This document shows, piece by piece, positions 1 through 64,000 of a stretch of 64,000 bases of DNA; the stretch's first letter is position 1; each line of letters begins with the position of its first letter. Position numbers and translations under genes: made by a program. The notes under the pieces are model-generated. The model saw only the letters and a list, made by a program, of their open reading frames with translations, had not been told where the DNA came from and ran no database searches. The stretch covers positions 2,339,001 through 2,403,000 of the forward strand of contig NZ_CP085876.1 in NCBI RefSeq assembly GCF_013284245.2, in the 5' to 3' direction. Source of the DNA: Brevibacillus sp. DP1.3A. GTDB taxonomy: Bacteria; Bacillota; Bacilli; Brevibacillales; Brevibacillaceae.

Positions 1-3000
1 GAGTATCTCATAGAGACGCAAAAGGAAGCGTTGATCAAGGTAATAGGATTTGAAGCACAAGAAGCAATTGACGAAACATATCCGAGCGAGATAGAGAATG
101 AGGAAATGACCGTCTCTGCTTCAACGGCGTACACCAATCTTCCTGTGAGAAAAACGAGACGCTTTTTATCCGTTCGGGAACAAGAGAGCAAGGAATCCAT
201 TTCGCCTTTATCTGTGGTGCGGGATGTGGCGATCATCGGTCTTTCCGGGCGTTATCCGCAGGCGAAAAATGTGGATGAATTCTGGAATCATTTAAAAGAG
301 GGGAAAAACTGCATTTCTGAAATCCCTAAGGATCGCTGGGATTGGAAGAACTATTTTGACGAAGAAAAAGGCAAAAAGGAATCTATGTATACAAAATGGG
401 GCGGATTTATCGAGGATATGGATAAATTCGATCCCTTATTTTTTCAAATCTCCCCAAAAGAAGCCGAGGAGATGGACCCGCAAGAACGGTTATTTTTACA
501 AGAAGCCTATGCGAGTATTGAGGACGCTGGATATACGCCTACAACTCTGTGTGAAAGCAGAAAAGTAGGCGTTTTTGTCGGCGTGATGAATGGTAATTAT
601 CCGACGGGAGCCACTTATTGGTCGATCGCGAACCGACTCTCATATCTATTAAACTTTCAAGGTCCAAGTGTGGCGGTGGATACGGCTTGCTCCGCTTCTC
701 TCACAGCGATTCATTTCGCCTTGGAAAGCCTGTACAGCGGTACAAGCGAGTGTGCAATCGCAGGGGGAGTCAATCTCATTGTCGATCCTGTCCACTATAT
801 GAAATTGTCAGCTTTGACGATGCTCTCTCCTACGAATCAATGCAAATCCTTCGGCGATCAAGCGGATGGCTTTGTGGATGGAGAGGGTGTGGGCGCTATC
901 GTCTTGAAGCCTTTGGATAAGGCGATAGCCGATGGTGACCATATTTACGGAGTCATCAAAGGAAGCATGATGAATACCGGTGGGAAAACGAATGGCTATA
1001 CTGTTCCGAATCCGCAGGCACAGGCGCAATTAGTGGCAGATGCCTTACAACGTGCCAAGGTACATGCAAGAACGGTCAGTTATCTGGAAGCACACGGAAC
1101 AGGAACGGAGCTGGGCGACCCGATCGAGGTTGCTGGACTTACTCGCGCCTTTGAAAAAGACACCCAGGACAAACAGTTCTGCGCATTGGGATCAGCGAAG
1201 TCGAATATTGGACATTGTGAGAGTGCGGCAGGAATTGCTGGCGTAACGAAAATATTATTGCAGTTGAAGCACGCGCAATTAGTGCCTTCCTTACATTCCA
1301 GCACGCTCAATCCCAATATTGATTTCACCAAGACTCCGTTTGTGGTTCAGCAAGAGTTGGCGGAATGGAGAAGACCGATTGTAGAGATCAATGGCACAAC
1401 CAATGAATATCCACGAATTGCAGGGATTTCCTCGTTTGGTGCAGGGGGAAGCAATGCCCATGTGATTATTGAAGAATATATTGCGGAAGAGCAACAGCGA
1501 TCCAGTAGGATGATCACCCCTCAGAACCCAGCTATTCTTGTTTTGTCAGCAAAGAATGCGGAGAGGTTGTATGAGAAAGCACAGCAGTTGTTAGCTTTTA
1601 TCCAAGAACATTCCTTATCTGATGCGCACTTAGCAGACATGGCGTACACGCTTCAGATAGGACGTGTAGCCATGGAAGAGCGTCTTGCTGTCCTTGCTGG
1701 CTCTATGAAGGAGTTGCAACAAAAACTAACAGCTTATGTAGAAGGGCAAGAGCATATTGCTGATTTGTATCGTGGTCAGGTAAACCGAAATCAGGAAATG
1801 CTGGATATTTTGACGTCCGATGATGAATGGGAAGAAACGATTGCGAGGTGGATGGAACGCGGTAAATATAGCAAGCTTCTCGACCTGTGGGTGAAGGGCT
1901 TACCTATCGATTGGAACAAGCTTTATCAGGAAGAGCGACCGAGTCGTATCAGTTTGCCAACGTATCCTTTTGCCAAGGAATCTTATTGGATCGAAGCCAA
2001 GTCTGTTAGCAGTAGCGCAGGGGTGGGTTCGATTCATCCTTTATTGCACCAAAATACATCTAATTTCATGGAGCAGCGGTTTAGCTCCACGTTTACGGGA
2101 CAGGAGTTTTTCCTGACTGACCATGTCATTAAGGGTCAACGTGTCTTGCCAAGCGCGGCTTATCTGGAGATGGCACGGGCAGCAATACAGTTGGCGACGG
2201 GAGGTCTTGATTCGGAGCAAGAACAGGACGGACTTCGTTTCAAAAATGTGGTCTGGACTCAACCTTTGGCTGTTGGGGCAGAACCCGTTCAGGCACATAT
2301 CGAACTCTATCCTGAGGCGAATGGTGAAATTGTTTTTGAAATTTACAGCGATAGCAAGGAAGATCAGAATCAAACGGCAGAGATTGTACACAGTCAGGGA
2401 AGTGCCGTGTTGTGTTCGATTCCAGATATCCCATCATTCGAGCTCTCCGTATTGCAGGAACAGTGCAAGATAAGCACACTCAGCGCAGAACAATGCTATG
2501 AGGCTTTCAAAAAGATGGGAGTCGACTATGGGCCTGCACATCGTGGGATCGATCAAATTTTGATCGGTCAGGGGCAGGTGCTGGCGAAGCTGTCGCTACC
2601 TACTTCCGTGGTGAAGAGCCAAGGGCAATTTGGTCTGCATCCGAGTTTGCTCGACGCAGCTCTACAGGCTTCGCTTGGCTTGATGATGGCAACCAGTGAT
2701 TTTTCGCTGATCCTTCCCTTTGCTCTTGAGGAATTGGAGATCGTAGGTGCTTGCTCCGCTTCCATGTGGGCACTCATTCGCTACAGTGAAGGCAGTAAAG
2801 CTGGAGATAAAGTGGAGAAGTTTGATATCGACTTATGTGACGAGAACGGGAATGTCCAGGTGCGGATGAAGGGCTTTTCTACGCGCAAGATCGCAAATGA
2901 ATCTGTTGGATCAGGAGTAGAAGCGCCAAAAGCTGCCGTTACTTTCGAAAAGGAGAAGGACGTAGATTCCTCCTCACTGATGGAACAGGCAACCCATTAT

Positions 3001-6000
3001 TTTAAAAAGCTGCTTTCCTCCGTCATCAAATTGGCAGCAAATAAAATGGAAGCAGACACCTCGTTGGAAAAATACGGTGTCGATTCCATTGTGGCTATGC
3101 AGATGACCAAGGAGTTAGAAAAGCTATTTGGTTCGTTACCAAAAACGTTATTTTTTGAATACCAAACGATAAAAGAATTAACAGGATTTTTCCTTGAAAA
3201 TTACCGTGAGAGCCTGATGCACATCCTGGGGATGGGGGAAAATGCGGAAGCCTCCCTCACGCAAGAGCCAGAAGCAACGATTGTGGACGAAAGGACAGCC
3301 GAGACAGAGCGCAGGAGCAAAAAACGCAAGTCTCAAAGATTCTCGTCCCTGCGAATGGAAACCCATCGAGAAAAAGGAGCGTTGGACATTGCCATTATTG
3401 GTATCTCTGGACGCTATCCGCAAGCATGGAATATACAAGACTTTTGGAAAAATCTGCGCGACGGCAAGGATTGTATTACCGAAATCCCAAAAGACCGTTG
3501 GGATCACAGTCTGTACTTTGATGAAGCGAAGGACAAGATCGGTAAATCGTATTCCAAATGGGGCGGCTTCATAGATGGTGTCGATCAATTTGATCCACTA
3601 TTCTTCCATATTTCCCCACGGGAAGCAGAGCTGATGGACCCACAGGAGCGGTTATTTTTACAGTGTGTCTATGAAACGATAGAGGATGCAGGGTATACGC
3701 GCGATGCTCTTGGCAAGCACGAAGGCTTGGGAGGCAATGTAGGTGTTTACGTAGGTGTTATGTACGAGGAATACCAGCTCTATGCGTCCGCTGAACAGGC
3801 ATTGGGCAGAGCGCTTACGATTGCGGGAAGTCCAGCTTCCATCGCTAACCGCGTCTCCTATTTTTGCAATTTCCACGGTCCGAGCATGGCGGTCGATACG
3901 ATGTGTTCTTCTTCGTTGACGGGGATTCATTTAGCGTGTCACAGCTTGCAACGCGGCGAATGTGAGGTTGCGATCGCAGGTGGTGTGAATGTTTCTATCC
4001 ATCCAAACAAATATCTGTATTTGTCGCAGGGCAAGTTCGCTTCCAGCAAAGGCCGATGCGAAAGCTTTGGGGAAGGCGGCGACGGATATGTACCTGGCGA
4101 AGGTGTCGGAACGGTATTACTCAAACCTCTGGCAAGAGCAATCGCTGATGGAGACCACATCTATGGCGTGATCAAAGGAAGCGCCATTAATCATGGTGGA
4201 AAAACGAATGGTTATACGGTTCCCAATCCTCATTCTCAATCAAGGGTGATTCGTCGAGCTTTTGAAGAAGCAGGAATTCACCCGCGAACGGTCAGCTATA
4301 TAGAGGCACACGGTACAGGGACTTCATTAGGAGACCCTATTGAAATTGCCGGATTGACGAAGACCTTTCAGGAATACACGAAGGAGAATCAGTTCTGCGC
4401 GATTGGTTCGGCCAAGTCAAATATCGGGCATGGAGAGAGTGCGGCAGGGATAGCAGGGTTGACCAAGATATTGCTGCAAATGAAATACAAGAGGTTAGTT
4501 CCGTCCCTGCATTCCCGCACACGTAACCCGAACATTGATTTTAGCAAGACTCCATTTGTGGTGCAGCAAGAGCTGGCGGAATGGAAGCGTCCCGTGATTG
4601 AAATCAATGGGGTAACGAGAGAATATGCAAGGATTGCGGGGTTATCCTCCTTTGGAGCGGGAGGAGCAAATGCTCATCTCGTCATTGAAGAATACAACGA
4701 AGAGGAACACCGCCCAGCAATCAGCATCTCGGCAAAAAATTCAGTTGTCATCGTATTGTCAGCGAAGAACAAAGACCGTCTTCGGGAGCAGGTACAGCGG
4801 TTGTTGTCTGCTATTCGGGAGCAAGTGCTGAGGGACAACGAACTAGCAGAGATTGCCTATACTCTCCAAGTAGGACGCGAGGCGATGGAAGAGCGGTTTG
4901 CTGTGACCGTCAAATCAATCTCTGAGCTTGAAGCAAAGCTAACGAGTTATCTGGAAGATGAGGATGATGGACAAGACCTGTTCACGGGTCAAGTAAAGCG
5001 GAATAAAGAAACGATGGATGTATTTGCAGCAGATGAGGATTTGCAACAGGCAATCGATACATGGATCACCAAAGGGAAATACGCAAAGATTTTGCGGATG
5101 TGGGTACAGGGACTGATTTTTGACTGGAACAAACTCTACGGGGATACGAAGCCTCGCCGAATCAGCTTACCTGCTTATCCTTTTGCAAGAGAGCGCTATT
5201 GGCTGCCAAAGGTGGAGTCACACGACATTGGTCTGATCGCAGCAGGAGCACTGGCTACTCTGCATCCCATGCTGCATCAAAATACGTCTACACTTTCGGA
5301 ACAACGGCACAGTTCGACGTTTACTGGGCAGGAGTTTTTCCTTAGAGATCATGTCGTGAAGGGGCAAAAGGTCTTGCCTGGGGTAGCTTATCTGGAGATG
5401 GCACGAGTGGCTGTGGATTTGGCAGCAGGTGTCCGATCTGATAACCAGTCGGCGATTCAATTGAAAAATATTGTGTGGGCGAAACCAGTTATTGTGGAAG
5501 AGGCACCGATCCAAGTACACACGGGACTATATCCGGAAGAGAATGATGAAATCGCTTTTGAAATCTACAGCCAGTCAAGGGAGGCTCAGGAGAATCTAGT
5601 AGTACATAGCCAGGGAAGAGCAGTACTACGATCAGCTATGGAAGCGCCAACGCTCGACCTTTCTGCCATTCAAGCACAATGCACAGCGAGTAGTTATAGC
5701 TTTAGCCAATGCTACGAAACGTTTCATGCGATAGGACTGGCATACGGTCCATCACACCAAGGGATTGAGAAGCTGTTTGTCGGGCCAGACCAAGTGCTGG
5801 CGATGCTGATCTTGCCTTCCTCAGTTACGGATACAGCAGGAAAATTTGTCCTTCATCCGAGTATCATGGACGCTGCGTTACAGGCATCGCTCGGTTTTAT
5901 GATGGGCACTACCGACCTTCAGCCGTCCCTGCCTTTTGCCTTAGAACAATTGAACATTTACAGTGCTTCGACAACTGCTGTATGGGCGTTGGTTCGATAC

Positions 6001-9000
6001 AGTGACGGCAATGCAGCTACGCAAAACGTGCAGAAGCTCGACATTGATTTGTGTGATGAGCAAGGCAAGGTTTGCGTAAGCATGAAGGGATTCACAACGA
6101 GGGTGCTCGAAGGTGAAAAAGCTGCCGGATTTGCAAAAAGTAAAGGTACAGGGGAATCAAGCAAAATCACTAGTACGTTGATGCTACAGCCTGCTTGGAT
6201 CGAACAAGCCATTCCTAAAGAAGCCAAAGCTCCTGAATATGAACAGCATGTGGTGATGCTCTGTGAACCAGGGCAGATTTCTTGGGATAGCATTTCATCT
6301 CAGATAAATGATGCGAGATTCCTTGTATTGCAATCCGATCAGCAAGGAATAGCGGAACGATTCCAAGCGTATGCTGTTCAGGTTTTCGAAGAAATAAAAG
6401 CTCTTCTTCAAGCAAAACCAAAGGGGAAGGTACTGATTCAGATCGTTGTTCCTCTCCGATCGGAACAACGACTGTTTGCTGGTATAGCTGGTCTGTTGAA
6501 AACTGCACAGATCGAAAACCCGAAAGTAGTCGGACAGTTGATCGAAATCGATTCAACAGAAGATTCAGCGGGATTGGCGGAAAAGCTGAAAGCAAACAGC
6601 CTTTGCCCTACAGACTGCCAGATTCGCTATCAGTTCGGGAAAAGGTACATGGCGGGATGGAGTGAAGTGGCAGCTCCACAGGATGAAGTAAGTAAACCGT
6701 GGAAAGACAACGGGATTTATTTGATCACGGGTGGAGCAGGTGGCTTGGGACTTATTTTTGCCGAAGAAATGGCAGCGAGAGCTCATGGCATCACCTTGAT
6801 TTTGACGGGACGTACTATGCTGACTGAGGAGAAGCAAGCAAAGCTTCGTAAGCTTGCGGATAAAGGGGCAAGAATCGAATATCGCCAAGTGGATGTCACG
6901 CAGAAACAGGCCGTAGAGGATTTGATCCAAAGCATTCAAGCAGAGTTTGGCGATCTTCACGGGATCATTCACGGGGCGGGCGTGACTCGCGACAACTTTA
7001 TCCTGAAGAAAACCAAAGAAGAAGTACAAGCAGTTCTCGCGCCAAAGGTTGCGGGACTCATTCATTTAGACGAAGCGACTAAGGGACTGAATCTGGATTT
7101 CTTTGTGCTCTTTTCTTCAGCGGCTGGAAGCTTGGGCAATATGGGCCAAGCAGATTATGCAACGGCCAACGCCTTTATGGATACCTACTCCGCTTACCGC
7201 AACGAACAGATCGCGCTAGGCGAACGGCAGGGGCAGACTATCTCCATCAATTGGCCTCTGTGGAAAGAGGGCGGAATGCAGGTAGACGAAGAGACAGAAA
7301 AGAGATTGTGGGACGACCTCGGCATGGTTGCTATGCAGACGGCTTCGGGTATCAACTGCTTGTATCGGGGGTTAGCTTCGGGACAAGATCAGTTGATGGT
7401 CATGGAAGGCGATCTTGTACGAATGAAGCAAAGGCTGATGGGGGGCTCTGTGACCTCATTGACGCAAAGCGAGGTTCAAGCGTCTTTGCTGAAAATGGTC
7501 GCTGATTTGCTCAAGGTTGATAGAGAGGATATTGAAATCCACGCTGAGCTCCATGAGTACGGCTTTGACCAGATTAAGCTGACCGAATTTACAAACAAGC
7601 TGAATCAAGCCTATGAGCTTGATCTTACTCCAACTGTATGGGTAGAGTACCCGACGCTTTTTGCTGTCTCGCAATACTTGGTAGATGCATACCAGAATCG
7701 GTTCATACAACAGTTCCAACCAGCAGAGAGCGCAAGTACCCCTGCAAAAACGGAGAAAGAACAGCCTGTTTCCGTTGGGCAACAAGATGTGCTTCGGGCA
7801 AAAGTAAGGGAGTATCTGAAAAAGGAAATTTCTGCTGTTATCAAGCTCCCAGCTTATAAAATCGATGAGGATGCTCCTCTAGAGAAATACGGGATCGACT
7901 CAGTCATGGCGATGCAATTGACCAATCAATTGGAAAAAGCATTCGGTTCGTTGTCAAAAACGTTGCTCTATGAATACCAAAACATAGAGGATTTGACAGG
8001 CTATCTTTTGACACATCATGGAGACAAAATCATCGAAATCATAGGGGCTGGGAAAACCGTAGAGACAAGTACAGTAGAGAATGTTGCTCATGTACTGCCT
8101 ACTGCTGACTCCATAACAGAGCATCGCCGTCGCTTCTCACGGGGTGTTACCCATAAGCAGGAAAATAAACAAACAAAATCTGACCTAGACATTGCGATAA
8201 TCGGTATTTCTGGTCGCTATCCGCAGGCTTCCAATATACAAGAGTTCTGGAACAATTTGCGGGACGGCAAGGATTGCATTACAGAGATTCCGCAAGGGCG
8301 CTGGGATCACAGCTTGTATTTTGACGAGGATAAGAACAGACAAGGAAAAGCATACAGCAAATGGGGCGGATTCATAGACGGTGTCGATCAATTTGATCCG
8401 CTGTTTTTCCATATTTCTCCACGAGAAGCAGAAATGATGGACCCTCAGGAGCGCCTTTTCCTGGAAACCGTGTGGAATCTGCTCGAGGACACAGGACACA
8501 CGCGAGAGGTGTTACAACGTCAATATGATAATAGAGTGGGCGTCTATGTAGGGGCGATGTATCAGCCGTATCACGCATTTGATACGGATATGGATAAGGG
8601 TTCTATCATTTCCCTCTCTTCCTACCATTCGATTGCCAACCGAGTCTCTTACTTCTTTAATCTACAAGGTCCAAGCATGGCGATTGATACAGCGTGTTCT
8701 TCATCTGCTATTGCCATTTATCATGCCTGCGAAAGCTTGATGAAGGGAGAAAGCTCGCTTGCTATCGCTGGTGGCGTGAATGTTTCGATTCATCCTAAGA
8801 AATACCTAGGCTTAAGTAAGGCCCAAATGATTGGAAGCCACGTAGACAGTAGAAGTTTTGGAGATGGAGACGGATATTTACCAGCAGAAGGCGTAGGCGC
8901 TGTACTATTGAAGCCTTTAGCAAAAGCGATGGAGGATGGGGATTCCATCTTAGCCGTTATTAAATCAGCCGCGACCAATCATGGCGGACGTACCAATGGA

Positions 9001-10500
9001 TTTTCCGTGCCTAATCCCCAAGCACAAGCGCAATTGATAGAAGAAAATTTTGCTAGAGCGGGCATTGATCCACGGACGATCAGTTATGTGGAAGCCGCCG
9101 CAAATGGCTCGCTGCTGGGAGATCCGATTGAGTTGAAGGCGTTAACGAATGCTTTTTCGAAGCAGACGGACGATGTTCAGTTTTGTGGAATTGGGTCGGT
9201 AAAATCGAATATCGGTCACGCAGAAGCAGCTTCCGGTATTTCTCAGCTGACAAAGGTAATCTTGCAGCTACAGCATCAGGAGTTGGTTCCCTCTATAAAA
9301 GCGGAGCCGTTGAACCCGCATGTCAATTTTGCAGAAACGCCTTTTTATTTGCAAAAAGATCGACAAAAGTGGGATCGACCAGTGGTGAGAATCAATGGAG
9401 AAGAACGAGAGGTTCCACGCCGGGCGACGATCAGTTCATTTGGAGCAGGCGGGTCAAATGCTCATTTGATTCTCGAAGAATATATTCCGGCGCAGACAGA
9501 GAGGAAATCCAGTTCTTCCGCCACTTCACCCCAGATTGTGGTTTTCTCGGCAAAAAATGCTGAGCGATTGCGTGCCGTAGCCCAGCAGATGCTTGTATTT
9601 GCCAAGCAGCAAGCGTTCTCCTTGGCGGATTTTGCCTACACACTTCAAATGAAACGAGAGGCTATGGAATGCAGATTGGCTATGGTGGTTCAAGATCGAG
9701 ATGAGCTGATTCATGGATTACAGACGTATTTGGAAGCGGTCGAACAAGGCAGTGAGCCAACTGCATCGATTCCTATCTATACAGGAGATCTCGAAGAAGA
9801 GCATGCAGGAGTGAGAAATCTTCTTTCAGGCAAGGTAGGAGATACCGTATTGCAGGTTCTTTTAGCAGAAAATAATCTGGAAAAGCTTGCCCTTCATTGG
9901 ACGCAGGGAGGTAAAATTCCTTGGGAATCCTTGCATCCACAAGAGCGTCGCATGATATCTCTGCCTACCTATCCTTTTGCGAGAGAACGCTATTGGCTCT
10001 CCACTTCCGAGGGTGAGGAGGAGCAGCTTGGAACTGAAACGATCACTCAACCTATGGAAAAAGCGACGTTAGCGATTGCTATCAACCCGGACAGCCCAAC
10101 AGAGGAAAACATTCAGCGTGATATGGCACAATTTATCTCACGTGAATTACACCTTTCGGAAGGGCAAATTAAGCCAAACAAATATTTCTTGGACTATGGC
10201 ATGGATTCGATCATGGTTACCAAGCTGATTCGTCATTTAGAGCATCGCTGGAACATCAAGATCAGAGGGCGGGAAGTACTGGAGAACCCGACGATGAAGT
10301 CCTTGGCCCATCTACTTGCGATAAAAATAAAAGAGTGGAGTCATAAAGAGATTGCTTCCACTACAGATTTAGAAACAATGTCTCAGGATAGTGGTGAACG
10401 GACGGAGAATCTCGGAGTCGATATGTTGCAAAAATTCAAAGAAGGCCTACTAAGCTTAGAAGAGATCGAACAGTTAATCGACAAAGGAGGGATGATATGA
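1..10500 (+). CDS. Megasynthase A: trans-AT PKS, 5'-truncated, three KS modules
   Basis: The reading frame is already open at base 1, where it encodes the last helix of an upstream ACP, so the gene starts left of the window; 3499 codons are visible (numbered from base 1). Order: ACP end (1-20); KS1 (75-493, Cys230 in DTACSAS, HGTGT and NIGH intact); post-KS linker; DH1 (679-965, His708 in HxxxGxxxxP, Asp885 in DxxxQ); ACP1 (Ser1029); KS2 (1129-1566, Cys1302 in DTMCSSS); DH2 (1755-2040, His1784); KR (2061-2473, GGAGGLG from 2244, Tyr2386); ACP0 (2490-2570, GFDQI, Gln2524 in place of Ser); ACP2 (Ser2634); KS3 (from 2730, Cys2899, HGTGT replaced by AANGS, hence KS0); ACP3 (Ser3403). No AT domain follows any KS, so malonyl units must be loaded in trans. 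Module 1 has a DH but no KR. The C-terminal tail contains FKEGLLSLEEIEQLID, which resembles the N-terminus of B, the NRPS-led protein that follows. Assembly-line role is certain; the product is unknown. Confidence 0.95.
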   Translation, partial: EYLIETQKEALIKVIGFEAQEAIDETYPSEIENEEMTVSASTAYTNLPVRKTRRFLSVREQESKESISPLSVVRDVAIIGLSGRYPQAKNVDEFWNHLKEGKNCISEIPKDRWDWKNYFDEEKGKKESMYTKWGGFIEDMDKFDPLFFQISPKEAEEMDPQERLFLQEAYASIEDAGYTPTTLCESRKVGVFVGVMNGNYPTGATYWSIANRLSYLLNFQGPSVAVDTACSASLTAIHFALESLYSGTSECAIAGGVNLIVDPVHYMKLSALTMLSPTNQCKSFGDQADGFVDGEGVGAIVLKPLDKAIADGDHIYGVIKGSMMNTGGKTNGYTVPNPQAQAQLVADALQRAKVHARTVSYLEAHGTGTELGDPIEVAGLTRAFEKDTQDKQFCALGSAKSNIGHCESAAGIAGVTKILLQLKHAQLVPSLHSSTLNPNIDFTKTPFVVQQELAEWRRPIVEINGTTNEYPRIAGISSFGAGGSNAHVIIEEYIAEEQQRSSRMITPQNPAILVLSAKNAERLYEKAQQLLAFIQEHSLSDAHLADMAYTLQIGRVAMEERLAVLAGSMKELQQKLTAYVEGQEHIADLYRGQVNRNQEMLDILTSDDEWEETIARWMERGKYSKLLDLWVKGLPIDWNKLYQEERPSRISLPTYPFAKESYWIEAKSVSSSAGVGSIHPLLHQNTSNFMEQRFSSTFTGQEFFLTDHVIKGQRVLPSAAYLEMARAAIQLATGGLDSEQEQDGLRFKNVVWTQPLAVGAEPVQAHIELYPEANGEIVFEIYSDSKEDQNQTAEIVHSQGSAVLCSIPDIPSFELSVLQEQCKISTLSAEQCYEAFKKMGVDYGPAHRGIDQILIGQGQVLAKLSLPTSVVKSQGQFGLHPSLLDAALQASLGLMMATSDFSLILPFALEELEIVGACSASMWALIRYSEGSKAGDKVEKFDIDLCDENGNVQVRMKGFSTRKIANESVGSGVEAPKAAVTFEKEKDVDSSSLMEQATHYFKKLLSSVIKLAANKMEADTSLEKYGVDSIVAMQMTKELEKLFGSLPKTLFFEYQTIKELTGFFLENYRESLMHILGMGENAEASLTQEPEATIVDERTAETERRSKKRKSQRFSSLRMETHREKGALDIAIIGISGRYPQAWNIQDFWKNLRDGKDCITEIPKDRWDHSLYFDEAKDKIGKSYSKWGGFIDGVDQFDPLFFHISPREAELMDPQERLFLQCVYETIEDAGYTRDALGKHEGLGGNVGVYVGVMYEEYQLYASAEQALGRALTIAGSPASIANRVSYFCNFHGPSMAVDTMCSSSLTGIHLACHSLQRGECEVAIAGGVNVSIHPNKYLYLSQGKFASSKGRCESFGEGGDGYVPGEGVGTVLLKPLARAIADGDHIYGVIKGSAINHGGKTNGYTVPNPHSQSRVIRRAFEEAGIHPRTVSYIEAHGTGTSLGDPIEIAGLTKTFQEYTKENQFCAIGSAKSNIGHGESAAGIAGLTKILLQMKYKRLVPSLHSRTRNPNIDFSKTPFVVQQELAEWKRPVIEINGVTREYARIAGLSSFGAGGANAHLVIEEYNEEEHRPAISISAKNSVVIVLSAKNKDRLREQVQRLLSAIREQVLRDNELAEIAYTLQVGREAMEERFAVTVKSISELEAKLTSYLEDEDDGQDLFTGQVKRNKETMDVFAADEDLQQAIDTWITKGKYAKILRMWVQGLIFDWNKLYGDTKPRRISLPAYPFARERYWLPKVESHDIGLIAAGALATLHPMLHQNTSTLSEQRHSSTFTGQEFFLRDHVVKGQKVLPGVAYLEMARVAVDLAAGVRSDNQSAIQLKNIVWAKPVIVEEAPIQVHTGLYPEENDEIAFEIYSQSREAQENLVVHSQGRAVLRSAMEAPTLDLSAIQAQCTASSYSFSQCYETFHAIGLAYGPSHQGIEKLFVGPDQVLAMLILPSSVTDTAGKFVLHPSIMDAALQASLGFMMGTTDLQPSLPFALEQLNIYSASTTAVWALVRYSDGNAATQNVQKLDIDLCDEQGKVCVSMKGFTTRVLEGEKAAGFAKSKGTGESSKITSTLMLQPAWIEQAIPKEAKAPEYEQHVVMLCEPGQISWDSISSQINDARFLVLQSDQQGIAERFQAYAVQVFEEIKALLQAKPKGKVLIQIVVPLRSEQRLFAGIAGLLKTAQIENPKVVGQLIEIDSTEDSAGLAEKLKANSLCPTDCQIRYQFGKRYMAGWSEVAAPQDEVSKPWKDNGIYLITGGAGGLGLIFAEEMAARAHGITLILTGRTMLTEEKQAKLRKLADKGARIEYRQVDVTQKQAVEDLIQSIQAEFGDLHGIIHGAGVTRDNFILKKTKEEVQAVLAPKVAGLIHLDEATKGLNLDFFVLFSSAAGSLGNMGQADYATANAFMDTYSAYRNEQIALGERQGQTISINWPLWKEGGMQVDEETEKRLWDDLGMVAMQTASGINCLYRGLASGQDQLMVMEGDLVRMKQRLMGGSVTSLTQSEVQASLLKMVADLLKVDREDIEIHAELHEYGFDQIKLTEFTNKLNQAYELDLTPTVWVEYPTLFAVSQYLVDAYQNRFIQQFQPAESASTPAKTEKEQPVSVGQQDVLRAKVREYLKKEISAVIKLPAYKIDEDAPLEKYGIDSVMAMQLTNQLEKAFGSLSKTLLYEYQNIEDLTGYLLTHHGDKIIEIIGAGKTVETSTVENVAHVLPTADSITEHRRRFSRGVTHKQENKQTKSDLDIAIIGISGRYPQASNIQEFWNNLRDGKDCITEIPQGRWDHSLYFDEDKNRQGKAYSKWGGFIDGVDQFDPLFFHISPREAEMMDPQERLFLETVWNLLEDTGHTREVLQRQYDNRVGVYVGAMYQPYHAFDTDMDKGSIISLSSYHSIANRVSYFFNLQGPSMAIDTACSSSAIAIYHACESLMKGESSLAIAGGVNVSIHPKKYLGLSKAQMIGSHVDSRSFGDGDGYLPAEGVGAVLLKPLAKAMEDGDSILAVIKSAATNHGGRTNGFSVPNPQAQAQLIEENFARAGIDPRTISYVEAAANGSLLGDPIELKALTNAFSKQTDDVQFCGIGSVKSNIGHAEAASGISQLTKVILQLQHQELVPSIKAEPLNPHVNFAETPFYLQKDRQKWDRPVVRINGEEREVPRRATISSFGAGGSNAHLILEEYIPAQTERKSSSSATSPQIVVFSAKNAERLRAVAQQMLVFAKQQAFSLADFAYTLQMKREAMECRLAMVVQDRDELIHGLQTYLEAVEQGSEPTASIPIYTGDLEEEHAGVRNLLSGKVGDTVLQVLLAENNLEKLALHWTQGGKIPWESLHPQERRMISLPTYPFARERYWLSTSEGEEEQLGTETITQPMEKATLAIAINPDSPTEENIQRDMAQFISRELHLSEGQIKPNKYFLDYGMDSIMVTKLIRHLEHRWNIKIRGREVLENPTMKSLAHLLAIKIKEWSHKEIASTTDLETMSQDSGERTENLGVDMLQKFKEGLLSLEEIEQLIDKGGMI
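7474..7695 (+). other. ACP0 domain in A: carrier fold without phosphopantetheine Ser
   Basis: An ACP-like domain sits between the KR and the functional ACP of module A2. Its signature reads YGFDQIKLTEF, so Gln (codon at 7570) replaces the Ser that accepts phosphopantetheine. Helix I and the downstream EYPTL helix remain recognisable. It cannot carry an acyl chain by the usual chemistry; a structural or docking role, or simple decay, are both possible. Confidence 0.85.
8188..9480 (+). other. KS0 domain in A (non-elongating ketosynthase)
   Basis: This KS keeps the acylation Cys (codon 8695, DTACSSS) and the NIGH His, but the HGTGT motif reads AANGS, so the first catalytic His is Ala (codon 9097). 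Such KSs accept and pass on chains but normally cannot decarboxylate malonyl-ACP. It is followed only by an ACP and then by the NRPS module of B, so it probably hands the chain to the condensation domain. Confidence 0.88.
10483..10499 (+). promoter_or_regulatory. RBS and ATGA overlap joining A and B
   Basis: AAAGGAGG at 10483-10490 lies six bases before the ATG at 10497, which overlaps the TGA stop of A (10498-10500). A second ATG follows at 10500. The arrangement implies translational coupling of A and B. Confidence 0.8.
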
Positions 10501-13500
10501 TGCGACGGGAAATTCTCATGGCTTACAAAGAAGGTAAGCTGTCTGCTGCGGAAGTCAAAGAGAAGCTTCTGGAGCTGGAAAACCCATCGTTTACAAGTCC
10601 TCTGTCCGTCGGGCAGCAAGGATTGTGGATGTTGCAAAAAATGTCTCCTACGATGAGTGCTTATAATGTTCCGTTATGCTTTTGCATCCGTCAGAAATGG
10701 GACGTAGCCTTATTTATTCAGGCTTGCCACCTTGTACGAAAACAGCATCCGATTTTACAGCGTTCGATTATAGAAAAGCATGGTGTTCCGTATCTGCTTC
10801 AACATCTGGAGCAATCGCTTGCCATTGAGCAGGAGGACATCTCACACCTAACGTCCCAGGATGTATTGCCGTATCTCAGGCAAAAAGTAAAAGAACCCTT
10901 TTCATTGGAAAAGGGTTCTTTGCTTCGCATTCATCTATTGTCGCGTTCGGAAGAAGAGCATTTTGTCCTGATTACGATTCATCATATGATATTTGACGGA
11001 CATTCCTCTTTGTTATTACTACAAGCATTGGTCCATACCTATATCGAGCTGGTTGAAGGAAAGCAGCCAAAAGTAACACTGAATTCAACCGATTACGCTG
11101 ACTTCGTAAAGTGGGAACAGGACATGATGGCAAGCACGGAAGGTGGGGAACATCGTTCTTACTGGCTGGAGCAATTGTCAGGTACGTTACCACAACTGGA
11201 GCTTCCTGCCGATCGCCCGCGTTCTTCTGCACCAAGCTTTGAAGGACAGGTTTTTACGCACGTATTTTCACGAGATTTGAGTCAACAGGTGAAGCAGCTC
11301 TCCAAGCATTACCGCATGAACCCATCTGTTCTCTTGTTAGGGATTTTTAAAGCCTTATTGTATCGCTATACAGGTCAAATCGATGTGATTGTCGGCATGC
11401 CGACGATGGGGCGTCCAGAAGAGAGATTCGATTCCCTGATCGGTTATTTTGTCAATATGATCCCCATTCGCAGTCAGGTAACAGGGGAAAAGTCTTTCTC
11501 CCATTTCATTCGGGAATTGCAGCTTACGCTGATTGACGGGATGGATCACGCTGTATATCCTTTTCCAGCGATGGTTCGCGAGGCAAATATTCCTCGCCTT
11601 CATGGAAATTCACCCGTATTCGATATCATCTTTACGTACCAAAATTTTCTGCAATCGCAAAACTTGCAGCGATTTTATGATGAATGTCAAAACAAGCTTG
11701 CCATCGAATTGATTGAGGGTGTTCATCAAGAAGGTGAGTATGAATTTGAGTTAGAGGTGTTTGAGCAGGAAGCCGAGTTTGTATTGAATCTGAAATACAA
11801 TCCACATGTATTTGACCAAGCGACGATACAGCGGATGGCAGAGCATTATCAGAATATCGCAAACGAAGTCATCAAAAATCCTGACATCGCTTTGGATGAG
11901 ATACCGCTTATCTCTGCTGAAGAACGAAACATGCTGCTCGTTGAGTGGAATGCGACTGAAGCGGTATTTCCACAGGCTTTATGTATCCATGACTTGTTCG
12001 AGAAGCGAGTCCAGCAAACGCCAGATGCGGTGGCTGTTGTTTATGAAAATACGTCGTTGACCTACCGTGAACTGGATGAACAGATTACCAAGCTGGCGAT
12101 CTATTTGCAGGCCAAGGGAGCAGGTCCAGAAGCTACGGTAGGGATTTGTGTCGAACGCTCCTTGGAAATGGTCATCGGCATTTTAGGTATTCTGAAAGCT
12201 GGCGCCGCTTATGTTCCATTGGACCCAACCTATTCCACAGAGCGGTTGGCATACATGTTGGAAGACAGCAAGAGCAATTTAGTGCTTACCCAGACTCGCC
12301 TTTTGGACAAGGTATCTTCAGCCGCAGGAGAAAATACGAAATGCATCTTGTTAGACAGGGATTGGGAAGAGGTTGAGCAGACAGCCCAGCGACAAAAAAC
12401 GCTCAACCGGGTAGTAAACCCAACCCATCTGGCTTATGTGATTTATACATCTGGAAGCACAGGGAAACCAAAAGGGGTCATGGTGAGTCATGAAAGTATC
12501 ATCAACACCCTCTTTTTCCTTGAATCTCGTTATCCGGTTATGGAGAACGATGTCTATCTGTTGAAAACCAACTATGTGTTTGATGTTTCGCTGTCCGAGC
12601 TGTTTGGTTGGTTCATTGGTAAAGGACGTCTGGTCATTCTTCCGCCACATGGGGAGAAATCTCCAGAAATGATAGCGGAATCTATCGTGAAGCATCGCGT
12701 GACACATGTCAATTTTGTTCCAGCGATGCTGAATGTCTTCGTAAACGGCGTTGTAGCGAATCAGCCATTCCTACAGCATTGTCCTCTAAAATATGTGATG
12801 GTTGCGGGCGAAGCCTTTCCAAAAGAGTTGGTGAAAAAGACGGTTGCCACTTTTCAAAAGGCGAAGATCGAAAATATTTACGGACCAACAGAAGCCTCCA
12901 TTTATGCAGCATGGTTCTCCTGCTCTGAAAATGAACTGGTCAGCAGCAATACACCGATTGGTAGACCTGTCGCAAATACGCAACTCTACATCGTTGATCG
13001 CCATATGAATCCCGTGCCAGTTGGTGTTCCAGGAGAGCTTTGTATTGCAGGAAAAGGCTTGGCTCGTGGGTATTTGAATCGCCCAGAGCTTACCGCAGAG
13101 AAGTTTGTAGATAACCCGTTTACACTGGGAACTAAGTTGTACAAAACAGGTGATTTAACACGTTGGCTCCCTGATGGAACGATTGAGTATTTAGGCCGAA
13201 TCGATCATCAAGTAAAAATTCGAGGCTTTCGAATTGAATTGGGTGAGATCGAGAGCCAACTAATGGCTCATCCACAGATCCAAAGTGTTGTCGTGTTGGT
13301 GAAAGAAGAGGGAGATCATAAGCGGTTGGTTGCTTATTATGTTCCAAAAGCAGGTGCGAACCATGAACGGCTTGAGCCGTCAAATTTACGGGATTATTTG
13401 AGAAGGAATTTGCCAGAGTATATGCTCCCGGCATTTTTTGTTTCCATGGATAAAATCCCGTTAACCGCTAATGGAAAAGTGGATCGCGCAGAGCTGCTGA

Positions 13501-16500
13501 ATCAAAAGCTTGTGGTAACACAGGCGAAGAAGCAGAGTCTGCCGCACTCTGATATTGAGCAAAGGACTTTGAAAATTTGGCAGGATGTCCTGAATGTAGA
13601 CGGGATCAGTACAGAAGATGGTTTTTTCGATGTGGGTGGAGACTCGATTCTCGCTACCATGGTTGTAGCCAAAATGACGGAAGAGTTTCAGTGCGATCTA
13701 AATGTGACCACTCTGTTTAAGTACGTCAATATTCGAGAGATTAGCGAATATATCGCAACAAGGAAAGAGAATGAATCGGATGAGCAAGCGGATTTTGTCA
13801 ATCCGAACCAGGCAACGGAGTATAGTGAAGGACAAGTGGAGGAGTCATATCCTGAATACTATGAGGATAGCATCGCGATTATTGGAATGTCCTGCCACTT
13901 TCCAGGAGCGAAAAATCATAGAGAGTTCTGGGAGAATTTACGAAACGGCGTAGAAAGTGTACGTTTCTTCTCTGATGAGGAAATCGATCAATTACACCTG
14001 CCAGATGAATACTTACAGAATCCGAACTTTATTCCGGTACAATCCACTATTGAAGGGAAAGATCATTTCGATCCAGGATTCTTTCACCTTTCAGCAAGAG
14101 ACGCAGAATTTATGGACCCGCAGTTTCGACTGTTATTGACCCATTCATGGAAAGCATTGGAGGATGCAGGGTATACGCCGAAACAGGTTCCGCAGACGGG
14201 TGTATTTATGTCGGCGAGCAATAGTTACTATCAAGCACTCTTGCCGCATTTCACCAAGGAATCACCGAATGTCATGAAAGACCCCAATGAATATGTCTCG
14301 TGGGTTTTAGCACAAGGTGGAACCATTCCAACGATGATTTCTCATAAAATGGGGCTGAAGGGGCCGAGCTTTGCCGTCCATTCCAATTGCTCTTCCTCGC
14401 TGGTTGGATTGCATCTGGCTTATCGCAGCCTGCAAGCGGGAGAATCGAAGGTGGCTTTAGTAGGGGGCGCAACTATTTTCCCTACGACTTATACAGGGTA
14501 TGTCTATCAAGCTGGATTGAACTTTTCCAGTGATGGTCACTGCAAAACGTTCGACGCGTCAGCAGACGGCATGATCGGTGGAGAAGGAGTCGGCGTGGTT
14601 GTCCTCAAAAAAGCTTCCGATGCGATCAAGGACGGCGATCATATTTATGTCCTCATGAGAGGAATTCGCATCAATAATGACGGGGCAGATAAAGTCGGAT
14701 TTTATGCGCCAAGTATAAAAGGTCAGGCTGAGGTGATTCAGCAAGTATTAGATGACACCAAGGTTCATCCTGAAACGATTAGCTATATCGAAGCGCATGG
14801 AACTGGTACTTATTTAGGCGATCCGATAGAATTTGCGGCGCTCAATGAAGTATATACAACATACACAACCAATAAACAGTACTGCGGTCTTGGATCGGTG
14901 AAAACCAATATTGGACATCTCGATACAGCCGCAGGGTTAGCCGGTTGCATCAAAGTAGCACTAAGCTTATACCATAATGAAATTCCTCCATCGCTAAACT
15001 ATGAAAAGCCGAATCCGAATATCAATTTGGATCAATCACCGTTTTATGTGGTTGATACGCTCCAAAAATGGGAGGATGCGCCTGTTCCCCACAGAGCGGC
15101 GTTAAGTTCATTTGGTCTTGGCGGGACGAATGCTCATGCGATTTTTGAACAATGGAAGATCGGGGCCGAAGCTAGGCGTGACAACGTGAGTGATGATAGC
15201 AACCATCGCGTTTATTTCGTGCCGTTATCAGCCAAAAACGATGATCGTGTTCTAGCGTATGCCCAGCAACTCGTTGATTTCCTTAGAGATAATCAGGAAC
15301 GAGTCCATATAGCAGATTTGGCCTATACTCTCCAAGTAGGAAGAGAAGCAATGGAGAGCAGGGCTATTTTTATTGTCAAAGGTACAGGGGAACTCATTCA
15401 AAAGCTGGATGACTTATTGAGTGGTGTCGAACAAACAGCGGGTAGCTTTAGAGGAAATGTAAAACAAGCAAACCACGAAGTATCCCTATTGAAAAAGAAT
15501 GAGACGAATCGTGAACTGATTACCAAGCTGTTTGCAGAAGGCAATGGAGAAAAAGCAGTCGAGTTGTGGAGCAAGGGTCTAGATATCGAGTGGGAAGTCC
15601 TGTACAACGACGCAAGACCTCGGCGCATCAGCATGCCTACCTATCCTTTTGCTGAGGAGTCCTATGGGGTTCCTGAGAATGCGTACAAGGAGTTGGTAGC
15701 GGCTTCTGTACAGATTTCGCCAATCTCTACAGCAACTCCAAGGACAGAAACGCTTCTTCTCCAACCGTGCTGGAACGAACAGGAGATCAGTCAAAAAGCT
15801 GCTTCACCTGCTTTTGCACAGCATCTCGTGATCCTTTGTGAATGGACAGAGGAATTCCAAGAGCGTATCGAATCCGAAATGAACGGAGTGCGCTGCCTGG
15901 TTTTACAGCCACAATCACAGCAGGAAAGTATCGTAGAACGGTTCCAAGCCTACACCGTCTTGGTATTCACGGAAATCCAGCGAATCCTTGTCAATAAACC
16001 AAAGGGAAAAGTTCTGCTTCAGCTTGTTGTCCCTGACAAAGAGGAACAGCAATGCTTCTCGGCCCTCTCAGGTTTACTGAAAACGGCGCAATTGGAGAAT
16101 CCCAAGCTGATTGGACAGCTTATTGAAGTACATGCAGAGGACAATCCAGAGGAATTGGTTCATAAGCTGCAACAAAACAGCAACGATGAGAAAAGTAAGC
16201 ACATTCGTTATCAGGATGGCAAACGATGGGTGAGCGGTTGGACAGAACTGAAATCTTCTGGGCAAGCGAAGCATGTATGGAAAGATGATGGGGTTTATCT
16301 GATTACGGGCGGTGCTGGCGGATTAGGCTTGATTTTTGCCAAGGAAATCGCTCAGAGAACGAAGGGAGCGACAGTGATTATCACGGGTCGTTCTTCCTTG
16401 GATAAAGAAAAGACAGCCAAATGCAGCGAATTGCAAGCACTAGGAGCCAATATTCAATATCGTCAAGCTGATATCACACAAAAGCAGGCGGTAGAAGACT

Positions 16501-19500
16501 TATTCCAAGCCATCAAGCAAGAGTTTGGTAGCCTCACAGGCATCATTCATGGTGCGGGTGTCATCCGTGACAGTTTTATCATTAGAAAAACAGCGGATGA
16601 ACTGGAACAAGTGCTGGCGCCGAAAGTTTCTGGACTGGTTCATCTCGATGAGGCAAGCAAGGATATAGCACTTGATTTCTTTATTCTCTTCTCTTCTGGC
16701 GTAGGATGCTTCGGGAATGCAGGGCAAGCTGATTATGCTGCAGCCAATGCCTTTATGGATCAATACGCCAAGTATCGCCGGGGTTTGTTGAAAGCAGGCG
16801 AACGACAAGGCCAAACACTCTCTATCAATTGGCCGCTGTGGAAAGATGGCGGTATGCGTGTTGATGCAGCGACAGAGAAGATTATGGAGACCAGAGGCAT
16901 GATCGCGATGCCGACTGCAAGTGGCATACAGGCGCTGTATCAAGGGGTGGCTTCCGGCTCTGGGCAGATGCTGGTAATCGAAGGCAATCTGCCAGCACTC
17001 ATGGAACAATTGCTAGGTACTCCCGCCGTGTCGCAGCTCGATTCTACACCGATGCAGGATGCGAAGCTATCGGTCGATGCAGGCGTGTTAAAAGAGAAAA
17101 CGCTCTATCAGCTAAAAGTGATGTTCGGTCAAGAGACGAGACTTGGAGCAGGTAAAATCGCTGTCGATGAACCGTTCGAAACATACGGAATCGATTCGAT
17201 TATGGTGATCCAGCTGAATAAAAAGCTAGGTGATGTCTTTAGCGAATTGTCCAAGACCATCCTGTATGAATACCAGACTCTTAACACCCTTGCATATTAT
17301 CTCGTCGCTGATCATCTACAGGAATGCATGAAGTGGACGGGGCTTGATCGTCAGGGTGCAGTCAATCGCGGAACATCAATACCATTGACGGGTAACGTAC
17401 GTGATACAGCCAGCCATGAACCGACTCGCAGTGTAGCCGTGCAATCAGGAAATCAGATAGCGCGGGAGCCGATTGCCATTATCGGCATGAGCGGACGCTA
17501 TCCAAAAGCGCGATCGTTGAATGAGTATTGGGAGAATCTGAAGTCTGGAAAGGATTGCATTACAGAAATTCCGGAAGGACGCTGGTCACTGGATGGCTTT
17601 TTCGAACCTGATCCAGACAAAGCTGTGGCAGAAGGAAAAAGCTATGGCAAATGGGGCGGCTTTGTAGAGGGATTCGCTGACTTTGATCCCCTCTTTTTCA
17701 ATATGTCACCCTGGGAAGCGATGCATTTTGATCCACAGGAACGGTTGTTTATGGAGTCTTGCTGGGAAGTGTTGGAGGACGCAGGTTATACGAGACAACA
17801 GCTTGCAGAAAAGTACAATCGACGAGTCGGGGTTTTTGGAGGGATCACAAAGACCGGTTTCAGCTTGTATGGACCTGATTTATGGAAGCAGGGTGAATTG
17901 ATTTACCCGCACACATCGTTTAGCTCACTGACGAATCGTGTTTCCTATTTCCTCAATCTCCAAGGTCCGAGTATGCCGATTGATACGATGTGCTCCGCTT
18001 CGCTCACAGCGATTCATGAGGCATGCGAGCATCTGTATAACGGGGATTGTGAACTGGCGATTGCCGGCGGAGTCAACCTGTATCTGCATCCTTCCAGCTA
18101 TGTCTTTTTGTCAGCACTGCATATGCTTTCCGTAGATGGACAATGCAAAAGCTTTGGGCAAGGAGGAAACGGTTTTGTACCGGGGGAAGGCGTAGGTACA
18201 GTGCTGCTCAAACCACTGTCGAGAGCCATTGCGGATGGCGACCATATCTATGGGTTGATTCGTGGAACCAGCGTGAATCACGGCGGAAAAACCAATGGTT
18301 ATACCGTACCGAATCCAACTGCTCAAGGAGAGCTGATTCGCCAGGCACTGGATAAGGCAGGCGTTCATGCCAAAACCGTAAGCTATATAGAAGCGCACGG
18401 AACAGGCACGGAGCTTGGCGATCCGATTGAAATTACAGGTCTCATTCAAGCCTTCCGCAAGGATACGCAGGATACGGGATATTGTGCGATTGGTTCCGTT
18501 AAATCCAATATTGGTCACTTGGAAGCGGCGGCTGGAATAGCAGGAGTGGCAAAAATTTTGCTGCAAATGAAGCATCAACAGCTGGTCCCAAGTCTGCATG
18601 CGCAAGAGTTGAATCCGAATATTCCTTTCTCGAAAACGCCTTTTGTCGTTCAGCAGGATTTGGCTGAATGGAAGCGACCGTTAATGGAAGTGAATGGAGA
18701 AAGGAGAGAATTTCCGAGAATTGCCGGGATTTCTTCTTTTGGTGCAGGAGGGGCCAATGCACACGTCGTGATTGAGGAATACATTCCAGAGGTCAAGGAA
18801 CGCCCGTCGATCACGGTCAGTCCGCAAAATCCGTCGATCATCGTCCTGTCGGCAAAAAATAAGGAGCGTCTCATCGAACAAGTGCAAAGACTGTTAGCGT
18901 CGATTGAGGAGCAATCATTTACAGATGTGGATCTGGCAGATATTGCGTATACGCTTCAAGTGGGACGCGAGGCAATGGAAGAACGCCTGGCCCTGCTGAC
19001 GAGCTCGCTTTCAGAACTTGTGGAGAAGTTGCGTAGCTTTCTTGCAGGTGATGACAACATTGCCGACCTCTATCAAGGTCAGGTAAAGCGCGGCAGAGAA
19101 ACAACAGACATCTTCGCAGGCGATGAGGAATTGCAAGAAGCGATTGAAAAATGGATACAGCGTAAAAAATTCTCTAAGCTTCTCGATTTCTGGGTAAAGG
19201 GCTTGAATGTTGACTGGAATAAGCTTTATGACGAAAACAAGCCTCGTCGGATCAGCTTGCCTGCGTATCCTTTTGCTAGAGAGCATTACTGGCTGCCAAA
19301 ACCGAAGACACAGCCGTCAACTAACACACAAGGTACGCTTGGTCTGACTGCGTCCCTTCATCCTTTGCTGCATCAAAATACTTCGGATCTCCGTGAGCAA
19401 AGATTCAGCTCTACTTTTGATGGTCAGGAATTCTTTTTATCGGATCATGTTGTAAAAGGAAAGAGAATCCTGCCAGGGGTTGCTTATCTTGAGATGGCTC

Positions 19501-22500
19501 GAGCTGCTGCGGATTTAGCAGTGGGAGCGTTGGAAGACGAGCAATACGCGATAGAGCTTAAAAATGTAGGTTGGGCGCAACCGATTGTAGTGGAAGACAA
19601 GCCTGTTCAAGTCCACATTGGCATTTATCCTGAGGATAACGGGGAGCTTCACTATGAAATATACAGCGAACCGCAAGCAGAACAGGCTGAAGCGGTGATA
19701 CACAGTCAAGGAAATGTGGTGTTAACAGCGATCACTGCTGCACCCACGCATAATCTCGATGCGATCAAAGCCCACTGCAGCTATCGCACGCTTCATGCAA
19801 GTCAGTGCTATGAAGCTTTTCAAACAATGGGACTTGTCTATGGTCCGGCCCATCAAGGAATTGAGCAAGTGTACGTGGGAGTGGGACAAGTATTGGCCAA
19901 ATTAGCCATGCCTTCCAAGGTTGCCGAGACGCAAGGAGAATTCGTCTTGCATCCGAGCATGCTAGATTCGGCCTTACAATCTTCTATCGGATTACTGCTT
20001 AGCGCAGGCGATACAGCGATTCTGAAGCCAATCCTGCCTTTTGCACTGGAGAAGCTGAGCATTTTTAGCCAGACTTCTTCCCAGATGTGGGTATGGATTC
20101 GACAGGCTGACGGCAATAGGATGGGAGACAAGGTACAGAAAGTAGATATTGATTTGTGTGACGGCCAAGGAACGGTTTGCGTGCGTATGCAGGGCTTCTC
20201 CGCACGAGTGCTGGAAGGCGAAGTAGAGACGCTGGATTCCAAAGGGAAACTGGGAACACTGCTGGTTCATCCTGAGTGGAAGGAACAAGCGGTTGTGAGC
20301 AACGCCGAAACCCCTGACTATACACAGCGAGTCGTGATGATGATTGAACCGGATCGCGTTTCTTGGAACAATCTCCAAACCTATTTGAATGGAGTCCATT
20401 GCATTCCTTTGCAATCCGCACAAGAAGGCATTTCCGAGCGTTTCATTGATTATACGACGCAGGTATTTGAGGAAATTCAAGAGATTTTCAAGCAAAAAGT
20501 ACGCGGCAAGGCATTGGTTCAGATTGTCGTTCCCATGCGAGCTGAACAGCCGTTTTTCACCGCATTCTCTGGATTGCTGAAAACGGCGAAATTGGAGAAT
20601 CCCAACCTAATTGGACAGGTAATAGAGGTAGAAGCGAGCAACGACGAATTCGAGATTGCTGAAAAAATAAATGAGAATGTCCGCTGCCCATTGGATGTTC
20701 AGATTCGATATCAATCTGGAAAGAGATATGTAGCTGAGTGGGTAGAACTGGATACTCCACAAGAAGCGAGCATTCCGTGGAAAGACGGTGGGGTTTATCT
20801 CATCACTGGCGGGGCAGGCGGATTGGGTTATATTTTTGCCAACGAAATTGTACAAAAGGTTCAACATGCGAACTTGATTCTGACAGGACGTTCCCCATTA
20901 GATGAAGAGAAGCAAGGAAAACTCCGGGAATGGAAAGAATCGGGAGCAAGAGTTGAATACCGTCTAGTTGATGTGACGCAGAAACAGGAAATGGCAGATT
21001 TGATTCGCACGATTCAACAGGACTATGGACGTCTTCATGGCATTATTCATAGTGCTGGCGTGCTTCGTGACAGCTATATCCTCAAGAAAAACAGGGAAGA
21101 AGTCCAAACAGTTCAGGGTCCGAAGGTTACGGGCCTTATCAATCTGGATGAAGCCAGTAAAGATGTAGAACTGGATTTCCTGGTACTGTTTTCTTCGGTG
21201 GCAGGCAGCTTGGGAAATATCGGACAAGCTGACTATGCTTGCGCCAACGCCTTTATGGACAGATTCGCCCACTATCGCAATGGATTGGTTGCATTAAAGC
21301 AGCGACACGGACAGACATTGTCCATGAATTGGCCGTTGTGGGAAGAGGGCGGAATGCAGGCTGATGCAGAGGCTGGTGACATGTTGAAGCATAGCATGGG
21401 TGTAGTCGCTATGCAGACTTCGACGGGGATTGCAGCTATGTACCAAGGCTTAGCCTCCGGAAAAGCTCAGGTCATGGTGATGGAAGGTGATCTGGCTAAG
21501 CTCAAGCAAACACTGTTTTTGCAAACGCCAGTCAACAGTTTTCAATCGAAACATTCGGTAACGGTGGATGCCAGCAGTCTGTTGCAAAAAGTGGAACTGG
21601 CCTTGATGCAAACCGTGTCGGAGCTGCTTCAGGTTCCTACCACAGATATTGATGTCAAAGTGGAGCTGTCTGAACTCGGATTCAATCAGGTTCTCCTGAC
21701 TGAATTCACCAACAAGCTTAGTCAGCAATATCAAATTGGACTGATTCCGACTGTATTCGTGGAGTGTCCGACGCTTCAGCAGCTTGCGTCCTATTTACTT
21801 GAAGAATTTGAAGACATGCTGGTCAAACAGATGCAGCCAGTGGCATCAATCACACCAATCAGAGTAGAGCAAAATGAAAAACAAGCGACCACATATGTGG
21901 AACAAAATGTCCTCCAGGAAAAAGCGACTCATTTTGTGAAAAAGGAATTTGCCGAGGTACTGCAACTGCCCGTAAATCGAATCGAAGAAGATGCTTCGAT
22001 GGAGACATACGGAATTGATTCGATTCTATCCATGAAATTAACCAACCAATTAGAGAAAAGCTTTGGCTCACTACCGAAAACGTTATTTTTTGAGTATCAA
22101 ACGATTCAAGAATTGATTGGATATTTCTTGGACTCCTATCGAGACAAATTCATTGAAATCTTGGGTCTGAAGGAACCACAGCGGCAGGAAACAGTTGTTA
22201 TCGAAGAAACAGCATCCGTGACAAAAGAAGAAAATACGTCGAAAAGGCAAATGAACAGCCATCACGGAAGAAGTCGCAAAGGCTCGCGGTTCGTTTCGAC
22301 ACAAAAGGAAACCCAACCAGCCAAAGGAGCTTTGGATGTTGCGATCATTGGGGTTTCTGGACGTTATCCGAAAGCACGGAATACGCAAGAGTTCTGGAAC
22401 AATCTGCGCGATGGCAAGGATTGCATAACGGAGATCCCCAAAGAGCGCTGGAACCACAGTCTGTATTTTGATGAGGATAAGAACAAACGGGGGAAAACCT

Positions 22501-25500
22501 ACAGCAAATGGGGCGGATTCATAGACGGTGTAGATCAATTCGATCCGCTGTTCTTCAACATCTCGCCTCTGGAAGCAGAAATCATGGACCCGCAGGAACG
22601 TTTATTCCTGGAGTGTGTGTATGAAACTTTAGAGGATGCAGGCTATACCCGTGAATCTCTCGGATCGTCCCAAGGCTTCGGACTTGGCGGTAATGTCGGT
22701 GTTTATGTGGGCATTATGTATGAAGAGTATCAACTGTATGGTGCACAAGAAACCATGATGGGCAGACCAATGGCCCTTGGCGGAAGCTTCTCATCTGTAG
22801 CGAACCGGGTTTCTTATTTCTTTGATTTCCATGGTCCTAGCGTAGCGGTTGACACCATGTGTTCCTCTTCTCTAACCGGCATCCATTTTGCCTGCCAAAG
22901 CTTGCAGCGCGGTGAATGCGAGGTTGCGATTGCAGGGGGTGTCAATGTGTCCATTCACCCGAATAAATATTTGATGCTTGGACAGGGAAAATTTGCTTCC
23001 AGCAAGGGACGATGCGAAAGCTTTGGGCTTGGCGGTGACGGCTATGTGCCTGGAGAGGGTGTCGGAGCGGTACTGCTTAAACCTCTGGCGAAAGCAATCG
23101 CCGATGGAGATCAAATTTACGGTGTGATTAAAGGAAGCGCCATTAACCATGGTGGCAAAACAAATGGCTATACCGTTCCTAACCCGAATGCACAAGCGAG
23201 CGTAATTGGCCGTGCCTTGAAGGAGGCAGGAATTGATCCACGGACGATTAGTTATTTGGAAGCTCACGGTACAGGTACTTCTTTAGGAGATCCCATAGAG
23301 ATCGCAGGTTTGACAAAAGCCTTCCAAGCGTACACAACAGACAAGCAGTTCTGCTCAATCGGATCAGCGAAGTCCAATATCGGGCATTGTGAGAGTGCAG
23401 CGGGAATTGCCGGGATAACGAAAATCCTGTTACAGCTCAAACATGGACAACTAGCACCATCCTTGCATGCGGAGGTGCTAAACCCGAATATTGATTTCAG
23501 CACGACTCCGTTTGTCGTACAGCAAGAGCTGGCGGAGTGGAGACGTCCTGTCATTGACGGTCAGGAAATTCCAAGACGCTCCGGTGTGAGCAGCTTTGGT
23601 GCGGGTGGCTCGAATGCTCATATCGTTTTGGAAGAGTACATTCCAGACGATGAGAAACGTCCAGCTATCCAAGTAAGTCACACGAATCCAGCGATCATTC
23701 TCCTGTCAGCGAAGAATGAAAGCCAGCTCCACGAACAGGCACAGCGTTTGTTAGCTGCGATCAAGGATCAGTCCATTTCTGACATGGACTTAGCAGCTAT
23801 TGCTTACACGCTTCAAATTGGGCGAGAAGCCATGGAAGAGCGCCTGGCTGTGATGGCCAGTTCCATTCAAGAGCTTCAGGAAAAGCTGATGCAATTTGTA
23901 GAGGGACAGGAAGGCGTCACAGACGTATTCCGAGGACTGGTGAAAGGCAATAAAAAGACGATCACCGTATTTGAAGCGGATGAAGATTTGAAACAGGCAA
24001 TCGATGCTTGGATGAGCAAAAGAAAATACGCCAAGCTGCTTGATCTGTGGGTAAGTGGAGGCGTGGTTGATTGGCAAAAGCTTTACGGTGAGAAGAAGCC
24101 TCGTCGCATTAGCTTGCCGACGTATCCGTTTGCAAGGGAACGTTATTGGATTCCTCAGATGGAGACACAATCTGCGAGAGAAGTTGCAGCTGCATCAGAA
24201 GGGACGCTCTTCCTACACCCATTGCTCCAGAAAAACACGTCTGAATTGTTGGAACAGCGGTATAGTTCCACCTTCCGTGGACAGGAGTTTTTCTTGGCAG
24301 ATCATGTTGTTAATGGACAGCAGCTCTTACCGGGGGTTGCCTATCTCGAAATGGCACGTGAGGCAATCGATCAGTCAGCAGGAGCCTTGAAAGCGGAACA
24401 GAATGGCATGACGCTCAAAAATATTGTGTGGGCCAAGCCAATTGCTGTCGATGATCAGCCTGTCGATGTTCACATTGGTCTGCAGCTGGAAGACAGTGGA
24501 GAGATTGGCTATCGAATTTACAGTCAGCATACCGGAAATGCAGCAGAAGAGAACGTGCACAGTCAGGGAAGTGCCGTATTCCATACGGTTGCGGATACGC
24601 CAACCCTTGATCTCGCTATGTTACAAGCCGCGTGTAGCCATAGTATCTTGAGTGGCAGCCAATGCTATGACAGTTATAAAGCAATGGGAATCCATTATGG
24701 TCCAGCGCTGCAAGGAATTGAGCTAGTGCATAAGGGCACGGAGCAGGTGTTGGCAAAGCTGTCCTTACCTTCTGCTGTTTTGGGGACAGAAGAGCAGTTT
24801 GTACTGCATCCAAGTATGATGGATTCTGCTTTGCAGGCGGCGATTGGTTTATTTATGGGGGCAGATGACAGGAGTCTCGCCGACCATCTTGATTCGCTCA
24901 AGCCAATCTTGCCGTTTGCCCTAGATGAGCTGGAAATCTTCAGTCCATGCACGCCGCAAATGTGGGCGTATATTCGCTACAGTGATGGCAGCAACGCTTC
25001 TGATCATGTGCAGAAGCTGGATATTGACTTATGTGACGAGCAAGGAAATGTTTGCATCAGAATGAAACGATTTTCGTCTCGTAAGCTGGATGGCAAAGGG
25101 GAAGGCTTCGAAGCTACAAGGGCACAAGAGATGCTGATGGTTCATCCTTGCTGGCAGGAACAAGTAGGTGCTCAGAAAACGGAGCCTCCTACCTATGCAC
25201 AGCATATCGTGATGATTGCCGAAGGTTTTGAATCGTCGCTTGCAAGTCTATCAGCACAGATGAATGAAGTGCACTTGATTCCTTTACAATCCCAACAGGA
25301 TGGTATTGCGGACAGGTTCGAGGCCTATGCTTCCCAAGTATTTTTGGAAATCCAAAGCATCTTTCAACAAAAGATACTTGGCAAGGTGTTATTGCAGGTC
25401 GTTGTTCCCGACAAAGCGGAGCATTCGTACGTAAGCGGACTTTCTGGCTTGCTGAAAACAGCTCAGCAGGAGAATCCAAATGTAATCGGCCAATTCATTG

Positions 25501-28500
25501 AAATAAACCAAGGTGAACATGCGGCAGAAATCATAAACAAGCTGCATGAGAATGCCTGCCATCCTATGGACGACCGAATTCGCTATCAAGCGGGTAAACG
25601 TTATGTAATGGGCTGGTGTGAAACCAAGCCATTGCATGATGAGGTCGCCATTCCGTGGAAAGATCAAGGAACCTATCTGATTACGGGTGGAGCAGGCGGC
25701 TTAGGGTTGATTTTCGCAAGGGAAATCGCGAGCCAAGCGAAACAGGCAACCTTAATTCTCACAGGACGTTCTCCTCTTCGTGAAGATAAACAAGCGATGC
25801 TTCATGATTTGCAAAGGTCAGGGGCAAGCGTAGTCTACCGTCAAGTTGATGTGACGGACAAGGAGGAAGTAGTCCAGCTCATCCAAAGTATTCAACAGGA
25901 ATTCGGAGGTCTTCACGGCATCATCCATAGCGCTGGTGTCGTTCGAGATAACTTCATCCTCAAGAAAACGACTGAAGAATGGAACCAAGTGGTAGCGCCA
26001 AAAGTTACCGGCCTTACGAATTTGGATGAGGCAAGTAAAGATCAGCCTCTCGATTTCTTCGTCCTCTTTTCTTCGATAGCAGGAAGTATAGGAAATAGTG
26101 GTCAGGCAGACTATGCTTGCGCGAATGCCTTTATGGATGGCTATGCGAAATATCGAAATGAACGGGTGCAGGCAAAGCAACGTCAAGGTCAAACAGTCTC
26201 CATCAACTGGCCGCTCTGGAAAGAGGGCGGAATGCAAGTAGATGAAGCGGTTGAGGAGATGGTGAAACAAAGGATTGGAATGATCGCTTTGCAGACCGCG
26301 ACGGGTATTCGTGCTTTTTATGAAGCCGTAGCTTCTCGAAAAGATCAGGTGATGGTAATGGAAGGAGATCTACAACGCCTCCACGCAGCAGTGGTGGGAA
26401 GACCGAAGACAACAGAACAAGAAGTCAAAGCTTCTCCCGTCATACAACCATCAAGTCATCATTTGCCAAAGGAAAAAGCGATCTATTATTTCAAAAAGCT
26501 GGTCTCTTCCGTGATCAAGCTGCCAATAGACCGCATCGAAGCAGATGCCTTGTTGGAAAAGTACGGAATTGACTCGATTATGGTCATGCAATTAACAAAT
26601 GAATTAGAAAAAACGTTTGGTTCGTTGTCGAAAACATTATTTTTCGAATATCAGACTATCGAAGAAATTGCGAAATACTTCCTGGCATCGCACCGAGAGC
26701 AAATGATGAGTATCCTTGGTATGGATGAGAAAGAAGCACCAACGGCATCCCCTGTTAAAAAGTCGAGCGTTGCACCGATCATCAACAACCGCAGGAGCAA
26801 AGGCAACGCGTTGAAGGAAACGAGGAGAGAAACCCAACCAGCAAACGACGCCTTCGATATTGCAATCATTGGGGTCTCCGGTCGTTATCCGAAAGCGAGA
26901 AACATGAATGAGTTCTGGCGTAACCTGCGTGATGGCAAGGATTGTGTCACAGAAATTCCTGAAGAGCGTTGGGATCACAGCCTGTTTTTTGATGCAGATA
27001 AGAAAAAGCAAGGAAAAACCTACAGCAAGTGGGGAGGCTTCCTGGACGGTGTAGATCAATTTGACCCGTTATTTTTTAATATCACACCAAGAGAGGCTGA
27101 AATTATGGACCCGCAGGAGCGCTTGTTCTTGGAATGCGTCTATGAAACGTTAGAAGATGCCGGGTATACTCGTGAAACGCTCGGCTCAACACCTGGCATG
27201 GGTCTAGGCGGTAATGTCGGGGTTTATGTCGGAGTCATGTACGAAGAATACCAGCTCTATGGAGCCCAAGAAACAATGCTCGGCAGACCGATGGCGCTGG
27301 CAGGAAGTCCAGCCTCCATTGCGAATCGGGTTTCTTATTTCTGCAACTTCCATGGGCCTAGCATGGCGGTCGATACGATGTGTTCCTCTTCTCTGACAAC
27401 TATTCATTTGGCTTGCCAAAGTCTCCAGCAAGGGGAATGTGAGGCTGCTATTGCAGGTGGGGTCAATGTATCGATTCACCCTAATAAATACCTGATGCTT
27501 GGACAAGGCAAATTTGCATCCAGCAAGGGACGATGCGAAAGCTTTGGTATCGGCGGTGACGGGTATGTACCTGGCGAGGGAGTGGGAGCAGTCCTGCTCA
27601 AGCCTCTGGCGAAAGCGATTGCCGATGGAGATCAAATTTATGGTGTGATAAAAGGAACAGCGGTTAACCATGGCGGAAAAACGAATGGATACAATGTACC
27701 TAGCCCGAATGCCCAAGCTCGGGTTATTGGACGTGCTTTCGAAAAAGCCGGAATCGATCCGCGGACGATCAGCTATCTGGAAGCACACGGTACGGGGACC
27801 TCTTTAGGTGATCCGATTGAAATGACGGGCTTAACGAAGGCTTTCCAAGCGTATACAAATGACAAACAGTTTTGTGCCATTGGATCGGCGAAGTCCAACA
27901 TTGGGCATTGTGAGAGTGCAGCCGGAATCGCTGGGGTGACGAAGGTCTTATTGCAGCTCAAGCATGGACAATTAGCACCATCCCTGCATGCTGAAGTGCT
28001 CAATCCGAATATTGATTTCAGTATGACGCCGTTTGTGGTTCAGCAAGAGCTGGCGGAGTGGAAGCGCCCTGTCATTGACGGACGGGAAGCTCCACGGCGT
28101 GCCGGTGTGAGCAGTTTTGGTGCGGGCGGATCGAATGCTCATGTGGTGATTGAAGAATATATTTCAAAAATGCAAGAACAGCCTACAGAAATAGCAAGAC
28201 CGCAAAATCCTGCTTTGATACTCTTATCAGCCAAGAATGAAGAACAGCTACATCAACGGGTACAACGACTGCTCGGAGCCATTGCGGAACAGGGATTGTC
28301 CGATGCGGATTTAGCAGAAATGGCGTATACCCTTCAAGTGGGACGAGAAGCGATGGAAGAACGTTTGGCTGTGATCGCAGGCTCGATGACTGAGCTTGAA
28401 GAGAAATTGAAGCAATTCATAGGAAGACAGAAGGAGATTGAAGACCTGTACCACGGACAGGTAAAACGTCATAAAGAGACCTTGGCAATCTTTGCAGCAG

Positions 28501-31500
28501 ATGATGATATGCCGCAAATGATTGATTCCTGGATGAACAAAGGCAAATACGGAAAATTACTGGACGTTTGGGTCAAAGGGCTGAACATGGACTGGAGCAG
28601 CTTGTATGAGGAGAGAAAGCCTCGCCGGATTAGTCTTCCAACCTATCCATTTAGCAGAGAAGCTTATTGGGTGCCTGGTGGATATACGTCATTTACAGGT
28701 GCAGCATCCCGAGCCACATATGAGCAACATCCCGTTCAGCCAGACATGCGTTTTGTGAAAAAGCAATGGAAGGCTTGCCCAGCGATGCCAACCAAGGAAG
28801 CTCATCGAACGATTGGTATTTTCACAACGGATGAAACGAAGCATTTGGCGATTCAACTGTCCAACCATTTCGCTAAGAGTGAAATCCTAGAGCTGAACGA
28901 GCTCGAATCACGATTCCATCAGGATGAGATGGCGTGGAAAAACTATGATGGCATCGTAGATTTGGTCGGTTGTGGACATCAGCAGACCGATTCGCTGATT
29001 TGGATTCCATGGCTGCAACAACTCATTGAGAATGGTCATAAGGAAGGCTTGAAGCTATTGGGTGTGACAAAAGGCTTGGAGTCTTACCAGAATGACTCTG
29101 TCAATCTGTCGGGTGCCTCACGTGTTGGTTTGTACCGGATGCTGCAAAGTGAATATAAGCATCTGCAATCACGCCATGTGGATCTAGATCCATTAGCTGA
29201 TGGAGAAGAACTTGCGCAACAGATTGCAGCAGAGTTCCTCATTGAGGATCAGGAAACAGAGGTTTGCTATCGATTGGGTGAGCGTTATAGCGCTTATCTT
29301 CAGGAAGAGATGGTAGCGGACGGTCAGGAGCCAGCGCTTGTTTTCCCTGAGAACCATGTTCTATTGATAACAGGCGGTACACGGGGGCTTGGTTATTTAT
29401 GCGCCAAGCATTTTGTAGAGCGTTATGGTGTCAAAAAACTGGTGCTCACAGGGCGAGAAAGTCTGCCGCCGCGCGAGCAATGGGGAGCTTATCAGCAGCA
29501 AAGCACTTCCGTAGCAAAGAAAATTCGGGCGGTACAAGCTTTGGAAGAGCAAGGCGTACAGGTTCAAGTCTTATCTGTATCCTTAACCGATGAAGAGGCT
29601 TTGCAACAGCATTTGTACGAGTTGAAACAGACGATGGGTCCGATTGGCGGGGTGATTCATTGTGCTGGTTTTAGCGATGATCAAAATCCTGCGTTTATTC
29701 GGAAATCGACGGATAGAATTCAGCAGGTATTACAACCGAAAGTGGCTGGGCTTAATACGCTATACAAAAGCTGCAAGGACGAGCCTTTACAGTTCTTCGT
29801 TCTCTTTTCATCTGTTTCGGCAATCATTCCGTCCTTGGCTTCGGGCCAGAGTGATTATGCGTTAGCCAATGCCTATATGGATTATTTTGCTTCCGCACAT
29901 GCTGATTCTTGCCCGATCTTGAGCATTCAGTGGCCGAGTTGGAAGGAAACAGGAATCGGTGCAGTCACGACCAAAGCCTATCAACAATCAGGACTGGTAC
30001 ACATCACTGACGAGCAAGGACTGCGATTACTGGATCATATTCTTTTGAAAAAGATGGGTCCCGTTGTTTTCCCGGCAGCAATCAACCAAGAGCTGTGGGA
30101 ACCCCAGCAATTGATGCGACACAAAAAGCAAGAAGCTTATGCTGCGAACCTGTCGTCTCATCGTCTAACAGCAGGCAAGCGGACGCAAAGCTTAGTGGAT
30201 CTTGTGAAGACAGCACAAACAAAACTAATTGAGCTGTTTGCGAAGGAGTTGAAAATAGATCCTGCCAGATTGGAGATAGACAAAGAGTTTCCTGACTATG
30301 GGATCGATTCGGTGTTACTGGCTCAAGTCATGAATGAGATCAGTAAATGGTTGGGCAAGGACTTGGACCCGACGATTTTATATGAATATCCCACCATAGA
30401 AACACTTGCAGAATGGCTGACCAGCAATCACGGGGATTCCATCGCTGACGATCTGACGCAGACTTCTCCTGAAATGAACGACGATCCGAAGAGTCAGCCC
30501 ATACGTAGTGAGACTGTGAAAAGCCAGATGGTGAGTAATCAGGCTACCCCATATAGGGAGGCAAATCCATCTGACATTGCGGTAGTGGGGCTCTCTTGCC
30601 GTTTTCCGGGTGCTCGTAACGTGGAAGAATATTGGGAGTTGTTAGCGGAGGGCCGTTCAGCCATTGGTGCTGTACCCAAGGAACGCTGGGGGTATGAAAA
30701 TTCCTATCATGCAGGACTTCTGGACAACATTACTGCTTTTGATCCTTCATACTTCCTGATAGCAAAAGAAGATGCGAAGGCCATGGACCCGCAAGCCTTA
30801 TTGGTATTGGAGGAAAGTCTTCATCTATGGCATCAGGCTGGATACACACCGAAGGACATCAAGGGAACATCGGTAGGCGTCTACATCGGGGCAAGAAGTA
30901 ATCATCGCCCAAGTGAAGATCGTCTGCATCAAACACAAAACCCAATTATGACCGTGGGACAAAACTATTTGGCTACAAATATTTCCCAGTACTTCGATCT
31001 TAGAGGTCCCAGCATGGTCATCGATACCGCATGCTCTTCGGCGCTGGTCGGGATGAATATGGCGATTCATTCTCTTCGTATTGGAGAGATTGAGGCTGCT
31101 ATCATCGGCGGGGTTAACGTGTTAAGTGGTGATGAAGCGCATCGGATGTTCCACCAAAGAGGAATTTTAAGCGAAGAGCCAGCCTTCCATATTTTTGACA
31201 GGCGTGCGGACGGACTCGTATTGGGAGAAGGCGTAGGAATGGTTTTATTGAAGACCGTGGAGCAAGCACTGGCTGATGGTGATGAAATACATGCCGTCAT
31301 CAAGGGAGTAGCGGTCAACAATGATGGACGAACGGCAGGTCCTGCCACCCCGAATTTGCAAGCCCAAAAAGAGGTTATGCACTCGGCACTGGCTAAAGCT
31401 GGCATGAAGCCGGAACAAATCAGCTATATAGAAGCGAATGGCTCGGGTTCAGAGGTTACAGATTTACTTGAGCTCAAAGCCATTCAGTCTGTCTATCGCT

Positions 31501-31955
31501 CATCTCATACGGCCGCTTGCGGATTAGGATCGATCAAGCCAAACATCGGTCATCCATTATGTGCAGAAGGGATTGCTAGTTTGATAAAAGTCGTGCTGAT
31601 GCTCAAAAACCAACAATTGGTTCCGTTCCTGTCAGGGCAAGAGCCGATGACCCATTTCCATATGGAGTCAACGCCTTTTTATTTTCAACGACAGCTTTCT
31701 GAATGGAACGATTCGCCCAGAATAGCAGCGATTAATTGTTTTGCAGATGGGGGAACCAATGCCAACGTCGTTTTACAATCCTGGGAGGAGGCAGTCTCAC
31801 GTCCGAACAAACGACATTCGATTGCACCTCCGACGTTAAACCGATTTGACGTCTACCGTGAAGAGGCAGGTCGTTCAACAAAAACACGGACATATCTGAG
31901 CCAGAAGCCCAACCATACGACCAGTATTTGGAAGCGACAAATAGTGGAGGGATAA
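10497..31955 (+). CDS. Megasynthase B: NRPS-PKS hybrid, C-A-PCP plus four PKS modules and a terminal KS0
   Basis: 7152 residues. N-terminal docking-like segment (1-33, with YKEGKLSAAEV); C (34-470, HHMIFDG, second His 163); A (about 480-1000, YTSGSTGKPKG near 650); PCP (Ser1050 in GGDSI). KS1 (1124-1553) has Cys1298 in HSNCSSS rather than DTACSSS, a form typical of KSs that accept aminoacyl chains; KR (GGAGGLG 1938, Tyr2080); ACP (Ser2234). KS2 (2324-2763, Cys2499); DH (His2984); KR (GGAGGLG 3438, Tyr3580); ACP0 (Gln3731 in GFNQV); ACP (Ser3842). KS3 (3947-4382, Cys4122); DH (4574-4868, His4603); KR (5064, Tyr5206); ACP (Ser5360). KS4 (5454-5889, Cys5629); divergent KR (GGTRGLG 6293, Tyr6454); ACP (Ser6605). 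KS5 (from 6693) keeps Cys6846 but has EANGSGS, Asn6981 replacing His, so it is a KS0. The A-domain specificity residues read D-V-S-N-M-A-I-I-Y-K by alignment to GrsA; I cannot assign a substrate. The KS0 end pairs with the DH-ACP start of C. Confidence 0.95.
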   Translation: MMRREILMAYKEGKLSAAEVKEKLLELENPSFTSPLSVGQQGLWMLQKMSPTMSAYNVPLCFCIRQKWDVALFIQACHLVRKQHPILQRSIIEKHGVPYLLQHLEQSLAIEQEDISHLTSQDVLPYLRQKVKEPFSLEKGSLLRIHLLSRSEEEHFVLITIHHMIFDGHSSLLLLQALVHTYIELVEGKQPKVTLNSTDYADFVKWEQDMMASTEGGEHRSYWLEQLSGTLPQLELPADRPRSSAPSFEGQVFTHVFSRDLSQQVKQLSKHYRMNPSVLLLGIFKALLYRYTGQIDVIVGMPTMGRPEERFDSLIGYFVNMIPIRSQVTGEKSFSHFIRELQLTLIDGMDHAVYPFPAMVREANIPRLHGNSPVFDIIFTYQNFLQSQNLQRFYDECQNKLAIELIEGVHQEGEYEFELEVFEQEAEFVLNLKYNPHVFDQATIQRMAEHYQNIANEVIKNPDIALDEIPLISAEERNMLLVEWNATEAVFPQALCIHDLFEKRVQQTPDAVAVVYENTSLTYRELDEQITKLAIYLQAKGAGPEATVGICVERSLEMVIGILGILKAGAAYVPLDPTYSTERLAYMLEDSKSNLVLTQTRLLDKVSSAAGENTKCILLDRDWEEVEQTAQRQKTLNRVVNPTHLAYVIYTSGSTGKPKGVMVSHESIINTLFFLESRYPVMENDVYLLKTNYVFDVSLSELFGWFIGKGRLVILPPHGEKSPEMIAESIVKHRVTHVNFVPAMLNVFVNGVVANQPFLQHCPLKYVMVAGEAFPKELVKKTVATFQKAKIENIYGPTEASIYAAWFSCSENELVSSNTPIGRPVANTQLYIVDRHMNPVPVGVPGELCIAGKGLARGYLNRPELTAEKFVDNPFTLGTKLYKTGDLTRWLPDGTIEYLGRIDHQVKIRGFRIELGEIESQLMAHPQIQSVVVLVKEEGDHKRLVAYYVPKAGANHERLEPSNLRDYLRRNLPEYMLPAFFVSMDKIPLTANGKVDRAELLNQKLVVTQAKKQSLPHSDIEQRTLKIWQDVLNVDGISTEDGFFDVGGDSILATMVVAKMTEEFQCDLNVTTLFKYVNIREISEYIATRKENESDEQADFVNPNQATEYSEGQVEESYPEYYEDSIAIIGMSCHFPGAKNHREFWENLRNGVESVRFFSDEEIDQLHLPDEYLQNPNFIPVQSTIEGKDHFDPGFFHLSARDAEFMDPQFRLLLTHSWKALEDAGYTPKQVPQTGVFMSASNSYYQALLPHFTKESPNVMKDPNEYVSWVLAQGGTIPTMISHKMGLKGPSFAVHSNCSSSLVGLHLAYRSLQAGESKVALVGGATIFPTTYTGYVYQAGLNFSSDGHCKTFDASADGMIGGEGVGVVVLKKASDAIKDGDHIYVLMRGIRINNDGADKVGFYAPSIKGQAEVIQQVLDDTKVHPETISYIEAHGTGTYLGDPIEFAALNEVYTTYTTNKQYCGLGSVKTNIGHLDTAAGLAGCIKVALSLYHNEIPPSLNYEKPNPNINLDQSPFYVVDTLQKWEDAPVPHRAALSSFGLGGTNAHAIFEQWKIGAEARRDNVSDDSNHRVYFVPLSAKNDDRVLAYAQQLVDFLRDNQERVHIADLAYTLQVGREAMESRAIFIVKGTGELIQKLDDLLSGVEQTAGSFRGNVKQANHEVSLLKKNETNRELITKLFAEGNGEKAVELWSKGLDIEWEVLYNDARPRRISMPTYPFAEESYGVPENAYKELVAASVQISPISTATPRTETLLLQPCWNEQEISQKAASPAFAQHLVILCEWTEEFQERIESEMNGVRCLVLQPQSQQESIVERFQAYTVLVFTEIQRILVNKPKGKVLLQLVVPDKEEQQCFSALSGLLKTAQLENPKLIGQLIEVHAEDNPEELVHKLQQNSNDEKSKHIRYQDGKRWVSGWTELKSSGQAKHVWKDDGVYLITGGAGGLGLIFAKEIAQRTKGATVIITGRSSLDKEKTAKCSELQALGANIQYRQADITQKQAVEDLFQAIKQEFGSLTGIIHGAGVIRDSFIIRKTADELEQVLAPKVSGLVHLDEASKDIALDFFILFSSGVGCFGNAGQADYAAANAFMDQYAKYRRGLLKAGERQGQTLSINWPLWKDGGMRVDAATEKIMETRGMIAMPTASGIQALYQGVASGSGQMLVIEGNLPALMEQLLGTPAVSQLDSTPMQDAKLSVDAGVLKEKTLYQLKVMFGQETRLGAGKIAVDEPFETYGIDSIMVIQLNKKLGDVFSELSKTILYEYQTLNTLAYYLVADHLQECMKWTGLDRQGAVNRGTSIPLTGNVRDTASHEPTRSVAVQSGNQIAREPIAIIGMSGRYPKARSLNEYWENLKSGKDCITEIPEGRWSLDGFFEPDPDKAVAEGKSYGKWGGFVEGFADFDPLFFNMSPWEAMHFDPQERLFMESCWEVLEDAGYTRQQLAEKYNRRVGVFGGITKTGFSLYGPDLWKQGELIYPHTSFSSLTNRVSYFLNLQGPSMPIDTMCSASLTAIHEACEHLYNGDCELAIAGGVNLYLHPSSYVFLSALHMLSVDGQCKSFGQGGNGFVPGEGVGTVLLKPLSRAIADGDHIYGLIRGTSVNHGGKTNGYTVPNPTAQGELIRQALDKAGVHAKTVSYIEAHGTGTELGDPIEITGLIQAFRKDTQDTGYCAIGSVKSNIGHLEAAAGIAGVAKILLQMKHQQLVPSLHAQELNPNIPFSKTPFVVQQDLAEWKRPLMEVNGERREFPRIAGISSFGAGGANAHVVIEEYIPEVKERPSITVSPQNPSIIVLSAKNKERLIEQVQRLLASIEEQSFTDVDLADIAYTLQVGREAMEERLALLTSSLSELVEKLRSFLAGDDNIADLYQGQVKRGRETTDIFAGDEELQEAIEKWIQRKKFSKLLDFWVKGLNVDWNKLYDENKPRRISLPAYPFAREHYWLPKPKTQPSTNTQGTLGLTASLHPLLHQNTSDLREQRFSSTFDGQEFFLSDHVVKGKRILPGVAYLEMARAAADLAVGALEDEQYAIELKNVGWAQPIVVEDKPVQVHIGIYPEDNGELHYEIYSEPQAEQAEAVIHSQGNVVLTAITAAPTHNLDAIKAHCSYRTLHASQCYEAFQTMGLVYGPAHQGIEQVYVGVGQVLAKLAMPSKVAETQGEFVLHPSMLDSALQSSIGLLLSAGDTAILKPILPFALEKLSIFSQTSSQMWVWIRQADGNRMGDKVQKVDIDLCDGQGTVCVRMQGFSARVLEGEVETLDSKGKLGTLLVHPEWKEQAVVSNAETPDYTQRVVMMIEPDRVSWNNLQTYLNGVHCIPLQSAQEGISERFIDYTTQVFEEIQEIFKQKVRGKALVQIVVPMRAEQPFFTAFSGLLKTAKLENPNLIGQVIEVEASNDEFEIAEKINENVRCPLDVQIRYQSGKRYVAEWVELDTPQEASIPWKDGGVYLITGGAGGLGYIFANEIVQKVQHANLILTGRSPLDEEKQGKLREWKESGARVEYRLVDVTQKQEMADLIRTIQQDYGRLHGIIHSAGVLRDSYILKKNREEVQTVQGPKVTGLINLDEASKDVELDFLVLFSSVAGSLGNIGQADYACANAFMDRFAHYRNGLVALKQRHGQTLSMNWPLWEEGGMQADAEAGDMLKHSMGVVAMQTSTGIAAMYQGLASGKAQVMVMEGDLAKLKQTLFLQTPVNSFQSKHSVTVDASSLLQKVELALMQTVSELLQVPTTDIDVKVELSELGFNQVLLTEFTNKLSQQYQIGLIPTVFVECPTLQQLASYLLEEFEDMLVKQMQPVASITPIRVEQNEKQATTYVEQNVLQEKATHFVKKEFAEVLQLPVNRIEEDASMETYGIDSILSMKLTNQLEKSFGSLPKTLFFEYQTIQELIGYFLDSYRDKFIEILGLKEPQRQETVVIEETASVTKEENTSKRQMNSHHGRSRKGSRFVSTQKETQPAKGALDVAIIGVSGRYPKARNTQEFWNNLRDGKDCITEIPKERWNHSLYFDEDKNKRGKTYSKWGGFIDGVDQFDPLFFNISPLEAEIMDPQERLFLECVYETLEDAGYTRESLGSSQGFGLGGNVGVYVGIMYEEYQLYGAQETMMGRPMALGGSFSSVANRVSYFFDFHGPSVAVDTMCSSSLTGIHFACQSLQRGECEVAIAGGVNVSIHPNKYLMLGQGKFASSKGRCESFGLGGDGYVPGEGVGAVLLKPLAKAIADGDQIYGVIKGSAINHGGKTNGYTVPNPNAQASVIGRALKEAGIDPRTISYLEAHGTGTSLGDPIEIAGLTKAFQAYTTDKQFCSIGSAKSNIGHCESAAGIAGITKILLQLKHGQLAPSLHAEVLNPNIDFSTTPFVVQQELAEWRRPVIDGQEIPRRSGVSSFGAGGSNAHIVLEEYIPDDEKRPAIQVSHTNPAIILLSAKNESQLHEQAQRLLAAIKDQSISDMDLAAIAYTLQIGREAMEERLAVMASSIQELQEKLMQFVEGQEGVTDVFRGLVKGNKKTITVFEADEDLKQAIDAWMSKRKYAKLLDLWVSGGVVDWQKLYGEKKPRRISLPTYPFARERYWIPQMETQSAREVAAASEGTLFLHPLLQKNTSELLEQRYSSTFRGQEFFLADHVVNGQQLLPGVAYLEMAREAIDQSAGALKAEQNGMTLKNIVWAKPIAVDDQPVDVHIGLQLEDSGEIGYRIYSQHTGNAAEENVHSQGSAVFHTVADTPTLDLAMLQAACSHSILSGSQCYDSYKAMGIHYGPALQGIELVHKGTEQVLAKLSLPSAVLGTEEQFVLHPSMMDSALQAAIGLFMGADDRSLADHLDSLKPILPFALDELEIFSPCTPQMWAYIRYSDGSNASDHVQKLDIDLCDEQGNVCIRMKRFSSRKLDGKGEGFEATRAQEMLMVHPCWQEQVGAQKTEPPTYAQHIVMIAEGFESSLASLSAQMNEVHLIPLQSQQDGIADRFEAYASQVFLEIQSIFQQKILGKVLLQVVVPDKAEHSYVSGLSGLLKTAQQENPNVIGQFIEINQGEHAAEIINKLHENACHPMDDRIRYQAGKRYVMGWCETKPLHDEVAIPWKDQGTYLITGGAGGLGLIFAREIASQAKQATLILTGRSPLREDKQAMLHDLQRSGASVVYRQVDVTDKEEVVQLIQSIQQEFGGLHGIIHSAGVVRDNFILKKTTEEWNQVVAPKVTGLTNLDEASKDQPLDFFVLFSSIAGSIGNSGQADYACANAFMDGYAKYRNERVQAKQRQGQTVSINWPLWKEGGMQVDEAVEEMVKQRIGMIALQTATGIRAFYEAVASRKDQVMVMEGDLQRLHAAVVGRPKTTEQEVKASPVIQPSSHHLPKEKAIYYFKKLVSSVIKLPIDRIEADALLEKYGIDSIMVMQLTNELEKTFGSLSKTLFFEYQTIEEIAKYFLASHREQMMSILGMDEKEAPTASPVKKSSVAPIINNRRSKGNALKETRRETQPANDAFDIAIIGVSGRYPKARNMNEFWRNLRDGKDCVTEIPEERWDHSLFFDADKKKQGKTYSKWGGFLDGVDQFDPLFFNITPREAEIMDPQERLFLECVYETLEDAGYTRETLGSTPGMGLGGNVGVYVGVMYEEYQLYGAQETMLGRPMALAGSPASIANRVSYFCNFHGPSMAVDTMCSSSLTTIHLACQSLQQGECEAAIAGGVNVSIHPNKYLMLGQGKFASSKGRCESFGIGGDGYVPGEGVGAVLLKPLAKAIADGDQIYGVIKGTAVNHGGKTNGYNVPSPNAQARVIGRAFEKAGIDPRTISYLEAHGTGTSLGDPIEMTGLTKAFQAYTNDKQFCAIGSAKSNIGHCESAAGIAGVTKVLLQLKHGQLAPSLHAEVLNPNIDFSMTPFVVQQELAEWKRPVIDGREAPRRAGVSSFGAGGSNAHVVIEEYISKMQEQPTEIARPQNPALILLSAKNEEQLHQRVQRLLGAIAEQGLSDADLAEMAYTLQVGREAMEERLAVIAGSMTELEEKLKQFIGRQKEIEDLYHGQVKRHKETLAIFAADDDMPQMIDSWMNKGKYGKLLDVWVKGLNMDWSSLYEERKPRRISLPTYPFSREAYWVPGGYTSFTGAASRATYEQHPVQPDMRFVKKQWKACPAMPTKEAHRTIGIFTTDETKHLAIQLSNHFAKSEILELNELESRFHQDEMAWKNYDGIVDLVGCGHQQTDSLIWIPWLQQLIENGHKEGLKLLGVTKGLESYQNDSVNLSGASRVGLYRMLQSEYKHLQSRHVDLDPLADGEELAQQIAAEFLIEDQETEVCYRLGERYSAYLQEEMVADGQEPALVFPENHVLLITGGTRGLGYLCAKHFVERYGVKKLVLTGRESLPPREQWGAYQQQSTSVAKKIRAVQALEEQGVQVQVLSVSLTDEEALQQHLYELKQTMGPIGGVIHCAGFSDDQNPAFIRKSTDRIQQVLQPKVAGLNTLYKSCKDEPLQFFVLFSSVSAIIPSLASGQSDYALANAYMDYFASAHADSCPILSIQWPSWKETGIGAVTTKAYQQSGLVHITDEQGLRLLDHILLKKMGPVVFPAAINQELWEPQQLMRHKKQEAYAANLSSHRLTAGKRTQSLVDLVKTAQTKLIELFAKELKIDPARLEIDKEFPDYGIDSVLLAQVMNEISKWLGKDLDPTILYEYPTIETLAEWLTSNHGDSIADDLTQTSPEMNDDPKSQPIRSETVKSQMVSNQATPYREANPSDIAVVGLSCRFPGARNVEEYWELLAEGRSAIGAVPKERWGYENSYHAGLLDNITAFDPSYFLIAKEDAKAMDPQALLVLEESLHLWHQAGYTPKDIKGTSVGVYIGARSNHRPSEDRLHQTQNPIMTVGQNYLATNISQYFDLRGPSMVIDTACSSALVGMNMAIHSLRIGEIEAAIIGGVNVLSGDEAHRMFHQRGILSEEPAFHIFDRRADGLVLGEGVGMVLLKTVEQALADGDEIHAVIKGVAVNNDGRTAGPATPNLQAQKEVMHSALAKAGMKPEQISYIEANGSGSEVTDLLELKAIQSVYRSSHTAACGLGSIKPNIGHPLCAEGIASLIKVVLMLKNQQLVPFLSGQEPMTHFHMESTPFYFQRQLSEWNDSPRIAAINCFADGGTNANVVLQSWEEAVSRPNKRHSIAPPTLNRFDVYREEAGRSTKTRTYLSQKPNHTTSIWKRQIVEG
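10890..10921 (+). repeat. Perfect 14-bp inverted repeat inside the first C domain of B
   Basis: Bases 10890-10903 (AAAGAACCCTTTTC) and 10908-10921 are exact reverse complements around a four-base ATTG loop, about 390 bases into gene B. The transcript could fold into a stable hairpin with a terminator-like outline but only a short T run (TTT). It encodes an ordinary part of the condensation domain (KEPFSLEKGSLL). Function is unknown; it may cause pausing or attenuation, or be chance. Confidence 0.75.
21576..21815 (+). other. ACP0 domain in B: carrier fold without phosphopantetheine Ser
   Basis: The domain lies between the KR and the functional ACP of module B2, the same position as in module A2. 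The signature reads LGFNQVLLTEF: Gln (codon 21687) replaces Ser and Asn replaces the preceding Asp. The flanking helices align with the ACP0 of A, including LTEFTNKL and a PTVFVECPTL stretch. Confidence 0.85.
30573..31790 (+). other. KS0 domain at the end of B (dehydrating-bimodule type)
   Basis: Acylation Cys (codon 31032) and NIGH are kept, but EAHGTGT is EANGSGS, with Asn at the catalytic His (codon 31437). The preceding module is KS-KR-ACP and the next protein opens with DH-ACP. That is the known layout of a trans-AT dehydrating bimodule, where the KS0 passes a beta-hydroxyacyl chain to a DH in the next protein. A basic tail of about 50 residues after the KS may dock to C. Confidence 0.88.
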
Positions 31956-31960
31956 AAGTG
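31946..31960 (+). promoter_or_regulatory. RBS deciding the GTG start of C
   Basis: GGAGGG at 31946-31951 lies six bases before a GTG at 31958, which begins two bases after the stop of B. The TTG at 31928 would give a longer frame, but it overlaps B and lacks this spacing. Confidence 0.7.
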
Positions 31961-34900
31961 CATGATCAGTTTCTCATAACGATCAACCATCCAATCCTCA
32001 AAAATCATAAAGCGCACGGTCAGGAACTGTTGCCCGGATTAGCCCATATTGATCTGTTGTATCAAATGTTTCGCGAAAATGGTCATGATTACAGCGAGCT
32101 TGAGCTGCGTAATCTAACGATCTATCATCCGATCATGGTGGGACAAGACTATGATGTCATGCTGAGCATTCAGTGCACGCAAGGCAAAGCAGGACAGTGG
32201 CAGATTCGGATGGAGGGTCAGACACAGCGCAACGGCATTTTAGACTCGGAGAAAAAGCTGTATGTCACTGCTGAAATGCATCATAGTGCCGCTATGCAGT
32301 TCGATGAAACGCTGGATCTTCTCATGATAGAGCAAGCGGCAAACAAAAAGGTCAATCTGCATGATGTGTATGAACAATGCCGCCGCCAGGAATTGGTGCA
32401 TACAGGTTTTATGAAGGCAGAAGGAACGATTTACGAAACAGATTCAGCGGCGGTAATCGATATTTCACTCGGTAAACATGCCCTTCCCAGTGCGGAAGGG
32501 TTCATGTTTCACCCGACATTGATCGATGGGTCCGCGATCGGCTCGATGGTAATGTTCACCTCGGTAGTCCAAGAAGAACAGCGGCTATTTTTACCGCTTT
32601 TTTATGAATCTTTTCGGGCCTCCGCTCTTTTACAGCAACATTGCTTTGCCAGAGTACAAACGTCATCTATCCAGCGAAAAAATGAACTGATGTATATGAC
32701 GATGGAGTTCTTTGATAGATCAGGTAGAAAAATAGCACATTTGCAAAATTTTGCGGGCAAGCTAGTTCGTGATCCTGGTCTGATCAATCCCAATAAAAAA
32801 GAAGTACCTCAGCTTCGAGAGGAGATTCAACCATCGAAGCAAACAGTATCTCTGTCGAAAGGATCTGTTCATGAGGCGAATGAATCGCAATCTGCCCTCG
32901 TGAGTAAAGCACAAACTTTTTTACAACAACTGCTGGCAGATCGATTACAAGTTCCAGCCGCATTGATTGATACGCAGATTGGTTACTATGAAATGGGGCT
33001 GAATTCACCGGGCTTATTGGAAGTGGTGAAGGCTGTCGAAGCGAAAGTAGGAACACCGCTGTCTCCTACTTTATTGTTTGAGTATACGAATATCGCTGAG
33101 TTGGCCGCCTATCTTGCCGAGAATCATGCTTCCGTATTCAGCGGGCTTGATTTGATGAAACAGGAAGGTAAACAAGAGTTGCCGCAACCTGCCAGGGTCG
33201 TAGATTCATCAGCAATCTCTGAGAGTCATGCAGCGAATGCCAATGAAGAAATTGCGATCATCGGGATGGCAGGGCGTTATCCAGAGGCCAGAAATCTCCA
33301 AGAATTCTGGATGAATTTAAAAGAGGGCAAAGACTGCATCAAAGAAGTCCCGAAATCTCGCTGGGATTGGCAGCAGTTTGGGGAACTCAAATCCCCTTCA
33401 GGAAAGCAGATGTCCAAATGGGGAGGGTTTATTGAAGACCCTGATTGCTTTGATTCTCCCTTTTTCCGAATATCGCCGCGGGAAGCAGAAACGATGGACC
33501 CCCAAGAGCGTTTGTTTTTGGAAACATGCTGGGAAGCGATGGAAGATGCGGGTTATACGCCGAAGACGATTGTTCCGGCTCGGGGGAGCAGTAACAGACG
33601 GCAGGTTGGTGTCTTTGTTGGCGTGATGCACAAGGATTATGCCCTCATCGGAGCAGAAGCGATGTCTCGGGGAGAAATGTTCCCGTTATCCTTGAACTAT
33701 GCACCGATTGCCAATCGCGTTTCTTATTTCTGCAATTTTCATGGTCCAAGCATGGCGATTGACACCGTATGCTCATCCTCTCTGACGGCTGTTCATTTGG
33801 CGCTGGAGAGCATCAAGCGAGGAGAATGTGAGGTAGCATTGGCGGGTGGCGTCAATTTATCCTTACATCCTGGCAAATATTTGTCATATGGCATGATGGA
33901 TATGCACGCTAGTGATGGCTATTGTCATACCTTTGGTAAGGATGGCGACGGGTATGTTTCTGGCGAAGGCGTCGGTACCGTCGTGTTAAAGCCATTGCGC
34001 AAAGCGATTGAGGATGGAGATCATATTTATGCCGTGGTAAAAGGAAGCAGTGTGAACCACGTCGGATCGGTGAGCGGGCCTTCCGTACCAAGCCCTGTTG
34101 CTCAAGCTGAGGTGATTACAGCATGCCTAGAAAAGAGCGGTGTGGACGCGAGAACGATTCGTTATGTAGAAGCACACGGGACCGGGACTTCTTTAGGCGA
34201 TCCGATTGAAATTCAAGGATTGGTGAAAGCGTTTCGTCGATTTACAGAGGATCAGCAGTTTTGTTCCATTGGCTCGGTGAAATCAAATATCGGGCATGCA
34301 GAATCTGCCGCGGGTATCAGCGGTCTGCAAAAAGCTGTTCTTCAGCTCCACCATAAAACGCTCGTTGCTTCCTTACATGCCAAGGAAGTGAATCCGTTTA
34401 TTGATTTTGCGCAATCTCCTTTTTATGTACAGCAACGGACAGAAGAATGGAAAACGGTGAGCATGGAAAACGGTCAAGAAGTCACCGTTCCGAGACGAGC
34501 GGGGGTAAGTTCGTTTGGAGCTTCGGGGTCCAATGCCCATGTTATTTTGGAAGAATACACCCCAGCCGAAACAAAGCCGAAAGCGCAAGCAATTGGCCAT
34601 AAAAATCACCCAGTGATAATTCCGCTATCTGCCAAGAATAAGGAAAGATTGCAAGCCTATGCGCAAAAAGTAGCGGAGTTTCTAAAAGGGGCATCATCTG
34701 ACAATCAGCTTCAAGAAATGCTGGAGAAGAAGCTACGCAAGATTTTATCCAGTATTATTCATGTGGGAGAGAACAGCATTGAGATCGAACAAGAGTGGCA
34801 TGAATACGGAGTAGACCTCGTTCAAATCACACAGTTAAAGCAAAAACTGCAAGAGGAGCTGCATATTCAGCTAGATATCAAGGAGTTCGATCAAAGCAGC

Positions 34901-37900
34901 TCTATTGCTTCCGTCATCGCTTCTCTCATGGATAACCATCGAGAGGATATTGAGGGAGAAGTTCAGTCTTTTGCTGATTTAGAAACGCAACTCGATCTGG
35001 AAAATGTGGCGTATACCTTGCAAGTTGGACGAGAAGGGATGAAAGAACGAGTAGCCTTTGTCGTCAAGGATATACCTGAGCTGATGGGAAAATTGGAAGC
35101 TTATTCGAAAGGCGAGAATACGATCGATACTTGTTGGGAAGGGAGCTCGAAGCCTAACAACGATTCATTCGGATTATTAAGCGATAACCACGACTCTCAA
35201 CAGCTTATCCAAAGCTGGGTTGCAGAAGGCAGCATCAGAAAAATAGCTGAATTATGGGTGACAGGCTATGAAATGGATTGGGAACAGCTTTATCTGAATA
35301 ACAAACCTAGACGTGTTCCTTTGCCCACATACCCATTTGCGAAGAATCGTTATTGGATTCCGGAAAGCAAAAGTAAATCTGTAAGCGGCAAGACAGCAGC
35401 GCCATTCACATTCACGAGTGAAGCTGCGATTCATCCACTGTTGCAAAGGAATACTTCTGATTTTTCTGAACAGAGGTTTAGTTCCACCTTTACAGGTCAG
35501 GAGTTTTTCCTAACGGACCATGTCGTGAAGAAGCAGAGAATCTTGCCGGGAGTTGCCTATCTGGAAATGGCGAGAGCAGCAGCAGAGCAAGCAACGGCTG
35601 CCTTGACAGAAGAACCAGCCCAGATTCAACTCAAAAACGTGGTTTGGACACGGCCAATTGTCGTGGGGGACCAGCCTGCACAGATACATATCGGTCTTGT
35701 TCCCGAAGAGAATGGTGAGATTACTTTTGAAATCTATAGCGAGTTGGAGGCTATGGATACAGAACCCGTCTTACACAGTCAGGGCAGCGTCATGCTTCAT
35801 TCTGTTGCTGAGAAACATGCCTTGAATCTGCCATCCTTACAAGCGGAGTGCGGTCACCGTGAGTTTTCATCTGAACAATGCTACAGCATTTTTCATTCAA
35901 TAGGAATGGATTATGGGTCGGCACATCAAGGAATTGACTCGTTGTATGTAGGGGAGGGCAAAGTATTAGCCAAGCTGTCCTTGCCAGCCTCCATCTCCGA
36001 AATGGAGAATCCTTTTGTACTGCATCCAAGCCTAATGGATTCTGCCTTGCAGGCATCTATCGGGCTCATGATGGTTGCGGAGGATACCCCATCAGCGGAT
36101 GGCCATTCGAATCGCAAGCCCTCCTTGCCTTTTGCCATGGAGGAGATCGACATTTACGACAAGTGCACGTCCTCGATGTGGGCGTATGTTCGCTACAGTG
36201 CCAACAGCAGCGCAGATGACAAGGTGCAGAAGCTGGATATTGATTTATGCGATGACCAAGGAACTGTTTGTGTACGAATAAAGGGATATTCCATGCGAGT
36301 GCTCGAGGATGGGAAGCAGGCAAACCATGTTTCTTCGAGCCTAGCTTCTTCCGTAATCTCACTGGAGCCTCCTGTGGGGAATCTCATGCTGTCCGCTGTG
36401 TGGGATGTGACTCCAGTTGAGAAAGGACAGCTTTTCCCTACTGCTGATGAGCAGGTAGTCATTGTGGGGGGAAATGAAGAGAATGCACGCTCCATTCAAC
36501 AATACTTTCCTCGAGCAAAAGTGTCGTCCATTCAGGCTGAGAATACGATTGAGGAAATCGTACACCGACTGGAAGAGCTTGGTTCCATTGATCATCTGGT
36601 GTGGATCGCTCCTTTTGATGCGATAGATTCCTTGGCGGATCATCGATTAATCGCGGGGCAGGATCAGGGAGTGATTCTATGCTTCCGAACGATTAAAGCC
36701 TTGCTTTGCTTGGGATACGGAAGTAAGGAGTTGGGGTGGAGCGTCATCACGGTTCAATCCCAGCCCATTTGCCATACAGATGTTGTGAATCCTTGCCACG
36801 CCAGTATTCATGGATTAATTGGTTCGATGGCAAAGGAATATCCAAACTGGAAGATTCGACTTATGGATGTAGAGGCCGAATCTGAATGGCCATTAGATGA
36901 TATGGTGAGACTGCCAAGAGATCGTCAGGGGCGTCCGTGGGTTTATCGTCAGGGTGAATGGTATCGCCAGCAGTTGCTTACCGTCGATCATCCCCCGATC
37001 GATCATACACGTATGAAGCAGGGTGGCATTTATTTGGTGATTGGCGGTGCTGGTGGCATCGGTGAAGCATGGACCGAATATATGATTCGTACCTATCAAG
37101 CCCAGATCATATGGATTGGTCGTCGTCAAAAAAATGAAGAGATTCAAGCGAAGATGGATAGGCTTGCCACTTTTGGACCAGCACCAGCCTATATAGCAGC
37201 GGATGCAACGCAGCAGAATGCTTTGCAAGAAGCTTATGAACAGATAAAGCAAACGTATACACGGATTGACGGAGTTGTTCATTCTGCCATGGTCCTGGTT
37301 GAGGAAAGCTTGGAAAACATGCAAGAGGAAGGTTTCCGAGCAGTGCTTTCGTCTAAGGTTGACGTGAGTGTGAACATCGCTTTGGTGTTTGAGAAGGAGC
37401 CTTTGGATTTCGTATTATTCTTCTCTTCGCTCATGGCAGTTACAAAAGCTCCGAAGCAAAGCAACTACGCGGCTGGATGTACCTTTAAGGATGCCTATGC
37501 TCATCAATTGACCCAAGCATGGCCATGTGCGGTGAAACTGATCAATTGGGGCTATTGGAGCAGTGGGCAAGTGGAAGAGTCTCATCAAGAGATGGTAGAG
37601 ACCTATCGTCGTTTAGAGCAAATCGGCATTGGTCTTATTCAGCCTCCAGAAGCCATGCAAGCCATAGAGACACTTCTCGCAGGAGCTATGGATCAAGTTG
37701 CTTTAATGAAGACCACGAAGCCTATTGTCATTGAAGGGATGAAGGTAGAGGAATGGGTGGGTGTTCACTCTGCACTTTATCCATCCATGCTACAGCTGTC
37801 TGCCCATGAAAATGAAGGGCTTGCTGATGTTGTGGCTGCCTTTATCAAGGAGAGATTGAAGCAGGATCCATCAGCGCGAATGCGGATTCTCGAACTCGGG

Positions 37901-40900
37901 TCAGGTACAGAATCTACCAGTTCCTTGATTTCACAAAAATTACATGCCTATCAATCTTTTATGAGCTTCCAAGTTATTGATCCAGAAGCGGCATTAAGTG
38001 AACAAGGAATGAATGCTAGTGAATACGACCTGATTATCACAGCTGATAAACTGCACACAGCTCAACAAATTCGCCAAACCATGCGTAACTGCAAGAATCT
38101 CTTAAAAAGGAATGGTCTGCTTCTAGTAAAAGAGATGACCGATCAAAACGTACCTAAAGACCTCGCAGAAGGTCTTTCACTACCTCTGGAAGCTTGGCAG
38201 AAAGTATTGAGAGATGAGGGCTACCGAGTTGTCTCCTATCCACAGTTGATGATTGCTGAAAGTGACGGCGTGGTCCGCAAGTCCAAACAACAGCAGAAAT
38301 CAATGGGGACCTCAGCTTCCACTCTACCCATTTCTTCACATGCAGACAGAGGAACGAGCACAGAGGAAATGCTTCGGGAGAAAAGCATCGCCTATTTCAA
38401 ACAATTGGTCGGAGAAACACTGAAAATTCCATTTGACCAGATCGACTCTTCTGCCGCTCTGGAGGAGTATGGCATTGATTCGATTATGATTGTGCAGATG
38501 ACGAATGTCTTACGGAAAAAATTGCATCAGATCAGCACGACCCTCTTTTTTGAATATCAAACGATTGATGCGCTGGTCGAGCATTTCATGACAACACAAA
38601 CGGATGAATTGCTTGCATTAGTCGGAATAGATGACCAGCGGCCTGTTCAAAAGCAAATAACCAACGCAGCAGCTTCTGCAAAGCCAACCAGAGAGCAAGC
38701 TGGCTCGACATTTCGAAAGGCAAAGTCTCGCCGTTTCCTGCAAGTTCTTGATACAAAATCGGAAAAACCAACAGCGCCGTCCAGACAGGATGTGGCGATC
38801 ATTGGTCTTTCAGGTCGTTATCCGCAAGCGGAGGATGTCTGGGAGTTTTGGACTCGCCTGAAAGAAGGGAAGAATTGCATCACGGAAGTACCGGAGGATC
38901 GTTGGAATTGGCAAGAATTTTTCAGCGAAGAAAAAGGAAAAAGAGGATACATGTACACCAAATGGGGCGGTTTCATCGAAGATATTGATAAATTCGACCC
39001 GCTATTTTTCCAAATTTCGCCTAACGAAGCAGAGCAGATGGACCCTCAGGAGCGCTTATTTTTACAAACGGCATACGCCAGTTTAGAAGATGCGGGCTAC
39101 ACACCTGCCACATTAGGAGAAAGTAGAAAAATTGGTGTGTTTGTTGGTGTCATGAATGGAAATTACCCAGCAGGAACGAGCTACTGGTCGATTGCGAATC
39201 GACTTACCTACTTGTTCAATTTCCAAGGACCGAGTCTAGCAGTGGATACGGCGTGCTCCTCTTCTTTGACGGCGATCCATTTAGCCTTGGAAAGCCTGTA
39301 CAGCGGTACAAGTGAATGTGCCATCGCTGGCGGTGTCAATTTAATTGTCGATCCGTTTCACTATATTCGACTGTCTGGAGCGACTATGCTATCTGCTGGT
39401 GACAGCTGCAAGTCGTTTGGCGACCAAGCGGACGGCTTTGTAGATGGAGAAGGTGTGGGAGCTATCGTATTGAAGCCTCTGCAAAAGGCGATTGCCGACG
39501 GAGACCACATATACGGCGTGATCAAGGGAAGCATGCTCAATTCAGGGGGCAAAACAAATGGATATACGGTTCCAAACCCCATCGCGCAGTCGCAGGTAAT
39601 CCACGAGGCATTGCAGCGAGCAGGAGTGGATGCTCGTGCCGTCAGCTATATCGAAGCGCACGGTACAGGTACCGCTTTGGGCGATCCAATCGAGATTGCG
39701 GGACTGACTCGCGCATTCGGACAATACACGAAAGACAAGCAATTTTGCTCGATCGGCTCGGCCAAGTCGAACATTGGACATACGGAGAGCGCGGCAGGAA
39801 TTGCAGGCTTGACTAAAATATTGCTTCAGATGAAGTATGGTCAAATCGCACCATCTCTGCACGCTGAGGTCATGAATCCAAACATTGATTTCAGCGATAC
39901 ACCATTTGCAGTTCAGCAAAAGCTGGCTGAGTGGAAACGACCAACCATCGAAATCAACGGAGTAACCAAGGAGTATCCGAGAATCGCCGGGCTATCATCT
40001 TTCGGGGCAGGAGGAGCTAATGTCCATATCGTCATCGAAGAGTATCCCGAAAAAGATAGACAGCCTCAGAGTAGCATCCAGCCACAGCAACCAAAAATGA
40101 TCGTGCTCTCCGCGAAGAACGAAGAGAGACTGTTCGTTCAAGTGAATCAATTATTGAAGGTGATCAAAGAAGAATCATTCACCGATGCCCATTTGGCTGA
40201 TATCGCTTTTACGCTTCAAGTAGGGCGGGAATCGCTGGAAGAACGCTTGGCTGTTATCGTCAGATCAGTTGATGAGCTGGAGGAAAAACTAACGCATTTT
40301 GCAGAAGGCGCAGAGTACATTGCCGAGCTGTATCGTGGGCGAGTGAAACGCAACCATGACACGGTAGCTCTTTTTGCTGATGAAGATATGAAGCAAACAG
40401 TGGAGACATGGATTGCCAAGGGGAAATACGCAAAACTGATGAACCTTTGGGTCAAGGGCGTCTCTCTTGACTGGAATAAACTATATAGCGAAGATAAGCC
40501 GCGCCGCGTCAGTTTGCCTACCTATCCTTTTGCTAGAGAGCGTTACTGGATAAACGTTCAAAAGCCAATAGCAACAGGTATGCCCGAAGCATTTTCGGCT
40601 AGCGGGGATATCCTCCATCCATTGCTTCATAAAAACACTTCTGACCTCTATGAACTGAGATACAGTTCCAGTTTTACAGGGCAGGAGCCGTTCTTGGCAG
40701 ATCATCTTGGAAACGGGCAATGCCTCTTTCCACTCACTGCTTATCTGGAAATGGCACGGGCGGCAGTGAAACAGGCAGCAGGAGATAGAGCGGGGACTTT
40801 ATCTGGAATCCGAATGACTCAGGTTGCTACAGAAGAGCCGCTATTGGTGGGCGATGATTTGGTTCAGGTACATCTGGGGATCTATCCAGAGGATACTGGA

Positions 40901-43306
40901 GAGCTTGCTTATGAAATCTACAGCGAATCGAAAGAAGATGATACCAAGTCTGTGGTACATAGCCAAGGTATGGTCGAATTTACTTCGCTCGTTGAAGCAC
41001 CAACTTTGAATCTAACTGCCTTGCAAGCCGAGAGCAGCGAGATGCTTACTGCCCGACAATGCTACGAGCAGTTAAAAGAACGTGGAATGGCTGATCAACC
41101 GAATTTGCAAGGGATTGACCACGTATACAGGACACGAGGACAAGTACTGGTAAAACTCTCCTTGCCCTCAATTGTGACGGAGACAGCAGGACAATTCGTT
41201 CTTCATCCTAGCCTGCTAGAGTCCCTGTTGCAGTCATCTCGTCATCTCATCACGGAGGTTACATCATCTGACAGTATCAGCTCCATCCAATCAGATGGTA
41301 CTTTTACCCTTGAAGAGCTGGAGATCTTCGAGAATCATCCTGTTTTGATGTTTGCTCTCATTCGATTCAGTGATGATGTCCAAGCGGAGAATGAGACTGC
41401 GACAATAGACATTGATTTATGCGATGAGGCAGGCAGAATAGGCGTGAGGATGAGAGGCCTATCAATTGGGAGCGAAAAACGGGTTGCGACGTTGAGAGAG
41501 ACTCAGGAAACAGTGACTTCCGCTCCACCGCTGATGGGAACCACGATGCTCACTCCAGTATGGAACGCCGTGTCTGTCGAAAAAGGGGAAGTCATTCCAG
41601 CAACAAGTGATCAAGTAGTCATCGTTTGCGCCGAAGAAAAGGACGGAAGTCTCCTACAACGTCATTACCCTCAAGCTACTGTTTTACCGCTTCAGTCAGA
41701 TGACTCTATTGAGGTTATCTCAAATAAGCTGGAAGAGCAGGGGGTAATCGATCATATCATGTGGGTTGCTCCTGATAGCTCTGTGGAATCCGTAAAAGAG
41801 GAGTCCTTGATGAACGATCAGGAGCGGGGCGTTATTCAAGTTTTCCGCTTGATCAAGGCTTTGCTTGCGTTGGGGTATCAGACGAGAGACTTGGGCTGGA
41901 CGATCATTACTGTTCAGGCGCTGGCTATCTACAAAAAAGATACGGTTCATCCAACGCATGCCAGCATCCACGGGTTGATCGGATCGATGGCGAAGGAATA
42001 TCCGAACTGGAAGGTAAGACTCGTCGATTTGGGAGCGCATACCGATTGGCCGCTACGTGATATTTTTGCTTTACCCGCCGATGCTCATGGAAACGCTTGG
42101 GCATATCGTGGACACGCGTGGTATCGCCAGCAGCTGATGCCTGTGCAGAGTCCTTTCATCAGTCAAACCGTCTACAGACAGCATGGAGTCTATGTTGTAA
42201 TTGGAGGCGCGGGCGGTATTGGACAAGCGTGGAGCGAATACATGATCCGCACCTATCAAGCACAGATCATTTGGATCGGTCGTCGCAAGAAAGATGAGTC
42301 GATTCAGAACAAAATAAATCAACTTGCTGCCCTAGGACCCGCACCGCTCTACATCGATGCCGATGCTACGGATCGCGAGTCGCTGCAATCTGCTTACGAA
42401 GAGATCAAGAAGCAATATGCCAAAATTAACGGGGTAATTCATTCCGCTATTGTTCTCCTTGATAGAAGTCTGGCGAATATGGACGAGACAACCTTCCGCG
42501 CTGGACTGGTACCAAAAGTAGAGGTAAGCGTGCGGATGAGCCAAGTATTTGGCGAGGAGCCGTTGGATTTCGTCCTATTTTTCTCCTCGATTAACTCGTT
42601 TACGAAATCGCCAGGACAAAGCAATTATGCTTCAGGCTGCGCCTTCAAAGATGCTTTCGCCCATCAGCTTGCCGAGGAATGGACGTGTGCGGTGAAAGTA
42701 ATGAACTGGGGATACTGGGGCAGTGTTGGAATCGTTGCGTCCAAGGGCTATATGGAACGCATGGAACAAATCGGCATTGGCTCGATTGAACCTTCAGAAG
42801 GGATGGAGGCATTGGAAGCCTTGTTATCTGGTCCGATGAATCAAGTGGCGCTGATGAAAACGACCAAGCCACTCGATATGGAGGGAATCAATACAAGCGA
42901 ATCTGTTGCAGTCGTTTCAAACAAAATTTCCTCCAGCATGGCAAGCATTAAAAACAAGTTAAAAGTAAAAGAGATGCCGAGAGCAGCCTATTTTGCATCA
43001 GAAATGGATACGGACAGGCACAGCTTGTTTGATGACGTACAAGCAACGATCATTCAACTCGCCTCTCTAATCCTGAAGGTAGAGAGCGAAGAAATAGATT
43101 CGGATATTGAACTGAAGGAGTACGGATTCGATCCAGTCAAGCTCACCGAGTTTTCTACCAAAATCAATCAGAAGTACAAGCTTGAACTGACACCAGCTGT
43201 GATGATGGACTATCCAACGCTTAAGCACATCACTGAATTTCTAGTCAATACCACCCTGAAATCTCAATCGGAAAGAGAACAGGACAAACCGGTTCTATAC
43301 GTGTAA
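31958..43306 (+). CDS. Megasynthase C: trans-AT PKS, DH-ACP plus two KS-DH-KR modules
   Basis: 3782 residues from the GTG at 31958. It opens with a DH (about 5-300; His17 in HKAHGQELLP; Asp190, but DGSAIG instead of DxxxQ) and an ACP (Ser350 in GLNSP), completing the bimodule begun in B. KS1 (431-868, Cys605) follows; its linker carries an inserted ACP-like domain (about 912-1000, GVDLV with Leu954 in place of Ser). Then DH (1159-1450; His1188 but HVVKKQRILP, Lys1192 for the usual Gly; Asp1361), KR (GGAGGIG 1696, Tyr1837), a shortened degenerate methyltransferase (about 1928-2108) and ACP (Ser2175). KS2 (from 2278, Cys2433) is very close to KS1 of A in its MNGNYP and YWSIANRL region. Its DH (2887-3170) has His2916, but Glu3088 replaces the catalytic Asp and the YGPAHQG motif is DQPNLQG, so it is probably dead. 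KR (GGAGGIG 3416, Tyr3557) and an ACP0 (GFDPV, Pro3726) end the protein. The methyltransferase and ACP of this last module are at the start of D. Confidence 0.94.
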   Translation: MHDQFLITINHPILKNHKAHGQELLPGLAHIDLLYQMFRENGHDYSELELRNLTIYHPIMVGQDYDVMLSIQCTQGKAGQWQIRMEGQTQRNGILDSEKKLYVTAEMHHSAAMQFDETLDLLMIEQAANKKVNLHDVYEQCRRQELVHTGFMKAEGTIYETDSAAVIDISLGKHALPSAEGFMFHPTLIDGSAIGSMVMFTSVVQEEQRLFLPLFYESFRASALLQQHCFARVQTSSIQRKNELMYMTMEFFDRSGRKIAHLQNFAGKLVRDPGLINPNKKEVPQLREEIQPSKQTVSLSKGSVHEANESQSALVSKAQTFLQQLLADRLQVPAALIDTQIGYYEMGLNSPGLLEVVKAVEAKVGTPLSPTLLFEYTNIAELAAYLAENHASVFSGLDLMKQEGKQELPQPARVVDSSAISESHAANANEEIAIIGMAGRYPEARNLQEFWMNLKEGKDCIKEVPKSRWDWQQFGELKSPSGKQMSKWGGFIEDPDCFDSPFFRISPREAETMDPQERLFLETCWEAMEDAGYTPKTIVPARGSSNRRQVGVFVGVMHKDYALIGAEAMSRGEMFPLSLNYAPIANRVSYFCNFHGPSMAIDTVCSSSLTAVHLALESIKRGECEVALAGGVNLSLHPGKYLSYGMMDMHASDGYCHTFGKDGDGYVSGEGVGTVVLKPLRKAIEDGDHIYAVVKGSSVNHVGSVSGPSVPSPVAQAEVITACLEKSGVDARTIRYVEAHGTGTSLGDPIEIQGLVKAFRRFTEDQQFCSIGSVKSNIGHAESAAGISGLQKAVLQLHHKTLVASLHAKEVNPFIDFAQSPFYVQQRTEEWKTVSMENGQEVTVPRRAGVSSFGASGSNAHVILEEYTPAETKPKAQAIGHKNHPVIIPLSAKNKERLQAYAQKVAEFLKGASSDNQLQEMLEKKLRKILSSIIHVGENSIEIEQEWHEYGVDLVQITQLKQKLQEELHIQLDIKEFDQSSSIASVIASLMDNHREDIEGEVQSFADLETQLDLENVAYTLQVGREGMKERVAFVVKDIPELMGKLEAYSKGENTIDTCWEGSSKPNNDSFGLLSDNHDSQQLIQSWVAEGSIRKIAELWVTGYEMDWEQLYLNNKPRRVPLPTYPFAKNRYWIPESKSKSVSGKTAAPFTFTSEAAIHPLLQRNTSDFSEQRFSSTFTGQEFFLTDHVVKKQRILPGVAYLEMARAAAEQATAALTEEPAQIQLKNVVWTRPIVVGDQPAQIHIGLVPEENGEITFEIYSELEAMDTEPVLHSQGSVMLHSVAEKHALNLPSLQAECGHREFSSEQCYSIFHSIGMDYGSAHQGIDSLYVGEGKVLAKLSLPASISEMENPFVLHPSLMDSALQASIGLMMVAEDTPSADGHSNRKPSLPFAMEEIDIYDKCTSSMWAYVRYSANSSADDKVQKLDIDLCDDQGTVCVRIKGYSMRVLEDGKQANHVSSSLASSVISLEPPVGNLMLSAVWDVTPVEKGQLFPTADEQVVIVGGNEENARSIQQYFPRAKVSSIQAENTIEEIVHRLEELGSIDHLVWIAPFDAIDSLADHRLIAGQDQGVILCFRTIKALLCLGYGSKELGWSVITVQSQPICHTDVVNPCHASIHGLIGSMAKEYPNWKIRLMDVEAESEWPLDDMVRLPRDRQGRPWVYRQGEWYRQQLLTVDHPPIDHTRMKQGGIYLVIGGAGGIGEAWTEYMIRTYQAQIIWIGRRQKNEEIQAKMDRLATFGPAPAYIAADATQQNALQEAYEQIKQTYTRIDGVVHSAMVLVEESLENMQEEGFRAVLSSKVDVSVNIALVFEKEPLDFVLFFSSLMAVTKAPKQSNYAAGCTFKDAYAHQLTQAWPCAVKLINWGYWSSGQVEESHQEMVETYRRLEQIGIGLIQPPEAMQAIETLLAGAMDQVALMKTTKPIVIEGMKVEEWVGVHSALYPSMLQLSAHENEGLADVVAAFIKERLKQDPSARMRILELGSGTESTSSLISQKLHAYQSFMSFQVIDPEAALSEQGMNASEYDLIITADKLHTAQQIRQTMRNCKNLLKRNGLLLVKEMTDQNVPKDLAEGLSLPLEAWQKVLRDEGYRVVSYPQLMIAESDGVVRKSKQQQKSMGTSASTLPISSHADRGTSTEEMLREKSIAYFKQLVGETLKIPFDQIDSSAALEEYGIDSIMIVQMTNVLRKKLHQISTTLFFEYQTIDALVEHFMTTQTDELLALVGIDDQRPVQKQITNAAASAKPTREQAGSTFRKAKSRRFLQVLDTKSEKPTAPSRQDVAIIGLSGRYPQAEDVWEFWTRLKEGKNCITEVPEDRWNWQEFFSEEKGKRGYMYTKWGGFIEDIDKFDPLFFQISPNEAEQMDPQERLFLQTAYASLEDAGYTPATLGESRKIGVFVGVMNGNYPAGTSYWSIANRLTYLFNFQGPSLAVDTACSSSLTAIHLALESLYSGTSECAIAGGVNLIVDPFHYIRLSGATMLSAGDSCKSFGDQADGFVDGEGVGAIVLKPLQKAIADGDHIYGVIKGSMLNSGGKTNGYTVPNPIAQSQVIHEALQRAGVDARAVSYIEAHGTGTALGDPIEIAGLTRAFGQYTKDKQFCSIGSAKSNIGHTESAAGIAGLTKILLQMKYGQIAPSLHAEVMNPNIDFSDTPFAVQQKLAEWKRPTIEINGVTKEYPRIAGLSSFGAGGANVHIVIEEYPEKDRQPQSSIQPQQPKMIVLSAKNEERLFVQVNQLLKVIKEESFTDAHLADIAFTLQVGRESLEERLAVIVRSVDELEEKLTHFAEGAEYIAELYRGRVKRNHDTVALFADEDMKQTVETWIAKGKYAKLMNLWVKGVSLDWNKLYSEDKPRRVSLPTYPFARERYWINVQKPIATGMPEAFSASGDILHPLLHKNTSDLYELRYSSSFTGQEPFLADHLGNGQCLFPLTAYLEMARAAVKQAAGDRAGTLSGIRMTQVATEEPLLVGDDLVQVHLGIYPEDTGELAYEIYSESKEDDTKSVVHSQGMVEFTSLVEAPTLNLTALQAESSEMLTARQCYEQLKERGMADQPNLQGIDHVYRTRGQVLVKLSLPSIVTETAGQFVLHPSLLESLLQSSRHLITEVTSSDSISSIQSDGTFTLEELEIFENHPVLMFALIRFSDDVQAENETATIDIDLCDEAGRIGVRMRGLSIGSEKRVATLRETQETVTSAPPLMGTTMLTPVWNAVSVEKGEVIPATSDQVVIVCAEEKDGSLLQRHYPQATVLPLQSDDSIEVISNKLEEQGVIDHIMWVAPDSSVESVKEESLMNDQERGVIQVFRLIKALLALGYQTRDLGWTIITVQALAIYKKDTVHPTHASIHGLIGSMAKEYPNWKVRLVDLGAHTDWPLRDIFALPADAHGNAWAYRGHAWYRQQLMPVQSPFISQTVYRQHGVYVVIGGAGGIGQAWSEYMIRTYQAQIIWIGRRKKDESIQNKINQLAALGPAPLYIDADATDRESLQSAYEEIKKQYAKINGVIHSAIVLLDRSLANMDETTFRAGLVPKVEVSVRMSQVFGEEPLDFVLFFSSINSFTKSPGQSNYASGCAFKDAFAHQLAEEWTCAVKVMNWGYWGSVGIVASKGYMERMEQIGIGSIEPSEGMEALEALLSGPMNQVALMKTTKPLDMEGINTSESVAVVSNKISSSMASIKNKLKVKEMPRAAYFASEMDTDRHSLFDDVQATIIQLASLILKVESEEIDSDIELKEYGFDPVKLTEFSTKINQKYKLELTPAVMMDYPTLKHITEFLVNTTLKSQSEREQDKPVLYV
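34693..34950 (+). other. Carrier-like domain inserted in the KS-DH linker of C
   Basis: The post-KS linker normally runs from a helix like RLxAYAQKVAEFLK directly into VAYTLQVGREGMKER. Here about 100 residues intervene. They contain an ACP-like helical segment with EYGVDLVQITQLKQKL, where Leu (codon 34817) replaces the phosphopantetheine Ser. The insertion looks like a relative of the other ACP0 domains placed inside a structural linker. Confidence 0.75.
35432..36310 (+). other. DH of module C1 with a variant active-site motif
   Basis: The motif reads HVVKKQRILP, so Lys (codon 35531) replaces the conserved Gly of HxxxGxxxxP; the YGPAHQG region reads YGSAHQG. The catalytic His (codon 35519) and Asp (codon 36038, DSALQ) remain. 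Activity may be kept; altered specificity or reduced rate is possible. Confidence 0.75.
37740..38290 (+). other. Degenerate C-methyltransferase remnant in C
   Basis: Between the KR and ACP of module C1 lies a segment that aligns with both ends of the intact methyltransferase of D. Its SAM motif is LELGSGTES where D has LEIGAGTGG. The middle of the Rossmann fold is shortened and a block corresponding to LEGWWLYEDPELRLSG in D is absent. The C-terminal ESDGVVRK matches ESDGVIRQ in D. It is probably inactive. Confidence 0.8.
40616..41475 (+). other. DH0 domain in C: catalytic Asp replaced by Glu
   Basis: HPSLLDAALQ of the other DH domains is HPSLLESLLQ here (Glu codon 41219), and the YGPAHQG motif is lost. 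His in HLGNGQCLFP is kept (codon 40703). Loss of two of the three conserved features suggests no dehydration in this module, which would leave a beta-hydroxyl. Confidence 0.75.
43027..43260 (+). other. ACP0 domain at the C-terminus of C
   Basis: The last domain of C reads EYGFDPVKLTEFSTKI, with Pro (codon 43133) instead of the phosphopantetheine Ser. It is otherwise close to the ACP0 domains of A and B. It sits at a module split, after the KR and just before D, which begins with the methyltransferase and a functional ACP. A role in joining C to D is possible. Confidence 0.82.
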
Positions 43307-43310
43307 GCCG

Positions 43311-43327
43311 AAGGAGTGCCTAGAATG
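43311..43327 (+). promoter_or_regulatory. RBS deciding the ATG start of D
   Basis: AAGGAG at 43311-43316 is eight bases before the ATG at 43325. The in-frame GTG at 43316 overlaps the RBS itself and is unlikely to be used. Confidence 0.75.
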
Positions 43328-46300
43328 AACAAAATGGACGAGCTTCTCTTAAAATTATTGTGGGGTCAAATGCAGTCGCTTGGCTGCTTTACGGAAAAGA
43401 ATCAAGAGCTTAGCGATCTCAAAAGAAAAAGCGGTCTGCTTGACTTATACGACATGTGGCTCGAAGAAACGGCTTCTGTTTTGGCCCGGAATGATTATCT
43501 CGTTTACGATAGCGCAACATCTACCGTGATCGATACTGCTCCCATTTCCAGTACGGCTGTCTGGCAAGAATGGGAGCAAGAAAAAGAAGTCTGGCTAAAA
43601 AATTCGGATACGAATGCGCAAGTTAAGCTAGTGGAGGCAACCTTGCGTGCTTTACCACAAATTCTCACTGGAAAAGTGCGGGCCACAGAGGTCATCTTTC
43701 CCAATTCGTCGATGGAATTAGTAGAGAAGGTATACAAAAATAACACCGTTTCCGACTACTTCAATGAAGTGCTTGCTGATACAGTGGTTGCTTTTGTGGA
43801 GGAACAGCTGAACCAAGATTCTGCGGCCCGAATTCGCATTCTCGAGATTGGTGCAGGTACGGGAGGAACGAGTGCTGTCGTTTTCCAAAAACTAAAGGCG
43901 TATGAAGAGCATATCCAGGAATATTGCTACACAGATCTCTCCAAAGCCTTTTTCATGCATGCAGAAAAAGAGTACGGCCCAAGCAATCCTTATTTGACCT
44001 ATCAGATTTTTAACGTAGAAGAGTCAGTGACGGGACAAGGAATGGATCTGGGCAGGTATGATATTGTCATTGCAGCAAATGTCCTGCACGCCACCAAAAA
44101 TATTCGCCAAACCGTGCGTAACGCGAAAGCCGTTCTAAAGAAGAACGGCTTGCTTCTGCTAAATGAAATGAGTAAAAACACCATCTTCCTCCATCTTACC
44201 TTTGGGTTGCTGGAGGGATGGTGGCTGTATGAAGACCCAGAGCTGCGCCTTTCGGGCTGCCCTGGGTTATCTTCGTCAACCTGGCAGAGAGTATTGGAGG
44301 AAGAAGGATTTCAGTCGGTCTTTTTCCCATCAGAAGAGGCGCATGTGATGGGGCAGCAGATTATTGTTACCGAAAGCGACGGCGTGATCCGCCAACAGCA
44401 AAGACAACAGCCTAAACCGAAGCCAAACATACATGCTGAACAGCCAAAAGCAAAGAGAGTGAATATACCTTCCGCTCCTAAAGAAAGGGCAATCGAGGAT
44501 GTCCTGCGCGAAAAAAGTACGGAATACATCAAACAGCGAATCGCTGAAACACTGAAGATGCCGAGTAACCGAATGGATGCTTCCGAGCCTTTAGAGGCCT
44601 ACGGTATGGATTCCATTTTTTCTGTACAACTGATCAATCAATTTCGGAAAATATTCGGTGAAACTATCAGCGGTACTTTGTTTTTTGAATATCAGACAGT
44701 AGCTGACTTAGTCGAGCATTTACTAGAGACACAAAGAGAAGCGCTGATTTCGCTCACAGGATTGGATGATCACAAGCAGGAGCAGGAGTTAAATCGAACG
44801 GAAGATCATGTTGAGTTTGCCCCATTGCCGAAAACCGAAGGGAAACGTAACCGAGGAAAAATGAGAGCATTTGCGTCATCTGCTCATTCGGAAATGACGG
44901 CGTCCAAGCCTACGTCCTCCGGTAAAATAGCGATTATTGGAATGAGTGGGCGTTTTGCTCAAGCTAACAACTTGGACGAATTTTGGGAGAATTTACTGCA
45001 TGCGAAAAAGTCTATTTCAGAAATCCCAGAAAAGCGTTGGGATTGGACAGCGTATTATCATCCAAATCGGGAGGAAGCCATTTCCCAAGGAAAAAGTTAT
45101 AGCAAATGGGGTGCCTTCTTAGAGGAATTTGATCAGTTTGATCCGTTATTCTTTCAGATGACTCCGCGAGAAGCAGAAAATATAGACCCTCAAGAGCGCC
45201 TCTATTTAGAAGAGTGTTGGAAGGCGTTAGAAGATGCAGGATATGCCTCATCGAAGATGTCTACGGAGCTACGAAAGCGAACAGGGGTTTTTGGTGGCAT
45301 TACGAAACAAGGATTTCATCTGTATAGCACGGAAACTACCCATCACTTTCCGACAACCTCGTATTCATCGATGGTTAATCGGGCTTCCTACTATTTAAAC
45401 TTACAGGGACCGAGTATGCCGATTGATACGATGTGTTCCTCAGCTTTAGTAGCGATTCATGAAGCATGTGAATACATCCGAAACGGGAAGGGAAGCATGG
45501 CGATTGCTGGTGGGGTGAATCTGTACACACATCCGCTTACGTACTTCGGTCTGACAGTGGGCCAGCTCATCTCCCATACTTCTGACAGTGCTGCCTTTGG
45601 GAACGGGGGTATAGGTTTTGTGCCTGGCGAGGGAGTGGGTGTGGTTGTTCTCAAGGATTACGATCAGGCTGTACATGATCGGGACCATATCTATGCCGTG
45701 ATACGAGGAACCGCCGTCAACCATAAGGGTAAAGCCAATAGCTACATGACACCAAGCCCCATCCCCATTGCAGATGTGATGGAAGAGGCGTTGGGAGAAA
45801 GCGGACTGGACCCTCGATCCATTAGTTATCTGGAAGCTTCTGCCTATGGGTCAGACATAGTCGATGCCGTCGAGATGACAGCGGTGACGAAAGCTTTTCA
45901 CAACCGTCAAGGAGCAGAAGGGGATTATCGACTCGGTTCGGTCAAACCGAATATCGGGCATTGTGAATCGGCTTCCGGCATGTCGCAGCTGATGAAAGTA
46001 ATTTTGTCATTACAGCATCAGACGCTGGTTCCAACCCTGATTCCTGACGAATTGAATCCGAATATTCATTTTGATCAACTCCCATTCCAATTGCAGCGAG
46101 AGGTATCGGAATGGAAGCAGGTCACAGTAGATGGGCAGACAGTCCCCCGGCGAGCAGGCATTACCAGCTTTGGCGGCGGTGGAGTGAATGCCCATCTTAT
46201 CGTTGAGGAATACAACCACAATCCATCATCAAGGAGAGTAAACGATTCAGAACCTGAGTTGTTTGTCTTTTCGGCTAAGAATAAAGAGAGATTGCAAGAA

Positions 46301-49300
46301 TACATTCACCGCTGGATTGGTTATTTGCATAGGAACCAGCATATCGAAATAGCGAATACAGCCTATACCCTTCAAATCGGAAGAGAAGAAATGCCTTGCC
46401 GTTTGGCTGTCATCACCAAAAGTCAAACAGAGCTTTACCAGCAACTGGAACGCTGGTTAGAACATCAAGAAGAGACGGAACATTGCTTTTTTGGCGATCT
46501 CAAGGAAAACAAAGAATTGATGTCAGACCGGGTTACGCGGGCCATCGAATCAAAAGATGTAGGAGAACTGGCAAAATTGTGGGTTCTAGGCAATCCCATC
46601 CTGTGGCAGAAGCTGCATAAAGGGAAGGAGTTATCCCGAGTAGCTAAGCTCCCAACCTATCCATTTAAGAGGAGAACGTGCTGGATAGAACGCAATCAAA
46701 CGAATCGCTCTAGGAGGGAGACGAGCATGACATCCGCTCATCCAGAATTCGAAAACAAGGCCGTTGAGATTTACACATATAGCGCCAATAGCAGCGAAGC
46801 GGAGTTTTCAGAGGATTACTTGACTGTATGTCCATTTGAAAGGAAGATTCCAGGCTTTTCAATGAGCCGTGTCATTTTGAACCCGGAAAAATATCCGTTG
46901 GAAAGAGAAATGGTAAGAGAGAAGCAAGTAGAGATGCGCCAGGTACTTTTTTGCAAAGAAAATTTTTCGCGAGTGCAAAAAGTATTGGACTTTGGATGCG
47001 GTCACGGGACAGATGTGATTCAAATAGCAGAGCTCTATCCGCATATGGAAACCCATGGATTTACAATTACCAAGGCGCAAGCGGAACTTGGCAATCAACG
47101 AATCGCGCAGAAAAATCTGGGGGCACGAGCGAAAATTTTTAATAAAGACAGCTCCAAGGATGCCTTTCCCGCTCTCTATGACATTATCGTCGGGATTGAA
47201 GTGAGCTTCCATATTCGTAATAAACATGGACTATTTCAAAATATCTCCTCTTCTCTGAACGAAGAGGGAACCGTTCTGTTGATCGATTACATAGCCAATA
47301 CGCGAGGACCGATCGTAGACCAGAACGTAGAAGTCAGCATTCCCACGGTGCAAGAATGGAGTGAGCTTTTAGCGGAGCATCAGTTAGTGATCGATGAAAT
47401 CATTGACGTATCGCCGCAGATTGCTAACGCCTTGCATGATCCTGACGTGGATCAGTACATCAAGCATTTGCCTAAAGCTGTTCAAGATTTGTATATCAAC
47501 ACGGTGAATCAATCCATCTCTCTTGAAAGAGGGTGGATCAGCTATTGCTTGTTTAAGCTGAAAAAGGCTCCGCATCTTGCGTACACGAAGCGTTGTGAAT
47601 GGAATGCCAGTAAAATATCGAAGAAAAGACCGTATCCAGAAGCATTAGCGGAAATGGTAAACAGCGGCTATATTCCTTATCCGAAACAGCAAATGAGAAC
47701 TCTTCCTCATCCAAATCAGCATGACCACAGCTTTCATTGGAATAGGGAAACAATCAAAGAATCGTTGGTCGAGGCTTTTGCCGCCGTTTTAGGTCTTCAA
47801 CCAGAAGAACTGGAAGAAGTAGAAACCTTGAAGGATATAGGAATTGGCTCTCTTAACGCCGTTGCCTTATCCGAAATGATTAACAGCAAATTTAATCTGA
47901 AGCTACCGACCAGCGTTGTGTTTGAACATAATACGTTAGATTCTTTGGCAAGCTATATTGCTAGCCATTTGCAGCAAGACGAGCCTAGCCAGCTCCATGC
48001 AAGTAAACCATTCGTGTCGGATGCTCAAAATCAACTAATAGCATCTGAATATTCTGGACGAAAACGCAATTTGTCGACAGATCAGTCCATTCCAGATCGG
48101 ACAGAAATCAAAGCGAGTCTGATCGAGGTCTTTTCGACCGTTTTAGGCTTGAGACAAGAAGATCTGGAAGATGTAGAATCCCTAAAGGAATTAGGAATCG
48201 GCTCGCTCAATGCCGTTCAATTATCCGAAGCCATCAATAGCAAGTTTTATCTAAAACTACCGACAAGTGTAGTGTTTGAACATAATACGCTAGAAGCATT
48301 GGCGAGCTACATAGCGACTCATCTACCAGAGCGCCAGCCAGCTCAAACAGAATCGTTTAACCAAAATCACGGAAATCTTGAAGAGAAGCCTGCTTATACG
48401 GAGAGAGTCTCGACGCGGAATATTGCCTACGAGCCGACTAAAGCAGCTTCTGATGATATTGTGATCATTGGGATTTCCTGCCGCACAGCAGGTGCAAAGG
48501 GGCAAGATGAGTTCTGGGAGCTCGTCAGTCAGGGCAAAGATTGTATCAGAGAAGTGACCAATCCAGACTGGCGCGCCTTTTTCAAAGAAAATGCACTCGG
48601 CGATATTCCGATTAAATATGGGGCGATGGAGGAAATTGAATATTTTGATCCAGCGTTTTTTAAAATTTCTCCTACTGAAGCCCAATCGATGGATGTCACG
48701 CAACGCATCCTTTTACAAGAGAGCTACAAAGCGCTAGAGGACGCAGGTTATACCCCGTCCATGCTGCGAGGACAACCGGTTGGAACCGTCATTGGTGCAA
48801 TGGCGGGAATGACGGTAGAACAAGATTTCTCTCATTTTGGCATGCTCGGATCGGATACGAGTATACTCGCCTCGCGCATTGCTTATTTCCTTGACCTAAA
48901 AGGACCAGCTTTGGCTGTGAACACAGCTTGCTCATCCTCTTTGGTTGCAATCGATATTGCTAGCCAAAAGCTGAAGACGGAAGAGGTCGATCTTGCTATC
49001 GCAGGAGGTATTACGATTTATTCCCATCCTGCTCCGTTTATCTCGATGAGTAACGCAAGGATGCTATCTCCTACAGGGGAGTGCCGCCCGTTTGACAATG
49101 GAGCCAATGGCATTGTCGTTGGGGATGGTGTTGGTGTTGTGATTTTAAAAAGATTGCAAGATGCATTACGGGATAACGACAGCATCTATGGTGTAATCCG
49201 TGGCAGTGGAACCAATCAGGATGGACGGACATTGGGCATTACCGTGCCTAGCTTCCAAGCGCAAAGCGACCTGCAAAAATCTATTTACGCGAAAAAACAG

Positions 49301-50692
49301 ATTGATGTGGAAGACATTCAATATATCGAGGCACACGGAACCGCGACCAAATTAGGGGACCCTGTTGAGATTCATGCACTGAGTGAATCTTTCCGCCAAT
49401 TCACGCCGAAGAAACGATTCTGCGCAATTGGTTCTTTGAAAGCCAATATCGGGCATACCACAGCAGCGGCTGGGGTGTTGAGTGTCATCAAGGTTTTACT
49501 CAGCATGAAAAACAAGAAGATGGCCCCTTCGATCCATTTTGTCAAAGAGAATGAACACATTGATTTTGAAAACAGCCCTGTTTATGTGAATACCAAGCTG
49601 CAAGATTGGCAGACCAATTCCAAAGGCTCTCGCTTGGCTGCGGTCAGCTCTTTTGGCTTCAGCGGCACCAATGCTCATCTGGTGATCGAAGAGTTTGATA
49701 GAAGCAAGGCCAGATCCGCTGCTCCTGTTAAGGGTCAAGAGATAGCAACGGGAGTCTTCGTGCTGTCAGCTGAATCACGTGAACAATTGATGGCCTATGC
49801 CAAGAAAACAAAGGCATTTGTAGAGAATCATCATGATGTGAAACTGGCAGATTTCCTTTATACCTATCAGATTGCAAGGGAATCGATGTCTCATCGAGTA
49901 GCAATCGTGGTCGACAGTAAGGAACAGCTGATTGCGCAGTTAGAGCAATTCATACAAAGTAATGGGGCGAAAACGGCTGATCTCTTTATCGGAGAAATAA
50001 ACAAAACGGGCGGAATCAAGATCGGCGATACCGAAGAGGGAAGGGATTTTATCCGCAATCTCGCTCTGAACAAGAAGATCAAAAAGCTGGCGGAGCTATG
50101 GGTTCATGGTAACGAAATAGAGTGGGGAGCTCTCTATCCAAAAGGAATGGTGAGCCGTCTATCAGGTCTGCCAAGCTATCCTTTTGCCGAGGAACGATAC
50201 CGTTTACCCAAAGTTGTCGTAGGCAACCGTCCCCATCAAGAAGCGGCCGCGACCTCCGAACTGACAGCAGAAAAACATGAACAGAGAGTAGCAGACATAG
50301 CCAACTCAACTGAGGTAACCCCTGATCAGGCGGAAGAAGCTGATGTGAGGGAGACAGAAATCCAAAGCTCCGTTACCCATCATGATGTTATACATGCTGA
50401 TGATGACGATACACCACGTAACGAACTAGTGAGAAAAATTGCTGCTGCTTGGGAAGAGGTACTTGGGGTGAAAAAGGTTAACATCCACAAAAACTTCCAA
50501 GACCTGGGCGGCGATTCAATCATGGCCACTCAGATTATTTCCAGATTGAAGAATAGCTTTCCGGTTGATTTGAATTTAGACAATCTCTTTTCGGCGCCAA
50601 CCGTTGCAGGAATGGCGGAGCTGATTGAAGAGGAACTGATTGCTGTTATTGATGAACTTCCAGAAGAGGCGATTTTGGAGCTATTAAGCTGA
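43325..50692 (+). CDS. Megasynthase D: trans-AT PKS, MT-ACP / KS0-OMT-ACP-ACP / KS-PCP
   Basis: 2455 residues. The N-terminal C-methyltransferase (about 1-380; LEIGAGTGGTS from 173, then YTDLS) and ACP (Ser430 in GMDSI) complete the module begun at the end of C. KS1 (533-960) keeps Cys704 but has EASAYGS for EAHGTGT (Ser839 at the His), so it is a KS0. It is followed by an O-methyltransferase-type domain (about 1140-1415) with a CPFERKIPGFS entry motif and SAM motif LDFGCGHGTD near 1221, then two tandem ACPs (Ser1509 and Ser1627, both in GIGSLNAV). KS2 (from 1710) is complete (Cys1869 in NTACSSS, HGTAT near 2004, NIGH) and has no reductive domain. It ends in a PCP-like carrier (Ser2398 in GGDSI) and an acidic helical tail suited to docking with NRPS E. 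Predicted chemistry: alpha-methylation, O-methylation of the neighbouring beta-hydroxyl without extension, then one extension left as beta-keto. Confidence 0.94.
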   Translation: MNKMDELLLKLLWGQMQSLGCFTEKNQELSDLKRKSGLLDLYDMWLEETASVLARNDYLVYDSATSTVIDTAPISSTAVWQEWEQEKEVWLKNSDTNAQVKLVEATLRALPQILTGKVRATEVIFPNSSMELVEKVYKNNTVSDYFNEVLADTVVAFVEEQLNQDSAARIRILEIGAGTGGTSAVVFQKLKAYEEHIQEYCYTDLSKAFFMHAEKEYGPSNPYLTYQIFNVEESVTGQGMDLGRYDIVIAANVLHATKNIRQTVRNAKAVLKKNGLLLLNEMSKNTIFLHLTFGLLEGWWLYEDPELRLSGCPGLSSSTWQRVLEEEGFQSVFFPSEEAHVMGQQIIVTESDGVIRQQQRQQPKPKPNIHAEQPKAKRVNIPSAPKERAIEDVLREKSTEYIKQRIAETLKMPSNRMDASEPLEAYGMDSIFSVQLINQFRKIFGETISGTLFFEYQTVADLVEHLLETQREALISLTGLDDHKQEQELNRTEDHVEFAPLPKTEGKRNRGKMRAFASSAHSEMTASKPTSSGKIAIIGMSGRFAQANNLDEFWENLLHAKKSISEIPEKRWDWTAYYHPNREEAISQGKSYSKWGAFLEEFDQFDPLFFQMTPREAENIDPQERLYLEECWKALEDAGYASSKMSTELRKRTGVFGGITKQGFHLYSTETTHHFPTTSYSSMVNRASYYLNLQGPSMPIDTMCSSALVAIHEACEYIRNGKGSMAIAGGVNLYTHPLTYFGLTVGQLISHTSDSAAFGNGGIGFVPGEGVGVVVLKDYDQAVHDRDHIYAVIRGTAVNHKGKANSYMTPSPIPIADVMEEALGESGLDPRSISYLEASAYGSDIVDAVEMTAVTKAFHNRQGAEGDYRLGSVKPNIGHCESASGMSQLMKVILSLQHQTLVPTLIPDELNPNIHFDQLPFQLQREVSEWKQVTVDGQTVPRRAGITSFGGGGVNAHLIVEEYNHNPSSRRVNDSEPELFVFSAKNKERLQEYIHRWIGYLHRNQHIEIANTAYTLQIGREEMPCRLAVITKSQTELYQQLERWLEHQEETEHCFFGDLKENKELMSDRVTRAIESKDVGELAKLWVLGNPILWQKLHKGKELSRVAKLPTYPFKRRTCWIERNQTNRSRRETSMTSAHPEFENKAVEIYTYSANSSEAEFSEDYLTVCPFERKIPGFSMSRVILNPEKYPLEREMVREKQVEMRQVLFCKENFSRVQKVLDFGCGHGTDVIQIAELYPHMETHGFTITKAQAELGNQRIAQKNLGARAKIFNKDSSKDAFPALYDIIVGIEVSFHIRNKHGLFQNISSSLNEEGTVLLIDYIANTRGPIVDQNVEVSIPTVQEWSELLAEHQLVIDEIIDVSPQIANALHDPDVDQYIKHLPKAVQDLYINTVNQSISLERGWISYCLFKLKKAPHLAYTKRCEWNASKISKKRPYPEALAEMVNSGYIPYPKQQMRTLPHPNQHDHSFHWNRETIKESLVEAFAAVLGLQPEELEEVETLKDIGIGSLNAVALSEMINSKFNLKLPTSVVFEHNTLDSLASYIASHLQQDEPSQLHASKPFVSDAQNQLIASEYSGRKRNLSTDQSIPDRTEIKASLIEVFSTVLGLRQEDLEDVESLKELGIGSLNAVQLSEAINSKFYLKLPTSVVFEHNTLEALASYIATHLPERQPAQTESFNQNHGNLEEKPAYTERVSTRNIAYEPTKAASDDIVIIGISCRTAGAKGQDEFWELVSQGKDCIREVTNPDWRAFFKENALGDIPIKYGAMEEIEYFDPAFFKISPTEAQSMDVTQRILLQESYKALEDAGYTPSMLRGQPVGTVIGAMAGMTVEQDFSHFGMLGSDTSILASRIAYFLDLKGPALAVNTACSSSLVAIDIASQKLKTEEVDLAIAGGITIYSHPAPFISMSNARMLSPTGECRPFDNGANGIVVGDGVGVVILKRLQDALRDNDSIYGVIRGSGTNQDGRTLGITVPSFQAQSDLQKSIYAKKQIDVEDIQYIEAHGTATKLGDPVEIHALSESFRQFTPKKRFCAIGSLKANIGHTTAAAGVLSVIKVLLSMKNKKMAPSIHFVKENEHIDFENSPVYVNTKLQDWQTNSKGSRLAAVSSFGFSGTNAHLVIEEFDRSKARSAAPVKGQEIATGVFVLSAESREQLMAYAKKTKAFVENHHDVKLADFLYTYQIARESMSHRVAIVVDSKEQLIAQLEQFIQSNGAKTADLFIGEINKTGGIKIGDTEEGRDFIRNLALNKKIKKLAELWVHGNEIEWGALYPKGMVSRLSGLPSYPFAEERYRLPKVVVGNRPHQEAAATSELTAEKHEQRVADIANSTEVTPDQAEEADVRETEIQSSVTHHDVIHADDDDTPRNELVRKIAAAWEEVLGVKKVNIHKNFQDLGGDSIMATQIISRLKNSFPVDLNLDNLFSAPTVAGMAELIEEELIAVIDELPEEAILELLS
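44921..46220 (+). other. KS0 domain in D feeding an O-methyltransferase
   Basis: Cys (codon 45434) and NIGH are present, but the HGTGT region is SAYGSD with Ser at the catalytic His (codon 45839). KS0-OMT-ACP modules are known in trans-AT systems as non-elongating modification modules, which fits the following domain. Confidence 0.87.
47750..48330 (+). repeat. Tandem duplicated ACP domains in D
   Basis: Two ACPs of about 75 residues lie about 355 bases apart (Ser codons 47849 and 48203). They share GIGSLNAV, LKLPTSVVFEHNTL and most other residues. Both have Gly in place of the usual Asp before the Ser but should be functional. Doublet ACPs are common in trans-AT PKSs and usually raise throughput. 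Confidence 0.88.
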
Positions 50693-50733
50693 TGAATTCA
50701 CCTAGAAGTAAGGCAGCAGAATCAACATGTGGG

Positions 50734-50749
50734 AAGGAGCAATCCGATG
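50734..50749 (+). promoter_or_regulatory. RBS deciding the ATG start of E
   Basis: AAGGAG at 50734-50739 lies seven bases before the ATG at 50747. The in-frame GTG at 50729 lies upstream of this RBS and is less likely. The 54-base gap after D shows no other feature. Confidence 0.75.
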
Positions 50750-53700
50750 TTCAATGATAAGGAATCAGCTAAATCAAGAGATGAGATACTTGCCGAGAGC
50801 AAATCGAAGCTTTCCGAGAAGAAACTGGCATTGCTGGAGAAGCTGAAAGGCTCAAAACTGGAGACGAAAAAGACTGGGATTCCGCGGCGTTCAAGAGAGG
50901 GCTTCGTGCCCCTCTCTTTTGCCCAGCAGAGACTATGGTTTTTAGACCAGTTGGTACCAAACAGTCCTGCTTATAATGTGGTGGCTGCCTTCCATCTATC
51001 GGGTGAGCTTCACACAAACATCATGGAGCGGTGCGTTAATGAGATAGTGAAGCGCCATGAAGCCCTGCGAACCACCTTTCAAGTCGCAAATGGAGAGCCG
51101 TATCAGCTAATTGCTCCTGCCTTGCAAATTCCTTTTCCCATCGTCGATCTTACAGGACATCCCGAGGGTGAGAGGGAGGAAGAGTTTCGCCGACTCGCTA
51201 AAGAGGAAAGCATGTATGTTTTCGATCTAACTAAGGGACCCTTGTTGCGTGTTACTTTATTCAAACTTGGCGAGGATTTGAATATTCTACTTTTGAACGT
51301 TCACCATATCATCATTGACGGATGGTCAGTCGGGGTTTTCTTCAGAGAAATGGTTCTGCTTTATCAGGCCTATCTCGCGGGTAAGCCTTCCCCATTGCCT
51401 GAGCTTCCGATCCAGTATGCTGATTTTTCAAGCTGGCAGCGGGAGTGGCTTCAAGGAGAAGTGCTGGAGAAACAGCTTTCTTACTGGAGAGAAACCCTTG
51501 GAAAAGATAGTAGCGTGTTAGAGCTGCCAGTAGACCGTACAAGACCGCCTATCCAAACGTTTCAAGGAGGGAGCCTAAAACTACAAATTCCCTCTTCCCT
51601 TTCACATGCCATAAAAGCGCTGTGCGAGCAAGAAAATGCCACGCTGTATATGGTCATGATCACCGCGTTAAAGATATTGTTGCACCGTTACAGCGGGCAA
51701 AATGATATCCGGGTGGGAGTGCCCGTAGCGAACCGCAACCGCGTGGAAATGGAGAATCTGGTCGGCTTTTTTGTAAATACGTTGGTCCTCAAAACAGATG
51801 TTTCCGGCAATCGTAGCTTTAGAGAGCTGTTGTCACGTGTGAGAGAAACGGCGAACAGCGCATACAGGCATCAAGATGTACCGTTTGAACGACTAGTGGA
51901 TGAATTGCAGCCTGAGCGTAATATGAGTCAAAATCCACTGTTTGAAGTCTGCTTTGTGTTGCAGAACTTTCCTATGCCGAAAAAATCGGACATGTCTGCA
52001 TTAGGCTTTTCCTTGGTCAAATTTGAAGAGTTCCGTAACAACACATCCAAGTTTGACCTCTGGATTCAGGTTGTAGAAAAAGGGGATATCCTTGACCTAG
52101 ACGTTGAGTTCAACTCCGATATTTTTAATGAATCGACAATCAGTCGCCTGTTAGAAAGCTTTACAATCGTGCTGGCAAGCATTGTTGCGAATCCGAACAA
52201 GCCGATTTCAGATTTGCCGATTTTGACCGCTGCTGAAGAGCAAAAGCTGTTGGTTGAATGGAACGATACGAAGACGTACTACCCACAGCAAGATAGGTGC
52301 CTTCATGAAATGATCGAAGCGCAGGCTGCCAAAACACCAGATGCGCCAGCCGTTATTTTTGAAGAGGCGCAACTCACTTACAAGGAATTGGATCAACGGG
52401 CGAATCAACTGGCTAACTATCTCCGAAAACAGGGCGTAAGAGCGGAAACGCTTGTGGGCATTTATATGGAGCGCTCCTTTGAGATGGTCATTGGGCTGTT
52501 AGGTATCCTCAAAGCAGGCGGCGCCTACGTTCCCCTAGATCCAAGCTATCCGCAAGATCGGGTTGCCTTTATGATCACGGATGCGAATCCTTCTTTCCTC
52601 TTGACTGCGGAAGGGCTGAAGAACACGCTCCCTGAATACGATGGACAACTAATTTGCCTCGATTCAGATTGGGAGACAATCAGCATGGAGAGCCATGTGG
52701 CGCCTGCAAGCGGAGTCAACAGCGACAATTTGGCGTACATGATTTACACCTCAGGTTCTACTGGTAAGCCAAAAGGTGCGATGAATGCTCATCGCGGTAT
52801 CGTCAACAGACTTTTATGGATGCAGGAACAATATCAGCTGAATGAAACCGATCGGGTAATGCAAAAGACGCCTTTCAGCTTTGATGTGTCAGTATGGGAA
52901 TTTTTCTGGCCGTTAATGACGGGCGCCTGCATGGTAGTAGCTCGTCCAGAAGGTCACAAAGATACAACATATCTGGCCCGTCTGATCAAAAAAGAGAAAA
53001 TCACCACCATGCACTTTGTTCCTTCGATGCTTCAAGTATTCCTGGAGGAGACGGAAATTAGCGGCTGCGAAACGCTGCGACGAGTCATTTGCAGTGGGGA
53101 AGCCTTATCTTATTCAACGCAGGAGCGCTTTTTCGAGTGTCTCGATGCGGAATTGCACAACCTTTATGGTCCTACAGAAGCGGCGATTGATGTCACGTAC
53201 TGGGTATGTCAAAAAGGAAGCAAGCTTAGATCCGTGCCGATTGGACGTCCTGTGGCGAACACCCAAATCTATCTGTTAGACGAGCACTTGAATCCTGTTC
53301 CCGTCGGTGTTGCTGGAGAGCTACACATCGGTGGTGTGCAACTGGCTCGCGGATACTATAACCGACCTGAGCTGACAGAAGAAAAATTCATCCCTGATCC
53401 ATTCAGCAATAAAGAGGGAGCACGCCTTTATAAAACAGGTGACTTGGCACGTTACATGTCGGATGGAACAATCGAGTATCTGGGCCGAATTGATTTTATG
53501 GTCAAATTAAGAGGGTTCCGTATCGAGTTGGGTGAGATTGAAGCTGTATTAGATGAACATCCACATGTACAAAAAGCGGCTGTGATCGTTCATGAATCCG
53601 AGCAGAGACCAGGGCATAAGCAGTTGGTATCTTATATCGTGCCAGATTCACAGTCCAAGGAAAAATTGAAAAAGGCAACAGTAGAAGAAGCACTTCCTGC

Positions 53701-56700
53701 GGAACAGGTATCAGAATGGCAGGATGTCTTTGATAAAGCCTATGATGATGAAAATAAATATGAGGCCGATTTCAACATTACCAGCTGGAACAGCAGTTAT
53801 ACGGGTCAGCCTCTTTTAGCGGAAGAAATGCGTGAATGGGTCAATTCGACGGTTGATCGTATCCTTGCCTTGCAACCGAAAAAGGTACTCGAAATCGGGT
53901 GCGGTACAGGGCTGTTGTTATCCCGAATTGCGCCTCATTGTGAACAATATTGGGGAACGGATTTTTCGTCGATGGCGTTGGATTATATTACTGCGAATCT
54001 GATCAACCAAAGAGAGGATTTATCCAATGTCACCCTGCGTAAGAGCTATGCGGATGATTTTAGTGGACTAAAGGGACAGAAGTTCGATGTGATCGTGCTC
54101 AACTCTGTCGTGCAGTATTTCCCAGATGCGAGCTACCTGTTGGATGTGCTGAAAAAGGCCATAAACGCCATGAATGACAAAGGAGCAATCTTTGTCGGTG
54201 ATGTTCGTAATCTCTCTTTACTGCAAACCTTCCTTACTGAGGTGGAGATGGAAAAGTCACCAGCGACGTTGACCACCGATCAATTGCAGCGCCGCGTGCA
54301 GAAGCGAATGAGACAAGAGCAGGAGCTGGTTATAGACCCAGCCTTTTTCTATGCGCTTCAAGAGCAGCTGCATCAAATCAGCCATGTAGAAATCAAGTTG
54401 AAACGTGGAAGTCATCCTAATGAATTAACTCGCTATCGTTATGATGTGGTTCTTCATCTCGGCAAAAAAGTGCAGCCAATAGAGGACTTTTCATGGCTGG
54501 ATTGGCATGAGGAGCGATTCCAAAATATTGATGGACTTCGTCAAATCATGACCAAGTATAAACCGCAAATCTTAGGTCTTACGAATATCCCTAATCTGCG
54601 GTTGGACAGGGCGAATCGATACCAGTCATTGCTTGCTGACAGAGATGTTCTCAAAACGGTGGAAGAACTGAGAACGGATCAGAACCATCCAGGCACTGGA
54701 ATAGACCCTGAAGACCTTTGGAAGTTGGGGGCTGAGCTTCGATACAGTGTGGATATCGCTTGGATGGGTGATAGAGAAGATGGCAACTATGAAGCTGTGC
54801 TCAGACCTGAGCATTTACTCGAAAAAAGACAGCGTAACACAGTGGTCACCGCGTGGCACCGTCCAGCGAAAAACTACCAGCCGATCGAAACGTATGCGAA
54901 CGATCCTTTGACAGACAGAGTTGCTCGCCAGTTCATTCCAGAGCTGCGCAGTTATTTACGGGATAAGCTGCCAGATTACATGGTTCCGTCTATCTTTGAG
55001 TTTATCAAGGAAATGCCAGTGAACATGAATGGAAAATTGGATCGCAAAGCGCTTCCTACGCCGCTTATGGAAGTGCCAGAGATGGAGGGAGATTTTGTAC
55101 CACCGACGACGGAGACGGAAAAAATTCTTGCCGATGTCTGGGCTGAAATACTGGGCTTGGATAAGGTTGGCATACATAATAGCTTCTTCGGATTAGGTGG
55201 CGACTCCATTCATACCATTCGAGTGGTTGCGAGAGCAAAACAACACGGTTTGGAATTAACTCCACAGCAAATTTTCCAATTCCAGACCATAGCTGAACTG
55301 GCAGAGGTTGCAGGTGAGGCTTCCACCCAAAATGCGAAGCGAACGACAACAGTAGTAGAGTTACCAACTCTTGAGAAACATCAGCTGGATAGCATAAAAG
55401 TAGACAATCCATACATGGAGGATGTATATCCGCTGACGATTATGCAAGAGAATATGCTTTATCGATACAAGCATCATCCAGAGCCTGGTTTGAATGTGGT
55501 TCATCATGCTTTTCGCATAGAGGGAGGCCCTTTCCACGTATCTGCTTTTGAGCAGGCATGGCAGCATCTCATCCAACAATTCCCTGCATTGCGAACCTCC
55601 TTCATCTGGGAAGAGCTGGATGAACCGATGCAGATCGTGCATGAGAAAGTGGATATCCACATCAAACAGGAAGATTGGCGTGGCATTCCGGAAGAAAATC
55701 AACATGAACAATTGCAATCCTATATTCAAAAGCTGAGACAACAAGGATTTGTGATGGGCCAAGCACCACATGCGCATCTTGCTCTGCTTCAAGTAGGAGA
55801 GGATGTCTACTACTTTATTTATGTCTTCAACCTGATGTTGCAGGATGGCTGGAGCTATACGTTGATCGTTAAGAGACTATTCGAATATTATCAAGCGTTT
55901 TCCCAAGGGAAGGCGATTGATATTGTTCCTGTATATCCTTACCGGGATTATGTTGCGCTACAAAAACAGCAGGACTTAACAGATGCCGAGCTGTTTTGGA
56001 AGAAGAATCTGAATGGAATGACCAGCTCCACTCTTGAATGGGCGCAAACGAGCAGGAATAATATTTCTGCCGAAGAGTCTCCCTATTCTCAAGAAAGGTT
56101 CATCGTATCGCCAGAAGTCTCCGCGGCGTTGTTATCCTTGTCCAAAAAGTACCATCTGACGCCATATACATTGGTACAAGGGGCTTGGGCATTGCTGCTC
56201 CATCATTACAGCGGCAAGGAAGACGTTGTATTTGGTACGATCTTTTCCGGCCGCAGCATAGCGATGATGGAAGTCGAGCATTCTGTCGGGCTTTTCTTCA
56301 ATATTCTGCCCATTCGCGTGAGCATCGAGCAAAACATGAGGTTCTTGTCTTGGCTCCAAAACATGCAGTCCAAGGTAGTAGAGACGAGTCAGTACGAATA
56401 CACGCCACTGAAAAATATATACGAGTGGTGCGATATTCCACGAGATCGTCTTTTATTTGACAGCTATCTGGTAAGCGAACAGCTCCCAGATTTCTCTTCT
56501 GTCTTTAGAGGTTTTAATGATGTCCTCGGAGCTACCATCTATGATTCCATCGCTCAGACGGAGCATCCATTACGAGTGGAAATCCTTTTCTATGAACAAG
56601 TGCTAGTCCTGCATATCAACTATTATCGACGTTTCTTCAACGATAAGGAGATTAGCAGTATGTTGCAGCACTTGAATGATCTTTTAGAAGGATTGGTAGC

Positions 56701-56761
56701 AAACCCAGAGCAAAAGGTAAGCGAGCTAGTCCAAGTTATAAAGTATCATCCCCAACACTAA
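50747..56761 (+). CDS. Megasynthase E: terminal NRPS module, C-A(Ser)-NMT-PCP-C-like
   Basis: 2004 residues. A helical N-terminal segment (about 1-45, with LSEKKLALLEKL) precedes a C domain (second His 187 in HHIIIDG). The A domain (about 500-1440; YTSGSTGKPKG near 667) has specificity residues D-V-W-H-I-S-L-I-D-K by alignment to GrsA, a close match to the serine code. A methyltransferase is embedded late in the A domain (about 985-1340; LEIGCGTG near 1048), the usual place for N-methyltransferases, so N-methyl-serine is the predicted residue. A PCP (Ser1487 in GGDSI) and a second C-like domain (about 1552-2004) follow. In the latter HHxxxDG reads NLMLQDG, so both His are lost (Asn1695, Leu1696); it is unlikely to form a bond by the usual mechanism. 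No thioesterase, reductase or R domain follows, so release is unexplained. D supplies a beta-keto chain upstream. Confidence 0.94.
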   Translation: MFNDKESAKSRDEILAESKSKLSEKKLALLEKLKGSKLETKKTGIPRRSREGFVPLSFAQQRLWFLDQLVPNSPAYNVVAAFHLSGELHTNIMERCVNEIVKRHEALRTTFQVANGEPYQLIAPALQIPFPIVDLTGHPEGEREEEFRRLAKEESMYVFDLTKGPLLRVTLFKLGEDLNILLLNVHHIIIDGWSVGVFFREMVLLYQAYLAGKPSPLPELPIQYADFSSWQREWLQGEVLEKQLSYWRETLGKDSSVLELPVDRTRPPIQTFQGGSLKLQIPSSLSHAIKALCEQENATLYMVMITALKILLHRYSGQNDIRVGVPVANRNRVEMENLVGFFVNTLVLKTDVSGNRSFRELLSRVRETANSAYRHQDVPFERLVDELQPERNMSQNPLFEVCFVLQNFPMPKKSDMSALGFSLVKFEEFRNNTSKFDLWIQVVEKGDILDLDVEFNSDIFNESTISRLLESFTIVLASIVANPNKPISDLPILTAAEEQKLLVEWNDTKTYYPQQDRCLHEMIEAQAAKTPDAPAVIFEEAQLTYKELDQRANQLANYLRKQGVRAETLVGIYMERSFEMVIGLLGILKAGGAYVPLDPSYPQDRVAFMITDANPSFLLTAEGLKNTLPEYDGQLICLDSDWETISMESHVAPASGVNSDNLAYMIYTSGSTGKPKGAMNAHRGIVNRLLWMQEQYQLNETDRVMQKTPFSFDVSVWEFFWPLMTGACMVVARPEGHKDTTYLARLIKKEKITTMHFVPSMLQVFLEETEISGCETLRRVICSGEALSYSTQERFFECLDAELHNLYGPTEAAIDVTYWVCQKGSKLRSVPIGRPVANTQIYLLDEHLNPVPVGVAGELHIGGVQLARGYYNRPELTEEKFIPDPFSNKEGARLYKTGDLARYMSDGTIEYLGRIDFMVKLRGFRIELGEIEAVLDEHPHVQKAAVIVHESEQRPGHKQLVSYIVPDSQSKEKLKKATVEEALPAEQVSEWQDVFDKAYDDENKYEADFNITSWNSSYTGQPLLAEEMREWVNSTVDRILALQPKKVLEIGCGTGLLLSRIAPHCEQYWGTDFSSMALDYITANLINQREDLSNVTLRKSYADDFSGLKGQKFDVIVLNSVVQYFPDASYLLDVLKKAINAMNDKGAIFVGDVRNLSLLQTFLTEVEMEKSPATLTTDQLQRRVQKRMRQEQELVIDPAFFYALQEQLHQISHVEIKLKRGSHPNELTRYRYDVVLHLGKKVQPIEDFSWLDWHEERFQNIDGLRQIMTKYKPQILGLTNIPNLRLDRANRYQSLLADRDVLKTVEELRTDQNHPGTGIDPEDLWKLGAELRYSVDIAWMGDREDGNYEAVLRPEHLLEKRQRNTVVTAWHRPAKNYQPIETYANDPLTDRVARQFIPELRSYLRDKLPDYMVPSIFEFIKEMPVNMNGKLDRKALPTPLMEVPEMEGDFVPPTTETEKILADVWAEILGLDKVGIHNSFFGLGGDSIHTIRVVARAKQHGLELTPQQIFQFQTIAELAEVAGEASTQNAKRTTTVVELPTLEKHQLDSIKVDNPYMEDVYPLTIMQENMLYRYKHHPEPGLNVVHHAFRIEGGPFHVSAFEQAWQHLIQQFPALRTSFIWEELDEPMQIVHEKVDIHIKQEDWRGIPEENQHEQLQSYIQKLRQQGFVMGQAPHAHLALLQVGEDVYYFIYVFNLMLQDGWSYTLIVKRLFEYYQAFSQGKAIDIVPVYPYRDYVALQKQQDLTDAELFWKKNLNGMTSSTLEWAQTSRNNISAEESPYSQERFIVSPEVSAALLSLSKKYHLTPYTLVQGAWALLLHHYSGKEDVVFGTIFSGRSIAMMEVEHSVGLFFNILPIRVSIEQNMRFLSWLQNMQSKVVETSQYEYTPLKNIYEWCDIPRDRLLFDSYLVSEQLPDFSSVFRGFNDVLGATIYDSIAQTEHPLRVEILFYEQVLVLHINYYRRFFNDKEISSMLQHLNDLLEGLVANPEQKVSELVQVIKYHPQH

Positions 56762-56773
56762 ATTTGCGAACAA

Positions 56774-56790
56774 GAGGAGAGGTTAGTATG
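56774..56790 (+). promoter_or_regulatory. RBS deciding the ATG start of the amidotransferase
   Basis: GAGGAG at 56774-56779 is eight bases before the ATG at 56788. This start is also required by function, because the catalytic Cys must be residue 2 and become N-terminal after Met removal. An upstream in-frame TTG at 56764 would bury it. Confidence 0.85.
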
Positions 56791-58605
56791 TGTGGAATTG
56801 TGGGATGGCTTGATTGGGATGACGATTTGTCATCCCAGCATGCTATTTTGCACAAAATGGCTCAAGCGATCCAACATCGCGGGCCAGACGAAGAGGGATA
56901 TTGGTTGTCTCCCCGGGCAGCGATTGCGCATCGGCGCCTGATCGTGATCGACCCAGAAGGCGGCAAGCAGCCAATGATCTACCGAGAAGGAGATCAGACG
57001 TGCGTCTTATCGTTTAATGGCGAAATCTATAATTATTTGGAACTGCGCCGCCAATTAGAGATGCTTGGACACTCCTTTCAAACCAATTCTGACACGGAAG
57101 TATTACTGCACGCTTTTTTGGAATGGAGAGAGGAATGTGTCCGTTATCTCAATGGAATTTTTGCATTCGCCATTTGGGACGAAAAAAATCATCGATTGTT
57201 TTTAGCGCGTGACCACTTAGGTGTAAAACCATTATTTTATTGCCAACGAGGGAGCTCGTTCTTGTTCGGCTCCGAACTGAAAGCCTTGCTCGCCCATCCA
57301 AAAGTGAAGCCTGAAGTAGAAGCGGATGGGTTAGCAGATATTATCGGACTTGGTCCGGCGAGAACGCCTGGATTCGGTATTTTCCGCAATGTAAATGAGG
57401 TTCGAGCTGGACATTGTGTAACAGTCACGAAGGATCAAATCAGGACAAGGCCATACTGGAAACTTGAGAGCAAGGTGCATACCGATGATATGGATACAAC
57501 GACAGAAAGAATACGCGCACTGTTACAAGACACGGTACAACGCCAGTTAATCTCTGACCTGCCTTTAGTTAGTATGCTGTCTGGCGGTTTGGACTCTAGT
57601 GGCTTGGTGGCTTTAGCTGCTGAAGAGCTAAGTAAAAAAGGGAAGACGTTGCAAACCTATTCGGTTGATTTTGTTGACAATGATCAGCATTTTGAAGAAG
57701 GGTTGCTGCACATTAGCTTGGATGCACCATGGGCGAAATCAGTCTCAGAGCATGTACAAACGAGGCATCAAGAGATTACCTTCAACGCTCAAGATCTGAT
57801 TACTCATTTTCATATGCCAATGAGAGCGCGTGATCTCCCGGGATTAGGGGAGACGGATACCTCGCTCTATTTGTTCTGCCGGGAAATGAAGAAAAAAGCG
57901 ACCGTCTCGCTATCAGGTGAATCGGCAGACGAAGTGTTTAACGGGTATCCTTGGTTTCAGAAGGAGAAATTCTTGAATTCAGGCAAATTCCCTTGGATGG
58001 AGCATGACGGGTGGAGTTCATTTTTAAATGAAGAAGCCATTGAAAGGATTCGCCCACAAGAATATCTTCGCAGGCGGTATGAAGAAGGGATTGCAGAGGT
58101 ACATCCTTTGGAAGGGGAGACAGCATTGGAAGCGCAACAGCGCAAAATGTCGTACCTCTTTATCACACGTTTTCTTCCGTTGCTATTGGATCGCAAGGAT
58201 CGAATGAGCATGTATACGGGGTTTGAAGTACGTGTTCCCTATTGTGATTACCGTCTGGTTGAATATTTATGGAATGTTCCATGGAAAGTAAAAAATATTG
58301 ATCAAATCGAAAAAGGCTTGCTTCGCAGAGCATACAAAGGATATTTGCCGCATGAAGTATTGTACCGCAACAAAAGCGCATATCCGATGACCTATCATCC
58401 AGAGTATTACCATGCGATTTTGGACCATATGAAACAAATTTTAGCGAACCCTAATTCGCCTCTACTACCATTGATTAATAAGTCTGTGATCCAATTTGTA
58501 CTGGATGGAAAAGCACCTATGAATCTAGCTCAATCAACGAAGCTGATCGAATACCTCGTCCAAATAAATATGTGGTTAGAGGAATACAAGGTTTCCATTC
58601 GATAG
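56788..58605 (+). CDS. Asparagine-synthetase-like amidotransferase (AsnB family)
   Basis: 605 residues, normal for AsnB. The start MCGIVGW places the class II glutamine amidotransferase nucleophile at Cys2; NGEIYNY and SDTEVLL are further glutaminase motifs. The C-terminal synthetase domain has the ATP-pyrophosphatase loop SGGLDSS near residue 267, and SGESADEVFNGYPW. The enzyme should take ammonia from glutamine and amidate an adenylated carboxylate. In trans-AT PKS clusters such homologues usually install a terminal primary amide on the product rather than make asparagine, and its place 26 bases after E supports that. It may act on a free acid released from E, or on a side-chain acid. A terminator follows, so it is probably the last gene of the main transcript. 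Confidence 0.92.
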   Translation: MCGIVGWLDWDDDLSSQHAILHKMAQAIQHRGPDEEGYWLSPRAAIAHRRLIVIDPEGGKQPMIYREGDQTCVLSFNGEIYNYLELRRQLEMLGHSFQTNSDTEVLLHAFLEWREECVRYLNGIFAFAIWDEKNHRLFLARDHLGVKPLFYCQRGSSFLFGSELKALLAHPKVKPEVEADGLADIIGLGPARTPGFGIFRNVNEVRAGHCVTVTKDQIRTRPYWKLESKVHTDDMDTTTERIRALLQDTVQRQLISDLPLVSMLSGGLDSSGLVALAAEELSKKGKTLQTYSVDFVDNDQHFEEGLLHISLDAPWAKSVSEHVQTRHQEITFNAQDLITHFHMPMRARDLPGLGETDTSLYLFCREMKKKATVSLSGESADEVFNGYPWFQKEKFLNSGKFPWMEHDGWSSFLNEEAIERIRPQEYLRRRYEEGIAEVHPLEGETALEAQQRKMSYLFITRFLPLLLDRKDRMSMYTGFEVRVPYCDYRLVEYLWNVPWKVKNIDQIEKGLLRRAYKGYLPHEVLYRNKSAYPMTYHPEYYHAILDHMKQILANPNSPLLPLINKSVIQFVLDGKAPMNLAQSTKLIEYLVQINMWLEEYKVSIR

Positions 58606-58625
58606 AAGCCCTAAGATTTGCTGAT

Positions 58626-58666
58626 AAAAAGGACAGTCAGGATGCTTATTCCTGACTGTTTTTCTT
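58626..58666 (+). terminator. Rho-independent terminator after the amidotransferase
   Basis: ACAGTCAGGA (58633-58642) pairs perfectly with TCCTGACTGT (58650-58659), is flanked by an A run, and is followed by TTTTTCTTT. It should end much of the long A-E-amidotransferase transcript. The next genes would rely on read-through or a local promoter, which I could not identify. Confidence 0.88.
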
Positions 58667-58698
58667 TCAAAAATTGTAGTTGAAGGGATGTGTAGGAA

Positions 58699-60015
58699 AT
58701 GAATGTCAGTGAGGCAAATCAGAATATGGCAATCCCACAACGACTGCCTGCAAACGGAAGTGACAGGTTTAATTACATGGTCAGCTATCTTTCCGATTGC
58801 CAACTTCAAATGGTGCTGGAAATGGACGGACAGGTGAATCAACAGCGATTGCTTCAAGCGATGGAGGCAAGCACCATTGCGGAACCTATCATTGGTTGCC
58901 GTTTTATAAAAGATCCAGTCCGCCCCAATTGGGAGCGACGCAGCGATTTGGCGTCAAGCGGTTGGTGTTCCTTGCAACTTCTCAGTGAGTCCGATTCCGT
59001 AGAGAAAGCCATACAGGAGTGGCTGTCGAGCCCAATAGACATCGATGCTGATGCGATGGTCAAAATTCGCATTCTGCGGACCTCGACCAAAGATATCATT
59101 TGCATCAAATTGAATCATTTATGCAGTGATGGTGCAGGATTGATAGAGTATGTTCACCTGCTAGCTTCGCTATATAGTGAGCTTGCCAAAAACCCTCGCT
59201 ACGTTCCCGAGTCAAACCCTGAGGGTAGGGATCAGAGCCGTTTGTTCAAGGAGATGGGTATCCCAAATGGCGGGATGCAGCAAGCTCCAGAACCCCAGGG
59301 ACCAACACTTCCTTTTACGCCTGGAGAACCAGCTAAAAGGAGACAAGCCATTCGCAGAATTCCGCGCGAAGAGTGGCTAGAGCTGGCGCAAGGATTTAAA
59401 CAAAAAGGGTTTACAGTAAATGATGTGTTATTGGCTGGCTACATGCGAGCTTTATATCAACAAATGAAGAATGTTCCAGCTGAGCAGGTCAAAGTCATGG
59501 TGACGGTTAATGTAAGAAAATTCTTACCCACGGGGAAGGCGGACGCGATTTACAACTTGTCTGGTGTTGTTCACGCCTCCATGAATCAAGCAGCAGGGAC
59601 ATTTGCAGATAAGGTGAAAGAAGTGGCGGAATTCATGAAGAGTCAACGCGATAACAAAGAGATTCTGCATGATGCGGTAAACACGTTTGCCTTTGTGGAA
59701 AATTTTGAGTTTCAACAGACATTGAAGATCATACAGGATGTAAGAAAACAAATCGTAGCAGATGGAAACAGCACTCCAATATTATCAAATTTTGGTATGA
59801 TTGGTACTAGTCAGATAGCATTCGATGATGTGAAAGTCGCAGGTGCGTACATCGTATCTCCAGCCTATTACGCACCAGGACTGATGCTTGGAGTCAGTAC
59901 GTATCAAGATTGCATAACCCTCAACATTTCCTTCTTTGAATCGAACACAGACATTGGGTTAATAGAAAAACTCCTGGATACCATGGTAGAAGAAATCAAG
60001 TCATACCGAGAGTAG
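58699..60015 (+). CDS. Stand-alone condensation-like acyltransferase
   Basis: 438 residues, the length of a single NRPS condensation or alcohol-acyltransferase domain. The core motif is NHLCSDG: the first His is Asn139, but the catalytic second His140 and Asp144 are kept, followed by GAGLIEY. SNFGMIG near the C-terminus sits where such domains have a structural DFGWG-like motif. Free-standing members acylate alcohols or amines using carrier-bound or CoA-bound acyl donors. In this cluster it could esterify the product, act as a release enzyme replacing the dead C-terminal domain of E, or couple a side acid. It starts at the ATG at 58699; AAGGG eleven bases upstream is a fair RBS. It lies 32 bases after a terminator and 46 bases before the P450. 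Confidence 0.8.
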   Translation: MNVSEANQNMAIPQRLPANGSDRFNYMVSYLSDCQLQMVLEMDGQVNQQRLLQAMEASTIAEPIIGCRFIKDPVRPNWERRSDLASSGWCSLQLLSESDSVEKAIQEWLSSPIDIDADAMVKIRILRTSTKDIICIKLNHLCSDGAGLIEYVHLLASLYSELAKNPRYVPESNPEGRDQSRLFKEMGIPNGGMQQAPEPQGPTLPFTPGEPAKRRQAIRRIPREEWLELAQGFKQKGFTVNDVLLAGYMRALYQQMKNVPAEQVKVMVTVNVRKFLPTGKADAIYNLSGVVHASMNQAAGTFADKVKEVAEFMKSQRDNKEILHDAVNTFAFVENFEFQQTLKIIQDVRKQIVADGNSTPILSNFGMIGTSQIAFDDVKVAGAYIVSPAYYAPGLMLGVSTYQDCITLNISFFESNTDIGLIEKLLDTMVEEIKSYRE

Positions 60016-60047
60016 CCAGCTTACAGCAATTACCTACCCATTTAGAT

Positions 60048-60064
60048 AAGGAGTGAATGAAATG
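60048..60064 (+). promoter_or_regulatory. RBS deciding the ATG start of the P450
   Basis: AAGGAG at 60048-60053 is eight bases before the ATG at 60062. An in-frame GTG at 60053 overlaps the RBS and is unlikely. Confidence 0.72.
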
Positions 60065-61228
60065 AATAAAGTAGTATTCCCTAATGAAATATCAGGTGCC
60101 GAGAATCTGCAACAACAGTTCGAACCCTACGGCTGGTATGCAGAAATGAGAAAAAATAGCCCGGTACATTACGACGAAAAGCAACAGGTTTGGAACGTAT
60201 TTCTGTATTCGGATGTAGAGCGTGTGCTGACCGATTATCACCTCTTTTCAAGCGATACAGGCAAACGAATCGCTGGTTCCCTCGCATTGAAAGAAAAGGG
60301 GATCACAGAGATGGACCCACCTGATCACGGAAAAAGGAGAGCTCTCTATACAAAGGCATTCTCAACCAGAACACTCCAGGAGTGGGAGCCGCGTATTCAA
60401 GAAATTTCACGTCATTTGCTAGAGGAAGTAAAAGAAAAGCAAAGCATCAAAATTTTAGGTGATCTCGCAACCCCGATGCCGGTAATTGTCATTGCCGATT
60501 TGCTCGGTGTACCGTCCAGTGATTGGATGCTGTTCAAACAATGGTCCGATGTTCTCATCTCTTCCGGGACCCGCGAAACGTATGAGGATATTAACCTCAA
60601 AAAGGAAGAAATCATGAAGGAAATGGCCGTTTATCTCTCTCCGATCATTCAAGAAAAAAGAGAGAACCCGGCAAAAGATTTCCTTTCCGATTTAACGCAA
60701 ACAGAATATAAAGGCCAAAAACTATCTGACCGCGAGATTATTGATATTGCAATCAGCTTGCTGCTTGCCGGAAATGTAACGACAAGTACGCTCTTGTTTA
60801 GTGTTTTCTACTGCTTTTTACTGGATCGACCAGGCGTCTATCGTGAATTAAGAGAGAATCCGCAACTAGTAGATCAAGCAATCGAGGAAGTATTGCGCTT
60901 CCGTCCGCCAGCACAGGTTTTGATGCGCAAGGTTCAAGAAGATACGGATATGTTCGGAAGTCTGATGAAAAAAGGCGAAATCGTCATGGCATGGCTCGGT
61001 TCTGCCAATCGTGATGAAAATACCTTTGCACAGGGAGATCAATTCGATATCCATCGACCTAATAGCAACAAGCATTTATCCTTTGGAAAGGGCTGCCACT
61101 TATGCCTGGGCGCACCACTATCCAGGCTGGAAGCAAAGGTGATGCTAACAGAAATGATCAAGTGCTACTCAGACATCTCAATCGGCGGCTTTGACAACGA
61201 TCTGATTCTCAATGTAACGAGAGGCTAA
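60062..61228 (+). CDS. Cytochrome P450, apparently shortened at the C-terminus
   Basis: 388 residues. Family marks: DPPDHGKRR early in the protein, an I-helix AGNVTTS (236-242), EEVLRFRPP carrying the ExxR motif, and the haem loop FGKGCHLCLG with Cys348. It is a soluble CYP107-like enzyme, probably hydroxylating or epoxidising the polyketide. In the I-helix Val239 stands where an acidic residue is common; some P450s of PKS clusters share this. The frame stops at NVTRG, about ten residues before a P450 normally ends. Read past the TAA, the same frame gives SYRLPVFV, which resembles the conserved C-terminal xLPVxF strand. A nonsense mutation, a sequence error or natural shortening are possible. 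The loss is short, so partial function may remain. Confidence 0.88.
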   Translation: MNKVVFPNEISGAENLQQQFEPYGWYAEMRKNSPVHYDEKQQVWNVFLYSDVERVLTDYHLFSSDTGKRIAGSLALKEKGITEMDPPDHGKRRALYTKAFSTRTLQEWEPRIQEISRHLLEEVKEKQSIKILGDLATPMPVIVIADLLGVPSSDWMLFKQWSDVLISSGTRETYEDINLKKEEIMKEMAVYLSPIIQEKRENPAKDFLSDLTQTEYKGQKLSDREIIDIAISLLLAGNVTTSTLLFSVFYCFLLDRPGVYRELRENPQLVDQAIEEVLRFRPPAQVLMRKVQEDTDMFGSLMKKGEIVMAWLGSANRDENTFAQGDQFDIHRPNSNKHLSFGKGCHLCLGAPLSRLEAKVMLTEMIKCYSDISIGGFDNDLILNVTRG

Positions 61229-61254
61229 TCCTATCGTTTGCCCGTTTTCGTTTC

Positions 61255-61304
61255 TAAAAAAGCAGTTGAGCAGGAAGGTTATCCCTGTTCAACTGCTTTT
61301 TTTA
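61255..61304 (+). terminator. Strong rho-independent terminator closing the cluster
   Basis: AGCAGTTGAGCAGG (61261-61274) pairs with CCTGTTCAACTGCT (61284-61297) with one G-T wobble, followed by seven T and preceded by six A. The flanking runs allow it to work in both directions, ending the P450 transcript and the convergent membrane-protein gene. Confidence 0.92.
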
Positions 61305-61337
61305 TTTGGAGAGAAGGAAAATAGAATTCCATACTTT

Positions 61338-61562
61338 TCAATACTTATCTTTCCGAATCAACAAATAAACAATCAACCCTATAAGCGGAAAAAACAAGGA
61401 AGCAACAAGCCCGATGATAGCGAATTCCTTGCTATTCCCTCGTCTCCTTGCATCGCGGTATACCCAAATACTGATGACAATGTTAATGATGTTTAAAAAT
61501 AAGATTATTAGTAACGGGAGGAACACAATAAAGCTAGAGGGAGCATCGCCTACTTGAACCAA
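61338..61562 (-). CDS. Small two-helix membrane protein (PLDc_N-like)
   Basis: 74 residues. Two hydrophobic segments (about 10-33 and 48-68) flank a basic loop VYRDARRRGNSKEF, and the protein ends RKDKY. The pattern resembles the short phospholipase-D N-terminal-like membrane domain found alone in many Firmicutes; no catalytic function is implied. The start is TTG at 61562 with AGGTGA just upstream. A near-consensus promoter lies about 40 bases upstream. It converges with the P450 and shares its terminator. Confidence 0.72.
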   Translation of the reverse strand: MVQVGDAPSSFIVFLPLLIILFLNIINIVISIWVYRDARRRGNSKEFAIIGLVASLFFPLIGLIVYLLIRKDKY

Positions 61563-61600
61563 AGGATCACCTGCTTTTAAATGTTTTCAAGACTTTCCCA

Positions 61601-61629
61601 ATTATATAAAAGGATGAGGGAATTGTGAA
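61601..61629 (-). promoter_or_regulatory. Sigma-A-type promoter for the small membrane protein
   Basis: On the minus strand TTCACA (61624-61629) and TATAAT (61601-61606) are separated by 17 bases, five of six and six of six matches to the housekeeping consensus. The start codon follows at 61562. Confidence 0.7.
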
Positions 61630-61657
61630 ATCTATTTATGAGCCATTTTCGTAACGA

Positions 61658-62545
61658 TCACCGGGATGGAAACTTCCCCCGAACCTCCTCCAAAAAAGCC
61701 TGCACCGCCGGGGACAAATAACGATTTTTCATATACGCCAAATAAACCGTCCGCTCCAGCGCAGGCGAATCAATCGTTTTCCGAACAAGCGAAGCATCTG
61801 TTGATCCAGACAAATAGTTCTCCGGGATAATCGTAACCCCGAGATTCTCCCTCACTAACGTTAACGCAGTTTCAAATCGCTCAATCTCAAATTTGATTTG
61901 CGGGTTGACTTGTTCAAACGAAAAGGCCGTTAGAATATCCTCCCTCGTCTGAAATCCCTCTGTACTAATGATGAATGGCTCACTAGCTAAGTCTTTCAAT
62001 CGAACCGATTCCTTTTGCGCAAGTGGATGATCCTTGTGCAGCACCAGCATTAAGCGCTCATCATACAGGGGAAATAATTCGATATCTTCTTCATCGATGA
62101 ATTGGTTGGTTATGAGTAAATGCGTATGATACTTCCGCAGTGATTCCTTTACAGCTTTCCCGCTCAACACCTCGATTAGCTTGATGTTAATAGAGGGAAA
62201 ACGTCCCTGATATCCGCGAATGACTTTTGGAATCCAATGCTTCACGGACTCAATGATGCCGATGATGAGATCTCCGCTGCCAGTCAGCTTTACTTCTTCC
62301 ATCTCTTTTTTCAACATGTTCATTTGGGAAAGAAGCAACAACGATTTCTGATACAAAATTTTACCAGCATCCGTCAATTCCATTTTTCTTGTGTTTCTCT
62401 CGAGCAGTGGAGAGCCGACTTCTTGCTCCAGATTTTTAATCGCATTACTTAAGGAAGGCTGTGAAATATGCAGTTTTTGTGCGGCTTTGGAGTAGCTCAA
62501 CTGATCACAAACTGTCACAAAATAGTGCAAATGTTTGATGTCCAA
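61658..62545 (-). CDS. LysR-family transcriptional regulator
   Basis: 295 residues, typical for the family. An N-terminal winged helix-turn-helix (about 1-60, SYSKAAQKLHISQPSLSNAI) is followed by a two-lobed substrate-binding domain (about 90-290). The start is TTG at 62545 giving MDIKHLHYF, with a weak RBS. It is divergent from the formimidoylglutamase gene, so it probably regulates hutG and the adjoining glutamate symporter in response to a histidine or glutamate metabolite. Control of the polyketide cluster is possible but nothing in the sequence supports it. Confidence 0.9.
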   Translation of the reverse strand: MDIKHLHYFVTVCDQLSYSKAAQKLHISQPSLSNAIKNLEQEVGSPLLERNTRKMELTDAGKILYQKSLLLLSQMNMLKKEMEEVKLTGSGDLIIGIIESVKHWIPKVIRGYQGRFPSINIKLIEVLSGKAVKESLRKYHTHLLITNQFIDEEDIELFPLYDERLMLVLHKDHPLAQKESVRLKDLASEPFIISTEGFQTREDILTAFSFEQVNPQIKFEIERFETALTLVRENLGVTIIPENYLSGSTDASLVRKTIDSPALERTVYLAYMKNRYLSPAVQAFLEEVRGKFPSR

Positions 62546-62566
62546 CTGGATCGCCTACCCTTATTT

Positions 62567-62581
62567 ATAGCTTTAAGCTAT
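62567..62581. promoter_or_regulatory. Candidate LysR operator
   Basis: ATAGCT-TTA-AGCTAT is a perfect 6-bp inverted repeat of 15 bases with the T-N11-A form typical of LysR sites. It lies in the divergent region, 22 bases upstream of the LysR start. Confidence 0.6.
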
Positions 62582-62601
62582 CAATTTATTTAAATTATAT
62601 A

Positions 62602-62631
62602 TTAGAAATAATAAGTTTGTCATTATATAAT
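62602..62631 (+). promoter_or_regulatory. Possible promoter of the formimidoylglutamase gene
   Basis: TATAAT at 62626-62631 has a weak TTAGAA 18 bases upstream (62602-62607) in very AT-rich DNA. The weak -35 fits an activator-dependent promoter. Confidence 0.4.
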
Positions 62632-62655
62632 CAATAAACAAAAGGTTCAGAAAGG

Positions 62656-63621
62656 ATGAATAGCTTGCCAAAGAATGTATCAGCAGATTTGTGGACCGGC
62701 CGGACTGACCATACGGAGAGACGAAGCAGTTTTCGCTATCATCAGATTGTAGAAATAACGGACTTGGATATATTGCAAGCTGCTAAGGATCGTACAGTCG
62801 CCATCATTGGGTTTGAATGTGAAGAGGGAGTGAGGCGCAATCAAGGACGATTAGGTGCAGCCAAAGCTCCAAACGCAATTCGGCAAGCGCTTGCAAGCCT
62901 TCCTTGGAAGGTGGAGGAAGGAAAACGGATTGTTGATGTGGGGAATGTTGCTTGTCCAAACGAAGAGCTAGAAGCTGCCCAGGAAGAATTGGGGAACGCC
63001 GTCTCTGCAATCTTTTCCAAAGCTATGACGCCCATTATTTTAGGTGGAGGCCATGAGACATTGTATGGTCATTACCTAGGTGTCCGAAAGCATATTGGAA
63101 AAGAGGCTTCCTTGGGAATCATCAATATTGACGCTCACTTCGATCTACGTTCCTATGAAGTTCAGCCTTCATCGGGGACGATGTTTCGGCAAATACTAGA
63201 GCATGACAAAAATAGCAGCTATTTTGTGTTGGGGATTCAGCGTTTCGGAAATACGCAGGAGCTATTTGATAAAGCAGACGAGCTCGGTGTCCGTTATGTG
63301 TATGAAGAAGAGATGACAGACGCACGAATGGATGAAATTACTTTATCTGTAAGCGAATTCATCGAGAAACACGATCATGTCATGCTAACGCTATGTACAG
63401 ATGTATTAAACGCAGCTTTTGCACCGGGAGTAAGTGCTCCATCTCCTTTTGGCCTTACACCAATGGTTGTTCGTACTTTGATCCGTACCGTTGCCGCTCA
63501 TAAGAAAACGCTTTCTTTTGATATTTGTGAAGTGAATCCGATTTTAGATGAAAACGGAAGAACAGTAAAGTTAGGTGCTTACTTGACGAATGAAGCCATC
63601 ATGGGATTACTAGAGAACTAA
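62656..63621 (+). CDS. hutG: Formimidoylglutamase (arginase-superfamily HutG)
   Basis: 321 residues. The N-terminus DLWTGRTDHTERRSSFRYHQ is typical of HutG, the last enzyme of histidine degradation, which hydrolyses N-formimidoyl-glutamate to glutamate and formamide with a binuclear manganese centre. Metal motifs: GGGHE (His133) and NIDAHFD (Asp159, His161, Asp163). The third motif is LCTDVLNAAFAPG where arginases have an SxDxD-like pattern; Asp249 is kept and Cys247 stands at the other Asp. This may be a trait of the subfamily. The ATG at 62656 directly follows AAAGG; an earlier AAAAGG at 62640 gives better spacing, and a TTG at 62665 is an alternative start. It lies 12 bases before a glutamate symporter gene, consistent with histidine/glutamate use. 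Other ureohydrolases cannot be excluded. Confidence 0.82.
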   Translation: MNSLPKNVSADLWTGRTDHTERRSSFRYHQIVEITDLDILQAAKDRTVAIIGFECEEGVRRNQGRLGAAKAPNAIRQALASLPWKVEEGKRIVDVGNVACPNEELEAAQEELGNAVSAIFSKAMTPIILGGGHETLYGHYLGVRKHIGKEASLGIINIDAHFDLRSYEVQPSSGTMFRQILEHDKNSSYFVLGIQRFGNTQELFDKADELGVRYVYEEEMTDARMDEITLSVSEFIEKHDHVMLTLCTDVLNAAFAPGVSAPSPFGLTPMVVRTLIRTVAAHKKTLSFDICEVNPILDENGRTVKLGAYLTNEAIMGLLEN

Positions 63622-63633
63622 GGGGAGACAACT

Positions 63634-64000
63634 ATGACGTTAGCACTTAATCAAGTAACGACGATTTTTCTCGCAGTAGCACTTCTCGTATTAGGTACAT
63701 TCCTCGTAAGAAAGGCTAGTTTCTTGCAAAAGTTTTGTATCCCGGCACCAGTGGTTGGGGGCTTGTTGTTCGCTGTCATTGCAACGGCTTTGAAAGCGAC
63801 CGGAATTTTACAAATTACATTGGATACTTCCTTGCAAAGCTTGTTCATGCTCACGTTCTTTACTACCGTTGGATTGGGAGCGAGCTTTAAGCTGATCAAG
63901 CTTGGCGGTAAGCTGCTCGTTATTTACTGGATCGCCTGTGGATTTCTGGCTTTGGCACAAAACGTAATTGGTGTGTCTTTGGCTTCAGTATTCGGCATTC
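63634..64000 (+). CDS. gltS: Sodium/glutamate symporter, 3'-truncated by the window
   Basis: The first 122 codons are present. The start is ATG at 63634 after AAGGGGAG. The sequence is hydrophobic, with segments near residues 5-22, 34-52, 60-85 and 90-118. CIPAPVVGGLLFA and TVGLGASFKLIK are typical of the N-terminal half of GltS-type sodium-coupled glutamate carriers. It probably forms an operon with hutG, 12 bases upstream, and takes up glutamate or a related amino acid. Confidence 0.85.
   Translation, partial: MTLALNQVTTIFLAVALLVLGTFLVRKASFLQKFCIPAPVVGGLLFAVIATALKATGILQITLDTSLQSLFMLTFFTTVGLGASFKLIKLGGKLLVIYWIACGFLALAQNVIGVSLASVFGI

Follow-up and report, generated by a model that had tools for sequence, protein, structure and literature searches.

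Three domains with the carrier (ACP) fold in the trans-AT PKS/NRPS cluster of Brevibacillus sp. DP1.3A lack the phosphopantetheine Ser, lie behind a KR, and are nearest to the ACP type of DH-KR modules that are served in trans by an enoylreductase (ER). We give about an even chance to the reading that these KR-side domains are switched-off carriers of that trans-ER type, left at the place where an ACP-KS or methyltransferase-ACP-KS unit was swapped in and kept as folded spacers. A preliminary description of this DNA had treated them, together with a fourth Ser-less domain, as one family of a single type. The three do share one nearest Ser-bearing ACP type, but the fourth, at 34.7 kb, is an insertion in a KS linker and belongs to a separate positional class, so that a family of four was rejected. 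Both the trans-ER-type kinship of the three and the distinct nature of the fourth had been overlooked.

The window, i.e., the whole stretch of 64,000 nucleotides analyzed here (G000:C1:2339001-2403000), covers most of the cluster; a PPTase, an AT-AT-ER protein, and the first PKS proteins of the same cluster lie upstream of it. A NusG-like ORF on the minus strand (G000:C1:2322597-2323193, locus L006) adjoins the PPTase at the cluster start and is a candidate for a LoaP-type antiterminator. The cluster is carried by 7 of the 26 same-genus genomes searched (its own included), in which the orthologs of the first Ser-less domain are 82-100% identical; the species names on the cluster orthologs are Brevibacillus formosus, B. 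porteri, and B. fortis. Our comparison set consists of 18 PKS regions from 13 genomes, in which local profiles delimited 217 KSs and 298 ACPs, 27 of the latter Ser-less. Since the regions were picked by strong matches to a model built on Ser-less ACPs, 27/298 is no frequency. That model finds a match in at least 41 of 398 Bacilli genomes among the matches listed. At least one Ser-less ACP occurs in 11 of the 18 regions and none in the other 7; in other phyla, the Janthinobacterium region has 0 of 17 and the Dictyobacter region 3 of 21.

The bounds of the domains were set with a local ACP profile for which 14 ACPs of the window served as seeds, the four Ser-less ones among them, and all four also match PF00550 with 39.9-54.0 bits (gathering score 20.8). 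Domains A (7441..7662, plus strand; EYGFDQIKLTEFTN) and B (21552..21782, plus strand; ELGFNQVLLTEFTN) both lie between a KR and a working ACP and carry Gln at the Ser site, encoded by CAG at 7570-7572 and 21687-21689, respectively. Leu (CTC, 34817-34819) takes this place in the ACP-like insertion in the KS linker (34685..34909, plus strand; EYGVDLVQITQLKQ), and Pro (CCA, 43133-43135) in the domain at the C-terminus of ORF C (42998..43228, plus strand; EYGFDPVKLTEFST). None of the four thus has the Ser of a functional carrier, and for each of them the replacement codon is identical in 7/7 species. The preliminary description was therefore right about four carrier-fold domains without the phosphopantetheine Ser and about the residues Gln, Gln, Leu, and Pro in its stead. 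It also had their places, with two starts (34693 and 43027) that are out of frame; the intact helices that it ascribed to them are borne out by the profile matches only. AlphaFold monomer predictions, made from an alignment of 4 closely related rows, gave mean pLDDT values of 30.7 and 39.0.

Across the 18 regions, the Ser-less domains are found at a few recurrent positions: of the 27, 12 immediately precede a working ACP, 6 precede a methyltransferase (in a split arrangement five times, in cis once), and 9 come right behind a KS. Among the 42 tandem ACP pairs, the 30 Ser/Ser pairs have a median identity of 71% (range 41-100), against 15-34% in the 12 Ser-less/Ser pairs, where the Ser-less member comes first in 12/12. 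Domains A and B are each 27% identical to the working ACP beside them, which is not the close kinship of tandem duplicates. Randomly decaying duplicated ACPs were rejected on these pair identities, and the earlier argument against random decay is well supported for tandem copies, as the Ser-less domain is always the first of an unrelated pair. Gln occupies the Ser site in 7/12 tandem cases and in 0/15 others; a change from Ser to Gln takes two base changes and hence fits common ancestry or selection better than a large number of independent fresh losses. A Ser-less domain before a methyltransferase-ACP in cis is seen in one Brevibacillus region (G000b) and in Dictyobacter (G401), and the split form five times in Brevibacillus, the window included. 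The Dictyobacter region (L183-L186) also holds a beta-branching-type doublet (DMGMDA/DMGMDS) with the Ser-less member first, a same-type exception to the pattern. A second trans-AT cluster of the DP1.3A genome (G000:C1:800001-880000; L040-L043) has five Ser-less ACPs, each before a methyltransferase, and its trans-ER carries the usual His.

The domain at 34685-34909 follows the KS at 33248..34558 (plus strand) and is inserted in the order KS-[ACP-like]-linker, between the NAHVILEE (34532) and LPTYPF (35321) motifs. All nine ACP-like domains that lie at most 110 aa behind a KS in the 18 regions are Ser-less, and the remainder of the linker was detected behind five of them. By its position, we regard the insertion as a separate Ser-less ACP-like class with its own relatives, not to be pooled with the other three; it is located in a stretch where trans-AT PKSs are thought to recombine.

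Domains A and B both belong to modules of the order KS-DH-KR-[Ser-less]-ACP. In module A, the catalytic region of the KR (6709..7278) precedes the Ser-less domain, and the working ACP (7777..7989; KYGIDSVMAMQLTN) is followed by a KS (8188..9483), all on the plus strand. This KS has AANGS in place of HGTGT, as in the non-elongating type; it probably does not elongate, and the C-A module (NRPS) of ORF B comes directly after it. Module B has its KR region at 20790..21356, its working ACP at 21885..22112 (TYGIDSILSMKLTN), and the next KS at 22335..23639, likewise on the plus strand. In a tree of 74 KSs, the one behind B (KS8 of the window) and its successor KS9 are sisters within the olefin clade, which also takes in a KS of a bacillaene polyene module. 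The KS behind A is also nearest to the olefin type but long-branched (0.84 vs 1.53), which makes its assignment weak. The reduced-substrate clade that would be expected next to a clade-h ACP, with bacillaene KS2 in it, contains none of the 14 KSs of the cluster; behind B there is an olefin-type KS instead.

We then compared ACP and KS types, with a reference of 52 DH-KR modules whose classes were set by ACP motif and with related clusters left out when nearest neighbors were sought. In this reference, the type of the ACP agrees with the nearest type of the downstream KS in 51/52 modules, and leave-group-out assignment of the ACP type succeeded in 52/52, the classes being motif-defined. The nine testable modules are the DH-KR cases among the 12 tandem cases, A and B included. 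Left out were 5 of the 31 modules of the other type (‘MQL’), whose ACPs are of the split-dehydratase type; 7 DH-KR modules with an ACP of neither class, some of which carry GFDS motifs close to the trans-ER type; 3 of the 12 tandem cases, which lack a cis DH-KR pair; and 2 cases in G123c, where the domain stands behind a KS. In 9/9 testable modules the first, Ser-less ACP is nearest to the trans-ER (T-E-F) type, while both the second ACP (9/9) and the downstream KS (9/9) are nearest to the other, olefin type. In the three excluded tandem cases, the downstream KS is nearest to the olefin type twice and to the beta-hydroxy type once; that G002b, a tandem module lacking a DH, hands over to a beta-hydroxy-type KS counts against the switched-off-carrier reading.

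The distances of the Ser-less ACPs are 0.99-2.81 to the T-E-F type and 2.80-4.23 to the other type, but their branches are long, and in all nine cases one and the same short-branched Ser-bearing ACP (of G123a) is the closest, so that the placement by some 75 residues could be partly long-branch attraction. The T-E-F reference type takes in the tandem-ACP module of bacillaene, which is described as served by a trans-ER and as having an ACP clade of its own, clade h, with conserved T66, N70, and N73 (PMC8549798). The corresponding residues (T+4, N+8, and N+11) are complete in 22/26 T-E-F ACPs, in 0/31 of the other type, and in 1/9 Ser-less ACPs, namely domain A of the window. Domain B lacks N+11, the C-terminal domain N+8, and the KS-linker insertion both Asn residues. 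By ACP trees, a check that the preliminary description had proposed, the three KR-side domains come out nearest to the trans-ER ACP type; the fourth is a different insertion by its position. The trees of KRs (33/52) and DHs (24/52) do not resolve the module type. The KRs of A and B are nearest to an olefin-type KR of their own cluster, which counts against a swap, and those before Ser-less ACPs in G274 (2) and G123a (2) are nearest to trans-ER-type KRs.

dN/dS was estimated according to Nei-Gojobori with a codon bootstrap over 21 non-independent pairs. Pooled over the four Ser-less domains it is 0.312 (95% CI 0.230-0.382; single domains 0.27-0.33 with wide intervals), compared with 0.128 (0.108-0.149) for the 18 carrier domains with Ser in these proteins (NRPS ones included) and 0.521 (0.443-0.609) for 14 ACP-KS linkers. 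The Ser-less domains of this main set are thus less constrained than working carriers, by a factor of about 2.4. A value of 0.31 means that they do not decay freely; it lies well away from the dN/dS near 1 that the preliminary description had named as speaking against a selected role, and it is lower than expected for a pure relic, which counts against the switched-off-relic reading. Helix II, the partner-binding helix of an ACP, is relaxed in the Ser-less domains (0.381, 0.184-0.727, vs 0.086, 0.052-0.131, in Ser-bearing ones), and the stretch before the Ser site is tight (0.048). KR-epitope positions, taken from PksJ ACP4 (PMC8549798), are invariant at 17/20 Ser-less sites, compared with 19/32 sites elsewhere in helix II (Fisher p = 0.07), which hints weakly at a retained surface. 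Five Ser-less domains compared between G000b and G006 gave 0.313 (0.196-0.544), indistinct from the ACPs (0.212) and the linkers (0.411), with single values from 0.14 to 1.64 and two of the five above 1; one domain compared between G156 and G226 gave 0.092 (0-0.341).

From the positions, the nearest types, and the level of selection, we infer the following course for the KR-side domains. Each may descend from the ACP type of DH-KR modules served in trans by an ER, and would have been retained as a unit of another kind, ACP-KS or methyltransferase-ACP-KS, came to be joined downstream of it. With two unlike carriers in one module, the trans-AT would malonylate both, and the old carrier could offer its chain to an ER, giving a product that the new olefin-type KS would refuse. 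Loss of the Ser would close this side path and leave one working carrier. Under weakened purifying selection, the leftover fold could persist between KR and working ACP as a spacer or scaffold.

A rather unlikely alternative is docking, in which the Ser-less ACP would recruit a trans-ER, or the AT-AT-ER protein as a whole, to act on the chain of the next ACP. The ER of this protein (L006:7335-8564, i.e., G000:C1:2326335-2327564), upstream of the window, has SGGNTD in 7/7 orthologs, with Asn for the usual His of SGGHTD, which we take to be catalytic by analogy with the FabK/nitronate-monooxygenase family. The site could be read at 28 of the 30 loci fetched (two, and one further locus, gave no row), and the 21 other ERs have His (15), Pro (3), or Tyr (3). 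Of the solved structures, MlnA has Asn and DfnA His at this site; the ER of the difficidin cluster of B. velezensis is, by eye, near-identical to DfnA. Asn in all seven orthologs argues against ER docking, yet this point is weakened by G323 and G156, where a Tyr-type ER goes together with Ser-bearing trans-ER-type modules, so that Asn may not mean a dead ER either. On the side of docking, the type of ACP is reported to be a key factor in recruiting the trans-ER for gladiolin (PMC10921412), the epitope sites are mostly invariant, and the AT-AT-ER protein is strongly conserved (ER dN/dS 0.059; 380/410 sites invariant in 6 species), even though a search by motif found no Ser-bearing trans-ER-type ACP in the window's cluster. 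As a leading reading, however, it was rejected because the KS clades contradict it: the KS is olefin-type after B and in all nine testable modules, and the cluster's own KSs stay outside the bacillaene KS2 clade. In G274, moreover, two near-identical KSs (KS9 and KS7, 0.01 apart) follow modules with and without a Ser-less domain, helix II is relaxed overall, and two domain-bearing junctions of G000b have no DH, hence no enoyl substrate in that module.

Somewhat less probable still is a spacer or subunit-docking bead with no ER history, which would set the reach of the downstream ACP or join proteins C and D. The C-terminal domain closes ORF C after KS-DH-KR, and ORF D starts with the C-methyltransferase (43664..44386) and the working ACP (44477..44704; AYGMDSIFSVQLIN) that complete the split module. 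Its DH (40613..41464) has Asp replaced by Glu in the second catalytic motif (HPSLLES) and an unusually high dN/dS (0.40), and is probably inactive; its KR (42185..42718) is of the methyltransferase-module type (all four on the plus strand). On the tree of 298 ACPs, the neighbor of the C-terminal domain is a Ser-bearing member of the trans-ER type. A bead would fit the position before a methyltransferase-ACP protein, as a Ser-less domain occupies 5/7 Brevibacillus KR C-termini of this kind, and selection that, in the main set, exceeds that on linkers. Against it stands a paralogous KR|methyltransferase junction of this cluster, where the upstream protein leads into ORF A; it does without the domain although the two KRs are nearest neighbors, and subunit docking was rejected for the C-terminal domain on this ground. 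By eye, the start of ORF D shows no matching extra element relative to its ORF A counterpart, and KR C-termini outside Brevibacillus have the domain in 0/13 cases (two of which are frame breaks). A docking-domain review (PMC9113145) gives the four-helix-bundle and DHD types as the key classes in trans-AT systems. These are helical terminal segments of about 25 aa or, where a KS meets a DH, stretches of about 70 aa on the C-terminal side of the KS. The Ser-less domains look different: they are ACP-profile domains of about 75 aa, internal after a KR in A and B, and between KR and methyltransferase at the C-terminus. The specific docking job suggested in the preliminary description, be it for an AT, ER, hydrolase, KR, or subunits, thus finds no support, given the G274 KSs and the paralogous junctions, one with and one without the domain.

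Some further observations concern methyltransferases. The C-terminal tails (232 and 236 aa) of two other KR proteins were considered as hidden ACPs and dropped; they contain the start of a methyltransferase, hence a frame break. Apparent frame breaks split a methyltransferase over two ORFs in G123a (15188/21943) and in G274 (15503/27487). Within ORF C, at about 37805-38182, a degenerate C-methyltransferase remnant with a weak Methyltransf_23 match lies between a KR and an ACP.

The altered ER, which is as conserved as a KS, meets a cluster whose trans-ER-type ACPs, by motif, all lack the Ser, and for that reason one could also think of a docking pair: a silent ER would grip the dead carriers and hold the AT-AT protein on the assembly line, as a tether for extender loading. 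We hold this to be improbable. Plain neutral decay, with duplicated ACPs losing their function and the remainder free of selection, is the most improbable of all. In its favor are a dN/dS above that of working ACPs, the relaxed helix II, the variety of residues at the Ser site, and the two G000b/G006 domains, of five, whose single values lie above 1. Against it, the pairs are no duplicates, the loss hits the first member every time, the pooled dN/dS is well below 1 and below that of the linkers, and the replacement codons are fixed in all seven species.

If the KR-side domains are indeed silenced trans-ER-type carriers, Ser-less ACPs would be readable footprints of natural module rewiring in trans-AT PKSs, and nature would also join units between KR and ACP, given a silenced old carrier. 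The engineering rule would then be to kill the old carrier's Ser rather than to excise the domain. They would also make it easier to recognize, by sequence, the DH-KR modules that a trans-ER reduces, a problem that product prediction has yet to solve.

We found no paper on a recurrent, position-ruled Ser-less pattern or on its link to the trans-ER type in a search that covered little of the subscription literature; the one isolated natural precedent found is ACP9a in module 9 of the phthoxazolin A PKS (Streptomyces avermitilis), where likewise a first ACP without Ser stands beside an active second one (PMC5764310); the two are termed inactive-type and active-type. As described there, it is a single case, in a module of a dehydrating bimodule. 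KSs of trans-AT PKSs are reported to coevolve with the domains directly upstream, and engineered exchange of ACP-KS units is on record (PMC11260071, PMC7930024). The natural exchange units in these sources recombine past the KS, close to the NAHVILEE and LPTYPFx5W motifs or between them, whereas the join proposed here would lie between KR and ACP, with a dead ACP left behind. The difficidin PKS of B. velezensis (Bv_C12, ORF 27566) resembles the 34685-34909 insertion in having a Ser-less domain right after a KS that follows an EMGL-S-type ACP; it differs in its diverged sequence (EFGLDVMQLTQFSE) and in that the linker remainder was not detected behind it. The KR-side domains, finally, compare best with the clade-h ACPs of bacillaene (PksJ ACP3a/b; PMC8549798), the nearest Ser-bearing type in every testable tandem module, whose three diagnostic residues domain A retains. 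Unlike clade h, the Ser-less ACPs have no Ser, keep all three residues in only one of nine cases, and are followed by an ACP and a KS of another type.
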